DNA of 64,000 bases, from contig CAJFCV020000002.1 in NCBI GenBank assembly GCA_904066235.2, positions 11,160,001-11,224,000 of the forward strand, in the 5' to 3' direction. Shown piece after piece: positions 1-64,000 of this stretch (its first letter is position 1; each line of letters begins with the position of its first letter). This DNA is from Bursaphelenchus xylophilus. Lineage: Eukaryota; Nematoda; Chromadorea; Rhabditida; Aphelenchoididae. The notes beneath the pieces were generated by a model that saw only the letters and a program-made list of their open reading frames with translations, did not search any database and was not told the DNA's origin. The position numbers were made by a program, and so were the translations under genes.

Positions 1-20
1 TCCGCCCTTTTATAGTCCAT
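1..20 (-). CDS. 5' end of a possible fourth MDY-family membrane protein gene (cut by window edge)
   Basis: Reading leftwards from position 20 the minus strand gives ATG GAC TAT AAA AGG GCG, i.e. MDYKRA, then runs off the window. The three complete genes at 15.2-23.5 kb, on the same strand, begin MDYKKL, MDYKKL and MDYQKL, and the DNA around their start codons (TAGTCCATT on the plus strand) is the same. That makes a further paralogue the best explanation, but only six codons are visible, so the call rests on a short match. Confidence 0.4.
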
Positions 21-31
21 TTTCTGCCATT

Positions 32-107
32 TGCAGCCACCGGGAATCGAACCTGGGTCGCCAGAATGATAATCCTGGCGCACAACCACTATACTACAGA
101 GGTTGGG
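32..107 (-). pseudogene. degenerate tRNA-like sequence
   Basis: The minus strand shows an A-box-like TAGTATAGTGGTT, a CCAG...CTGG stem around a loop containing TTATCA, and a B-box GGTTCGATTCCCGG. The acceptor stem halves do not pair, the T stem has a mismatch and the anticodon loop is too long, so it is not a functional tRNA. It is probably a tRNA pseudogene or SINE-like copy; related sequences lie at 33744, 52506, 55230 and 19265. Confidence 0.5.
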
Positions 108-533
108 CCACGGAATTTTGAACATATTTTACATGTTTCCGAAGCAGAATTTTATGCTGATTCCGAATCTGCAATAAAATCCTGTGGCATTTTTGATCTA
201 AAGAAGTTATCGTCGATTTTTATCGACCGGATTACAGTATGACCATTTTACAGTAATCTGACGGTAAAAATGCTACGATTTTCAGATTCCTGGGTGTCAA
301 AAACCCCTGTATGCCCGGTTTAATCTCTGTGTTCGGATCACATCGGCCTGCAGAGGCTTTGAAGTGTAAAAACGTATTTTGTAAAAAAATATGCCTTCCG
401 GGCATAATTAGGCAACACTATTTTTAGCTTTTCTTCCACAAGTGCTACCGACTATTTTAAGCCAAAAATCTCAAAATCAATTTTTTCCTAAGACCACCGC
501 TTGTGCCCTGACTCAAAAATCGTGTTTTAAATA
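108..533. other. AT-rich intergenic DNA, nothing recognised
   Basis: I see no coding exon, RNA gene or clear repeat in this stretch. Confidence 0.4.
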
Positions 534-672
534 CCAGTTTGTCGGGAAAATAATGAACATTCCGTCGCTTCAAAAATCGCATCGCCGCCGAGAAAATGAA
601 TTGTGTCGCGGCAAAATCAAATTGCTTTTTGCTTCAGCGACGCGATCAGCGACATCATTATTTTCCCGACAG
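534..672. mobile_element. TA-inserting MITE, CAGTCTGTCGGG family (subfamily 1)
   Basis: Inverted termini CAGTTTGTCGGGAAAATAAT and its complement CATTATTTTCCCGACAG enclose about 100 bp containing GAGAAAATGAATTGTGTCGC. The same ends and interior occur at 3901, 14954 and 15664. There is no open reading frame, so it is a non-autonomous element; insertion at TA suggests a Tc1/mariner-type source. Confidence 0.7.
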
Positions 673-815
673 AAATTGATAAAATTTTTGAAAAATTGCG
701 GTTTTCCCCTAGTTAGATAAAAAACAAAAATTAAGTTTTATTTTGAAAATAAAATTTTTTTTTGTTTTTTTTTTTCCAATTTTTTGGACTGAAAAATGTC
801 TAACAGAATAATTCT

Positions 816-1650
816 GTGCAACGAAAACAACGAAATCGGCTGCACCGTGCAAGAAAAAGTGAAAAAGAAAATTTCGCACAGTGCAATCAAAAAAATATCT
901 CGTCGCGACAAATGGACTCAATTTCCCTTTGCACCGTGCAAAAAACAGTAAAATTTTTTGCACTGTGCAGACAAAAAATTTTCAAAATATTTGAAGCGAC
1001 TGCACAGGGCAAAATTTTGTCGCGGCGACACATCGGCCGAATTTTCCCACCGCACCGTGCAAAAAACAATCAATTTTCCGCACTGTGCAGACAAAAAAAT
1101 TTCAAAACTTTTGAAGCGATTGCACTGTGCAAAATTTTGTCGCTGCGACAAATCCCCGGAATTTTCCCACCGCACAGTGCGAACATTTTTCTCAATTTTT
1201 CGCACTGTGCAGACAACGAAGTTTTCAAAACATGTCAGTCGATTGCACTGCGCAAAAATTTGTCGCCGCGACAAATTCCCGGAATTTTCTCACCACACAG
1301 TGCGAACATTTTTCTCATGTTTTTCGCACTGTGCAGACAAAAAAATCAAAACATTTGAAGTGATTGCACAGTGCGCAATTTTCAAGCAGATTTGTCGCCG
1401 CGACAAACCCCCGGAATTTTCCCACCGCACCGTGCAAAGATTCTTATCGATTTTTTCGCACTGTGCAGACGAAAAAAGTTTTCAAGACATGTCAGTCGAT
1501 TGCACTGTGCAAAATTTTCATAAAAATTTGTCGCCGCGACAAATCACCGGAATTTTCCCACCGCACCGTGCAAAGACCTTTATCGATTTTTTCGCACTGT
1601 GCAGCAAGATTGCCCTCCAAATCAAATCAAATGGGGATTTTTGCACGGTG
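816..1650. repeat. GCAC-N-GTGC palindrome cluster with ~120-bp higher-order units
   Basis: About 19 copies of GCACTGTGC/GCACAGTGC/GCACCGTGC lie here. From about 900 on they are organised in six units of roughly 115-140 bp, each also holding a second palindrome, TTGTCGCCGCGACAAAT, and a CCCACCGCAC segment. Open frames across the cluster are artefacts of the tandem units. Confidence 0.85.
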
Positions 1651-2054
1651 CGGTTTAATCCGCCCTAATCATCGGTCAATATTCAAATAAATGGGGCGAT
1701 TTGGCCGGCCCGCATTCCCTCGAATTTGTTGGGGGGATCGGCGAAAAAATTGATCCGAAAAGTGGATCGAAAAAAGTTTTCGGCCGCTTTACGTCGGGCC
1801 CGCAGGTAAAGCGGATTCGGAAGGGAAAGCGGGCCCCCCGAGAGAGGCCGAAAGGAGTGAGAAATGAGTTTAAATTGGCACTCCGATCAAGTGGAAATTA
1901 ACGGAGAAGGGGGCCGTGGACAAAAGTTTGGGTAAAACGGGAGTGAATCGAGCGATTTTTGGTGGACTCACTGCACTGTGCGGGAATTTTAATTTAGAAT
2001 TTTTTGAGGGAAAATATTTTTTTAGGGGCTAAAAAATCTTGTTTAGAAATCAAA
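1651..2054. other. GC-rich single-copy island, function unknown
   Basis: About 250 bp (1690-1930) is clearly richer in G+C than its surroundings and free of the palindrome motif. A 66-codon open frame crosses it but has no recognisable domain or splice context. Similar islands adjoin other palindrome clusters (32.1, 33.1, 47.4, 48.2 kb). It may be a promoter or enhancer. Confidence 0.35.
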
Positions 2055-3365
2055 ATTTTCCGCACAGTGCAAAAAATTCCACCCCAAAAATTTGTTGCAC
2101 AGTGCAAAAAAATCCCTAAAATCCCATCGCACGGTGCAAAAAACTTGCCAAAAAAATCCTTGCACAGTGCCAAAAAAATCCCCCTCCAAATTTTTTTTTT
2201 GCACAGTGCACAAAAACTTTCTTAAACCCATCCGCACAGTGCAAAAATTGTCGCTTCCAAATTCCCCCCGCACTATGCAAAAACATCCCCACAAAAATAT
2301 CGCCGCACAGTGCAAAAAATGTCGCCTCGAAAATTTCGCCGCACTGTGCACAAATTCTTGCAAAAAATCTAAACGCACAGTGCAAAAACTTTCCCACAAA
2401 ACTCTTTCGCACAGTGCAAAAAATGTCGCTCGAAAATTTCACCGCACAGTGCAAAAAATGTCGCTCGAAAATTTCACCGCACAGTGCAAAAAATGTCGCT
2501 CGAAAATTTTCCCGCACAGTGCAAAAAATGTCGCTCGAAAACTTCCCCGCACAGTGCAAAAAATGTCGCTCGAAAATTTCACCGCACAGTGCAAAAAATG
2601 TCGCTCGAAAACTTCCCCGCACAGTGCAAAAAATGTCGCTCGAAAATTTCACCGCACAGTGCAAAAACTTTCCCACAAAACTCCTTCGCACAGTGCAAAA
2701 AATGTCGCTCAAAAACTTCCCCGCACTGTGCAAAAAATGTCGCCCGAAAATTTCCCCGCACAGTGCAAAAATGTCGCTCGAAAATTTCCCCGCACAGTGC
2801 AAAATATGTCGCTCGAAAAATTTCTTCGCACAGTGCAAAAACTTTCCCACAAAACTCCTTCGCACAGTGCAAAAAATGTCGCTAGAAACTTTTCCCGCAC
2901 AGTGCAAAAAATGTCGCTCGAAAATTTCACCGCACAGTGCAAAAAATGTCGCTCGAAGATTTCACCGCACAGTGCAAAAAATGTCGCTCGAAAACTTTCC
3001 CGCACAGTGCAAAAAACGCCGCTCGAAAGTTTCCTTGCACTGTGCAAAAAATGTCGCTCGAAAACTTCCCCGCACAGTGCAAAAAATGTCGCTCGAAAAT
3101 TTCACCGCACAGTGCAAAAAATGTCGCTCGAAGATTTCACCGCACAGTGCAAAAAATGTCGCTCGAAAATTTCCCCGCACTGTGCAAAAAATGTCGCTCG
3201 AAAATTTCCCCGCACAGTGCGAAAAATGTCGCTCGAAGATTTCACCGCACAGTGCAAAAAATGTCGCTCGAAAACTTCCCCGCACAATGCAAAAATATCG
3301 CTCGAAAATTTTCCCGCACAGTGCAAAAAACTCCCTGAAAACCCCGCCATTGCACAGTGCGAAAC
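2055..3365. repeat. 35-bp minisatellite built on the GCACAGTGC palindrome
   Basis: About 38 palindrome copies occur, and from 2409 to 3290 almost every one is exactly 35 bp from the next. The unit is GCACAGTGCAAAAAATGTCG followed by CTCGAAAATTTCACC. Spacing loosens at the left end. Long open frames in several frames on both strands result from the regular unit and give low-complexity peptides, so no gene is called. Confidence 0.92.
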
Positions 3366-3750
3366 GCAACGATTTATCGCGGGCTTCCGTGCGGAAAAAG
3401 AAAACGGAGGAAAAATCTTTGATCGCCTCGACTTTTCCCGCATTTGGCCGCCGAAAAGCGGCCAACTGACGGGACGCTTTGGGGAACGCAAAAGCGAGGT
3501 CAGAAATTCGGAACAGCTAATGGGATGGGATGAGGAATATGAGGTGTGAAACAAAGGGTACAAAGGTAAATTGTTTTGAGAAGAAATGAACTTTCGCTTT
3601 TTTTTGACGAGAAAAGGTCAAACAATAATTTTTTGCAAGCACAATCAACGCTCTGAACAACAACTCGGAAGGGATCAAAAAACAAATTTTTGCCAAAATT
3701 TTACCTCCATACAACGAAACCCTTTTATAACGAAGGGATGGATGTTAGTA
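3366..3750. other. GC-rich island followed by AT-rich DNA
   Basis: The first 140 bp are G+C-rich, palindrome-free DNA adjoining the minisatellite; the rest is AT-rich. I see no splice-bounded exon. Confidence 0.35.
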
Positions 3751-3751
3751 T

Positions 3752-3876
3752 AGGTCTGTCGGGAAAATAATGAGCAGAAGTCGCGCATCAAATCTCCAGC
3801 CGCAGTTAGCTGCCACAAACCGATGATGGGCGATTTCAAGCCGCGACGAATGCACATTATTTTCCCGACAGACTGA
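3752..3876. mobile_element. TA-inserting MITE, CAGTCTGTCGGG family (subfamily 2)
   Basis: The termini GTCTGTCGGGAAAATAATGA and TTATTTTCCCGACAGAC flank an interior containing CCGATGATGGGCGATT. The interior matches the copy at 4127 but not those at 534, 3901, 14954 and 15664. No coding capacity. Confidence 0.75.
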
Positions 3877-3900
3877 TAGCAAAAAATTAGATGCCTAAAT

Positions 3901-4045
3901 CAGTCTGTCGGGAAAATAATGAGCACTCTGTCGCATCGAAAATCGCATCGCCGTCGAGAAAATGAATTGTGTCGCGGCAAAATCAAATTTCTTTTCACTT
4001 CAGCGACGCCATTGCCTTTAAAATTGTCTGTTAAAGACAGGTTTT
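3901..4045. mobile_element. CAGTCTGTCGGG-family MITE with decayed right end
   Basis: The left terminus CAGTCTGTCGGGAAAATAAT and the subfamily 1 interior (GAGAAAATGAATTGTGTCGC) are intact. The right terminus is not recognisable beyond a weak GTCTGTTAAAGACAG, so the copy is truncated or rearranged. Confidence 0.6.
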
Positions 4046-4126
4046 GTTGTACGAGACTTTTTATTTATCGCTGTCTAGAAGTCCCACAGAAACAGCTTTA
4101 TTTTAAGTTTTTAAAAAATCAAGTAT

Positions 4127-4278
4127 CAGTCTGTCGGGAAAATAACGGCGGATCGTCGCATCAAAATGTCTCGCCTCGCCGCTATCGCGCACCAACTCCC
4201 AAGCCGCGGCTTGCAGTCGCAGAGCGATGATGGGCGATTCCGAGGCGCAACGATCCGCCGTTATTTTCCCGACAGACC
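4127..4278. mobile_element. TA-inserting MITE, CAGTCTGTCGGG family (subfamily 2)
   Basis: Terminal inverted repeats extend well beyond the core: AAAATAACGGCGGATCGTCG pairs with CAACGATCCGCCGTTATTTT. The interior carries the GATGATGGGCGATT block shared with the copy at 3752. Flanking TA dinucleotides are present. Confidence 0.75.
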
Positions 4279-4517
4279 GATAATACTTGATTTCCACCCG
4301 CGAGATCTGCAGAAATCACCGACATTTTTAATACAAAAATTTATATAAAAAGGTAAAATACGAAATACTTACAAAGCATTGTTATAACATGGAAACTCTC
4401 AATTCAACTCCTTGGCTAAAAAATTTGCATAATCTAAAAAATTTCTGAAAAAGCATTTCGAAAAGAAAAATTCGGTCATTCAACTAACGCGCGACCCCCG
4501 CGAACGGTCGGCTTCAA

Positions 4518-7500
4518 ATGCGGACCACGCTGATCTCCATCCTTCTGCTGGGCGCAGCTCGCCTCGCCGCTTCCAATTGTCGGGTCCAGGACTACCCGAT
4601 GTGAGTTTGACTATCTATTTAGGGATTGACATTGAATAGAGTGAGATATTGCATTCAAAAATGTGTAACTTGAGGCTAAAATTGGGCCAAAATACGTTTT
4701 TTTTAATAAATCTTGGTGGGTCTCGCAGCGAAAACTTGGAAACCAAAAAATTGAAAGTGATTTAAAATGGGACTACTACCTCGATAAAGACACCTATGCA
4801 CTTTGGAGACCTTATTTTTGTCTAATTTTTGAATAAAATCGTATTTTTGGGTCCCACCACGGAAACCTGCAGGATTTACATATATTCTTTATTGAGTATA
4901 ATACGAAATTTTGAACTCGAAAAAAGTCGTTTGTAAAATTTCCAGATTCCATTTTAATCGATTTTGAATATCAGTTTTATAAAATGTGGGTCCCGCCACG
5001 AAAGCCTGAAAATATCGAAAACCAGTTTTTTGCGGTTTGTTTGGATTACCCTTGCTATGTGATCCAGTGGTGAATGTTTTATGTCTTTTCGGAATTTTAG
5101 TTCTCTATTTTTTGACACTTTTTTTATGAAATTTTGGCATTCTGTTTCAACCTTTGTTTTTGGTCAAAACCTCCACCAAATGGTTCCAGATGCATCTTGA
5201 TGGAATTTAACGGCCTTGTAGCTCTGCATAGCTTTACAAAACATTTTTTTCAGCGTCCTCAAGCTTTCGGATTGCTCCGACTTCTACTGGGACGCCTTTG
5301 CGCCTCTTTCCAATTCTCGGATTGAGTTCGTCTTGGTCGGTAAACCTTCGGACATTGGTCAAAAAGGGTCGGTTAAGCTTTTCCGTCGTTGTGGCATTAA
5401 TTTTATAAAATATGAGTCATGATGACGACTTTTTTAGACTGCTTTGGGCCGCCTATGTGAATCAATGGGAGTTGGCGTCGTTCAAGACCAAGTTAAGTTT
5501 CGATGCGGACTCTTCGACGTTCCTCTTGGAGTATCACGATAGTCGTGAGTTTTTTGGGCGAAAAATGTGTCATCGTGACGCATTTTTTGGATGTTTTGTG
5601 AAAAAAAAATCTTGGCGATTTTTTCGAAATGAGTTAATTTGGCCTTTTCGATTAAATTTTTCAGTCAAAGCCGTCATGATGACCGATTTTTGGGAAAAAA
5701 TTTTGTCATGATGCCGAATTTTTCGGAAAATTTTTTAAAATTTTAAAGTAATGTAAGGATTTTTTGTATTATCTTAGACACTGGTAGCAGTCGTCAGGTC
5801 CGTTTGGAGAACTTAAGAGTTGCGAAACCGGACCAGCCCTTTAACCTGTTAATCCAAATCTTCCAATCCAAGCTCGCTTATGGAGTGGCCGAAGAATACG
5901 AAGAAGAGGGTGTCAAAAAGTTCAAAGTCACCAAGAAAGTGCATCGGGTAAGTTGAGCCTTGCATTAGGAATTTTGTTAGACGTCTTGAGTAGGATTGGC
6001 GGTTAAGAGACAAGTTATACGATGAAAAGTGTCTGGAAATTCGAGGACAGGTTTCAGCGTATGAGATGGGTTCAAATTGTTCGCTGTTGTCGTTTACCGC
6101 ATGGAGTAAAAAATAGAGGATATATGAAAAGTTTCGGCCGCACTAAACGCTTTAGAGACAAGTTATACGACAAAAACCGTCTAGAAATTCGAGGACAGGT
6201 TTCATCGTATAAAATGGAATCAAATTGTTCGGTGTTGTCGTTTACCGCATGGAGTAAAAAATAGAGGATATATGAAAAGTTTCGGCCGCACTAAACGCTT
6301 TAGAGACAAGTTATACGACAAAAACTGTCTAGAAATTCGAGGACAGGTTTCATCGTATAAAGTGGAATCAAATTGGTCACTGTTGTTGTTTATCGCATAG
6401 AGTAAAAAATAGAGGCCATGTGAAAAGTTTCGGCCGTACTAAACGCTTTAGAGACAATTTATACGACAAAAACTGCCTAGAAATTCGAGGACAGGTTTCA
6501 TCGTATAAGCTGACCCCAAATTTTCCGTGTGTCTCCAATATTTAATCTTGTGTGCTTAGAAGTGCTTTCTTGAAGTTTTTCTTGGATTAAGATGTTTAGA
6601 CAAGTTATACGATCGAAACAATCTAGAAACATGAGGACAGGTTTCATCGTATAAAATGAACACGGTCTGGAATTTTTTAACTGAAAAGTGAGCCAAGGAA
6701 GTGTCAGGTTGTACACAAAAAAATTTTAGGCTATGTACACGAAGTAAAATTAGTTTTTCAAGACCTGTTTCATCGTATAACATGTCGACTTTTCAGCTCG
6801 CCGACCACAAACTGCATGACCTCTACCGAGAGATTTTGTACGAGACCACGAAGCAATATGTGATTGGAATCAGAGCCGACGCTTCGGTGGACTACAAGCT
6901 CCACTTCCTCCCACAATTTTGGTACGACCGAACCGCCGTCCAGGAAAATATCACCATCCCCAAGATCATCCCGCACGATAGAGCGGAGCAGGCGAAAGAC
7001 CCAGCCTGTTTTTGGTGCTGGATCGGCTTTGCGTTGGCTTTGTTGGTGTAGGTGACGTTTTATACGGTGGAAGCTGTTTGAGGTTGATATAGGGCATTCT
7101 CGACTTGTACGATTCCTCCTAATTTTTATGTTACGCTCAAAATTGTTGACCAGGATTGCAAGGACATGTGCTTTTTTGCCCCTTGTAGAGACATTTTATA
7201 CGATGGAACATGCTTTGTAATTTCGTGGCATATTTAGTCGTATAAAGTGTCTCTCACTGGTGTAACTTGGCTAGAAGTCTCTGTGGGGCTTCGGTACAAC
7301 ACTATGTATGAATTATGAAGCGAATTTTTATTTTGGACCATTTTGTACGATGGAACCTGACCTTACATGTTTTATCGTATAAAATGTCTCTGAACTGCAA
7401 CTATGAGCTGGAAATATCTAATATGGCCGCATTGGTTCTGTTTTTAACATCACCATCCAAATTTTCTGTTTTTTGCCATTTTATATGATGAAATGTGCAC

Positions 7501-7999
7501 CGGCTCTTCTGGACATGTTTCATCGTATAAAATGTCTCTGAGGACTATAAAACCGCATGTCTCGCATACTGTATAGTATTTCAGCTCTACCAGATTTATT
7601 TTCAGTGGTCTCTTCACCGGTGCTGCCATCATCTTCATAGTTTTCTTCTGCATTTACAAGAAGAAGGTGAATGCGCTCAACGACCGACGTCGACGTGCTG
7701 CCAAGGCGGCGAATAAGTTGGGACCCAACAAGGGGTCCGTTGCAACCCCTGGAGCTTTGACCTCCGCTACCGGAACCCCCAGCGAGACCAATTTGGAGAG
7801 CAAGGCGGTAAGGGACATTTTATACGATGAATTTCCCTTTTTTGTTTTTTATCGTATAATTTGTCGCCGAAGGACTTTTGGGAGAGTGTCTGTGATGTGT
7901 GACGAGGTCTGTAAAATGTTTTATTTTCAGTCCAAAGCCGACAAATCATCAAAGACGGCAAGAGAAAACAGTAAGAAGAGCGAGAGGGCCAAGAAGTAG
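4518..7999 (+). CDS. type I single-pass membrane protein, family not recognised
   Basis: Exons: 4518-4600, 5254-5367(?), 5438-5544, 5778-5947, 6797-7047, 7606-7807, 7931-7999 (331 aa with these borders). The start gives MRTTLISILLLGAARLAASN, a clear signal peptide. A lumenal or extracellular region of about 210 residues follows, then a TM segment formed across the exon 5/6 junction (CWIGFALALLVGLFTGAAII), then KKK and a roughly 75-residue Lys/Arg/Ser/Thr-rich cytosolic tail ending ERAKK. Junction phases agree except exon 2/3, where the donor keeping frame (AAAAAGG|GTCGGT) is weak. The coding-like sequence continues past it (SVKLFRRCGINFIKYE, then in another frame SHDDDFFRLLW), so a one-base error or frameshift near 5405 is an alternative. 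AATAAA follows at 8043. I recognise no domain. Confidence 0.75.
6001..6520. repeat. ~150-bp tandem repeat in intron 4 of the membrane-protein gene
   Basis: Three and a half units starting near 6001, 6150, 6300 and 6445 share AGAGACAAGTTATACGACAA, GAAATTCGAGGACAGGTTTC and AAAAGTTTCGGCCGCACTAA. Each contains a TATACGA...TCGTATAA inverted pair like the short hairpins further downstream in the same gene. Confidence 0.8.
6598..7862. repeat. five short TATACGA/TCGTATA inverted-repeat hairpins in introns
   Basis: Separate copies lie at about 6598-6660, 7189-7255, 7338-7393, 7478-7536 and 7811-7865. Each is about 55-65 bp, begins GACATTTTATACGATG (or a variant) and ends CATCGTATAAAATGTC. All lie in introns 4-6 of the membrane-protein gene. 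Half-sites also occur at 18780-18930 and 43312. Confidence 0.7.
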
Positions 8000-8042
8000 A
8001 TGAGAAACAGGATCGCGATTTGACTTTGACTCTTTTTTGGAG

Positions 8043-8048
8043 AATAAA
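8043..8048 (+). terminator. poly(A) signal of the membrane-protein gene
   Basis: AATAAA lies 44 bp after the TAG stop at 7997-7999. The opposing gene has its own signal at 8141-8136, so the two genes end tail to tail within about 160 bp. Confidence 0.7.
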
Positions 8049-8135
8049 CAATTGACTTTACCACTTTTTGTGATTTTTTATCTTATATCTAGTATATAAC
8101 AGCCAAAAATTTTTAAAAAATATCTGCAAAAATAA

Positions 8136-8141
8136 TTTATT
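8136..8141 (-). terminator. poly(A) signal of the aspartic-protease-like gene
   Basis: On the minus strand AATAAA lies 14 bp after the stop codon at 8157-8155. Confidence 0.65.
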
Positions 8142-8154
8142 CCATCAAAAAATC

Positions 8155-11100
8155 TCAAATTCTCTCTTCGAACACGGTTTTCGTGATTCCATTCTTTCTG
8201 AAATTCCCCGTAATCACATAATTATTAATCCGCTCTCTCGGCGAAGCGTCATAAAAGTGGATGGTTTCGTTTTGGAAGTCCAAACAGATCCCATTATTCG
8301 TATAAAATGGCGCTCCCAAAACGATCTTCCTCTCCTTCGTACTACGCACTTTCAAACCGCACCAATTGCTCTTGTAAATGGTCTCCGTATATGCGTCATA
8401 CTGTATGGGGATTACGTTGGAATTGACGGAAATTAAAATGTCCCTGTTCAAATTGCAGAACACCAAATATCGACCGCGTTCGCGGTCGAATTGAGCGTTC
8501 AGCAGTCGAATTAGCCGTTGGAAAATCGGCTCCGGCAAGGTCAGGCCGTTGTATGTGGTGGATAGAGTGGCTGGGTAGACGGTGGAGAAGGTGGATTTTC
8601 CAATGGAAATTTTGTTCACATTAAATTTCCATAAGCCATCGGAGCTGGGAAGAGAGGAAACTTTGGTTCGGAAATTGTCGTGGTAAACATAACCGCCGCT
8701 GGCAATAGTAGTGTATTTTTTACTGAAAATGAAAAATGGGAAAAATGAAAGATTTTTTAGATTTTTTTATTCTTTTTTTGATTTTTGCACGGTGAAAAAA
8801 ATGTAAAAAAATGCAATTTATCACCAAAAATAAAAAAAAATTGATTTTGTCATAATAAAATTTCGAAAAAAAATTATTTTTATAAATCGGGAAATTGTGG
8901 AAACATCAAAAATTTGTCAAAAAAAAATTTTTTTTTTTTGGTTAATCCTCTAACAGGCCATACAAGAAATTCTGAGAATTTTAGCCTTTGCTTTGCCCCA
9001 CAGCCAAGATATTCAACGATCCTCGTGTACCAAAAAGCATACGAAATAAGGAGAGGCGGCCAAAGAAAAAATTAAAAAACCTTTGTGACTCCTCGAAAAT
9101 GGAGAAAAATTTTCCTGAAAATCTTGACGAATTCTTCAAATTGCAAGCAAAAAATCTCAAAATTCAATAATTTGAAATCCTGATTACACAATGTTATGTT
9201 TTCAAAGCCAACGACATTTTTCAAAGGACAGTTTTAGAGCAGAAAATCATGATTTTACGTAAGCATTTTTCCTTAATTTCCTCTTGCGCAAAAAGCCAAA
9301 CCGGAAATTTCTGCAAAAAAATCAACACAAATCAAAAATTAAAAACGCAGAAAAAAATCAAGCGAGCCGTATAAATACAGAGGAAGTTTCAGTTTTAATA
9401 CCATATCCATACATTGTATTTTTATCGACTTTTGTCAGCATCCCTTTCAAGATGTCTCAACTGGCCGATAACTTTGTTTTTACCGAGTTTCTCGATGTTT
9501 GGGGTCCTCAAGCCTCAAAATCGAGCCCTTCCGTGAGCCCTCCTTCGATTGAGATCCCCAGGCCGTCATCAGTGGAAAGCCAGTCGTCAGGATATTCATC
9601 CTACGACGACCCTTCGCGGTCTTACACTCCCTGGTCCACAGCTTCTTCACCCGTCGACCAAGGCCAATTTCACCCGGCAAATTACGGGTATTATACGCAA
9701 ATGGAGATGTATAATGTGAGTTTACTAATTTCTATTGCTTTTTTTGGAATATAAATAACTTTTTTTGAAATATTGAATTTTCAGTAAAAAAATTTTGTCA
9801 TCAACTTGAAACTTTTTGACTATTTAATTACTAATTTTCTATTTTAAGCCTCAATTTTACCCCTCCGCTCCCCCATCATACGGACAAGAGCTACTTCAAT
9901 ATTCAGCCCAGCCATACGTTTATTATGGACAGCCTCCCCAAATGCTCCATGGGGTGCCCCACCAGCCTCAGTGCCATTTCTTCCAACGTCACCCCGACTA
10001 CGACGTATGCTTTTGTTCAAGATGTATGAAAAAATCCCGAAAATCATACATGAAACACTAACATATTGTTTTTCACTTCCGGTGATCACTTTTTAATATA
10101 ATATAATTTTCACATTTTTTTTATCTTTTTTACATGTTTTGACTGTCTTCGGTTCGAATAATAAATAATATTATGCAAATTTTATGGAGACTTTGATTTC
10201 AAATTACTTTACGCTTCTATTACTAAAATTAGTCATAATTGTTTTTGTGCTACCCGTACCTCCTGTGAAATTTTAGCATGAAAAGTTTCATAGCTATTTC
10301 TAACGTGGATGGAAATGTTTCAAAAAAATCAAATTTTTCGCGCGAAGCTAGCAAGGATACGATCGAAAAATGTTTGTATTAATGCCGCTCTCTCCGTTCG
10401 GCATTCTCTCTCCGCGGAAAACACCGTTGAATATCTCGGCTGCGCTTGTAGCTCATTCCAAAAAACGACCTGATCGTCCCCATTTTTTCTCTCTTTGCAT
10501 GCTAGAATTTTTATAAATTTATACACCGCCTCGCCAAGCAGAGAGTCAAATTTACAGCGAAATTTATCGTCAATCTCCGCTACAGCCCAAAAATTCCATT
10601 TCTCCACTTACGATCCGTCTTTCGCGACGCTGGTATCCAAACACAGCACCTTCAACGGTCCATCATCCAATAAACCGTCTCGCAAGTTGGTCTTCGTATC
10701 TTTTTTCTTCGAGAATCCGATTCTCCCCGCCGCAGCGGACCCATCAAATCGGCCGATTGGAATATCGTTCCCCGACATTTCCTTGGCCACCAAGAATTCT
10801 CCTTCCACGAAACTCATCACAACAGTGACGTCATCCTCGCCCAAAACGCCTGTGACTGCCGAGGAATTGGTGTTCAATTCTTCTGCGTAACTTAGTTTAA
10901 GAGTTTCGTTGAGGCTTTTAAAGGTGTCTGAAGCGGCCGAGTCGAAGGTGTTTTCATCGCCGTAGATTTCCGCGAATTCTAAAAGATTTTTTTTAAAAGT
11001 AAGGAGTAAATATAAGAGTGAAGATATAAGTATGCACGAGTCATTTTCAAAAAGCACCCTAAATTCGCTCACTTTTTGGCTCGCACGCGATTCTTTCATT

Positions 11101-12684
11101 TTGCTGACCGAAACGGCGAGCAAACTTTCAAAAGTGCTCGCCCCCGTCGAAGTGGCGAGCAATTTTCTAATTTCGCCTGCCGCGGCATCTTTGAGCCAAG
11201 TCTTTCCCTAGGCAGGCGAAATTAGAAAATTGCAAGCCGCGAAAGATTTGCTCGCCGTTTCGGTGAGCGAAATTAAAGAATCGCGTGCGAGCCAAAAAGT
11301 GAGCAAATTTAGGGTGCTTTTTGAAAATGACTCATGCATACTTATATCTTCACTCTTATATGGTCAAAATGCAACGCTTGCATTTTTTTCAACTTTCGCA
11401 CACATTTCAAGCTTAGGGCACGTATCAAAATCTGAAAATTTTAGCTGACGCTTTGCAGAGACACCCGAGATATTGAATGATCTTTGGGTCCGAGAGACTG
11501 CACAAAACACGGAGAACAGCCAGAGATAGAAAATTGCCAAATCTTTGTCAGTTATGCGTGGAAAAAAATTGATTTTTTTGTAGAAGCATTGCGCTTAACA
11601 GAAGAAATAAGCATGAAATTTTTCATATCAGAATTTTTTTTAAAAATGTCGCGTTGTTTCGACTTTCGATCAAAAAAATCTCGGTTGTTTCTGCAAAGTG
11701 CAAACTAGGAGTTTCGGATGAGCCTTAGAAAAAATTGTTGTATTGTGCCAACTTTCATCAAGATATGAGGTACTTACCATGTTAGGACCTTTTTTCCAAA
11801 TAACCTTTTCCTACCCAACTAGGCATGGCTTCGGGCCGGGCTTTCCAAAATTTTCCGGCCCGGGTCGGGCCGATAATTTCTCGGCCCGACCCCGGGCTTC
11901 GATTTTCAGGCCCGGCCCGGCCCGGGCCGACCCGGTTTTTTTGAAATCTGGTTTTTGCCCGGAAAAAAGGGAAAAATAAGGTTTTCGTTAGATTTTTTCA
12001 TTTTTTCGAACACATTGCTGATAGCAAACGTAAAGTGACCTTATTTACCACTCGCCCAAATAAAAAAATAATTTTCCTGTCAATTTGAAAAAATTTTCAG
12101 AGATTCTTAAGTGCGACCTCATAGTTAATATGCGCAAAAAAGAAAAAGGAAAAATTTTCAAAAATACGCAATACGCTTGTAGGTTTTTTCAGATCCGATA
12201 AAAGATCTGTGATAAAATATTTTTGCTAAAATTTGGGTGACTCTACACAAAAGCTTATGATTTTTTGTAACCATATGGTAAGAAAATTTATGGCGACTTA
12301 GTAATTTATAAAAATAGTCCAGCGGCAATTGCACTATTATAGGGTTTGCTAAATTATTCTTTACATTTTGCGAAAATGTGAAATAATTTCCCCTTCATTT
12401 CCTGCTTTCTTTCTTTCCAACCTAGTACAAAAATTTTCCGGGCCGGCCCGCAGGCCCGGGCCGGGCTGGCCCGGTTTGCAGCCATGCTTATACCCAACTG
12501 TTGCAAGTGCCCCCGACTCACCTTTTGAATGAAGAGCAAAGCTTTCGGACGTGGCCAAATCGATCAAAAGATAGCGAACTTTCGTCGGCTGGTCGTTGAA
12601 GAATATGCTCATCTTGAAGTTGTTCACATATCCATGACATTGCTGAGTTAGGAAGAGAAGAAAAAACAACTTTAGCAGAACCAT
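8155..12684 (-). CDS. secreted pepsin-fold aspartic protease homologue lacking catalytic motifs (pseudo-protease)
   Basis: Exons (minus): 12684-12522, 10978-10612, 8722-8155; phases 1 and 2 match and give 365 aa. Residues 1-18 (MVLLKLFFLLFLTQQCHG) are a signal peptide. The N lobe follows: YVNNFKMSIFF leads to LLIDLATSESFAL, where active proteases have DTGSS; Asp42 remains but the Thr-Gly are gone. FDSAASDTFKSL and VTGVLGEDDVTV match the pepsin pattern (fd.skSsTyk..., G.lg.Dtv). The C lobe has LWKFNVNKISIG and then PATLSTTYNGLTLP, where DTGT is expected; Ser231 replaces the second catalytic Asp. VLGAPFYTNNGICLDFQNETI matches the usual C-terminal region. There is no propeptide-length segment. 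Probably a non-enzymatic fold used for binding. Intron 2 contains another gene; intron 1 contains two MITEs. Confidence 0.75.
9370..9377 (+). promoter_or_regulatory. TATA box of the nested small gene
   Basis: TATAAATA lies 75 bp upstream of the ATG at 9452, inside AAATCAAGCGAGCCGTATAA. The whole segment, including CAGAGGAAGTT downstream, is conserved in the inverted paralogue, which supports a real core promoter. Confidence 0.65.
9452..10061 (+). CDS. small Tyr/Ser/Pro-rich protein with C-terminal CFCxxC motif (copy 1, nested)
   Basis: Exons 9452-9715 and 9849-10061, intron phase 0, 158 aa. The N-terminus is MSQLADNFVF(T)E(F)LDVWGP, followed by a Ser-rich segment (SSVESQSSGYSSYDDPS, then YTPWSTASSP). 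Exon 2 is rich in Tyr, Gln and Pro and ends YDVCFCSRCMKKSRKSY. Cys142, Cys144 and Cys147 form CxCxxC, followed by a basic tail. No signal peptide or TM segment. The gene has a TATA box and AATAAA at 10160. It lies wholly inside intron 2 of the opposite-strand protease-like gene. The paralogue at 14.1-14.7 kb has the same exon-1 length and splice phase. I do not recognise the family; a short, highly expressed or regulatory protein is possible. Confidence 0.8.
10160..10165 (+). terminator. poly(A) signal of small CFCxxC gene copy 1
   Basis: AATAAA about 100 bp after the TAA at 10059-10061; the paralogue has AATAAA at the corresponding place. Confidence 0.6.
11011..11360. mobile_element. 350-bp foldback MITE inside intron 1 of the protease-like gene
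   Basis: The left end TATAAGAGTGAAGATATAAG and right end CTTATATCTTCACTCTTATA are exact complements. The arms extend for about 150 bp with few mismatches (GCACCCTAAATT, GAGCCAAAAAGTGAGC), leaving a short centre near 11165-11205. Flanking TA suggests TA insertion. It ends only 32 bp from the 3' splice site (10979) of the host intron. Confidence 0.8.
11385..11710 (+). repeat. dispersed ~330-bp repeat (GATATTGAA...CGGAGA family)
   Basis: Shared blocks are TGAAAATTTTAGCTGACGCT, GAGATATTGAATGATC, CACGGAGAACAGCC, GCGTGGAAAAAAATTG and TTGTTTCTGCAAA..CTAGGAG. Other copies, more or less decayed, are at about 8955-9160, 13690-13910, 16260-16580 and 17335-17640. No coding capacity. Confidence 0.6.
11820..12490. 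mobile_element. hAT-like MITE with GC-rich CCGGGC termini and 8-bp target duplication
   Basis: Ends are TAGGCATGGC and GCCATGCTTA, with adjoining GC-rich blocks of GGGCCGGGC/GCCCGGCCC. The 8-bp direct repeat TACCCAAC flanks the element at 11812-11819 and 12491-12498. Eight-base duplications are characteristic of the hAT superfamily. The interior is AT-rich without a transposase. Confidence 0.75.
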
Positions 12685-14079
12685 TTCGAACCTGCTCAAT
12701 CAACTGTTGCAGCGCTTAAAAACCCGCGAAAAAGGGATGTCTGTGCACAACTGTGCCCAAAAAACTGATAAAATTTTATCTAAATTTCAAACAAAGCTCT
12801 TAATTGATGGGCAATAAATTAAAAACTGAAAAATTTCTTGGAAAAAATGAACGTAGGCAATTAAAAAGCTGATAAAATAGAATTATAATCCGTAATTTAT
12901 GCTTAATTCAGCTCAATTTCAGGAGCACCCAAACGTAGGCGTTGATATCAGCGTGTAATTTTGAGGTGAAGCCCTCATGACTTGATGTGGGAAGAGGGGC
13001 TGCACCTTAAAATTAGATAGCCACTTTTCGGGTCGACGACAGTTCGGGTCAACCAAAAATAAATCGATAGGAGAGGTAGAACAAGCGGAGACCCAAAAAA
13101 AGTCGTGGAAGGTGCCTGCGGGCCTGGAAAAGCCGTTGAATGGCGGATGAGCGGCAAAGGCTAGGCGGAGACTTTTTGTAATTTTAGCTGTAGCTAACTT
13201 TACTTTACTTGACTCAAAGTTATTGCAGCATAGACAAGACCAAAACTTGCTCCAAACAAAAAACACCGGTAAGTTTTACCTAATGAAGTCACTTTTTGGC
13301 CATATTTTACGCAGTTTCGCGCGAAAAATTTTATTTTTTGTGGAACTATTCTTCGCTGAAAATTTGACAGTATATATGCTCGGCTAATCCGTACATCAAT
13401 TTATAAAAATTTTAGATTACTATGCAAAAGGAAGGGGCATCCGAATTTTTGATTTTTTCGGCTGATCCAAGGCATGGTTCGGACTTGCAACGGTGAACTA
13501 GAGCTTGAAATTGTATGATTTTTAATTTTAAATTGAAATTGTTTCAAATTTTTTAGATCCTGTTTTCAGGGGAAGACATGATTCAAAGTTGGGTCAAGTG
13601 TTTCTCTGGTTCAAAATCAACTTAGTCTGAGCTTTGAAGACGAGATGAGAAAGGAAATGGGGAAGAAGAAGTCTTTTTTGGAACCTGCTCTGACGCAACC
13701 GAGATTTGAAAGATCTGTGCCGCAGGGAGAGCACGCCTAGCGGAGAGAGCGCTCCGAAACACAAGCATTTTTTGGCCATATTTTCACCAGTTCGCGAGAA
13801 GAACTGGATTTTTTGTGGAAGCCTTATCCTATACGTTAGAAATAGCTATAGAACATTTCATGTTAAAATTCCTAAAAGTAGATACGGCTAGTTCGAAAAA
13901 GATATGTCTATTTTTAGTGTTAGAAGCGTAGTAATTTTATAATCAAAATCTCATAAAATTTATATTATAATATTTATTAAAATTTCGAACCCAGTACAAT
14001 CAAAAAATTTTTAAAAAAAAGTTAAAGCAATGTGAAAATCATATTAAAAATGATCACCGGAATTAAAAAACAATACGTA
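12685..14079. other. intergenic DNA between protease-like gene and inverted small gene
   Basis: It holds a G+C-balanced segment at 12920-13260 with an unassigned 115-codon minus frame lacking splice context, decayed copies of the dispersed 330-bp repeat (13280-13910), and the distal part of the inverted duplication. I see no complete gene. Confidence 0.4.
13973..13978 (-). terminator. poly(A) signal of small CFCxxC gene copy 2
   Basis: On the minus strand AATAAA lies about 100 bp beyond the stop at 14082-14080, as in the inverted copy. Confidence 0.6.
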
Positions 14080-14684
14080 TTAGCGCTTTTTATAAGATTT
14101 TCTGGTCATCTCCATGCAATGTGCGCAGAAGCACACATCGTAGTTAGGCTGTGGATGGGGGATATGGCCTTGAAGCTGTGGCCAATAGGGCATTCCATAG
14201 AGAACTTGGGGGGCTTGTCCATAAAAGAACGGCTGGGCTGGATATTGCTGTTGTCCTTGGCTGTATGGCTGAGGAGCGCAGGGATAAAATTGAGGCTGAA
14301 AATTGAAAGATAGTAAAAAAATTTTAAATTAATAAAAAAATGAAAATTAATAAAAAATTGGAAATTAATTTAAAAAAAAAAAAAACTCAAAAAATCATTT
14401 AAAAAAAATTGTAAACTCACATTAAAAATCTCCGTTTGAGCATAATACCCGTTCTGTTCCGGGTAAAATCGGTCTTGCTCGACTGGGGAAGAGCCGGTTG
14501 ACCATGGAGTGTAGCATGATGAAGGGTCGTCGTAGGACGAATACCCTGAAGATTGGCTCTCCACCGACGATGGCCTGGGGGCCTGAGTAGAAGAAGGGCT
14601 AACGGAAGGGCTTGAGTTTGAAGCTTGAGGGCCCCAAACATCGAGATATTCGGCGAAAACAAAGTTATCGGCCAATTGAGACAT
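14080..14684 (-). CDS. small Tyr/Ser/Pro-rich protein with C-terminal CFCxxC motif (copy 2)
   Basis: Exons (minus) 14684-14421 and 14295-14080, intron phase 0, 159 aa. It starts MSQLADNFVFAEYLDVWGPQ and shares SSVESQSSGYSSYDDPS and YTPWST.SSPV with copy 1. Exon 2 begins PQFYPCAPQPYSQGQQQYPA and ends YDVCFCAHCMEMTRKSYKKR. Exon 1 is 88 codons in both copies; exon 2 differs by one codon. Conservation is strongest at the N-terminal 20 residues, the SSGYSSYDDPS block and the CxCxxC tail, suggesting these are the functional parts. Both copies keep an open frame, splice sites, TATA box and poly(A) signal, so both look functional. Family unknown. Confidence 0.8.
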
Positions 14685-14756
14685 CTTGAACAAATGATAA
14701 TGAAAGTCGATTGAAATACGACGAAAGGATATGGTTTTATACTGGAACTTCCTCTG

Positions 14757-14764
14757 TATTTATA
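14757..14764 (-). promoter_or_regulatory. TATA box of small gene copy 2
   Basis: TATAAATA on the minus strand, 73 bp before the ATG (14684), in the same AGCGAGCCG...CAGAGGAAGTT context as copy 1. Confidence 0.65.
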
Positions 14765-14953
14765 CGGCTCGCTTGATTTTTTTCTGCGTTTTTAATTTCT
14801 GATTTGTGTTGATTTTTCCGCAGAAATTTCCGCTTCTGCTTGTTGCGCAAGAGGAAGTAAAGCAGAATATGGCGTAAGGATTTTCTGCTGTAAAACTGCC
14901 CTTTGATAAACGTCGCTGATTTTGAAAACGCAATGTCATGTAATGACTCATGC

Positions 14954-15091
14954 CAGTCAGCCGAGAAAATAATGTGGATTGGTCGCATGAAAATCGCATC
15001 ATCGCCGAAACATGAAATGTGTCGCGGCAGAATCAAATTCGGCGACGCGACTGGGGCAGCGACATTGTACTCATTTTTTCCCGACAGACTG
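14954..15091. mobile_element. CAGTCTGTCGGG-family MITE (subfamily 1)
   Basis: Left end CAGTCAGCCGAGAAAATAAT, right end TTTTTTCCCGACAGACTG; the interior has GAAATGTGTCGCGGCAGAAT as in the copies at 534 and 15664. It sits at the edge of the inverted gene duplication. Confidence 0.7.
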
Positions 15092-15133
15092 GTATTAAAT
15101 TGGCCAAAAATTTTTGTGGACATATTATATATA

Positions 15134-15139
15134 TTTATT
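15134..15139 (-). terminator. poly(A) signal of MDY-family gene A
   Basis: AATAAA on the minus strand, about 110 bp beyond the stop at 15252-15250. Confidence 0.5.
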
Positions 15140-15249
15140 TGGTTTTACTCGAGAATCAATGGTTAGTTTACAATTTGGAATGCAATACTGGCGTAAAATA
15201 CGGAGAATATTCGTTGATGTCATGCACATTCTCTGGGTGTTTGGGATCA

Positions 15250-16810
15250 TCAAGGAAGTGGTCCTTCGCCATGTATGACCGGGCGTCTTTCTTCTTCAAA
15301 GACTATTCCGTGTTCCTAAAATTACTCAATTACCATTTACACTGTAAAATACTAAATTTTGCCCCGTTTCCAAAGCACTGTAAACTCACTCTAGTAGACC
15401 ATTTACTGAAAGTGTTGATTTTGTCATCGTCGTTGAAGAGCTCTCCAATTTTTGCACTCAAGTTGTAGCCGATGTATTGAATCGCTCGCTTAATGCCGCT
15501 GGTGATCCCAGCACAATTGTCGATGTAACAGAAAGACCAGTAGATCAGGAGTGCGAGAAGCACATGTCTGACGGTTACTTTGGCTGAAAAAGCAAATTTT
15601 TAGTGATTTGTAAATCTAGTTGTTTCGACAAAGGAAGCGTTCGTGTAACAGCATTAGTAGATATCAGTCTGTCGAGAAAATAATGGGGATTTGTCGCATC
15701 GAAAATCGTATCGCGGTAGAGAAAATGAAATGTGTCGCGGCAAAATGAAATTGCTTTTCAATTCAGCGACGTTCAGCTCATTATTTTCCCGAAAGACTGA
15801 TAGATTTAAATAAAGTGCATAGTCATCACGGCCCACGGCATTGTGCACAAAAACCCCCATCAAGCGGGGAAAAACGTTCAAAATGCACTGTGAGAAAAAG
15901 GGACAATTTTTCCACACACTTTATGAAAATACTACAGGGTGCGGCAATTTTTCGGCCGAATTTTAATTGGCCATAACTTTTTTAGTTTTTGAGCAAATGT
16001 TAAAATTCTTTTTTTTCTGAATCCATAGACAACCCCATTTTGTTTAATACCAAATATGTTATACCCGTTCGTTAGACTACAGTAAAAATTCGAGACAAAG
16101 AAAAAGCTCTAATTTTCATAGCTGACAATGGAACGCCGTAAATGCCCCTCTTTACATTGGAACTGCGATTAAGGTGTAGTATTAATCAAAGTTTCAAACC
16201 AAAATTGGGCAGTTACTGTATCTCCATACCCTATAGAAGTACTTTCCTTGTAATATTTTGTTGAATTTCCTTTCTTTTTGCTTTCAGAAGAAATTGAAGT
16301 TTTTGCAAGGGAAGTAGCTCAATAACAACGTTCGGATTTCCTTTAAATTTTGGACAGACTCTGGTCGCCGCCAAGAGAGTAAACGAAACGCGGAGAGTGG
16401 TCTGAGAAAAACGCTGTTTTGGCTGTTCCTTGCCAGTTTTTCCTGGAAAAATCGTTTTTTTATGGAGACGTTAACCTCTGAAATAGCTATTAGACTTTTC
16501 ATGCTAAAATACGCAAGAAAAGTGAAGCATTTTTACATCTTTCTACATGAAGATATCAGTCGTTTCTGCAAACTAGGAGGCCAGGTCAAAGAGACATGAA
16601 ACCAGCCGTTAGTGCCCTCTAAACTCCAAAAAATGCAAAAGAGTTTAACTTACTAGCCAAAAATCTTCTCCATCTTGTGTTTCCATCCACTTTCGGAGTG
16701 TTTATCTTCTTGTAAGTTGGAGGTGGATCATTATTTTCAAATCCTTTGATTACTGTCGCGGTTTGAGAGTAAATCGGCTCGGTATCGCTGGCCAACTTTT
16801 TATAGTCCAT
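15250..16810 (-). CDS. MDY-family single-pass membrane protein A with PPxY motif
   Basis: Exons (minus) 16810-16654, 15583-15390, 15315-15250; intron phases 1 and 0; 138 aa. The N-terminal 50 residues are polar (MDYKKLASDTEPIYSQ) and contain PPTY at residues 30-33, a consensus PPxY ligand for WW domains such as those of Nedd4-type ubiquitin ligases. A basic stretch (RWRRFLATKVTVRH) precedes a hydrophobic segment at about 59-73 (HVLLALLIYWSFCYI). A C-terminal part of about 65 residues ends in an acidic tail. With no signal peptide and basic residues before the TM, the N-terminus is probably cytosolic. First of three tandem paralogues with identical splice phases. Family not recognised. Confidence 0.8.
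15664..15799. mobile_element. CAGTCTGTCGGG-family MITE in intron 1 of MDY gene A
   Basis: Termini CAGTCTGTCGAGAAAATAAT and TTATTTTCCCGAAAGACTG flanked by TAT/ATA; interior GAAATGTGTCGCGGCAAAAT as in subfamily 1. Confidence 0.75.
16260..16580 (+). repeat. dispersed ~330-bp repeat copy
   Basis: It shares ACGCGGAGAGTGGTC, a TGGAAAAATCG...TATGGAGACG block, AATAGCTATTAGACTTTTCA and GTCGTTTCTGCAAACTAGGA with copies at 11385, 13690 and 17335. It lies in intron 1 of MDY gene A. Confidence 0.5.
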
Positions 16811-18202
16811 TACCGAAAATATAAATTGATATTATTAAGTTAAAATACGGTAATGATATTTTGGCGTGTCTATTAAATGCAAGGGAAAAGCGAAAAATCG
16901 GCGGTGTGATGATTCATCTCGGAAAAACATGCGATTAAAATTACACAAGAAATTCACGAGCTGAAATTCCGCTTGAAACTGATAGAATTAGTCACAAGGG
17001 AAACGGAGAAATCGCCCATAACTTTTTCATGGAAAGAGAGAAAGCGATAAGACAACGTCCGTGTTTACGAGGCCATCGAAGCCCTTGAACTCCCTCGAAT
17101 ATTCTGCAGTCTTTTTTAAAGGGCCAAAACAAATAATAATAGATTTGAATCTCACTTCAACGGCTTGGAAGACGAAATGTCACAGATTTTTTTTGCTGTC
17201 CACCGTTGCAAAAGGCCATCTGCAATGGTCCAAAATAACCGAATAGAGTGTGAAATACATCTTCCGCGGATTTAAAATCATTTCTACTTTGTGTTTAGGG
17301 TGTGCGTGAATGGAAAATTCAGATTTTTTCTAAACTTTGCACATACGTCAAGCATAGACTTAATATCAATTCCTGAAAGTTTTAGCTCGCCCTTTGCAGA
17401 CGCCGCCGGGATACTGAATGGCCTTTGCTGACAAGAGAGTACGCTAGACATGGAGAGCGGTCAGAACGCAATCCATGTATAGTATCGTTGCGCCGAACTG
17501 TCGCTTACCCGAAAGTCGCAGCGCCCTTGAAACGTGGTTGTCCATGAAAAGGTTAAATCACTTCTTGGCCGTAAGTTTACCAGCTACGCGTGGGAAAAAA
17601 TTATTTTTTCTGGGATCATCAATGAGGGAAACGCTTGTTTGGCCAAGGACGTCTCCTTCAGGATGACGAAATTTGAAAACTGAAGAGATTTGTAACCCAA
17701 AAGTGAATTTCCCCCCCTTTGAGACGGCTCTCTTGTTCCGATGACGTTGCAAATAGCCTTCTTCTTTGAAGCACTCGCCGCAAAAAGGTCCTGATAATTT
17801 GTCGCGGCCCCGGAAAAACGATCTCTCACTGCGAAAAATGGGAATCGCGCGAGGCTGAAAAGTAAAAACGCGCTGGGCAAATGGTGCTGAAAAAATGAAA
17901 AAAATTGATTTAAATTTTGGAGAAAATTGCAAAATATTTCAGAGATTTATATCAACATTTTTTCAAAAATCCGGTTTTTATATCAATTTTTTAAAAACCA
18001 AAATTTTTTTAGAGAAAAATCATGATTTCTTGTCAAAATATACACAGTCAAACACAGCCAATACAATATCACACTCAAAAACAACACAGATGAAAACCGT
18101 GTTTGTCAGATAATGCAAAAAAAATAGAGTCAAATTGTACTCGTTGTCCAACCAATGTCATGGATAACATGTTGATGGTGTTCGACCGGAAAAAAATTCT
18201 GA
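16811..18202. other. intergenic DNA between MDY genes A and B
   Basis: It contains a copy of the dispersed 330-bp repeat (17335-17640) and one unassigned exon-like frame (17640-17890). The rest is AT-rich with nothing recognised. Confidence 0.4.
17640..17890 (-). other. exon-like open frame with a Cys/His cluster, unassigned
   Basis: After a plausible acceptor (TTTTTTCAG) the minus strand reads APFAQRVFTFQPRAIPIF..., with CGECFKEEGYLQRHRNKR resembling half of a zinc finger, and runs into a dispersed-repeat copy. No start exon or partner exon is visible, and the spacing does not fit C2H2. It may be a gene relic or chance. Confidence 0.2.
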
Positions 18203-20202
18203 TCAGTCGTAGTTACCGGGAAATTCGAGTCTTGCAGCGACACTGGGGCCAAATTTTTCTCTGGTCCGTTCGATTTCAGCCTGAAAATTGAAAAATTATT
18301 TTTTTCGCACGGTGCAGTTGAAAAAAATTGAAATAAATTTGCACTGTGCTGAGGGCCAAGATAATGGCAAATTTTGCACAAGTGAATGAGAAATATACTG
18401 ACATACTATGCTGAAAACATCAAGCTCGAAATTTTACCAAAGGCTCTAAAAATCACGTTTCATTTTCCATGGCCGCACTGTGCAAAAAACGAAAAGAAAA
18501 ACTCACTCTTCCCGGCCATTTTGCATATGGATCCATTACAATTGGGTCTTCAGGTGCTGTAAGGTGGTCAAAAAGTCTACATATTGCCCTGCCAATTCCA
18601 CAAACCCAATCTATCGCATCTCCAATTGCATTCCCAATATTTCTTGTGATTCCGAGCTCTTCATTGACAATAAGAAGAAGATAACATGTTACCAGGATTA
18701 TTAGTAACTGTCGAACGGTTATATTTCCTGGAAAAATAAGGTCAGTAATTTTTCGAAACATTTGGAGACTTATGGAAGCTTTCGTATAAAATGTCACCCT
18801 TCGTATAAAATGTCACCCGCGCCTGATTTATGGACAGAAAATGTCGAATTTTGAGCATAACCTAGAAGGGAAAATTAAGTTCATGAATGATTTTTTGATA
18901 CTTCTAAAGAAGATTCTTCGTATAAAATGTCACCCGCAGTCTGCGCCCAGACAAAAGTGTGAAATAGTGAAAGTATTGAAGAGAACACTATTGTTCACGA
19001 AAAATATTAGTAGTTCATGTATTTTTCGCTTAATTTTGGAATCATAGCCTTACTAGGGAAGTGTACAAACGAACCCTCACCAAATGGCAAGTGATATACA
19101 CCATTGGAAAGCCCTTGAAAAATGATGCAAGATACCATTTTCATTTTTTGCAGAATGCCTTTCCGCGACGACATACTGTAAATTTCATTATTTTTAGGTC
19201 ATTTCGCAACAAAAATCTTTTTTTCTCTTGGGCAGGAAAAAATCCTCGAAGAGGGTTGCTTCAATAGTGCAGTGGTTGCTGAGCAGGCTGATAAGCCAAA
19301 CCAAGCTAGGTTCGATTCCCAGCTTGGGCAAAAACATTTTGCGTTCTTACAGTTAGGATAATATTTGAATTAAGCTTTTACAAACGCTTTAATTTTTCTA
19401 GAAAACGGTCGATTACGGTTAAAACCATCAAACTTACATGTTTTTCAAAATTAAAAAAAGTGAAAAGTGTTTTTTCACGTTATGGCTGTTTAAAACCAGT
19501 AAATATCATATGTAAAATGGTTTTACTGGCACGCGCCAAGCTCCATAATGATTCTTAGGCCAACCTAGCAGCAATATTTACCATTTAGCGTTTTGAAATA
19601 AGATTAATTTTGCGCCACAGCAGATATTGTAACTACTTAAGGGACAAATCAACCGTTTATAATTTTTTGCCCTGAGGCATTCTGCAAAAAATGAAAATGG
19701 TACCTTTCATCATTTTTCAAGGGCTTTCCAATGGTGTATAACACTTGCCATTTGGTGAGGGTTCGTTTGTACACTTCCCTAGTTAGGGGAAATTGCGCTT
19801 TTAAGTGAAAAATTGATAAAAAATTTTTTATTTTTGATGGAAAATTGATGCAGAACCAGGGGAAATAAAATAGAATTTTCCACCTACACCGTATTTTAAA
19901 ATTATTGCTGCTAACAGTAGTCCAATTATCTTTTATAAAAAAATTTTTTTTTCTTCAAATTTTTTGCATTTTTCTTATTTTTCCGTCAAACAATTGCTTT
20001 GAAAACAAAAAAATAGAGCTTACAATTTCGCATAAAGGCACTTACTATCCAAAAATCGTTTCCATCTCGTTGTCCGCTTCAATTTCCGAGCAGGTTCGGC
20101 CACATAAACAGGTGGATCGCTCTCCATCTTGTCCTCCTTGACTAAAGTCGAGTCCTGTGAGTAAACCGACTGGGTTTCGTCCGGCAATTTTTTGTAGTCC
20201 AT
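18203..20202 (-). CDS. MDY-family single-pass membrane protein B with PPxY motif
   Basis: Exons (minus) 20202-20046, 18727-18507, 18280-18203; phases 1 and 0; 151 aa. Exon 1 has exactly the same length (157 nt) as in gene A. The sequence starts MDYKKLPDETQSVYSQDSTL and has PPVY at residues 30-33, the same position as in A. The basic RTTRWKRFLDRNITVRQ precedes a hydrophobic segment (LLIILVTCYLLLIV). The C-terminal region is longer than in A and ends with an Arg/Glu-rich exon (AEIERTREKFGPSVAARLEF). Intron 1 holds a 730-bp MITE; intron 2 holds three GCAC-N-GTGC motifs; a cluster of the motif lies immediately upstream of the start codon. Confidence 0.8.
18296..18486. repeat. three GCAC-N-GTGC motifs in intron 2 of MDY gene B
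   Basis: GCACGGTGC (18308), GCACTGTGC (18342) and GCACTGTGC (18475). This is the leftmost reappearance of the motif after a 15-kb gap. Confidence 0.7.
19053..19782. mobile_element. PIF/Harbinger-like MITE (730 bp) with TTA target duplication
   Basis: Terminal inverted repeats begin CTAGGGAAGTGTACAAACGA and match the right end over roughly 90 bp, including AAATGGCAAGTG, GGAAAGCCCTTGAAAAATGA and GAAAATGGTA. The element is flanked by TTA on both sides (19050-19052 and 19783-19785), the usual PIF/Harbinger duplication. It contains no transposase and carries a tRNA-like sequence inside. It lies within intron 1 of MDY gene B. Confidence 0.75.
19265..19330 (+). pseudogene. tRNA-like sequence inside the Harbinger-like MITE
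   Basis: TAGTGCAGTGGTTGCTGAGC resembles an A-box arm and GGTTCGATTCCCAGC is a good B box. CTGATAAGCC lies where an anticodon arm would be. The structure does not close as a cloverleaf, so it is a relic or a Pol III promoter fragment. Confidence 0.4.
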
Positions 20203-20254
20203 TGGAAAATGTAGTCTAGAAAGATACAAGCTTTTGAAAAAAAATTGTTGATTT

Positions 20255-20775
20255 TTGCACGGTGCGAAGCAATTTGGAAAATCCGCACTGTGCGGAAAAA
20301 TAATCATCAAATTGCACTGTGCAGGGAGGAAAATTTCAGTTGAGATGTGAAAAATATTAAAGCTAAGACTCTTTCTCATCAAATTCTCAAAAAATTTTTT
20401 GATTTTTTAAAATACGATTAACCGGAATTTGTATTCAAAATTTTGCACTGTGCGGAAAAACAATCGTCAAATTGCACTGTGCAGGGTGGAAAATTTCAGT
20501 TGAAATGTGAAAAATGTTAAAGCTGAGACTCATCTGACCAAATTCTCAAAAACGTTTTTGATTTTTTAAAATACAGCTGGTCGAAATTTGTATTCAAAAA
20601 ATTGCACTGTGCGAAAAAATAATCTTCAAATTGCACTGTGCAGGGCGGAAACCTTCAATTGTAATGTAACAAATATTAAAAAAGAGACATCCTCTGACAT
20701 GTCTGAAAACAGTTTTTGGATTTTTTTAAAATACGAAACTTGGTACTTTGCGCCTAAAAAATTGCACTGTGCAAT
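20255..20775. repeat. GCAC-N-GTGC cluster upstream of MDY gene B, three ~165-bp units
   Basis: Each unit has two palindromes about 30 bp apart (GCACTGTGCGGAAAAACAAT, then TTGCACTGTGCAGGG), then GGAAAATTTCAGTTGA, GACTC...AAATTCTCAAAAA and TTTTTAAAATACG. Units begin near 20280, 20443 and 20600. The cluster starts about 60 bp upstream of the gene's ATG. Confidence 0.85.
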
Positions 20776-21384
20776 CAAAAAATCACTCTTCTAGAGGCTC
20801 AAAGCTTCAAAATAAAAGACCTGAAGGTCATTTAAACTCTCCGGAAACAAAGCAATTACTCATCGAAAATAAAATAAGGGCAGAAAAATCTGAAAATTTA
20901 GAGAAATTTTGAAAAAATTCCCTTGCGAGAGCGGTTAGTCACAAGGAAAATAAAAAAAATCGGAAAAGATAGTTGTGGCTGGAAAAGGCAAACAAAATTA
21001 TAATTCCTCTCATGAGCCTGTATTTACACTATCAGTCACGCTATTTTGTAATTTTAGGGCCTTGAGGAAAGTCAAAGTCAAAAAAAAATTAAATTTGGGC
21101 ATTTTGGTGCAAAAAAATTTTAATTTGCATATTCAAATTTTTATTTTAGAAAAAAAAATTAAAACTTTTTTGTCGAAAACTTGATTCTTGAAGTATTTGG
21201 CGACAATTAAAAAATAAAAAAAATTTTTTTTTTTTTTTTTTTTTTGAAAAAATTCAAATTTTTTCGAATACTCAGGTTTATTTCTGTATATACATGAACA
21301 ACATGGAATAATAATTACTGTAATTGCTTGAAATGCCCATGAATAATACATAAATCAAAGTAAAACAAGAAGAAATTTGTAAAA
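20776..21384. other. intergenic AT-rich DNA between MDY genes B and C
   Basis: No exon, RNA gene or clear repeat is visible apart from poly-A/T tracts. Confidence 0.4.
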
Positions 21385-23474
21385 TCAGTTTTTGTTGTCC
21401 AAAGCGTCCAGCTGATCGCGATACCTGGGGTCGTTTTCGATCTCACTTCTCCAGCGATACGTCTGAAAATCGAATTTTGTATTTTTTTTGACGAAAAACC
21501 CGATTTGAACATGCACAGTGCAAATTTCGAAACTTTTTTCTACCGCACAGTGCAAGGAAAAATATTCTTTTTTCGTCGCACAGTGCAAGCAGGAAAATTC
21601 TCTATTTTCGCACAGTGCAATGTCCAAAAGTTTTTGTTCCGCACAGTGCGTGCCGGTAAACTAAAATTTTGTTGCACCGTGCAAATTTCGAACCTTTTTT
21701 CTTCCGCACAGTGCAAGCAAAAAAATCTGATTTTGTCGCGCGATGCAAGAAAAAAGAAAATAATTTTTCGCACGGTGCGAAACAGGCGACAATTGTGGGT
21801 CACTTTCTTCTCGCACCGTGCAAAAAGAAAGATTGCGATTTCTGCACTGTGCAAAGTAAATTTTTTCAAATCACGCACTGTTCGAAAGCCAAAATAATTT
21901 TTCGCACTGTGCAGAGAAAAAAAATTGTAACTGTCGCACAGTGCATTACCAAAAATTTCCTTGTTTTGTTTTGCACGGTGCAAAATCCAAGACCGTTTCG
22001 TCCGCACGGTGCGACAGCCGAAAATGATTTTTTCGCACCGTGCAGTCGTCAAAAATAAGAAAAAAAATGTTTTTTATGGTGGCGTGAAAATTTTTCCACT
22101 TGTCTTTTTTGTTCTTTGCACTGTGCAAACTCTAAAAATTAAAAAAAAAAACTTTTTTAAAAAACTCACCTCCAATCCAGTCAACGGGTCTCTCACCAAA
22201 ATTGGTGATTTTTCGTATCCTAAAAGATTCGCCAGCCCTTCGCCAAACCGAGACATGACACGATCGCGCGCCCGACGAGCTTTGTAGCCAATACTGTACT
22301 CGGAATCAATGAACGAATATATAGAATAGACGAGAAGGACGATCAAGACGTGCTTCACAGTGATTTTAGCTGAAATTGAGGGATTATTTATTGATTATAA
22401 AGGTAATTTTAGCCAAAATTGGTTTTCCTCGAGAGGAACCCCTCGTTGAGAGGAACCCCTCATCGAGAGGAACCCCTCGTCGAGAGGAACCCCTCGCGAG
22501 GGGTTCCTCTCGATTTTTCCGAATATGGAGGAAATTTTTCGATGTAGGGGGTTTCGAGGGCGGGGATTTCAAAAATGATGTTAATTTTTTCTGATTTTTA
22601 CTTTTTTTCTTAACTAGTAGTGTTAAAAAGTAACTTTTTGAAATTTCTCTAAAAATACTGGATATAGGGGTTTTCGAGGGTGCTGATTTCGAAAATCATG
22701 TTAGCTTTCCTCTTTATAGTACTATCTGGTACTATGCAGTACGAGGTGAAAATATGGCTTTTGGCGTTAATGGTGTTGTTTTGACGCTTAGTACTCCTCA
22801 AAAACACGTTTTAAATAATTGGTACTGTTTAGTACTGTCTGGTACTATGTAGCACAAGGTAAAAATTTAGCCTTTAGGCGTTAGTGGTGTTGTTCTGTTG
22901 CTTAGTACTCCTATTTTCACCTTGTACTACATAGTACCAGACGGTACTAAACAGTACCAATTATTTAAAACGTGTTTTTGAGGAGTACTAAGCGTCAAAA
23001 CAACACCATTAACGCCAAAAGCCATATTTTCACCTCGTACTGCATAGTACCAGATAGTACTATAAAGAGGAAAGCTAACATGATTTTCGAAATCAGCACC
23101 CTCGAAAACCCCTATATCCAGTATTTTTAGAGAAATTTCAAAAAGTTACTTTTTAACACTACTAGGTAAGAAAAAAAGTAAAAATCAGAAAAAATTAACA
23201 TCATTTTTGAAATCCCCGTCATCGATTACCTCTATATCCAACATTTCCTACTCGGGGGTTCCTCTCAACGAGGGGTTCCTCTCAACAAGGGGTTCCTCTC
23301 GACGAGGGGTTCCTTTCGATGGCATTCGCCAAAATTGGGCTTACTCTGCAATAATTTCCTCAGTTTTTCGCATTTTCTTGGGGCTTTTGCCTCGGGCAAT
23401 GGAATATTTATTTTTTCCTCGAATTTCTCATTACCCTCCTCTTTGGAGGCCGCGTCCAGCTTTTGGTAGTCCAT
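21385..23474 (-). CDS. MDY-family single-pass membrane protein C (no PPxY)
   Basis: Exons (minus) 23474-23345, 22369-22170, 21462-21385; phases 1 and 0; 135 aa. The N-terminus MDYQKLDAASKEEGNEKFEE is shorter than in A and B and has no PPxY, only IPLPEAKAP. RKLLQTKITVKH precedes the TM segment (VLIVLLVYSIYSFI), matching T-K-V/I-T-V-R/K-H of gene A. The last exon (TYRWRSEIENDPRYRDQLDA) is charged. Intron 1 is almost wholly a giant palindrome; intron 2 is filled with GCAC-N-GTGC motifs; another motif cluster lies upstream. Loss of PPxY suggests functional divergence within the family. Confidence 0.8.
21510..22130. repeat. GCAC-N-GTGC cluster filling intron 2 of MDY gene C
   Basis: About 19 copies, spaced 25-40 bp, in all four centre variants (GCACAGTGC, GCACTGTGC, GCACCGTGC, GCACGGTGC). 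Spacers are AT-rich and mostly unrelated to one another, unlike the minisatellite arrays. Confidence 0.88.
22430..23325. repeat. giant ~900-bp palindrome forming most of intron 1 of MDY gene C
   Basis: The left arm (about 22430-22866) and right arm (about 22914-23325) are near-perfect complements, e.g. CTGGATATAGGGGTTTTCGA against TCGAAAACCCCTATATCCAG. The loop is about 48 bp (22867-22914). The outer ends hold tandem GAGAGGAACCCCTCGTC-type units. Intron splice sites are at 23344 and 22370, close to the stem base. Confidence 0.9.
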
Positions 23475-23549
23475 TGTGAATTTTCCCTAAAAATTACAGT
23501 AAGATTTGAGCTTGAAACTGAAGAAAATGCGGTACTTTTCCCGAAATTT

Positions 23550-23905
23550 TTCGCACAGTGCAAAAAAAATTTCTGCACAGTGCGAATAAAAAGGAAAAAA
23601 GATCCAAAATTTTCCGCACAGTGCGGAAGAGAAAATCAAAAAGCATCGCACAGTGCAAAGGGAGAGTCGAAGAAGCCTACTGCACTGTGCAAAACCGGCG
23701 ACAAAAATGGAATTTCATTGCACAGTGCGAATTGAGAAACGGAAAAACTTACTGCACTGTGCAAAAAATTTTTGCTGAATTTTCAGCCGCACTGTGCAAA
23801 ACTGGCGATAAAAAACAAAATTTTTTTGCACTGTGCAAAAAAATCTTCAAAATTATTGATTGCACGGTGCAAAAATCGATTTGAAAATACCGCACAGTGC
23901 AGACC
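23550..23905. repeat. GCAC-N-GTGC cluster upstream of MDY gene C
   Basis: About 13 copies spaced 20-40 bp, starting about 75 bp upstream of the gene's ATG (23474), the same arrangement as at gene B. Confidence 0.85.
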
Positions 23906-24536
23906 AAAAAACTTTTTTAGATTAAATTTGCAGTAGAAAAAAAAGTTTTGATCGAAAAAAGAGTCAAAAGACCTTGAAATTAAACGTTACTCATCGAAAA
24001 ATGGGGAAATAGGAATGTCTAAACAAATAAATAGTCGATTTTTTCTCGTAAAACGGAGATCAGATGGCTTAGAGAGCACAAAACATAAAAATAGACTGTA
24101 AAAATCAAATTACTTTATATCGAATTTCTCGGAATTGAAAATAAATTTGGTTTCAGAACCGGTTTTTGATTTAGAAGCTTTTTTTTGAAAAAAAAAATGT
24201 TTTGAGATTTTTTTATTTTTTAAAATATTTTTTTCAAAATTCGAGGGAAAAATCGAAAAATAAAACGCTTCTTTATAAACAAATCCACTAAAAAGCGAGA
24301 AATTCATGGCTGTTCTCTTTTGACACTTCGTTATATAAAAAAATCAATAGTGACATTTCGTCTCACAAAAAAATTTTTTTTGAAAAAGCGGATTTTTGTG
24401 TTTTTCAGAGAGATTACGATGATTTTACTACTGTTTTGGAGTGATATAACTTACCTATCAGAGAATTCTGACCTTATTTTAGGTAAACCACACCAAAAAT
24501 TTTTTTTTCCAAATTTTTCCACGAAAAAATCAAAAA
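23906..24536. other. AT-rich intergenic DNA between ast-1 3' end and MDY gene C
   Basis: Homopolymer-rich DNA; I see no exon or structured repeat. Confidence 0.4.
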
Positions 24537-24542
24537 TTTATT
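24537..24542 (-). terminator. poly(A) signal of ast-1
   Basis: AATAAA on the minus strand, 45 bp beyond the stop at 24589-24587. Confidence 0.6.
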
Positions 24543-24586
24543 ATCCAAACTAATCCATAAAGACTTTACAAAACATCTGGCGTATT

Positions 24587-27500
24587 TTACAAACATTTCG
24601 GGGTGTAGTTGGTCGAGTTGTACAACGAAAAATTGCGCGGTGCGCTCATATTCGTCGCCCCGAAGTTGCCGTAGCCCATAGCGCCGTTGAAGAAATTCGC
24701 GGACGGCTGGAAGCCCGGGTTGATGAAGCGATAGTTTTGCCACGAGGGGTGTTGCATGAGATCGTGCTGGAAACGGGCGGGATGCGTGAATAGGTCGGCC
24801 GACGCACCGTGCGCGGTTTGCGGGTGAAGGGCTTGGTAAATCCCTGAAAATGATGATTTATTGGGGGGATAACAGTTATAAAAGTGATGAAAAATGATAC
24901 AAATAGTTATATTATTGTCCGAAAAATCGAAATTGATAAAAAAAATTTTCAAAAAAATCCAAAATTTTTGAAATTTTTCGAAAAAAATTTCGAAAAAAAT
25001 TCGCTCAGAATTGGATGACACTTAGTGAAAATTCAATCTTCTTTGCTTTTTTTGAAAATCCAAAAAAATCGGGATTTTTTTTTGATTTTTCGTCTTAAAA
25101 ATATTGATGAGTCCCTCAACAAATCTTAATCTAAATTTATGTCAAGTTTCATCAAAATCTGACATCATTTTCTTTGATTTTTTCTCAAAATCCCAAAAAA
25201 TCCCTATTTTTTCAATTTTTCGGCCTAAAAATCATAATGATTTTTGGTAAATTGCTAGCTAAAAATCTCAAAAATCTTTCAAAAAATCCTCAATAGTCTA
25301 AATTTATGCCCAATTTCATCAAAATATGACGTCATTTTTTCATTTTTCCCACTTTTTCTTCAAAAAATCCCAAAAAAACTTCTTCCTACCTTGAAAATCG
25401 AATTTGTACGCATATCGTTTTCCATGGACCTTGGCCATGATATTTTTGTCATAATAGTATCGAAGAGCGCGACTCATCTTGTCGTAGTTCATGTTGGGCT
25501 TGCTCTTGCGTTCGCCCCAGCGGCGGGCAACTTCGTCCGGCTCGACCAGCTTGAACTCGCCTTGCGTGCCCTCCCACGTGATGGTGGAGGCGTTGCGGGA
25601 GTCGGACAGGAGCTCTAGCAGGAACTGCCAGAGCTGGATTTGTCCGCTGCCGGCGCTGGCCAGACGTTGCGAGGTGGGGCCGAGGATTTGGTAGGGATCT
25701 GAAAAAAGTTTCGATTTTTGAGGGGAAATGAGATTTTTTGATTTTTTTTTTGTATAATCTACATTGTCACGACTTCGCGTGCGAATTTGCATATTCCCAC
25801 GTAATGACCGACAAATTGGTATAAAAGGAAGAGAAATCGCCAATTATTATGATTATTTTGTGTTTGTTTTCCCGGTTGGAAGTTGCAATAAATGGTATTT
25901 CTACTGTAGTCTATTAGTATTGTGTCTATGGTCAGCTTGTGAAGTTGGTTCCTCAAGTATTGTGAGTTCATTTTTGAAGTTGTTGCCTAGATCATAATTA
26001 GTTGTGTTGTCGCTTGTTTCTGTTGTCCTTGTATTCGCATAGGGCTAGGGATCTTAGGTTGAACTAGATTAGGGACCCTTATTACTTGACCCATACCAAG
26101 GTCTTGACAACATGCAGTGGCGGATTTGATCCAGTGGCAAAAAACGTACCATTTTGCATCCGGGAAGCATCAAAAAACGTAGCAAAATACCTCCCTCTCC
26201 AAGTGAAAAAACTCCGATTTCAAAAGCGCGCCCTCTCTTTTTGTGAGGGCCCTTCAAAACGATGTTTTTTCAGTTAGAGAGGGAGGCATTTTGCCACATT
26301 TTTTGATACTTCCCGAATGCAAAATGGTAAGTTTTTTGCCACTGGATCAGGTCCGTCACTGTAGTATATAACGGTCCTGCGTGAGCTGACACGGAATGCC
26401 AAGGATTTCTCATGGTTTCAATTCGAATTTTTCTTAGCCTACGACCCTTGGCCTACGGCTCCGTTCGTAAAGTCGCTGGAGTGATTTTTGCGACATGCAC
26501 AGTGCAAAAAAACTTTTGTTTACTTCTGACTTGTAGTTGCCAAAGGAACCTCCGGCACCGCTTCCTGACCTCATCTAATATCCGCACCAGTTCGTAAATC
26601 TTGTTCAATTTTATTTGCGCATCTGCACCGGTTTTGGCGGCGAGAAGAAGAGGGCCGCCCTGTTTACTGTCGCCTAATCGCCCTCGAAGATGGTGTTATG
26701 ATCCGGCGCGGAAGCGAATCTGTGCAAATAACTCTCGTAACCGGGTTTTGAATTGTAAAATACGGCACTGCTTACAGGAATTTTGTCCCACCACGAAAAC
26801 TTGATTTTGATTAAAAATGGGATTTTTTTGGATAAAGAGCGATTTATTTTGCATAAAAAGTACCAGAGTGTGAAAATACAACGTGCACAGAGCTTTTTCA
26901 TTAAGCCTTTGGTCCCACCACGAAAACTTGATTTTGCCTAAAAACGGGATTTTTAGATAAAAAATGATGGTATATCGAATAAAATATTTAAAAGAGGTAA
27001 AATACGTTGCCTCGCAGTATTCCTTCCTGATTGATTTTGGATCCCTCAACCGTTAAATTGGTCTCACCACGAAAACTTGATTTTGCTTAAAAATGGAATT
27101 TTGGGGTTAAAAATGATGGGATATCAAATAAAATATTTAAAAGAGGTAAAATACGTCGTCTTTCGTCGTAATATCATGTAAAATAAGAAAACCTCCATGA
27201 TGAATTGGTCTCACCACGAAAACTTGAAAATGAAAAAATGTCATTTTTTTGGCCAAAAGTCATGATTTTTCCATATGACACACAGATATTTTACGCTACG
27301 AAGTGTATACAACTTGAGATTATTGCTTCTTGGTCTCACCACGAAAACTTGATATGTCCTAAAACTGGGTTTTTTCGACAGAAAATGATTTATTATTGAA
27401 CATGGATTTTCAAAATGGTAAAATACGGCAATAGCTGTCTAGTATTTCATATATTTTCGCCATGTTTTTCCTCAATTTCCCCCGCAAATTACGGTAGTCG

Positions 27501-30500
27501 GCTAATCCGATAATCCGCGCGGATTAATTAAAGCTAGAGGTCAATGTGGTCTCGTTAGGCTCGGAGTCTCTTGATTCTTCCACTCTAATGCGCGCGGAAT
27601 TCGATTGTTGGCCCAGGGAAACAATAACTCGCTAATTTCATTCCAAAGACATGCAAATTGCGCCAAAATTTTGTGGAATTAGGGGAAATTTGAAAAGTTT
27701 CAGAGCTTCACAGAGCTTTAAATTGCCTTATCATATAGTTTACATTGTATTTCAGCCAAGAATTTGGCTACAGTAGTCATAAATCGCTGTTTTGACCTTG
27801 ATCTCGGCCCTTTTTCGAGCTGTCCCCAAGGAGCAATCGCTCAAAAGCAAGTCATTTTTCGCCCATATACATCTTGCTGAATAATCGCTACCCCATAAAT
27901 TTCGCCTCTATTGTGTGCGTATTGTGTTTAACGGTGGGTAAATCCGCGCCGGAAATCGCCTCCCAATGGGATTAAAATAAATTAATGTTTTTTCGCTGGC
28001 AACAGTTGTTTTGTGCGCTGTAATTGCACGCTTATTAGGGACAATGTATTTTCGGACCATCTTGAGGTCATTTCAAGCGAAATGAAAGGCTTGTCTTACT
28101 GTAATAGTGGATGGGGAAATTGGGATTTTTTGGGGGAAACCGGGAATTTTTTTGGAAATAAAAAAATTTTTGAGCAGGTTATGATGCAAATCAAGTTAAA
28201 ATACGTTATATAGTGCTACTGTAACAAAATTTTGATTTTCAAAAATTTTTAAAAATCTCAAATTTATAAAAAAATCGCATAAAGTGTCTTTCCAGTATGT
28301 TGATATAATGCAATAAATGCTATCTTGGCTTTTTAAAATCTCAAAATTGGGTTACTGTAACAAAAACTAGATTTTAAAAAAATTTTTAAAAACCTCAAAT
28401 TTGCAAAAAATCGGAAAAAATCATTATTCCAACCTGTTTATATCATGTAATAAATGCTATTTTGACTTTTTGAAATCTCAAAATTGGGTTACTGTAACAA
28501 AAATTATTTTTTTTTAAATTAAAAAAATCTCAAACTTGCTAAAAAATCGGAAAAAATCATTTTTCCATTATGTTTATAGAATTTTCTGTAGCCCACCGCC
28601 TCCATTACTCACCTCCTGCATGTGTATTTGCATTAAAATTGCGCAATTGGTGCGGGTTTTCATTGTGCCGCACAGTGCATTTGTCTCTTGCCTTTTTCGG
28701 CGCTCAAATCAAATAAACCCCGCGAATCTTTGCGTTTTTTGTCTTCTATAGCATGTCAAGACGTTATTTATGAGGGCCATCAAATTTTCAGGCCATTTCA
28801 GATGGATGAAAATCTCAAAATAAAATTTTTTGACCAAAAAGTCATCTTTTTTCGATTATCCTCGCAAAAAATCTCTATTTTCGATATTGTATTGCCCCTT
28901 ATTTGACAGTATAAGTTCCGTAGAATGGAGAGCTTGGTCGAATATGTTGCAAGACACTTAAACACGGCCGTTTTACGGCTCCATTACCCATTCTTTGTCG
29001 CGCAAAACATTTTGCGGCAAAAAAAGGGAGAGCCGCAAGTAATTGCCGCTGAATGGGGTCATGACATGACATAAGCCCATCGAAAATGCACTCTAAATGT
29101 TCGGTTGGTTACTGATTCTCTTTGTTTGGGTTTTATTGCCTCAAGGCATGAGGGTTACGGTATTGCGGGAGGTTTTGTAAAAATTGGGGATATGCTTTGG
29201 TAGGTTATAAAATTTTGGTCATATCTTGAAGAGTAAAACATCGATGTAACTGGAATTTTACAGTATTGTAGAGGGCTGTAGTAGCTATGTTATGCGGTAA
29301 TTTGAAGTCAGTGGGTCTATTTATGGCTGAGCTGGAGCACAATCTTGAGTATGACATCAAAATTTTGAACCTTTTTCAAAATTTCATCATAACTTTAGGA
29401 AATTTGCATATCCAAAAAAGATAGTATAGTATCTGTTAAAACTATCTACCATCTCTGACTGTGTCAAATCTCAAGTCAAAATCTTTCTTTGCCACTGAAT
29501 TATGACCAAAAAATCATCACCTTCCCCAGTTGACCCAAATTTTCATTGTTTCATAATTGAAGCCGCAAATTCAAAATAGCCCATCTCTAATCAAAGACGC
29601 GGGGCCAGCGTTGAGTGGCCAAGAAAGGGATGCGCGCAATTTCCGCCCCAGTCGAAACAATTAAAAGGTGGCCCGTCTTGAGGACTTGCCGAAAGACGGC
29701 GGCCCTAAGTGACCCCCGCAATTGTATCGAAAATCATGCTAGTGCGGTAATTAGGGCTTTCCCATGTCCGTTAAAGTATATGCGTTCATGGTGGAGACGG
29801 TACAGTTACCTACCTTGCTGCAGAAGCCCATTATTGTTGGTTTTTCCGGGGACCGGCAGCGAATTGCAGGGAAAACACGAGTTCATTGGATTAAACAGCC
29901 CCTAAAATCAATGACAATTGAATGATAGTCTTCAAAATTAAAATGTAATCGCTTAAGAGAGCAAAAAAGATTTTAGGATTCTTACCTCATCCTTCAACCC
30001 GTTGGAACCCGAGTTATTCGTATTGTGCGTCAATGTGGTATTCTGGGAATTTGGAGTCGAACTGGTGGTGTTGCTGTGGTTCGGCGAGGAGGTCGCTGGA
30101 GCACCATGCACCGACAAGTTTACTGCTGCAAATTTACAACTTATTTTTTCATTTTTCCCTATTTTGGAGTCAAAAACATCATAAATTTGATTGCACGGTG
30201 CGAAAAAATAAATGAGGTCTTTGCACCGTGCAAAATGTAAAAGTTGTAAAATTTTACATCAGACAGTAATAATGATGTCTAAAAAAGGCCATAACAATAT
30301 TTTTGTCGCAACTTTGTCGCTAGTTTTCCATGCACAGTGCAAAAATTTATTTGCACGGTGCAGTCGAAAAGATCAAGGAAATCATCGCACTGTGCGGTCG
30401 AACAAAAAATCTTGCGACAAAAAATGATTTTCTGCACTGTGCAGATTATTTTTCGCACTGTTGCACCGTGCAATCTTCTCGAAAAACTGCACGGTGCGGA

Positions 30501-31571
30501 AAACTTTCCATTGCACAGTGCAAAATCAAAAAATCTCATTTTAGACCCTAAAATGGTATTGAAAAAATCAAAAAATGTAAAATCTAAGCTCTTCAGAATT
30601 TCAGAAACATCACGTCCCAAACATTTGCATAACTTTTTCCTCAATTTCCCGTAAAGTCGAGCAAATCTCGGCGCACAGTGCGCGGAATTCAATTTTCGTC
30701 GGGATTGGGATGGCTTTTGAACCGCGGAAATTGAGTTTGCATGTTTTAGGGGCTGGTGCTTCACTTACCACCGTTTGGCTGCGACTGATTGTTCATAATC
30801 AGCGGCTTCTGAAGACTGTTTTGGTCGTAGAATGGGTAGCGCTGGCCAAATCCCATGCCGTTGGGGTTCTGGAAAAAGTGTGGAAGTTACTGTGGGCGAT
30901 TTGTAAAGAGCAATTTTTAGGCTTTTGTAAAATACGGATAGATTAAACCGGGAAAAAATTCAAGGTTTGAAAAATTTTCAAAAAATTTGAAAGAAAGACC
31001 AAAAAATCTCAAAACAAGAAATAAAAATTAAAAAAAATTATCTTATAATAAAAGTCAAGGACGTCTAATATGATGTAATGTCATCAAAACAACAAAATAT
31101 GCACTAACTCTTAAGGTAATCCGCCGTTTTTTGCCTAGACCCTCAAAAGAACACGCTAAAAACAATCTCGCTTTTCTTATAGCCAAGCAATTTTTTCGAA
31201 AAAATTATTGTGTCTATTATGACCCATAGACATCTTAGATTGTAATGAAACTAATTTTGATATGAGGAGATAAATAAGAACAACGTATTTTACAATTCTT
31301 CGATTTTCTTCAAAATTTCCCCAAAAAACTTGGTCCCGCCGCGAAAACCTCTTACCTGAAAGCCGGACAGCGATGAGATTGTGTTCAAATCAAACCCGAT
31401 TGGAGGATACTGTGGGATGTTCTCCAGGCCGTTGTTATGATTGTGAATGACTTGATTCTGCTGCTGAATTGCATGCTCATTGGCCAACGAGGTATGGACT
31501 GAGTTTGGAGATGGCACACTGGATGCTGACGTGGATGCTGCCGCTACGGCTGCTTTCAGAATGTTTTCCAT
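24587..31571 (-). CDS. ast-1: ERG/FLI-type ETS-domain transcription factor (AST-1 homologue)
   Basis: Exons (minus) 31571-31356, 30868-30769, 30125-29986, 29901-29814, 25698-25390, 24843-24587; all phases agree; 369 aa. The ETS winged-helix domain spans about residues 202-283: [44 protein letters not shown] and the recognition helix RALRYYYDK, whose two arginines read GGA. FDFQG(I)YQALHP follows, as in ERG/FLI proteins. The N-terminal 180 residues are Asn/Gln/Ser/Thr-rich, the C-terminal 85 Asn/Phe/Pro-rich. In C. elegans AST-1 acts in axon guidance, dopaminergic neuron identity and pharynx development. Introns are long; the 4.1-kb intron before the ETS exon may hold enhancers. Exon 3 has a NAGNAG acceptor. 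Confidence 0.92.
26115..26361. mobile_element. CAGTGGCGGA/CCGTCACTG foldback MITE in ast-1 intron 4
   Basis: The left arm CAGTGGCGGATTTGATCCAG and CAAAAAACGTACCATTTTGC pair with GCAAAATGGTAAGTTTTTTG and CTGGATCAGGTCCGTCACTG. Arms of about 110 bp include CCTCCCTCTCCAA/TTAGAGAGGGAGG. No coding capacity. I recall similar termini from C. elegans repeats. Confidence 0.75.
26780..27350. repeat. five copies of GGTCYCACCACGAAAACTTG, with TAAAATACG nearby
   Basis: The 20-bp motif occurs at about 26787, 26911, 27061, 27208 and 27332, each followed by TTTTG/AAAAA-rich DNA and then TAAAATACG after roughly 100 bp. The unit period is about 125-150 bp. It lies in ast-1 intron 4. The same core (CGTGGTGGGACC on the other strand) recurs in the TPR gene. 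Confidence 0.75.
27503..27530. promoter_or_regulatory. inverted TAATCC homeodomain-type sites in ast-1 intron 4
   Basis: TAATCCGATAATCCGCGCGG is followed by ATTAATTAA, giving two TAATCC sites and a facing GGATTA around GCGC. TAATCC is the K50 homeodomain core (Otx/bicoid class). The stretch is G+C-balanced and not part of an obvious repeat. A regulatory role is inferred only. Confidence 0.35.
27540..29813. other. remaining part of ast-1 intron 4
   Basis: AT-rich sequence with one GCAC-N-GTGC motif (28670) and a three-copy ~140-bp repeat at about 28215-28560 (GGGTTACTGTAACAAAA, GGAAAAAATCAT). A G+C-balanced stretch at 29590-29740 could be regulatory. No further exon is needed, because the flanking exons join in phase. 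Confidence 0.45.
30190..30540. repeat. GCAC-N-GTGC cluster in ast-1 intron 2
   Basis: About 11 copies including GCACGGTGC and GCACCGTGC centres. A further copy, GCACAGTGC, is near 30672, close to exon 2. Confidence 0.85.
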
Positions 31572-32624
31572 GATGTTTGGAGATGGGGTTTAGGAGTTGA
31601 GATCGATAAGATGACTAGATTGACAATGCACGAGATCTGGAAAAAATTAAATATTTTTGGTCATCGTTTTGGGAAAAATCGAAATTATGGTAAATACAAA
31701 AGCTAAGGTAAGATGTTAACGGTCAGATTGGCAGGATTAAGTGCTATTTGAGATTACGGTACCATTTTTCGACCTGATCAAGACCGAATACATGAAGAAA
31801 CAGGACCTTTTTATATTATCCTTGACATCTGATGTCCCTTGATTCAAACCCATTTTATGAATTTTCCAAGCATGCTGCTAGTTAGTTAGTAACTTCCAAA
31901 TGATCATAAAAGCTCTGATTTTACACAGGCTTCACATTTTCGCCCTATACTTGCTTCAAAGTGTAGAAAAATCAAGAAACTTATATTACCCATCAAATCT
32001 GATGGTCTCTATAAAAATTGAAAGTTGGCGTTTTTTTACAGCAACTAGATCTTGAAAAATGTTGCCAGCATGCTGATTGATGGCCTGGCTATTACTGCGA
32101 CACAAATTTCTTGCCCAGACACCCCACAAAATTTGCCGATCACACCTTTTTCCCCACCGCCTCCAAAGCCGCTAACGTAATTGAATCCCACCTCTCCCAA
32201 GGCCCTAAATTATCATATCACCGGTGCGTTTCCCTGTCATTTCCGTCCTCGACTGATTTCCGGCGCCCTCTCGTTGACTATCACACGGAAGGCCCGCGGC
32301 GGGGGCTCTTCGTCGACCCGGCGCGAGGAGCGGAAAAAGGCGGGTAAAAGCCAGCGAGGAAAAAGATCGGATCAGGAAAACCGGTGGAAGGAAGGAAATT
32401 GCCGGTGCGGCCGTTTAAAAGGCCCCCGGCCCGGTGCGAATGAATTCAGAGGCTCGCGGGGGCCGCGGTCTGTTTGGGCCGCGCGCTCGCCGAAGGCGGA
32501 GTTTCGGCCGCTGGGAGTTTTCGCGAGCCTACGGTAGTCGTTTTTTGGCCAAAATAAAGTTTTGAGGTGTGCGTTGAGCAACTCACCATTGCTAAAACAA
32601 AGATTTTTAGCAATGATGAGAAAT
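31572..32624. other. ast-1 upstream region with a GC-rich island
   Basis: The first 500 bp are AT-rich. From 32100 to 32540 the DNA is strongly G+C-rich (CGGAAGGCCCGCGGCGGGGG, GGGCCGCGCGCTCGCC) and lacks repeats. Open frames here have no splice context or domain. A promoter or enhancer island for ast-1 is the likeliest reading. Confidence 0.4.
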
Positions 32625-32995
32625 TCTGCACAGTGCAGATTGAATTTTTCAAAAATTTTTTGCACTGTGCATGAAATTGAAAATTGCATCGTACTATCTG
32701 AATACGATGCAATTTACTTTTTTGTTGGCTCGGATATGATCTAAAAGGTCCTTTTCATAATTTTAGTTTAGATGACAGTAAAATTTTGCATTCTACACAG
32801 TGCAATAGACAAAATAAAATCGACCGCACAGTGCGAAAAAAATAAAATTGTAAATAGAAGAGGTAATATGGAGACGTTTGGCTAGTTCGATAGCAAGGAA
32901 AATTTTAAGAGTACCTTTCAATGATACTATCAAAACATTATACCAAATTTCGGCTACTGCACTGTGCAATAATCAAAAAATTTTTTTTGCACTGT
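32625..32995. repeat. GCAC-N-GTGC cluster upstream of ast-1
   Basis: About six or seven copies, loosely spaced. Confidence 0.8.
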
Positions 32996-33179
32996 GCAGT
33001 CTAAATTATCGAAAGATTTGTATTCAACCCCCCAAAAAGTATAGAAAACCCATTCTCGTACGCTTTACACGCCACCGTAACCCGATATCAGTCACAACAC
33101 CCGCTTCTCTTCGTGGATTCTGTAGCCTTCGACGGAATCCGGCCCTGCGGCCGAAACGAAAAAAGATTGTCCGCCTCTG

Positions 33180-33400
33180 ACAAGGGGCCGGACGTTCCCT
33201 TCCTTCCGCACGCCTCGTCCCGACAATAATTTACTGGATCCGCATTTTTATTTACTCGAAAAATCCCAGATTTCGCGCCCCTTCATTTCGGCCAATCAGC
33301 GCGCGGCTAGCGGGGCGAGGCTCCGCCCCCCGGCCAATCTCCCGGTTCTGCGGGCAATTCGGGGGACAAAGACGGGGCTAATGGTCCCGGAGAGATTTTA
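33180..33400. promoter_or_regulatory. GC-rich island with two CCAAT boxes and GC box
   Basis: GGCCAATCAGCGCGCGGCTA at 33290 and CGGCCAATCTCC at 33331 flank GGGGCGAGGCTCCGCCCCC. CCAAT plus GC boxes look like a promoter, but no gene start is visible next to it. It could serve ast-1, 1.6 kb to the left, or an unannotated transcript. Confidence 0.35.
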
Positions 33401-34374
33401 TTCAAATTTTCGCGCAAAAATCCATTGTTTGAGGAGGGGTTTTGAGTAACGGCAGCAGTTATATTGTCTTAGGTGGACCTACAATTATGCGGACATAAAA
33501 TGAATTATGATGCTTCAAGATGGTCAATATGATGAATTGAGGAAATAAATAATATCGTTTTTGAGATTTTTCAGCCAGAAATTAAATCCAGAGTAAAAAT
33601 AATATTTTTTTGCCATTACTTTTTTTGCTGATTGAAGCAATATAATGTAAAATTATAGTTGATTTCAGCATTTTTTATTGATGAAAATAATTGAGAGGGT
33701 TACTGTAACAAATTTCCGATCAAAATCAGCAATTTTCAACGCCTGTACCTGTTTAGTATAGTGGTAAAGTTCCAGCTTATCACTGAAAATGTCGATGGTT
33801 CGGTTCCCACTGGATGCAGAAGCTAAAAATCAATTTTTCAAATGCTCAGAAGTGTTGAGAAGTTTTTTACAAGTTGCAAAAGTGCTATTAAACGACCAGT
33901 TCCACGCGAACAACGTATTTTAAATCAAGTTTTACCAATTTTTTCCATATTTCACTCATTTCTCCTGAAAAAAACCAAAATTTCCCCCCGTATTTGCTCC
34001 CTTACGCAATCAGATGCCTTGTTTATAGCGGGCCTTTCTTCTTTTCGGCTACCATGATACTCTCTGAATGGACTCTCAATTTCAAGCGGATCCATTAAAA
34101 AAGCGGGCGGAAATCGACTTCCTTTCCCCTTCTTTTCGGCCCTTCTTTTGGCCCTTTTCGTCTTGGCCCTGATTGCTCAAGTTGTGGAATGAAAATTTGC
34201 ATATGCAGAGAGTGCAAAATTTCTTTGAATATGGAGGAAAATTTTGGATTTGAAATTTCTCGTTTTTGGTAAGTAAATAGTAAATTCTTACTGTTTTCGT
34301 CATAATTCTTTTGTTTTTTGATGGAGACTGAGTAGTAATGCTTAGGTATAGGTCATTTCTATCTCTTTATAAGA
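33401..34374. other. intergenic DNA, one tRNA-like relic, otherwise nothing recognised
   Basis: AT-rich with a tRNA-like sequence at 33744-33820. A 71-codon plus frame at 33842 shows no domain or splice context. Confidence 0.4.
33744..33820 (+). pseudogene. tRNA-like sequence with TATCA loop
   Basis: TTTAGTATAGTGGTAAAG (A box) is followed by CCAGCTTATCACTG and GGTTCGGTTCCCACTGGATG (B box). The 3' block CCCACTGGATGCAGA is identical to that at 52506. Stems are imperfect, so not a functional tRNA. Confidence 0.5.
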
Positions 34375-35275
34375 CTGCACGGTGAAATATCCGGCTTAAA
34401 AAAATACTTGAATTGCACTGTGCAGTGGAAAAAAATCGATTTTTTTGCACTGTGCAGTGAATTATCGGTTTTTGCACAGTGCAGTCAGATCAGTGGAGTC
34501 GCAAGAAGACTGCCAGTGCATTTTTCGCGACAAAAAATGATTGCACTGTGCAAAAATAAAAGGGGTTTTAAATCGCACTGTGCAACGGAAAAAATGAATT
34601 TTTTCGCACTGTGCAGTGAATTATCGGTTTTTGCACAGTGCAGTTAGATTTCTGAACAAGCGATGACACTGCACAGTGCATTTTTTGCGGCAAAAATTGA
34701 TTGCACCGTGCGAAAACAAAAGTCATTTTGATTTGCACCGTGCAGTGAAAAAAATTCTATTTTTTCGCACTGTGCGAATGACGAGAGATTTTTGCACAGT
34801 GCAGTCAGATCGATGAAGTCGCGAGAAGACTGCACAGTGCATTTTTTGGGACAAAATTTGATTGCACCGTGCGAAAATACAAGTCATTTTGATTTGCACT
34901 GTGCAGATGAAAAAGATTCAATTTTTTCGCACTGTGCGAATGATGAGAGATTGTTGCACAGTGCAGTTGGATTTCCGAAGAAGCGATAAGATTGCACAGT
35001 GCATTTTTTGCGGCAAAAATTGATTGCACCGTGCGAAAACAAAAGAAATTTGGACTGCACTGTGCAAAGAATTTTCTTCAATTTTTCTGACTGCACTGTG
35101 CGAATCTTTGAAATTTTTGAATTTTTGATTTATGCAAATTTAATTTTAAACACTTTTTTCTGTTGCGCAAAATTTTTTACATTTCGCACAGTGCAAAAAA
35201 AAAATATTTCATTTTTCGCACGGTGCAGTCAGATTTTAGCCTATTTTTTCGCCCGCACAGTGCAAAAGAAAGTCG
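34375..35275. repeat. GCAC-N-GTGC cluster with four ~175-bp units
   Basis: About 26 copies. Units contain TGCATTTTTTGCGGCAAAAA, TTTTTTCGCACTGTGC and GTTTTTGCACAGTGCAGT, starting near 34500, 34675, 34835 and 35000. Palindrome positions are retained while intervening bases vary. Confidence 0.88.
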
Positions 35276-35320
35276 CATGCAAAGAGTAAACATTTCACCT
35301 TGCTTTTATAAGCCCAAACG

Positions 35321-35354
35321 ATGACATAATCGGCCGGAAGTTATATTGCGCAAC
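35321..35354. promoter_or_regulatory. candidate regulatory module: ATGACATAAT, ETS site, C/EBP-like palindrome
   Basis: ATGACATAATCGGCCGGAAG is followed by TTATATTGCGCAAC. CCGGAAGT is a consensus ETS site and ATTGCGCAAC is close to the C/EBP/bZIP palindrome. A very similar combination lies at 46699-46804. The sequence is G+C-balanced, between two motif arrays, about 3.8 kb upstream of ast-1. Confidence 0.35.
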
Positions 35355-35539
35355 CCTCGCCATTATGAGGTCGCCCACCGAGGCTGAGGTAATAAACAAA
35401 CCCGTAAACATGGAAACCAAACACAATGGACATGCACACACAAATCAAATACACCAACTCGGCGAAACACACTTTGATCTTCTGCTTTTGATGATGTAAA
35501 ATACGATATATGTGGTTTTATATATGTAAAAAAGATGTA

Positions 35540-37180
35540 TTTTGCACAGTGCGGAAAAGAATTTTGAGACTGCACTGTGCAATGAAGAAAATATTTTTTA
35601 TTGCACTGTGCAATGAAAAATTTTTTTTCTTTCTTCTGCACTGTGCAATGAAAAATTTTTTTTTGTTTTGCACTGTGCAATAAAACTTTTTTTTTCTGCA
35701 CTGTGCAATGAAAAGTTTTTCTTCTTACTTCTGCACTGTGCAATAAAAAATTTTTTCTCTCTTCTGCACTGTGCAATGAAAAATATTTTTTCTTTCTTCT
35801 GCACTGTGCAATGAAAAAATTTTTTTTTTTCTGCACTGTGCAATGAAAATATTTTTTTCTTTCTTCTGCACTGTGCAATGAAAAATATTTTTTCTTTCTT
35901 CTGCACTGTGCAATAAAAAATATTCTCTTTCTTCTGCACTGTGCAATGAAAAATTTTTTTTTCTTTCTTCTGCACTGTGCAACGAAAAAATTTTTTTTCT
36001 TCTGCACTGTGCAATGAAATTTTTTTTCTTTCTTCTGCACTGTGCAATGAAAAAAAATTTTTTTTCTTTCTTCTGCACTGTGCAATGAAAAATATTTTTT
36101 CTTTCTTCTGCACTGTGCAATGAAAAAAATTTTTTTTTTCTGCACTGTGCAATGAAAATTTTTTTTTCTTCTGCACTGTGCAATGAAAATATTTTTTCTT
36201 TCTTCTGCACTGTGCAATAAAAAATATTTTCTTTCTTCTGCACTGTGCAATGAAAAATTTTTTTTTCTTTCTTCTGCACTGTGCAACGAAAAAATTTTTT
36301 TTCTTCTGCACTGTGCAATGAAATTTTTTTTCTTTCTTCTGCACTGTGCAATGAAAAAAAATTTTTTTTCTTTCTTCTGCACTGTGCAATGAAAAATTTT
36401 TTTTCTTGTTTTGCACTGTGCAATGAAAAATTTTTTTTCTTGTTTTGCACTGTGCAATGAAAAATTTTTTTCTTTTTTCTGCACTGTGCAATGAAAAAAA
36501 AAATTTTTTCTTCTGCACTGTGCAATGAAAAATTTGTTTTCTTTCTTCTGCACTGTGCAATGAAAAAAAGTTTATTTTCTTCTGCACTGTGCAATGAAAA
36601 TTTTTTTTTCTTCTGCACTGTGCAATGAAAAATTTTTTTTCTTTCTTCTGCACTGTGCAATGAAAATTTTTTTTTCTTCTGCACTGTGCAATGAAAAATT
36701 TTTTTTCTTTCTTCTGCACTGTGCAATGAAAAAATTTTTTTTCCTTCTGCACTGTGCAATGAAAAATTTGTTTTCTTTCTTCTGCACTGTGCAATGAAAA
36801 AATTTTTTTTTCTGCACTGTGCAATGAAAAAAATTTTTTTTTTCTTCTGCACTGTGCAATGAAATTTTTTTTTCTTTCTTCTGCACTGTGCAATAAAAAA
36901 AAATTTTCTTTTCTTTCTTCTGCACTGTGCAATGAAAAATATTTTTTCTTTCTTCTGCACTGTGCAATGAAAAAATTATTTTTTTCTTCTACATTGTGCA
37001 ATGAAATTTTTTTCTTTCTTCTGCACTGTGCAATGAAAAAAATTTTTTCTTTCTTCTGCACTGTGCAATGAAAAAAATTTTTTTTCTTCTGCACTGTGCA
37101 ATGAAAAAAATTTTTTTTTTCTTCTGCACTGTGCAATGAAAAAAATTTTTTTTGATTGCACTGTGCAAAACGTTTTAGAT
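35540..37180. repeat. ~34-bp tandem array of the GCACTGTGCAATG palindrome (about 48 copies)
   Basis: Nearly every copy reads TTCTGCACTGTGCAATGAAA followed by an A/T tract and TTTCTTTC, spaced 30-38 bp. One copy is mutated (ACATTGTGC near 36990). Unlike the other clusters, the palindrome is always in the T-centred form on the plus strand and the spacer is polarised (AAAAATTTTTTTTC), so this is a homogenised tandem array. Very long open frames on both strands are artefacts (repeats of HCTVQKKK). Confidence 0.93.
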
Positions 37181-38485
37181 TTTTTGCACGGTGCGCAAGG
37201 CAGTTTTTTGCACTTTCCAAATTTTTCATTTTTCCTGCACTGTGCGAGAACAGACGTTCTGATTTTATTGCACAGTGCAGTAATCAAAAATTTCTTTTTT
37301 TTTGCACAGTGCAATAGTAAAGAATTGCTTTTTTTTGCACGGTGCGCAACTTTTTAACAAAAAAAGTTTATTAGAATGTCATTATTTGTCCTCCTGCAAT
37401 ACCTTTGCACTCTCCAAATTTTTCATTTGCCTGCACTGTGCGAGAACAGACTTTCTGATTTTATTGCACAGTGGGATAATAAAAATTTACTTTTTTTGCA
37501 CAGTGCGGATATTTTTGAAGACAAAATTGATGGGGGTATTTTTGAACGCCCTCAGGCAATGTTTTTGCACCTTCCAAATTTTTCATTTTTTCTGCACTGT
37601 GCGGAAAAAAATATTTCTATTTTACCGCACTGTGCAACCCTAAAATTTTTCCCTATTGACTTTGGCACTTCAAAAATTGCACTGTGCGATAAAGTCGATG
37701 CCAACTCGGAAAACAAGAGAGCCTGTTGCAGACAGATGGCTTAATTTCGATACCCATCCTGGTCGAATAAATTCGAAACCGTATCGAATGACAGGGTTGG
37801 CTAAAATGGAAGGCAAACAAATCGGGTGACATCTTTTGGATGATAATTTTGGAATTTTAGGGTATAAATAAAAATTATCAAATAAAATTAAAAAGAAAAT
37901 CCAATTTGAAAACAAAACTTTTGTTTTCTGCACAGTGCGAATTTTTTTTTTTTTTATTTATTTTTTTATCTTTTTTTTTATTTCCGCACCGTGCAGAAAA
38001 GCAGGAAAATTTGCACTGTGCAAAAAAGAGGCGGCCAGATCACTCTGCTAAATTTTTTTTGCCAAAAAATTCCGCACCGTGCAAAAAAAACAATTTTTTT
38101 ATTATTGCACTGTGCAATAAAATAAAAAAGTCTGTTCCCGCACAGTGCAGAAAAATTAAAAATTTTCGACAACGAAAACTTCTTGTCCGGAGGGCGTTTA
38201 GTACTACTACTATCAATTTTTCCTCCAACAATATCCGCACTGTGCAAAAAAGATAAAAATTTATTTCTGCACTGTGCAATAAAATAACAAAGTCTGTTCT
38301 CGCACAGTGCAGAAAAATTGAAAATTTTTGACAACGAAAGCTCATTGCCTGAGGGGTTTTTTATACTACCCTATCAATTTTTCCTCCAACATTATCCGCA
38401 CTGTGCAGAAAAATAATAAAATTTATTTCTGCACTGTGCATCCCAAATCCTCTCAATTTTTTGATTGCACAGTGCAAAAAAAAAT
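37181..38485. repeat. GCAC-N-GTGC cluster with ~150-200-bp units, partly inverted
   Basis: About 25 copies. Units with CTTTCCAAATTTTTCATTTT, GCGAGAACAGAC.TTCTGA and TTTTATTGCACAGTGC occur near 37200, 37410 and 37565; the reverse orientation (AAAGTCTGTTCCCGCACAGT) is seen near 38130 and 38290. A gap at 37690-37930 contains unrelated DNA. Confidence 0.85.
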
Positions 38486-38760
38486 AAAAAAAAATAAAAA
38501 AATCATCAAAATTGTCATTAAAACTAGTTTATTTCTAATAAAAACAAAAAATGACGTCATTTATGTACAACATACATTAGTTTTACAATCAAAAAAAAGA
38601 GATAAAAAAATTCTTAATAAAAATTATATTTAGAATAAGTTAGTAAAAATAAAAAATGGAGATTCCAAGGTGAGGAGTGAAAGAATTAACAAAGGAAGTA
38701 CAAATCCAAGTAATCGAAAAATCAGCCGGGACAACAAATAACTGTGATGGCTATGATATG

Positions 38761-41700
38761 CTATAAGTTAACGTAGGTTTTCTCTTCTTGTTCTTGCTTC
38801 AGGTAGTTGACGTAGGGGTTCATGATGTCGCGGAGGTCTTGAATTTCCAGTTCTGAAAGAAACAAGATGTATTTTGTGAAAAAAAAGTTTGTAGAAAATT
38901 TTGCACTGTGCGATGTGCAATTTGAATTGCACAGTGCACAAATTTCTTCGCTAAAAAACTGCACTGTGCAATATTTTTTAGCCTGCACAGTGCAAAAAAC
39001 TGTCGCAACTTTTTTTTGATTGCACAGTGCAAAAATTTATCGCAAAAAAATGTACGGTGCAATCAAAAAATTGACTCGCACAGTGCACAAATTTCATTGC
39101 TGAAAACTGCACTGTGCAATATTTTTTAGTCTGCACTGTGCAAAAAGTTCAAAAAAAAAACGCACAGTGCAATCAAAAAATTGATTCGCACAGTGCAAAA
39201 ATTTATCGCAAAAAAATGCACGGTGCAATATTTTTTAGCCTGCACAGTGCAAAAAAATGTCGCACAAAATGCACAGTGCACTCAAACTATAAATTGCACA
39301 GTGCGAAAAATTTACCGCAAAAAATGCACGGTGCAATCAAAAAATTGAATCGCACAGTGCAAAAATTTATCGCAAAAAAACGCACAGTGCAATCAAAAAA
39401 TTGACTCGCACAGTGCGAAAAATTTATCGCAAAAAATGCACGGTGCAAATCAAAAATGTGACTGCACAGTGCAATAAAATTCTTTCAAAAGACGCACAGT
39501 GCAACCAGTTTTCTCAATTTGCACAGTGCGAAAAATTTATCGCAAAAAATGCACAGTGCAAATCAAAAATGTGACTGCACAGTGCAATAAAATTCTTTCA
39601 AAACGACGCACAGTGCGATAATTTTTTCAACTTGCACGGTGCGAAAATTTGATCTCAGAAAAAATGCACGGTGCAACAAAAATTTTTCGAAAGACGCACA
39701 GTGCGATCAGGTTTTCAACTTGCACTGTGCAAAAAAATCAAAAAAAAAAAAAAAATCCAAAAAAAACCTACGACAATTAGGGAACTGTCCAAGCATTTCA
39801 TTCAGATCCTTCGAGCTCATTTTTTCGCTGGCCGTTAGATTCGACGTTACATAAAGTCGGTCTTCCGGGTTCAACGACTTTATGCAGATCACCATTGATC
39901 GCAACAAGCACCTGGCTCCGTATTCGGAGGATTGGAAGATGATTTTCGAGTCGATACTTGTGACTGTTCCGGCCAATTCGAGCTTAATATTGCTGGGGCA
40001 AAGGGCTGTGAAGACTCGGAGGAGCTCAATGCAACTGTCCATGGCTCCGCACAGGGATTTGGAGGGGTTCTGAAAATCAAATATTTGGTTGGCCCACCGT
40101 ATTTTACCTATAAAGCTCATTTTCAATGATTTTCAAAACAAATTTTGAAACTTTTAAAAAAAAATATATTACACTTGACATCTGATAAAAAATCCAATAT
40201 TTTAGTTCATTCCAGGTCTACTGGCCCTGGAAAAAATCAAAACCAAATAAAAGATACCGTATTTTATCAATCTATCAAAATTTTCACTTATTTCTACAAC
40301 ATTTCAGCAAGCTATGACCAAAACTTTATATTGCACTTGACCTCAGATTTTTGATCGAATATCTTTCACACAAAAAACTTTAAAAATCCACAAATAAGGG
40401 GCTGCATTTATTTTTTCGTATTTTACCTTATAATAACCATTTCAAAAAAATCCGGGGGAAATTTACCAAGTTATGACAGAAATTTTATATTATACTTGAC
40501 ATCTGATGAAAAATCTCATATCTTTCTAACTTTTTTCTTTTTCTACCGAAACTATGAATCTACAGAGAGTATAAATCTTATTTTACTCGATCTTATTCGT
40601 TTTGTATCTGTTTGACCTTATACTAACGAGCAATGACCAAAAATTTGTATACCTTTGATGTCAAGTTTCATATTTCTAAAGTCTCGCCGTAATGACTTAA
40701 AAAGAACAAGAATGAGCCCAGCGTATTTTACAACTAACATTGTTTTTATATCCTTCAAAATTCCCGACTTGCTTACCTTGTTCAAGACGGCCTGTCCCAA
40801 GAATCTCAAGCCGAGATGGACCAGTTGTTGGAAGAAGACTGCCTCTTCCTCGGGGAGTCTCTGCGGGTTTCCACAGGCTCCACGAACCTCTATAGCCCTC
40901 TTCCAGCACCGCGCAACCCTCTCCACATTCCTATAATCCAATCGTTGATAAATTGTGCCCTCCGGTCTGAAGACAACACATTCCAGGATGTCGTTGAGCG
41001 AAACGGCGGAGGCGTCGCGTGCTTTTTGCGGCTGGAAGATCAAACTCGAGCCCATCCCGCTGCTCAGGGGGGATTTGTTGAGCTCGCAGATGATCAGAAT
41101 CGACACCTCCAGGAGCTGGGTGAAGATCTTTTCGCTTTGCGAATTCAGGACTTGTGAGGACTTTCCGTGCACGTAGAAGGCGACGGGGAAGACTTGACGG
41201 ATACTTTGGACCTCACGCGCATGGAACAGGACATAATCCTGAAAGAAATTTGGGGTATTTCTGGATTTTATTTTTTGCTCCCATCTTGTCATAGCTTTAT
41301 AAATCATTCAGAACTTTGTAATTTCTATATGCAAAATCGAAAAACATCAACTATCACTTCTCTTTAGTGCTATTAGACCTCAAAATCCATGCGGAATAAA
41401 AATTTATGACCAGATTTTAGTTGGCATACCTAAAGTAATATAATTTTTTGTAAAAACTATTATCACACTGACTCTTTTTGGTTTTAAAAGGAGCTATTGG
41501 TCCTAAATGCTCAATATCACTGAATTTTCCCTCAATTACACATCAAAATTGCACTTTTTTCGTCATTCCACCAACCTACTACCTAAAGTAATATAATTTT
41601 CTTGTAAAAACTATTATAAATATGAGGAGTTTGACTTCAAAAGGATCTATTACTCCTAAATGATCAATATCACTCCCTTTTCCTTCAATTAGACATCAAA

Positions 41701-44700
41701 ATTTCCACTTTTTGGTCATTTCCCCAACCTACTACCTAAAGTAATATAATTTCCCCAAAAATGGTCTCCAAATGTCTTCTTCCTTGCTGAATCGCCTAAA
41801 AACATAACAACAAAGTCAAAGGCTCACCACTCTGGTCGTATTCATCACCAACAAATTCGTAATCAGCTGCAAAATCGGCAAACTGAGCAGGGAGGTCTGT
41901 GGATTCGGAGTTCCTTTCCGACTCAAATCCTCGAGACAAATGAGGATCCCAAAACAACATTGGAGGACCGATTGGAGCTCCTGGTCCTTGAGAGTCTTGG
42001 AATCGGACGAGCAGGCGACCAGGACGTTCAGGGCGCACGTATTTATCGAGACAAAGTCCTCTTGTTTCACGAATTTCTTGTTGAAGAGGCTGAGAAAAGC
42101 GGCCAATTTCTGAAAAATGGCCAATTTTAGATCCGAAATTTTGCCTAAAAATTATAAACAAGGTCTCAAAGTGTTTGAAACTTACCACAAACCCATTTTT
42201 ATTGAAGATCGTCGGGTCCAAATCGACTCCTCTTGCGTCGAACAAGAAATTCAGCGATTTCAGCCATGCTTTTATGAAACAAATCGGTCCTGCGGGATTC
42301 CTCGCCGTCTCCAGCACATTCTGCCAATTTATCACGCGTCTGAGGACAAATTCCGTGATCGGCTTCTGCTTTTCCAGCTCATTCTGCAAAAATTTTTCAG
42401 TAATTTTGTTACCTAAAATTTCAAAAAAAAAAAATCAAAAACTTTCAAGAACTAACCAAACACTGTCTATTTCCTTCGACTGAGTCCATAAACAGGTAAT
42501 GCAAGTGGCGTTCCGCATCCGAACCGAGGTCTTTTACGTCCAGTAGCAAGTACAATATTTCGGGTGATCGGATCTCGGCCAGCGCCTCCGGTGGCGGGTT
42601 CAAATGTTTCTTGGCGTGATACAAAGGGCAGATGACTAGTTCGATGGCGCCGGGGACGCGGACTGCCGAGAATAGGAGGGCGTGGATGTACTTGTACTTG
42701 GCGACATTCGGATTTTCCTGGAAAATGCAAATTTTATAGTCTGAAACTGAATCAAAAAAATTTTTTAAGGCTATAAATATCCTTATGACACTCTATTCGT
42801 CCAATCACCATCGAAAAAAACCCTGAAAATCGCTGGAAAACAAAAATTTTAGGGAAATTCCAAAAAATCCGTCATGATGACACTTTTAATCTTGCGGAAT
42901 TCCGGAAAAATTTAAATTGGCACTTCTTATGTATTGTTATAAGACCCCATACAAAAAATTCTGTTGTAAAATACGCACATTATCCTTTAGATTTTTTAAA
43001 GGATGACGGATTTTCTGGAATTCCGTCAAAATCTCTCAAATTTTGGATTTTTTTTTAATTTTGATAAACACAATTTTAATTTTCAGACAAAATAATCCTT
43101 TTCCAATCACTTACCGCCATCTGAAGGGCCGTGGAGTAGCGGTAGACCAACCGGATTGTTCGGAGGTAGAGCCATACCTAAAACAATATAAATTTTTGCC
43201 TCAAACTTGATAAAAAGGCGACATTAAAATTTTTTTGTAAAAGCTAAGACGTCTTGGACCAATTTTCATTTCTTTTTTTGACAATCCAAGCCCTCTAGAT
43301 GACAAAGTGACATTTTATACGATGAAAGGTGTACGAAAAATTACATTCTTGAAATTTCCCCTAAAAGAAAGCTTCAAATTTTTCCGGCGTATGTATCAAA
43401 ATAGATTTACAGACGTCTAAAATTACTCTAGAGCCAATTTTTAGACCAATTATATCACACTAGGCAACTTCGGACATTATTTTAGACAAAATTCCTCTTC
43501 AAACCCCAAAAAAGTCCAATTAATACTCCCTCAACCCCTTAAATACCCACCGCTTTCTTCAAAACCTCCAATCTCTCGTTTCCTTGCGGTAGACGTTTCA
43601 TTTCTTCGGTGACCAAGTGCAATTTCTCTGCTGTGTACCCAAAAACTTCTTGAAGTCGCTGCGGCGCCGTTGGGTCTTTCCCAATGACATGTCGATATGT
43701 TTCGAAGAGTTTTTGAAACAGGTCATTGCCAAGCAAGTTCACATCCATATCCGAATCCGCCAAGGATTCAATAATGTCGCCTAATCGGACCATTGGGTCT
43801 TTTTCCATGCATTTTCCTGTCTGAAAATGGATAGTAAGTGGTTATTTTGAGAATCTGTGGTGTTTTAGTAACTTCCAAATCCTTTTTCATCACATTTCCT
43901 AACCGAAATTACCATTTTTAGATTTTTCAAAATTTTGCACTGTGCAAATGACAAAATTGGATTTTGCACAGTGCGGAAAAGCAAAAATCGAAAATAAATT
44001 TTTGAATATTGCAAAATGATCTTTACGACTTCTGTTCTATAGTCCAATTTTTCAAAATCAAATTTATGCACGGTGCAGCGACCAAAAAATAAAACTGCAC
44101 TGTGCGGATGACAAAATTGGATTTTGCACAGTGCGGAAAAGCAAAAATTGAAAATTAATTTTTGAATATGAAAAATACTCTTTGCAATTTCTATTCTATA
44201 GTCCAATTTTTCAAAATCAAATTTATGCACGGTGCAGCGACCAAAAAATAAAACTGCACTGTGCAGATGACAAAATTGAAATTTGCACAGTGCGGAAAAG
44301 CAAAAATTGAAAATTAATTTTTGAATATTGAAAAATACACCTTGTAACGTCGCTTGGAAAGCGAATTTTTTCGAACTCAACTTTATGCACCGTGCAGCGA
44401 CCAAAAAATAAAACTGCACTGTGCGGATGACAAAATTGCAATTTGCACAGTGCGGAAAAGCAAAAATCGAAATTTTAATTTTTGAATATTGAAAAATACT
44501 CTATAAGACATCTATTCTACACTGCAATTTTTCAAAATGAAATTCTTTGCACTGTGCAAATCGCGAAAATTTCAATTGCACAGTGCAAAAGAGAAAAAAC
44601 TTACAAAAACTTTCAAAAAAGCCAAATTTTTACCAAAAAATTTTTACAATCCACTTACCACTTCCGAACACATTGTTCCAGTCATCGTTGACTGCATTGA

Positions 44701-44889
44701 CATTTCAGACATTTGGCTTGGAGCATAATTTAAATTCGGCTGCATCATTCCAGCCTGTTCCAGCATCCAATATGCCGCATAACTGCTCGAAGTGGACTGA
44801 ACTGGCATATTCGGACTGATGGCGAGCCCATTTAACGGTGGCTGGTTCATCTGGGGCATCACCGGGATTTGAAATGCGTTGTTCATCAT
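38761..44889 (-). CDS. 718-aa helical-repeat (armadillo-like) protein, family not certain
   Basis: Exons (minus) 44889-44659, 43820-43551, 43177-43115, 42717-42457, 42383-42186, 42109-41828, 41238-40777, 40069-39772, 38852-38761; the first seven introns are phase 0, the last phase 1, and the frame closes. The N-terminal 77 residues are Met/Gln/Pro/Ser-rich (MMNNAFQIPVMPQMNQPPLN). From there to the end runs an alpha-helical, Leu-rich region without Pro/Gly-rich linkers, e.g. VWLYLRTIRLVYRYSTALQM, YKYIHALLFSAVRVPGAIEL, INTCALNVLVACSSDSKTLK, VLQCCFGILICLEDL. Spacing suggests ARM/HEAT-type repeats; a divergent beta-catenin such as SYS-1 is one possibility but I cannot confirm it. No TM segment or signal peptide. 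Introns 1 and 8 are filled with palindrome arrays. Confidence 0.75.
38895..39735. repeat. GCAC-N-GTGC cluster in the last intron of the helical-repeat gene
   Basis: About 31 copies, often paired with TTTATCGCAAAAAATGCAC and CAATCAAAAAATTGACTCGC. Periods of about 30 and 120 bp are mixed. It fills the intron 39771-38853. Confidence 0.88.
41385..41800. repeat. short tandem repeats in intron 6 of the helical-repeat gene
   Basis: Three copies of CTACCTAAAGTAATATAATT or near variants at about 41428, 41579 and 41731 with related flanks (GATCAATATCACT, TCAATTAGACATCAAAATT); period about 150 bp. Confidence 0.6.
43930..44595. repeat. GCAC-N-GTGC cluster, four ~157-bp units, in intron 1 of the helical-repeat gene
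   Basis: Units run GCACTGTGC(G/A)GATGACAAAATTG, TTGCACAGTGCGGAAAAGCA, AATTTTTGAATATTG and ATGCACGGTGCAGCGACC, starting near 43937, 44098, 44255 and 44416, with a degenerate fifth piece to 44590. Three palindromes per unit are preserved. Confidence 0.88.
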
Positions 44890-45251
44890 CTAAAATAAGA
44901 TAAATTTTAAGTCAAAACATGACAAAAATTGTTTCAAGAGCTCGAAAACAGATTCGCGACAATTAAAAATCTCATCCCACCTCAAAAAATATCAAAATTA
45001 TATTATATTTCATTGAAAATACAAAAATTTTGTCAAAATCCCCCTTAAAAATACAAATTTCACCCCGAAACTTCAATTTCTCCAGCCCACACATTTCCGT
45101 TTTCCCCCATCGTAGTCTATTTTATACCACAAACAAGTTTTTTCTGTTATATTTTGGCCCTTTCTTCTTTTCTCTGCGAAAAAACGCCGACTGCACTGTG
45201 CGGGTGGGTTTCCCTTTCGTTTGGAGAGAGGGGAAAACGCCGAACGGGTGT

Positions 45252-45323
45252 GACTCCGTGGCGCAACGGTAGCGCGTCTGACTCCAGATCAGAAGGTTGC
45301 GTGTTCGAATCACGTCGGGGTCA
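45252..45323 (+). tRNA. tRNA-Trp (CCA)
   Basis: A complete 72-nt cloverleaf: acceptor GACTCCG/CGGGGTC with discriminator A, D arm GCGC...GCGC, anticodon stem TCTGA/TCAGA with CCA at 45284-45286, and T arm CGTGT TCGAATC ACG(T). A boxes and B box (GTTCGAATC) are intact. It looks fully functional and is the only intact tRNA in the window. Confidence 0.97.
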
Positions 45324-45328
45324 AAAGC

Positions 45329-45335
45329 TTTTTTT
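45329..45335 (+). terminator. Pol III terminator of tRNA-Trp
   Basis: A run of seven T residues starting 6 bp after the tRNA 3' end. Confidence 0.85.
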
Positions 45336-46690
45336 GGGTGGAAAAAAAGTTTGGTAGATGCGGGGAAAATAATGAAAAATGTATTTTAGCCTTGTAGCTA
45401 ATATTTTTAGACCCGAAAGTGCAAATTATACATCAAAAAAGTTCGAAAAACCCACAAGATTTCTTGAAAATTCCAAATTTTGACAAGAAACCATTTAAAA
45501 AATCGTGATTTCACTAAATTGCCTTAGGAAAACAAATTTTAAAATATGTAAAATACGACCCAAAATGTATTTTTTCCAAAATTTTTCAAAAATTTTCAAC
45601 AAATAAATGAGATTTTTTAAAAAATCTTAATAAGTTGAGCCTAATCAAATAAACCGATTGCATAACTATGCGGCTGCAATTTTCTAGGTGTGCTGAAAGA
45701 ATTTGATCGCCGAATTAAGTGCAGAGAAGAAAAACATCTGGTGCAATATTACCCTGCGCGATTATTTGGGGATAAACAAAGGAAACTGAGGAAAACAATG
45801 GGATTTTCGGCAATTTATTACGAAAATTTTTGGGAATTAAGTGTAATATTGTGCCAGAAATCTCTTATAAAGGTTGATTTGTATTTTACAAGACACCGTT
45901 TTGAGATTTTTCACAATATAATAGCCGAAAACACACAAAAATTCAAAATTTTCCCCTATGCTTCGGTAATATGCAAAACACATGCAAATATTCGAAAATA
46001 GAAGGCAAATCGACTGCAGCGAACGCTGATTTAATCTACGCCTTTGATTCGGATTAAGCGAGGGAAAATAATTTAGATCGTACTTGCAGATAGGGCTTGA
46101 CGAATCACACGATTTGTCACGAGAATGGCCCGTAAACTTATGGTTCAGTAAGCAGAATGGATCTTACGTAAGGGCAAAGTAATTTTATGGGATTTTTCAT
46201 CGTATTTTAGAGAGATAAAATTTAAAAAATATAAATTTTGAGGCAAAACTTTGAAAAAATGAAAATATTAGAAAATCGCCTGAGGGAATAAAAGTAAAAT
46301 GAAAAAATTATTGTCTCTACCGACCTATTTCACCATCATATATAGAAATTATTGCCTTCTCCGTATTTTACAAGCAGTTTTTGAGGTTGCAACAGAATGC
46401 CAAAATTTCGGTCAAAATTTTAAAATTTCGATAAAAAATTACTATATGACGCTTCAAAACTCAGAATCATCACATTTTCTCCCAAAACAGCGATAAATTC
46501 GACAATTAAAATCAATTTTGAGTCCCACCACGAAAACCTGAAAATCGTCAAAATCGCCTCAAATCCCACCAAACCCCCGTATACGATTGCATATTCCCAG
46601 AACAAGCAAAATAAACAAAGAAAAACGCCTGGTCCCCCCGTTATATGCCATTTACCCTGCCCTCGCAGCAATTTCGCGATCCACTGAGCA
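45336..46690. other. AT-rich intergenic DNA
   Basis: Apart from single TAAAATACG and GTCCCACCACGAAAACCTG motifs (45551, 46523) I see no exon or structured element. A 103-codon plus frame at 45690 lacks domain and splice context. Confidence 0.4.
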
Positions 46691-46698
46691 AATGTTAC

Positions 46699-46804
46699 AT
46701 TGCGCAACATCTGGAGGACCGACCAGCTCTTGACAGACCCTCGAATCCATCGAGAGCAGTGACAAATGAAGACATCAGCCATGGCTAATGACATAATTGG
46801 CTGG
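46699..46804. promoter_or_regulatory. candidate regulatory module resembling the one at 35.3 kb
   Basis: ATTGCGCAAC at 46699-46708 and ATGACATAATTGGCTGG at 46788-46804. The second motif matches 35321-35337 at 15 of 17 bases, and the first is identical to 35345-35354. About 1.8 kb upstream of the helical-repeat gene. Confidence 0.35.
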
Positions 46805-46959
46805 TCAAAAAAATACAAAAATTAGTGAATAACAAGGTGAACATTGGTTAATTTGAAAAGAATAACGGTTAAAAAATCTCAATAAACTAGTCTATTATAG
46901 TCTAAAATCCCTCAAAAAACTTTTCCAAACTTTTTTTTTAAATTTACCCAGCAAATTTG

Positions 46960-47415
46960 GTAATTTTGCACTGTGCAAAAATTTTTAAATTTGCACTCTG
47001 CGGTCAAAAAAAGTTTGCACTGTGCATTTCAAACGTCTCGCCGCACTGTGCAAAAATTTTTGCGACAAAGAAAATCCATTCTAAAATTCGCACAGTGCAA
47101 AAAAAATAAAAGTTTCAACGCACTGTGCGACTTTTTCGAATCTCGAAAACTGCACCGTGCAGACGATTTTGCTCCAAATCGCGCTCCGAAAACAACTTTT
47201 CTCGACAAAAAAGTTTGCACTGTGCATTTCAAACGTCTCGCCGCACTGTGCAAACCTTTTTGCGACAAAGAAAATCAAGTTTAAAAACCGCACAGTGCAA
47301 AAAAAATCAAATTTCAGCGCACTGTGCGATTTTTTCGAATCTCGAAACCTGCACGGTGCAGACGATTTTGCTCGAAATCGCGCTCCGAAAACAACTTTTC
47401 TCGACAAGACAGGAA
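46960..47415. repeat. GCAC-N-GTGC cluster with ~198-bp tandem unit
   Basis: Two full units and a partial third. Each has TTTGCACTGTGCATTTCAAA, CGTCTCGCCGCACTGTGC, TTTTGCGACAAAGAAAATC, GCGACTTTTTCGAATCTCGA and CAAATCGCGCTCCGAAAACA. Units begin near 47010 and 47210; the third part ends at 47405. Confidence 0.85.
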
Positions 47416-47640
47416 AGATCAGCCGTCCGTTTTTTGCGGCTGTCATTGAGGATGGGCGATCGGGCCAAATGAAGGTTTTGAGGCGCGCGCAAAACGAATG
47501 GAATGCCGTTTGGAGAGGGGGAGAGAAAGAGGGGCAGAGAGCGAGCGAGTGCCAATGTCGCGCCGCGTCCGGAAAATGAGTCGCAATGACTGGACGGCCG
47601 CGAAAACGATCGGAAATGAGGCTGTGCGATGAGCAAGAAC
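47416..47640. other. GC-rich island between palindrome clusters
   Basis: G+C-rich, purine-biased (GGAGAGGGGGAGAGAAAGAG) single-copy DNA with no palindromes and no splice-bounded exon. Confidence 0.35.
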
Positions 47641-47644
47641 CGGT

Positions 47645-48145
47645 TCTTTGCACTGTGCGGGAAACGGGATTTGAGTTTTTTTTGCACTGTGCAAAAAAAT
47701 TTTTGAGGTTTTGAAAATTGCACTGTGCAAAAATTTTTAAAAATTGCACCGTGCAAAAATCTTTGAAAATGCACTGTGTAAAAAATTTGAAGATCGCACT
47801 GTGCAAAAGTTTTTGAAAATTGCACTGTGCAAAAATTCTTGAAGATCGCACTGTGCGAAAAATTTTAGAAACTGCACAGTGCAAAATATTTTAAAGATCG
47901 CACTGTGCAAAAAAAATTGAAAACGCACCGTGCGGAAAAACCAAAAAATTGCACTGTGCGAAAATTTTTATAAACTGCACTGTGCAAAAAAATGTGAAAA
48001 TTGCACTGTGCGAAAAAATTTGAAGATCGCACTGTGCGAAAATTCTTATAAAGTGCACTGTGCAAAAATTTTTGAAGCTCGCACTGTGCAAAAATTTTTC
48101 GAAAACGCACAATGCAAAAAAATTTTTAAACCGCACTGTGCAATC
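47645..48145. repeat. GCAC-N-GTGC cluster, ~28-34 bp spacing
   Basis: About 17 copies, mostly TTGCACTGTGCAAAAATTTT or GATCGCACTGTGC, in alternating two-unit order. Confidence 0.88.
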
Positions 48146-48894
48146 AAAACACATGAAAAGCAGGAAATATCATCCCCAAAAAATTCCAAAACACCCCAAA
48201 AAAATTTGAAACCACACCATAACAGGCTTACTGGCCCCAGTTCTCGGCACTCCTTATTATTTACGGTCCCTTCCTTTGCGCGTCCACTCTGCCCAGATCA
48301 TGTGTCGAATTGTTTGGAAACGGACGCCGTCGCGCCGAATGGGCGATAAAAATTTCCTGCCCTCGCTCGCCCCTCCACTTTTTTCGTGCCTTCGATTCAA
48401 ATTTGGGGGGGCGAGTGATTCGGACTGACATCAGCCCCTCGAAGGCACAATTACATTGCACAATGGTCACTCAAGAGAGCAGTTGGAGAGAGTCTGGATC
48501 TGGGGCTCGACCGAATTTTTCGTGATCGAGTTAGGTTGTTGTGACAAACAATGGGTTCGGAATTTCGCACAGTGCAGTCAAAAAAAAACAATTGTTTTTG
48601 CACAGTGCAGTCAAAAAAAAATGTTTTTTTTTTGCACAGTGCCGGTATTTTTGGACAGAAAAAAATAATTTTCTGTAGAAAAATTCTGCTCTGTATTTTG
48701 AATAGAGCACCATTTTTTAACATAAAAATCAAAAAAAAAAAAAAAAATCAAAAAAATTTCAAATTTTTGGTCTTGAAAAATTAATAATTTCTAATAAAAT
48801 TTCATAATCAGATCAGTCATAAAAATTTTCAATCTAAATTTATCCCAAATTTCACCGAAATCCGACAATTTTCTCCCGAGAAATTCACATTTTG
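48146..48894. other. GC-rich island (48230-48540) with three palindromes at its right edge
   Basis: 48230-48540 is G+C-balanced single-copy DNA (CCCTCGCTCGCCCCTCCACT). Palindromes follow at 48565, 48599 and 48633, then AT-rich DNA. No gene is seen. Confidence 0.4.
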
Positions 48895-49575
48895 AATTTT
48901 GCACCGTGCAAAACAAAACATAATTCAATTCGCACAGTGCAGACCGAAAGTGTGTCGAAAACAGTTCTTTTGCACTGTGCGAGCAAAAAAAGAAATTTTG
49001 TTTTCTCAAATATCGCACAGTGCAAAAAAACCGTCAAGTTTTTGCACAGTGCAAACCAAAAATTTGAGCGCACAGTGCAGAAAAAAGCACACTTGCGACA
49101 ACTGCACAGTGCAGGAAACCCGACCGAGTTTTTGCACAGTGCAAAAAAATTGAATTCGCACAGTGCAGACAAAAGCACACGTGCGACAACTGCACGGTGC
49201 AAAATGGAAACCGAATTTTCTTCGCACAGTGCAGACCAAAAACCGGCTGCACGGTGCAAAAAAAAGCACACTTGCGACAACTGCACAGTGCAGAAAACAC
49301 GGGCGAGTTTTTGCACAGTGCAAAAAAATTGAATTCGCACAGTGCAGACCAAAGACTGACTGCACAGTGCAGAAAAAACACACGTGCGACAAACTGCACG
49401 GTGCAAAAGCAAAGTGCGACAACTGCACAGTGCAAAAAAATCATTTCGCACAGTGCAGACCAAAGACTGACTGCACAGTGCAGCAAAAAGCACCGCGCGA
49501 CAACTGCACAGTGCAAAATGGAAAACAAAATTTCTTCGCACAGTGCGGAGAAAAAATCATTTCGCACAGTGCAAA
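48895..49575. repeat. rightmost GCAC-N-GTGC cluster
   Basis: About 31 copies with units containing AAAAAGCACACTTGCGACAA, CTGCACAGTGCAG and AATTCGCACAGTGCAGAC. After 49575 the motif does not occur again in the window. Confidence 0.9.
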
Positions 49576-51340
49576 TTTATTTTACAGCACAATAACGTAA
49601 GTAAACCCCAATAATTTTTGATTTTTTGAATTCTAATCAATATTCCAACCCAGTTTCACCCCTGAAATGACCTTTATGGCTACTTTTCATAAAAAATTCA
49701 AGCCGATTTGAAATTCTCCGGCAGATGTCGCTTGTTTTTTCGGACATTTTTCGGTTCTCATCCGTTTCAATGACCGTGTGGTTGTTTATTAGCTCTCTAT
49801 TCAGCTTTTTAGTTACAAATAATGAGCATTTTATATTACTTTAGCTGATTTTGAGGTCAAATTTTGATAAAATTGCGATTTTCTTGACAGAAAAGCAATT
49901 CTTTCTGGGTAAAAATCAAAAATAATTTAACTACCGGTCATTTGCTGTGATTTAGACATCAAATTTGATCAATTCCAACAAAAAATTATATTACACTTGC
50001 CATCAATTGCTAAAAAATCACCATTTTTGGAGCTAAAACCCCCTCCTATTCTCGAATTTCCCCGTATTTTAGACCAATTAAGTGTCTATTAATTAGCCGG
50101 TCACTCAAGGCCATCATCTTCACCCTTGACGAACACCTTTTGTTCATTTGCATAATAAGGTGCCAAGAATTAATTGCAAAAGGTCCACTTTTTCGAACGC
50201 GCGTCCATTTCGAACTCCAATTCGTCACAAAAAAAGTGTGCGATCCAAAAAAATTCAAATCGCCGTGGGGCGGAGTCACGGATGACAAATGGAAAACTAG
50301 CCGAAATTATTGAAAAATGTGCGAAAAAATTTGAAAAGTGGACAGAAGAAGAGAGGAAAATAAAGGTCATTGAGGAAAAGATGGAAAACTTTGGAGGAAA
50401 AGGGGTTTGAGACACATTTTTGAGGCAAAATATATTGTACTAGGCTACCTGAAGGTAAAATAAGGTAAAAAATAGTTTGGAAGGGATAGAACTGAGCTGA
50501 AATGGTCTTAGAAATAATGGAAATGGATTAAAAAAGCAGTAACAAGAAAAATACCCTATTTTACTTTCATTTTACCTCCAAATTTTAGGTAATATTTTAC
50601 ATGGATACCATCATATAAAATAAGATGTAGCTGAAAAGCTAGTGGATAAAACTGAGCAAAAATAGACTTAAAAGAACTCCTATGATGTCAAAAACGTATA
50701 ATTGTTTCATTGTCGTATTTCACAACTTGTTTTCCAACCAAATTTGGCAAAATCTTGAACATGCCCTATCTGATGGTAAAATAAGGTAAAAATTGGATCC
50801 AGACGGAAAGATTGGACTTCAAGGACGTTCAAAATACCATTTCCTGCATTGTTAGGATATAACGAGGATCTGAGAGGTGTCTGATCACGTTTTACACCTT
50901 ATTTTAGCATCAAATTTCATAAATTCCTAAATTTAGGTATCAAAAAATAGAAAAAATCAGAGAAATAGGAGGAATCAGTAGTAAAAAGTTGTAAAAGTAA
51001 AAACTACGGTTGTATCATACTGTAAAAAACCTGTCTATTTAGTTTTTACAGCAGTACAACTCGTATTTTCCAAGCAAATCAAGAAAAAACAAAGAAAACC
51101 TTCAAAAAATGCAAAGAGAAAAAAATTATGCAAAAAATGCCGGCGTTTATCCCCGCTCGCACTAACGGACCTCTCAAATCCCCGACTAACGCTCATCTCG
51201 GACCATCTTCTTCATTCTCCTCGCGAAAAAACTGGGCGCGACTCGCCTCGCGCCATTTGCCGCCTCTTCGGGCGCGAGCTGCCAAAATATTATTTTCCTT
51301 CGACAATTTTCCGTCAAAAACCTCAACGACGACCGTCTCG
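49576..51340. other. intergenic DNA upstream of the TPR gene
   Basis: Mostly AT-rich with repeated AAATAAGGTAAAAA segments (50450, 50780). A 42-codon plus frame (50282-50410, MTNGKLAEIIEKCAKKFEKW...) is charged and helix-like, but isolated. 51140-51340 is C-rich and may be promoter or 5' UTR of the TPR gene. Confidence 0.4.
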
Positions 51341-54300
51341 ATGGAGAACGTCATGACGGAAAGCGAGAACATTGCACAACCCGATGATCCAGTCTACTTT
51401 GTGACCGAGGAATTGAAACAACTACGTGAGTTGATGTTGTTCATGGGAAATCTTTGTTTTTAGGAGGTAAAATTCAAGTTTTGGAGACGGATTTGTTCAC
51501 TCAACGATCTCATGTGTCAGAGCAAGCTAATCAGATTTATGATTTGAATAAGAAACTGAAATTGGCAGGTAATCTTTGATTTTTTCGCTTTGGTGTTTAG
51601 GTCGATGAAGTTTTGGATGGTTCTCGACGATGGATGATCCTTTTGTTGAGTTTTTGGCTTCATTAGCTGCAAAACACATTTGTGAAGCTATGCAACAACC
51701 TTTTGTTGAATGAAGCTTTCAAAAATTGTACCTTTTTGTTGTTTTAGTTTCAATACACCAAGTGTAATATAATTAGTGAAAATCCAACTCATTTAGTCAA
51801 AGTTTGATCTGAAACATTCCAAAATGGCTTCTAAAATGTATTTTGCTATTCAAAAGGTTTTAATTTTGGTAAAATACGATATCTGACATATTATGCCTCA
51901 TGTATAATATCAAAGTTGCTCTGAATTTTGTGTTACGCGTCTGGCGATATTGTTATATTTTGACCTTCAGAGTCAGAAAGCTCTGCCGGTGCTGAAGCTG
52001 TCCGAGAATTAAATGCGGACAATGCTCGTCTTCGGGAACAATTGATCTCCACTGATAAAGAACAAGCAGTCCTCAGAGAAAAGGCCGCCAATTTGGAAGG
52101 GCAAATTGCCCGGTATATGGATGCCAATTCCAAGTTGCAGCTTCAACTACAAAAGGAACATCGTGGCGCCAATGAATTGCGGAGTAAATTGAACAGGCTG
52201 GAAAGTGAACAGATCAACTTGAAGAGTGTTGCAAAGCATAATGAGGTTGGTTTTGATTTTTGTTATAATCTACTTGATGTTTAGATTGAGAATTCGCGTT
52301 TGGAACGGGAATTGGCAGCGGCATTTCAAGCGCAGAAGTTGAATTCCGAGCTGTATGTACAATATCTGGCTGAAAGAGACGATTTGAAACATCAGTTGGT
52401 GAGTTAAATGATGTTTTTGGATAGTACAGATGCTGCTTTATGTGTCAGAGCGTAAAAAATGTTAGTTTTGAGCCATTAAATTCGGGTAAAATTCGAAAAA
52501 CAGAAATCTGCATCCAGTGGGATTCGAACCTGCGCCGATTTGAATGATAGACTAACACACTACCGGTTAGACTATTTTGACACAGTGGGCTAAAATACGG
52601 ATTTTTTGAATTTTTTGTGGAAAAACTATGATTGTGTAGTAATTTGAGAGAATTTTTGAGAAAATTATAGTGTTTTAGATATATTTCGACCAAAAATTTT
52701 GGTTTTTTCAAGAAATTTTGATTTTTTAGAAGAAAATGGAGTCCCTAAAATCCGAAGCCGAAGCCGTCTTGCAAATCAAGTCCCAAGCATTCGAAATCGA
52801 CACTGCCAATTTCAAAAAAGAGGTTGAGGAAAAGAATGAACAACTTCGGCAGCTCCAAAAGTCGTTAGAGCAGCTCACCAACGCTAATAAACGGCTCTCG
52901 GCAGAAGTTCAGACCCAAAAACTGGCCGCTGCGAACTGGGAAAAGCGCCATCAAGAAGCGGTCGAGTCCTATGACGGAGAATTTGGACGATTGAGCGAGA
53001 TTGCCGAAAAAAGCGAAAGTGAATTGAAGGCGAAAGACGAGGAAATTGCCAAGATTCAGAGCAGTTTTGAGCTGAAATTGAAAGAATTGGAGGAATTGAA
53101 GAAAGAAAAAGGTGAAAATAATGTTTTTTGGCAAAAATTTATATTAATTTAGACATTTTTTGAAGCTTTTGATGATTTTTCGGCAATTTCAGATGTGGAA
53201 ATTGAAATACTGAGGGATGAGCTGCACAAGGCTAAAGAAGACATCAGAATCAAGGATGAGAGTGGGTTTGAATTGATTTTTTGGGGATTAAAGGGGGTTT
53301 GGACCTTATTTTAGGTGAAAATGGTAAAAAAGAAATAAAATTCGGTGGAAATTTTGATATTTATGGTCGAAAAGGAAGGGGTTATGATGTGTATTCAATG
53401 TAAAAGTGGTTTTGGCTATGAGATTTTTGATTTAGAGACCGGTTTTACCTGGTTTTAGGCAACAGTTGATAAAAAATTTTTAAATCCCGATTTTTTCGAA
53501 TTTTGATCTAAAATAAGGTATGTTTTAGGTGTAATTAGAAAGTTTATGATAAGTTCTGTACTTGGAAAAACTTTCGGCTGAATTCATAGACTTTTCGGAG
53601 TCTTTTTATATTGTTTTAGCCAAGGTTTTGATAAAAAACGAAAAATTTTGATTTTCTCTCAATATGTATCGTAAAATAAGATGTTTTTGATTGAAATACG
53701 ATGTGTTCTATGCCAAGGAATCTTTTGGCATTTATAGTTTTTAATTGGAGACTAGTTTTATATTGTTTTTGACAAAAAATTTTGCTTTTTCTTACAATGA
53801 AAATACCTCCATGGAGTGTGGAGTTACAGGTCGAGAAATACATTAAATAAATCGCGAAATGCTTCTGATTCAGAGTATGTAAAAACTAGCTCCCTTTAGA
53901 AAATCAGAAACATTTTGCGATTTATTTAATCATTTCTTGACCTGTAACCCCATAGAAGTATTTTCCTTGTAAGCAAAAGCAAATTTTTTGTCAAAAACAA
54001 TATAAAACTAGTCTCCAATTAAAAACTACAAATGCCAAAAGATTCCTTGGCATAGAACACATCGTATTTCAATCAAAAACATCTTATTTTACGATACATA
54101 TTGAGAGAAAATCAAAATTTTTCGTTTTTTATCAAAACCTTGGCTAAAACAATATAAAAAGACTCCGAAAAGTCTATGAATTCAGCCGAAAGTTTTTCCA
54201 AGTACAGAACTTATCATAAACTTTCTAATTACACCTAAAACATACCTTATTTTAGATCAAAATTCGAAAAAATCGGGATTTAAAAATTTTTTATCAACTG

Positions 54301-57300
54301 TTGCCTAAAACCAGGTAAAACCGGTCTCTAAATCAAAAATCTCATAGCCAAAACGACTTTTACATTCAACACACATCATAATCCCTTTCTTTTCGTCTAT
54401 AACACTCAACTTTTCCACCGAATTTTATTTCTTTTTTTACCTTTTTCACCTACAATGAGGTCCAAGCCCTTTCCTTGTAAGTTTTTTTCCTAAAATTATA
54501 TTTTTTGCAGTGTATCAAGGAGGCCATTCGATCTTCTCCCCAGCAGCACAAGAGACCCTCTCGTTGCTGAAGGATGCCCCATCTTTAACCGAGATTTACG
54601 CCGCTCACATTGACCTAAAAGCCGAGCTCGCCAAGAAGGTCGTCCTCCTCCAACAGGCCGAGAAGACCCTAACCAAACTGCGAGAGGCATTCCAAGCCCA
54701 AACCCCCATATTACGCCAAAGAACGGCGCAATACGAAGAAGCAATCCTCGAATTAAAACACACCACAGCTCAGCTAAAACAATATAAACAGGAGCGAGAT
54801 CAGGTGCTTGTCGCACAAGATGCGAGTCAGCATGAATTACAGTTCACAAAGGACGAGTTAGAGAGGTATCAACGGGATTACAGAGCGCTTTCGGAGCAGA
54901 TTCAGCATTTATTGAAGGAAAAACAAGAACCCAGTGAAAATCCATTGCTTTTCGCGGATATAAAGGAGTTGCAACTGAAGAATAGAGAGCTTGTGAGCAG
55001 GTAAGAACTTTTTGAAGTGTTGACCCAGGGACGCTCTGCGTATTTTACAATGAAATCTGAGATTTTTGCAGTTTTTTTGATATTTTTGCGGAAAAATCTT
55101 GTTTTTGACAAAATTGTTGGGTAAAAGTAAAATTTGTTTGCACTTTATGATGTATAAAACAACATAGAGTAATATTCGATAAGTTGGCTTTACTGAATTA
55201 GACGAGAAATGGACGAAAAATGAGTTTTCTTCCATGCGGAATCGAACTCGCGACCTTTTGCGTAGAAAGCAAAATCACTACCACTAGACTAAAACAACAC
55301 ATAAGCTGGAATGGCGGGAAATTCAAAATTTTTGAATTTATAATGTAATTTTATGGTTTTCCAGACTAAACACCATGGAATCCGAGAAAGAATCGGCCCT
55401 GAAAGCCGCGGAAGACAAGAAATTTAAGGAATTGAAAGATAAATTGGTCGCTTTGGAACAAATTAGAGATGATAAAGATTGGCAGCTCGGTAAAATGAAC
55501 ACCCTCGTCAATGATTACAAGGAACAACTCAAAAGGAAGCAATCAGTCGATCAGCACGCACCTCCGAGGACTTTACCCGACCTCGAAGTGAATAGATTAA
55601 AAAGCCAACTTCATAGCCTGGAATCGCAGCTGAAATGTGCTGAATTCAAAGCGGAAACGTTTGAGAAACGCTTCACAGGACTAGCGAAGTAAGTTAGAAG
55701 CAATTTTGGAGGCATTGGGAGTGGTTTAGGGGGCTTGGGCGGAATGCCAAAATTTCGTGGTGGGACCAAGTTGAGGGATTGATGGATAGGATTTTTGATT
55801 GAATTGAAGTATATGAAGCGGTAATTTGATTGTTAGAAGACATTTTGCGCTGTTTTGGACTTATTCTGAAACTTGAAACGGAATGCCAAACTTTTGTGGT
55901 GGGACCAAGTTGAGGGGTTGATGGATGGGAATTTTTGGTTGAAATTAAGTATATAAAGTGATAATTTGATTGTTAGAAGACATTTTGCGCTGTTTTTGAC
56001 CCATTCTGAGGCTTGAAACGGAATGCCAAACTTTCGTGGTGGGGCCAAATTGAGGGGTTGATGGATGGGATTTTTGGTTGAAATTAAGTATATAAAGTGG
56101 TAATTTGATGTTCGCCTGACATTTTGCGATGGTTTTGACCTGTTCTGAGACTTGAAACAGAATGCCAAACTTTCGTGGTGAAACCAAATTGGTGATATAA
56201 CAATAAGGTTTTTTTGGTAACTTTGAGGTTGATAAAGTAGCAGAGGAGTAACTAAAAGCTATAGAATTATTTATGGTCTTCATGGATATTATACTTGATT
56301 ATATTTTTGCGAAATTCAAAAAATTTTTTTTGAATTAATTGCTTTTTCCTTCATATACTGTGTTTTAGCACCCAAACCCAACGAGAAACCCAATGGACGG
56401 AACAAAAAACCTCCCTTACCGCTCAAATCGAAAGGTTGACCAAAGATTCCAACGAAAAACACGCCGAAATCAGCCAGTTGAAACAGAAGATTCAAGAACT
56501 CACAATTCAGATCAAACGCCACGCCGGACAACACCAGGATCTGGCTTTACGGCTGGAATTTGTTTCCAAAAAGAGGGATGAAATTTTCTTCAGGGAACAG
56601 CAAAAAGACAAGATCATCGATGAATTGAGGTGGGTTATTGCAATATATTGTAATGTTTGAAGGGATTTAGAGTTGGTTCGTTGCGATTTTTGAGTTTGAG
56701 ATTTGTTTTGATGATTTTGAAGGGCTTTTGGACCGAGAGAAACAGTTGACCCAAAATTGAGAAATTGGGTCAAGTGTTTCTCTCAGTGGAATAGCGGTAA
56801 AATACGCAATGATAAGAGTAAAATTCATGATTTTCTTTTTATTTTTGGTTTCTTTGTCAGAGAGAAAGACTTGACTCGAATTTGAATTTTTGGGTCAAGT
56901 GTTTCCCTCGTCAAAAAATCTCTGATTTGACTCCGAAAAATATAATATATGATATTTCAGAGACCAGAACAGAACCCTCGACCTGAATTATCGAGAAATT
57001 TCCCATACAAACGCACTTTTCAAGGCCCAATTAACGGAATTTGCAAAAAAATTTGACCTCAATTCCGATTTGAAGGCTTCATTTAGCGACTTTGAAGCCT
57101 TGATTAACCGGCAAGAAGCCAAAACTCGCCAAGAAATTGACCAAAAATTGGCGGAGTTAACGTCGGAAAATCAGACTTTGAAATCGACCAACTTGGAGTT
57201 GAATTTGGCCAAGGAAAAGCTCGAAAATGATTTAAAATTGCTGAAACTGGAACTGGAAAGCGAAGTCAAGAGGCTGAAATTCGAATTAGAGCATGCCAGC

Positions 57301-60300
57301 ATCAGCTTGGACCCGGTGAAAAATGAAAATTCGGAGTTAAAAGAGAAGCTCAAAAAATTGACGGAAGAATTGCTAGAATACGAAAAAACAGCCACGGAAT
57401 CGAGCCTCTTCTACACCAACAACCTCATGCTGGTCAATGAAGTCGAGATCTTGAAGTACCAACTGGATGCAACTGCAAGATTGACGGAATGTGAGAGGTT
57501 TTGAGAGTTTTTTGGAGGGTATTTTTGATTTTTGGGGGGTTTAGGGATTATGGATTTTTTGAAGGGAAATTTGAGGTAGAATACTAGGTAAATGAAAGTG
57601 ATAGGGCTTTGATATAAAATGAGGATGCCTTGTAAGGTATTTTGAGGGGGATTGGAAAAAATTTGAAACGAAAAATTTCAGTTTTTTGGGAAGATTTTGA
57701 GATTTTTAGGGTTTATTGGGGTTTGAAGGTAAATTGAGGTAAAATACGAGATGATAACTGTGGGCTTTGATGTAATCTTGACCTGAGAGGTCGTATAGGG
57801 TATTTTGAGGGAGACTGGCAAAGTTTTGAAACGGGAAGTTTCAGGTTTTTGGGATGGTTTTGAGATTTCTGGAGATTTTTTGGGATTTGAGGGGAAATTG
57901 AGGTAGAATACGAGGTTATCTATAGTGATAGGGCTATGATATAAAATAAGGATGCCTTGTAGGGTATTTTGAAGGGGATTGGAAAAATTTAAAACGGAAA
58001 ATTTTTGGTTTTTGGGATGGTTTTGAGATTTCTGGAGATTTTTTGGGGTTTGAGGGGAAATTGAGGTAAAATAAGTGGCGGTGGTAGTGATAGGGCTGTG
58101 ATATAAAACCAGGATGCCTTGTAGGATATTTTGACGGAGATTGGAAAAAATTGAAACTCAAAATTTCACTTTTTTGGGATAGTTTTGAGATTTTTGGAGA
58201 TTTTTTGCGGTTTGAGGGGAAATTGAGGTAAAATACGAGATCATTTGTATTCATAGCGCTATGATATGAAACTAGGATGCCTTGTAGGATATTTTGAAGG
58301 AGATTGGAAAAAAATTCAAACGAAAAATTTCACCTTTTTTGGATGGTTTTGAGATTTTTAGGGTTTGAAGGTAAATTGAGGTAAAATAAGTGGTGGGCGG
58401 TATTGATAGAGCTATAATATGAAACATGGATGCCTTGTAGGGTATTTTGAGAGGGATTGGAAAAGGCTGAACGGTGAAATTGCCGGTCTTTGGGCAGGTT
58501 TTTTGATTTTTAGGGATTTTTTAGGGTTTGAAGGGAAATTGAGGTAAAATCCGAGGTCATTTGTATTCATAGCGCTATGATATGAAACATGGATGCCTTG
58601 TAGGCATCCTGGTTTCATTTTGAGAGAGATTGGAAAATTTTTGAAACGGAAAATTTCAGGGTTTGGCCCTGTTTTCGGAATTTCAGACATTTTTTAGGGT
58701 TTGAAGGGAAATTGGGGTAAAATAAGTGGTGGCGGTAGTGATAGGGCTGTGGTGTAGAAGGAGGATGTCTTGTAAGGTATTTTGAGTGAGACTGGAAAAG
58801 GTTGAACGATGAAATTTTTGGGTTTTGGACAGGTTTTTTGATTTTTAGGGAGTTTAAGAGGTTTGAAGAATTTTTGTAAGAAATTGGAGGTAAAATACGG
58901 CAGTTTGAAAATACGGCATGATTTGATTTTGGTCTGAGAGTTAATTAAGGGTATTTTGAAAGGTATTGAAAGGGTTTTAAGAGGCAGAATTTCAAGTTTA
59001 GCTTGTTTTTGATGATTTTTCGAAGATTTTTGATGTTTTTGGGTTGAGAAGGCCTTGTAGAATATTATTTTTTGGTAATTTTTAAAATTTATGCTATTCT
59101 GAAGTTAGTTTTGATTTATTTTTAGATTGGAAGTCGCGATGGGAAGCTGATTTCAATTTAAAAATTGAGAGTTCTGGCGAAATTCCGGTAAGTTTGGGGT
59201 ATTTTGGGATATCGAGAAGTGTTTGAAAAGCATTTTTATTTATTTTTGGGCTTTTTGGTTACTGTAATTTTGAAATTTCAACGAAATTTTAGAACTTTTT
59301 CGAAAAAATTGGATTTTTTGATAATTTTGGATTTTTCAGCCCGAAGAAAAGCTGGATTACTCGGATTCGATCCGCTCACTGTTCAATGAAGCCGAGCTGA
59401 GAATCCAGGAAACGTAAGAGCTACAATATTTGCTGAAATTTTTATGTTTTTGCGGTTTTTTTTTTATTTTTTTGGGATTCTGACCAAATTTTTGATGTTT
59501 TCCTTCAGAAATGACCGTTTATTGGACGCCCACACCCGTCAAATGGAGCTGGAAATGGAGAAACAGAATTTGGAAGCCGCCATCAGCGAGATCAACAAGA
59601 AATTCGAGGCGAAAATCGCGGAATACGAAGAGAAATTGAAGAAATCCGAGGAAAAAGTGGTAAAACCGGTAAAAAGAGAGCATAATGAGATGGAAGTGGA
59701 TGAAATACCCGCGAAAATCCCGAAAATAGAACTCGACTTTGATTTAGAAGACATAAAAGGACAGTTGGAACAGAGAAATAACGAATTGAAACTGGTTAAT
59801 GACCAGTTTGAGGACTTCCAGGTAAGAAATACCTAAAATAAGGTCGATTTTTTGGTGGGTTGTGATGAAAAAATTGAGAGTTTTGGTGTGTAAAGTGGAT
59901 AAAAGAGGTTTATAATGAGTTTGGAGGAAAAATAAAGACCGATTTTTTCGACGAAAAATTTGGAAAATTTTTGAAAAGTGGATTTTTTGGCAAAAAATCG
60001 TATTTTAGAAGATAAATTGAGGTAGAAATGAGATTCAAAATATTTTTTGAGCTAAAATACGGATTTTAAAAACTTGATTTTTCCTATTTTTCAAAATTTT
60101 TCGTCGAAAAATCGGTGATTTTTGGCAAAAAATCGTATTTTAGAAGAGAAATTAAAATTAGAAATGAGATTTTAAATATTTTTTGAGTTAAAATACGGAT
60201 TTTATTAATAAAATTTGATTTTTGCGATTTTTCCAAATTTTTCGTCCAAAAATCAGTGATTTTTAGCAAAAAATCGTATTTTATGAAAAAACTTGGATTA

Positions 60301-63300
60301 AAAATGAGATTCAAAATATTTTTTGGGCTAAAATACGGATTTTAAAGTTTGATTTTTGCGATTTTTCCAAATTTTTCGTCCAAAAATCAGTGATTTTTAG
60401 CAAAAAATCGTATTTTATGAAAAAACTTGGATTAAAAATGAGATTCAAAATATTTTTTTGAGCTAAAATACGGATTTTAAAATTTGATTTTTCCTATTTT
60501 TCAAAATTTTTCGTCGAAAAATCGGTAATTTTTGGCAAAAAATCGTATTTTAGAAGAGAAATTAAAATTAGAAATGAGATTTTAAATATTTTTTGAGTTA
60601 AAATACGGATTTTATTAATAAAATTTGATTTTTCCTATTTTTCCAAATTTTTCGTCCAAAAAATCGGTGATTTTTTGGCAAAAAAATTATTTTTATCCTT
60701 TTTTGTTGCAGAAAATTGCCGAATCCGAGCGCATCCAGCTCCAAGAGGAGATCAATCACTTGAAAAATGAGAAATCCGCCCTCTGGCAAAGAACGGAACA
60801 GATCATCAATGAGGTCCGAACGAAATTGGAGCAATCCCCCGAAAATTTGGAGACATCCGAGCTCCTGAATGTGCTGAGACAAGAATTGGCAAATGTAAGT
60901 GGGATTTGGCGAGATTTAGAGGCGATTTTGTGTTTGATTGTTTTCGTGGTGGGACCTGGAAATGAAAATAAATTTTTGATTTTTCTTGGCGTTTTAGTTA
61001 ACTTTTCTATCAAAAATATGGGTTTGACAGTTTTTAGGATGATTTGGCGCTAAATTTTCAATTTGAATTGTTTTCGTGGTGGGACCCAAAAATAAATTTT
61101 TTTGATTTTTCTTGGCGTTTTATTAAATTTTCTTATCGAAAATAGTGGTTTGGCCGTGTGTTGGATGACTTGGCGCAAAATTTTCAATATAAATTGTTTT
61201 CGTGGTGGGACCCAAAATTTTTAAAAATTTGGTTATTTTCAATTTTTTTGTGTTGAAATGGTTTTATAGAGGCATTTATATTGATTTCCAGCTGTTTTTT
61301 CAATATGGATTGTTTTCGTGGTGGGACCCAAAAAAATTTTTTTTAATATTTTTTCGATTTTTTTTAACTTTTTTGGGAGAATTTTAGTAAGTTGAGGAAT
61401 GAAAAAGTTTTACTGCGTATTTTTAACCCCTTTTGATTTTCAGGAAACCGCCCAAAGACTTCAACTTCTCGGCCAAAATGAGGTTCTTCGCAGAGAAACC
61501 CAGGACTGCATTGCTGCTCAATTGCATCTCAGAACCGAGCTGAAGAAGTTGAACAGCGATTTGACTGTGAGTTTGGTCTTTTGGGAAATGATTGAGCGAT
61601 TTTTTGGGAGAAAAAGGGGATTTTTTACCTAAAATAAGGTAAAAAAGGTGGATTTTTTGGATTATTTTGGTGATTTATGCTTGAAAAATTGTTTTTAGAG
61701 AGGGTTTTTGGATGTAAAATACGTAGTTTACTGATTTGCTCAGATTTTTTTGGATTTTTTCGCAAAAAAATTAGATTTTTACCTAAAATAAGGTCAAAAA
61801 TTTTTGATGTAAATTGGATGTAAAATTAATTTTTAACAGCTTTAGAGTGTGTATAATGCGATATTACACTATTTTCAGGCCGCTACCGCCAAAAAATTTC
61901 GATTTTTTACCTAAAATAAGGTCAAAAAATTTTTTTTTAAATTGGATGTAAAATTAATTTTTAACACTTTTAGAGTATGTGTAATACGTTGTTATGCTAT
62001 TTTCAGGCCGCTACCGCCCAAACGCAGCAAATAAAATTGAACGCGAGCAAAAAAATTGATGAAGCGAACGCCTTGTTGGCCGAAAAACAGAGAAATTTGG
62101 ACCAGCTGAAGGCAAATTTCACGAAGAAATTGGAAGAACAGACCAAAGACGTCGAATTGGAACTATCAACGCTGAAACAGAAGGTCTCAGAACAAGAGAA
62201 TGAGCTAAAAATTGTGAAAGATGAGAAAGAAAAGATTGCCAATGAACTGGAGAAGAAGAACGAAGAATGCGGAAAAGTGAAGGCGTTGGCCGTGAAATTC
62301 CGAGAGGAACTGAAATCCGCAAGGGCTCAGAAACCAGCTGGAGCTGCGGCAACGAGTGCGGCGGCTACGGCAACCCCAGCAGCGCCAGCGACAAGTTCAG
62401 GTGAAAATTTGGGGATTTTGGGGGAAATTTGGGATTTTTGGCGATTTGCAAGGGATTTTTTTGAGAAAAATGGTGATTATCAGAAAGGATGGGGACTATA
62501 CTGGAGAATGAAAGGGATTTCAGCCGGGGCTGGGCTTGATTTAGCACTTAAAATTCAGTTTTGGACCATATTGTACATGACATTGGAGTTTTTGTTAAAT
62601 AGTGAAAATTGCAGTAATCCTGGAAGCCCCGGTATACAAAAATGAGATTATACGAGAGAGTGATGTCCAGAGTACCTAGTGGATTCCAAAAAATCCTTTT
62701 AAATCTTCCTTTTTGCGGTTAAAATACGATTTTTTTAGTCTAATGTCCAATTTTCCGTGTTAGGGAAAATTTGGAATTTTTGGCGATTTGTGAAGGATTT
62801 TTTTTGAGAAAAATGGTGATTATCAGAAAGAATAGGGACTATACTGGAGAATGAAGGCGATTTCAGCCGGGTCTGGACTTGATTTACCATTTAAAATTCA
62901 GTTTTGGACCATGTTGTACATGACATTGGAAGAATTGGAGTTTTTCTTAAATTTCTCTGGATTTTTTGGAAGGAAATGGCTATTGTAGGGTAGAATGAGA
63001 TGTAAGATGGATTGTGAAGGGGATTATAAGTAGAGTTCAGGTTGATTTGGAGGTTAAAATATGATTCTTAGCGATATTACACTTGGTATTGAACATGGTG
63101 GAAAAAAATTGGAATTACTGTGGATTTTGATGGAATTTTAAGAATTGATGACCATTGTAGGAAAGTATAGGCCTTGTGGCGCTTTATGAAAGATGTTCGG
63201 TGGATGATTGGTCTTGTTTTAGACGTCAAAATGGCAATTTTTCATCTCCCCCACCTGATATTAGACTTTACGAAATAATTCAAAATTACAGTAATCCTAG

Positions 63301-64000
63301 AAGCCCCAGTGTGGAAAAATGAGATTATTACGAGAGAGTAATGTCCAGAGTACCCAGTGGATTGCAAAAAATCATTTTAAATCCTCATTTTTGCGGTTAA
63401 AATACGATTTTTCTAGGCTAATGCCCAATTTTCAGTCGTTGCCGCTTCCTTCTCCCAACCAGCGGTCTCCGCCCCGTCCAGAACAATCGAACCGCCCAAA
63501 CCCACTCCCCCTCGAGCTCAGCGTGGCCCACAAGCGGGCGTCGGCCGGGTTCAGCAACAGATCCTTCGGAATCAGGGCGCAGTTCGTGCTCCCGCGCCGG
63601 CTCAACCGCTTTACGGCCAGAATAAGGCGAGAATTCTGAAGTTGGAGGAGGAAAATAAGGTGAGGAAAGGGGAGTTGGGAAGATTGGAGGGAATAGAGAA
63701 GCTTGAGGGGAATTTAGGAGTGAATCGGAATGCCAATTTTGCAATTTTTCGTGGTGGGACCAAAATTTTTTTTTGATTTTAATTTTTTTGATGGCAAAAG
63801 TTGAATTTGATATTGTAAAATCTTAGTGAGAGCTGTAAAGAAGATTTTAGGCTTGAAAAAAATTGAATTTTACTAATTTTTTGTGGAATTTTGAGATTTT
63901 TTGAAATATTTTTTTTTTTCAAAAATTGACGAAATAAATGAAATTGTTGTTGTTATAAATTATTTAGAGGTCTTTAGAGGAAATTTTCAGCCAATTAAAA
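51341..64000 (+). CDS. npp-21: nucleoporin TPR/Megator, N-terminal 1336 residues (3' end outside window)
   Basis: Exons 51341-51425, 51464-51568, 51971-52245, 52285-52398, 52730-53111, 53193-53261, 54511-55000, 55365-55688, 56369-56629, 56961-57490, 59126-59187, 59340-59413, 59509-59821, 60712-60894, 61444-61566, 62007-62400, 63436-63659, 63991 onward; phases all agree. The protein is almost entirely coiled coil. The diagnostic segment at about 350-410 (SPAAQETLSLLK, SLTEIYAAHIDL, EAFQAQTPILRQRTAQYEEA) matches the TPR pattern SPAA...LL...TEIY...AP.L..QR..YE. KVKALAVKFREELKSA near 1225 matches the segment after the long coil, followed by an Ala/Pro-rich linker. TPR forms the nuclear basket filaments of the pore. 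An upstream in-frame ATG at 51128 could extend the N-terminus. Introns carry many tandem repeats, one giant palindrome and two tRNA-like relics. Confidence 0.9.
52506..52583 (-). pseudogene. tRNA-like sequence in TPR intron 4
   Basis: The minus strand has TAGTCTAACCGGTAGTGTG, TTAGTCTATCATTCAAAT and GGTTCGAATCCCACTGGATG. The 3' block is identical to 33744-33820. Stems do not close properly. Confidence 0.5.
53297..54472. repeat. giant ~1.2-kb palindrome forming TPR intron 6
   Basis: Two arms of roughly 570 bp are near-perfect complements, e.g. GATGTGTTCTATGCCAAGGA against TCCTTGGCATAGAACACATC and CCGGTTTTACCTGGTTTTAG against CTAAAACCAGGTAAAACCGG. The unpaired centre is about 30 bp near 53874-53903. 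The intron is 53262-54510, so both splice sites lie about 35 nt outside the stem. Confidence 0.92.
55230..55298 (-). pseudogene. tRNA-like sequence (Arg-UCU-like loop) in TPR intron 7
   Basis: The minus strand has TTTTAGTCTAGTGGTAGTGA, a perfect anticodon stem TTTGC/GCAAA around TTTCTAC (anticodon TCT), and GAGTTCGATTCCGC. The acceptor halves do not pair and the T stem has a mismatch, so a pseudogene is likely. Confidence 0.5.
55735..56200. repeat. four ~130-bp tandem units with CGTGGTGGGACC in TPR intron 8
   Basis: Each unit has CGGAATGCCAAACTTTCGTG, GTGGGACCAAGTTGAGGG, TTGATGGATGGGA and AGACATTTTGCGCTGTTTTT. Starts near 55738, 55878, 56018, 56154 (last partial). Confidence 0.85.
57520..58900. 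repeat. ~170-bp tandem repeat (about 8 units) filling TPR intron 10
   Basis: Units contain GAAATTGAGGTAAAATACGA, GATAGGGCT(A/G)TGATATAAAA, GATGCCTTGTAGGGTATTTT and GATTGGAAAAA. Copies have diverged and differ in length. Confidence 0.85.
59990..60680. repeat. ~135-bp tandem repeat (five units) in TPR intron 13
   Basis: Units share GCTAAAATACGGATTTTAAA, TTTTTCGTC(C/G)AAAAATC, GGCAAAAAATCGTATTTTA and AATGAGATT(C/T)(A/T)AAATATTTTTT. They start near 60050, 60190, 60325, 60470 and 60598. Confidence 0.85.
60930..61345. repeat. four ~125-bp units with GTTTTCGTGGTGGGACC in TPR intron 14
   Basis: The motif occurs at about 60939, 61069, 61195 and 61311, each after GGATGA(C/T)TTGGCGC or ATATGGATT-type sequence. 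Confidence 0.85.
61780..62020. repeat. 128-bp duplication of the intron 15/exon 16 junction
   Basis: TATTTTCAGGCCGCTACCGCC occurs at about 61870 and again at 61998, with matching upstream DNA (AAATTGGATGTAAAATTAAT, ACCTAAAATAAGGTCAAAAA). The second copy continues into the long coding exon; the first runs into a stop codon after eleven codons. Confidence 0.85.
62430..63425. repeat. dispersed direct repeats in TPR intron 16
   Basis: GGTGATTATCAGAAAG, GGGACTATACTGGAGAATGA and CAGTTTTGGACCAT(A/G)TTG occur near 62475 and 62815. AGAAGCCCC.GT...AATGAGATTA and AGAGTACC(C/T)AGTGGATT occur near 62620 and 63298. Confidence 0.75.

What the first reader, a model, noticed from the sequence alone, without database searches (positions are those of the whole stretch)
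816..49575. About 300 copies of a short palindrome, GCAC-N-GTGC, in at least fifteen clusters
The core GCAC(A/T/C/G)GTGC, usually TTGCACTGTGCAA with T tracts on one side and A tracts on the other, is an odd-length palindrome with a degenerate centre. It is found in intergenic DNA and in introns. Different clusters have unrelated spacers, yet the 9-mer stays nearly perfect with very few mutated copies (e.g. GCACTATGC 2269, GCACAATGC 3282 and 48108, ACATTGTGC 36990). A symmetric site with a free central base is what a homodimeric DNA-binding protein would read. Clustered short motifs of this kind are known from nematode chromosome pairing centres, bound by zinc-finger proteins (HIM-8/ZIM family), though their motifs are different. 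A selfish satellite is the main alternative.
Basis: partly seen in the sequence, partly recalled or inferred. Interest (0 to 1): 0.88.

Follow-up and report, generated by a model that had tools for sequence, protein, structure and literature searches.

The report
Arm-wide palindrome arrays in pinewood nematode
The chromosome arms of the pine wood nematode carry tens of thousands of copies of one short mirror-symmetric DNA word, and its letters stay fixed while the DNA around them drifts, which suggests that an unknown protein reads the word.

Summary
In detail: 301 perfect GCACNGTGC copies against 0-2 in shuffles. The window lies in Bursaphelenchus xylophilus, whose genome holds 41,616 copies against 178 for the reversed word. 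Better consensus: Y-GCAC-N-GTGC-R.

In 11 aligned higher-order arrays the eight core bases differ in 24 of 1,501 pairwise comparisons, spacers in 1,166 of 4,633, the centre base in 64 of 188. A free base between two frozen halves argues against homogenisation or shielding and for sequence-specific recognition. No neighbouring copies start closer than 20 bp (0 of 489).

Of 118 sampled places none lies in the central 0.33-0.63 of a chromosome; a control word has 8 of 30 there. All six chromosomes and both arms carry them, unlike pairing centres.

Best reading: docking sites for an unidentified dimeric DNA-binding protein, kept site by site on chromosome arms. [quoted passage not shown] The protein, its occupancy and sister-species conservation are untested. 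Two searches of open-licence papers for the letters found no nematode description.

The parts
842..1651 (.). motif cluster, 17 copies, period about 120 bp, with GTCGCNGCGAC palindromes between them
1973..3360 (.). motif cluster, 37 copies, mostly 35-bp period
18307..18483 (.). 3 copies
20257..20772 (.). 8 copies, period 159 bp, about 55 bp upstream of a putative minus-strand start codon near 20200
   Evidence: start codon read by eye
21513..22126 (.). 16 copies, many about 32 bp apart, with largely decayed spacers, between two putative minus-strand exons (21378-21462 and 22169-22371)
23553..23900 (.). 11 copies with nearly unrelated spacers and no copy decayed by 1-2 substitutions, about 80 bp upstream of a putative minus-strand start codon
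30193..30681 (.). 10 copies; spacers as unlike each other as spacers of other clusters; no copy decayed by 1-2 substitutions; apparently in an intron (splice sites read by eye)
32628..32997 (.). 5 copies
34415..38475 (.). largest cluster, 94 copies, periods 161, 35 and 162 bp
38903..39730 (.). 29 copies, period about 113 bp
43937..44586 (.). 13 copies, period 160 bp, inside a putative intron (about 43821-44658) with GT...AG ends on the minus strand
45193..45201 (.). single copy about 50 bp before a tRNA-Trp gene
46968..48141 (.). 28 copies, periods 200 and 26 bp
48567..49572 (.). 26 copies, period about 113 bp, with GCGAC words between copies
51341..63659 (+). exon matches of a 1,432-aa coiled-coil protein over 12 kb; no motif copy falls here (negative comparison)

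Best explanation
The word Y-GCAC-N-GTGC-R is the binding site of an abundant, sequence-specific protein that reads two identical half-sites across a free central base, most simply a homodimer. Arrays of it on the chromosome arms grow and turn over as tandem repeats, but each site is kept by selection for binding. SHOWN: copy number, base-by-base constraint, the 20-bp minimum spacing in the stretches read, arm restriction of the sampled places. INFERRED: that the clusters are in introns and intergenic DNA (gene models by eye), that a protein binds, that it is a dimer, and that the arrays act as additive docking sites which set the chromatin state of the arms (heterochromatin or peripheral anchoring, or the opposite, licensing of germline expression).
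For: Eight long-period (100 bp or more) motif arrays of the window plus three at loci on C4, C2 and C1: core 24 of 1,501, centre 64 of 188, first flank 78 of 376, spacer 1,166 of 4,633 differences; core also has 3 gapped cells. Pooled sample: 504 perfect copies against 35 one-mismatch neighbours, about 1.7 of the latter expected by chance. In clusters 23553-23900 and 30193-30681 spacers have lost most or all resemblance while no copy decayed by 1-2 substitutions is seen. 0 of 489 spacings below 20 bp, 370 within 20-46. 118 of 118 sampled places lie outside 0.33-0.63 of the chromosome, 91 of 91 after merging neighbours; Fisher P 6.5e-6 against the control word, 8 of 30. By eye no compensatory change occurs in the aligned cores, so the letters and not just base pairing are kept.
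Against: No binding protein, occupancy data or expression data. Tandem repeats without the motif also concentrate in the arm samples of C6, so arm restriction may follow from where repeats survive. Selection on some 40,000 separate sites needs a small benefit at each one. Conservation is not absolute: genome-wide there are 18,654 one-mismatch words against 8,060 for the reversed word, so decayed copies may number about a quarter of the 41,616 intact ones if the reversed word gives the background; L040 has 3 one-mismatch sites beside 12 intact copies. The 118 places come from four flank contexts only. No cross-species test was possible.
Confidence: 0.5

Rival explanations
1. Satellite turnover box. 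A transposase-derived or recombination protein recognises the dyad and uses it to cut, exchange or amplify repeat units, so intact copies persist by selection among copies and not for host benefit, as proposed for the CENP-B box-like motif of Meloidogyne.
For: Related spacers within arrays are shared as whole modules (653 pairs alike in both halves) and half-shared pairs (126 of 5,099) are no commoner than between clusters (230 of 6,623), so exchanges respect motif boundaries. Meloidogyne satellites have junctions at conserved boxes (PMC3694981, passages). One CENP-B_N-type domain match is present in the genome, though that family also rings in two bacterial control genomes.
Against: In higher-order units with 2-5 motifs nearly every motif stays intact (14 of 15 column sets invariant in the four arrays; not all in the arrays), although one would suffice to copy the unit. 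Clusters whose spacers have lost resemblance show no sign of recent amplification yet keep the core. The site does not resemble the CENP-B box.
Confidence: 0.27
2. Transposon-borne regulatory sites. A Helitron or MITE family spread arrays of a transcription-factor site, as Helitron-related satellites did with a palindromic word in Caenorhabditis.
For: Helitron-related satellites built on the palindrome AGAANNTTCT are reported (PMC4595182, passages; their likeness to heat-shock elements is recalled). Several clusters lie just upstream of putative genes or in putative introns.
Against: Spacers of different clusters are unrelated (6 of 6,623 sampled pairs alike). I did not search systematically for shared element ends.
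Confidence: 0.12
3. Meiotic pairing centres of the HIM-8/ZIM kind.
For: Clustered short motifs on chromosomes, the same general idea.
Against: One motif on both arms of all six chromosomes, 3 copies in total in 12 terminal or near-terminal 10-kb pieces, tens of thousands of copies. Pairing centres lie near one end (PMC8455136, passages).
Confidence: 0.04
4. Ordinary young satellite or base composition, with no recognition of the motif.
For: Most copies are in tandem arrays.
Against: Core conserved against drifting spacers, free centre, shuffles 0-2.
Confidence: 0.03

Closest known systems
[quoted passage not shown]
   Same: A short motif kept in otherwise divergent satellites of a plant-parasitic nematode on holocentric chromosomes (PMC3694981 and PMC9673304, passages).
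   Different: 17 bp, and the word palindrome does not occur in either main text; long satellite monomers. Here an 11-bp dyad with free centre, mostly 20-46 bp spacing, about 41,600 copies, arm-restricted in the sample.
Helitron-related Caenorhabditis satellites with palindrome AGAANNTTCT
   Same: Tandem arrays built on a short palindrome (PMC4595182, passage).
   Different: Other sequence, a 2-bp centre, tied to a Helitron family; here spacers are unrelated between clusters.
Periodic An/Tn Clusters (PATCs) of C. elegans
   Same: Pervasive non-coding DNA, used in introns, rich in A and T tracts (PMC7725773 and PMC9071541, passages); arm enrichment is recalled, not read.
   Different: PATCs are defined by periodic A/T runs and not by a fixed word; here motif spacings show no peak near the helical period.
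C. elegans pairing centres (HIM-8/ZIM)
   Same: Clusters of a short DNA motif.
   Different: [quoted passage not shown] here both arms and one motif for all.
Frequent short motifs of holocentric nematodes (Subirana and colleagues)
   Same: Species-specific short words in satellites or dispersed, one of them a spaced palindrome, TGGCANNNTGCCA (PMC3634726, passages).
   Different: Highest frequency in their Table 2 is 24,492 (Brugia malayi), the others under 8,000; Bursaphelenchus is not in that table.

Membership tests
[quoted passage not shown]
   both arms of all six chromosomes in the sample; 3 copies in 12 terminal or near-terminal 10-kb pieces
HIM-8/ZIM pairing centre | bound by HIM-8/ZIM zinc-finger proteins | not tested
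   no HIM-8/ZIM sequence was run; PMC8455136 reports homologues in many clade V genomes, and Bursaphelenchus is listed as clade IV in PMC9071541
CENP-B box-like satellite motif | similarity to the 17-bp box YTTCGTTGGAARCGGGA | tested here: not met
   the core GCACNGTGC has neither TTCG nor CGGG (by reading; box sequence from PMC9673304)
CENP-B box-like satellite motif | conserved box in otherwise divergent satellites | tested here: met
CENP-B box-like satellite motif | CENP-B-type protein encoded | tested here: inconclusive
   one CENP-B_N match, E 4e-6, in the whole genome; the family also rings in 2 of 14 control genomes, both bacterial; binding unknown
PATC | A/T runs periodic with the helix | tested here: inconclusive
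   only motif spacings were tested, with no peak near 10-11 bp; the A/T runs themselves were not scored
PATC | protects germline expression | not testable with these tools
   no expression data
Tandem satellite DNA | head-to-tail copies of a unit | tested here: met
   TRF arrays; but clusters 23553 and 30193 have little or no spacer resemblance left

The most novel reading that the evidence does not exclude
One dimeric protein marks the arms of all six holocentric chromosomes through some 40,000 docking sites that evolve as satellites outside the site and as a strict regulatory code inside it. This would be a sequence-encoded arm identity.
Probability: 0.3. Interest if true: 0.88.

Novelty: new variant of a known kind. 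Interest (0 to 1): 0.74.

Why it matters
What distinguishes arms from centres on holocentric nematode chromosomes is, to my knowledge, an open question; here is a DNA word that follows that division. It also gives a clean case where constraint on a satellite can be read base by base, since the free centre serves as an internal neutral control, and it supplies a ready bait for finding the protein.

Tried and rejected
RNA hairpin: a 1-bp centre cannot loop, and no compensatory change was seen in the aligned cores, so a DNA site is likelier. Shielding from mutation or gene conversion of the whole site: rejected as sole cause because the centre base changes at least as fast as the spacers. Second palindrome GTCGCNGCGAC: only 306 genome-wide against 68 reversed; the plain word GCGACAA is a companion. 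Helical phasing of spacings: no peak. A first all-against-all BLAST also showed low core divergence (2.4-4.2% per position, 49% at the centre, 19.9% background), but it aligns on the motif itself, so I do not rely on it. A first control word was too rare to use, 4 places; its reverse gave 30. The ETS exon was too conserved to name the species. Literature: the letters were searched (4 papers; 8 papers); by title all are human, rodent or other medical studies, none opened. Searches on Bursaphelenchus repeats and chromosomes were seen only as the top 20 of 899, 15 of 1,787 and 12 of 1,775 papers; none listed was on this motif by title or abstract start.
Full report
Setting. The window is C2:11160001-11224000 of a 78.25-Mb genome in six chromosomes plus two small contigs. 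Seven exon-like pieces of one window gene, joined by me, match a 1,432-residue protein named Bursaphelenchus xylophilus (80% identity over 55% of the rough query; exon matches of 82-100%) on a contig of 12,140,115 bases, exactly the length of C2. The other hit is B. okinawaensis at 49%. GH45 matches (17 in this genome, 0 of 14 control genomes) agree with that genus from general knowledge.

Is it there. 301 perfect GCACNGTGC against 0-2 in 20 random resamplings. The word needs its 1-bp centre: other gaps from 0 to 11 give 0 or 1 copy each. Genome-wide there are 41,616 against 178 for the reversed word, so the window is about nine times denser than average. Pooled over 504 copies in 15 stretches, the centre is T 228, A 178, C 55, G 43; the flanking pair is pyrimidine/purine in 493 of 504; the next bases outward are mainly A. 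The consensus is therefore YGCACNGTGCR inside T-rich and A-rich shoulders.

Constraint. From the TRF list I cut eight motif arrays of 100 bp or more into copies: four and, later, four. Three further rows of such length (2062-2876, 35570-37168, 47711-48042), which look like multiples of 35- and 26-bp units, were not cut. Three of the four loci fetched were cut likewise (L037 on C4, L038 on C2, L040 on C1); L039 had no long period and was left out. Differences over all pairs of copies: core 0 of 469 and 16 of 776 in the window, 8 of 256 elsewhere; centre 51 of 156 and 13 of 32; first flank 68 of 312 and 10 of 64; spacer 1,028 of 4,013 and 138 of 620. Pooled: core 1.6%, centre 34%, flank 21%, spacer 25%. 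Gapped cells are not in these counts (3 in the core). Pairs of copies are not independent, so these are rates and not tests. Columns were called core if any copy was intact, so decayed copies count. In a motif-free array of similar divergence, 57558-58806 (25%), no 9-column window was invariant (0 of 177); in the seven other motif-free arrays 10-44% of windows were, so invariance alone is not proof. In the four arrays, 14 of 15 motif column sets were invariant, against 14%, 8%, 0% and 55% of other windows.

Age. In 23553-23900 and 30193-30681 spacers resemble each other hardly more than spacers of other clusters (0.50 against 0.49, 0.47 against 0.47; 10 and 6 spacers), yet no copy decayed by 1-2 substitutions is found (sites within 12 bp of a perfect copy and indels were not scored). 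The C8 contig (L016) is less clean: its two clusters have 3 one-mismatch and 18 two-mismatch sites, in GC-richer DNA. Genome-wide, one-mismatch words number 18,654 against 8,060 for the reversed word. Decayed copies may thus number about a quarter of the intact ones, fewer if the forward background is higher, as the window shuffle suggests (8.5 per 64 kb).

Spacing. 489 consecutive distances, none under 20 bp, 370 between 20 and 46. That fits a footprint of two helical turns. No helical phase was seen.

Where on chromosomes. Four rare-context patterns gave 118 places (17, 15, 46 and 40, each list complete). None lies in 0.33-0.63 of chromosome length; 91 remain after merging neighbours within 20 kb, on all six chromosomes and both arms. 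A control word had 8 of 30 in the centre. Copies do exist in centres: three perfect copies near C1 6.01-6.02 Mb in the capped list, two in the C6 sample at 7.1 Mb. Along C6, ten of the twelve samples between 5.0 and 12.77 Mb held 0-4 copies each; those at 9.9 and 10.6 Mb held 5 and 45. Twelve terminal or near-terminal 10-kb pieces held 3 copies. Tandem repeats without the motif are also denser in the arm samples.

Where relative to genes. The array at 43937-44586 lies in a putative intron with a GT donor and AG acceptor. 21513-22126 lies between two putative exons; 20257 and 23553 start about 55 and 80 bp upstream of putative start codons. These gene models are read by eye without protein support. 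The one gene mapped with a protein, 51341-63659, has no copy. One copy, 24804, lies in apparent coding sequence next to the ETS exon and may be chance.

How it works. Frozen halves around a free centre are hard to explain by gene conversion, shielding or youth, each of which would treat the centre like its neighbours. They fit recognition of the dyad. Whether recognition serves the host or only array turnover is open. That most motifs within multi-motif units are intact speaks for site-by-site maintenance; that spacers are exchanged as whole modules speaks for a role of the motif in turnover. I favour the first at 0.5, the second at 0.27.

Known relatives. [quoted passage not shown] The sequence, spacing and arm restriction differ, and the defining sequence similarity is not met. 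Papers were seen as search listings and passages only (PMC3634726, PMC4595182, PMC5748669, PMC13370393, PMC8455136, PMC9071541, PMC3694981, PMC9673304, PMC7725773).

Noticed in passing
window clusters and L016, L025, L037-L040: The word GCGACAA/TTGTCGC recurs in spacers: 13 of 21 clusters against 1.2 expected, and in the window 26 in 12.3 kb of cluster against 9 in 51.7 kb outside.
   Followed up: partly
window 541-680, 3761-3870, 4130-4280: Elements bounded by inverted copies of GTCGGGAAAATAA...; three in 4 kb, MITE-like (read).
   Followed up: no
window 22422-23330: Large inverted repeat flanked by 17-bp arrays TCGAGAGGAACCCCTCG and a near complement, between two motif clusters.
   Followed up: no
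L011 start and L029: About 160-bp satellite at the left end of C3 and right end of C1 (offsets of 160 in BLAST).
   Followed up: no
L023 602-1360, L026 263-1000, L032 5804-6575: GC-rich element with repeated GGCCCGGCCC runs, similar in several places including near a chromosome end.
   Followed up: partly
L016 (C8, a 14.5-kb contig): 60 motif copies in an unplaced contig, with 65 GCGAC/GTCGC words in its two clusters.
   Followed up: no
C1:97762-109468 (L001-L005): About 2.36-kb repeat units that mostly carry three motif copies at the same positions.
   Followed up: no
window 45193-45324: A single motif about 50 bp before a tRNA-Trp gene.
   Followed up: no
window 6006-6508, 55740-62022: Many tandem duplications of 126-163 bp without the motif, near nucleosome length, several between exons of the coiled-coil gene.
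   Followed up: no
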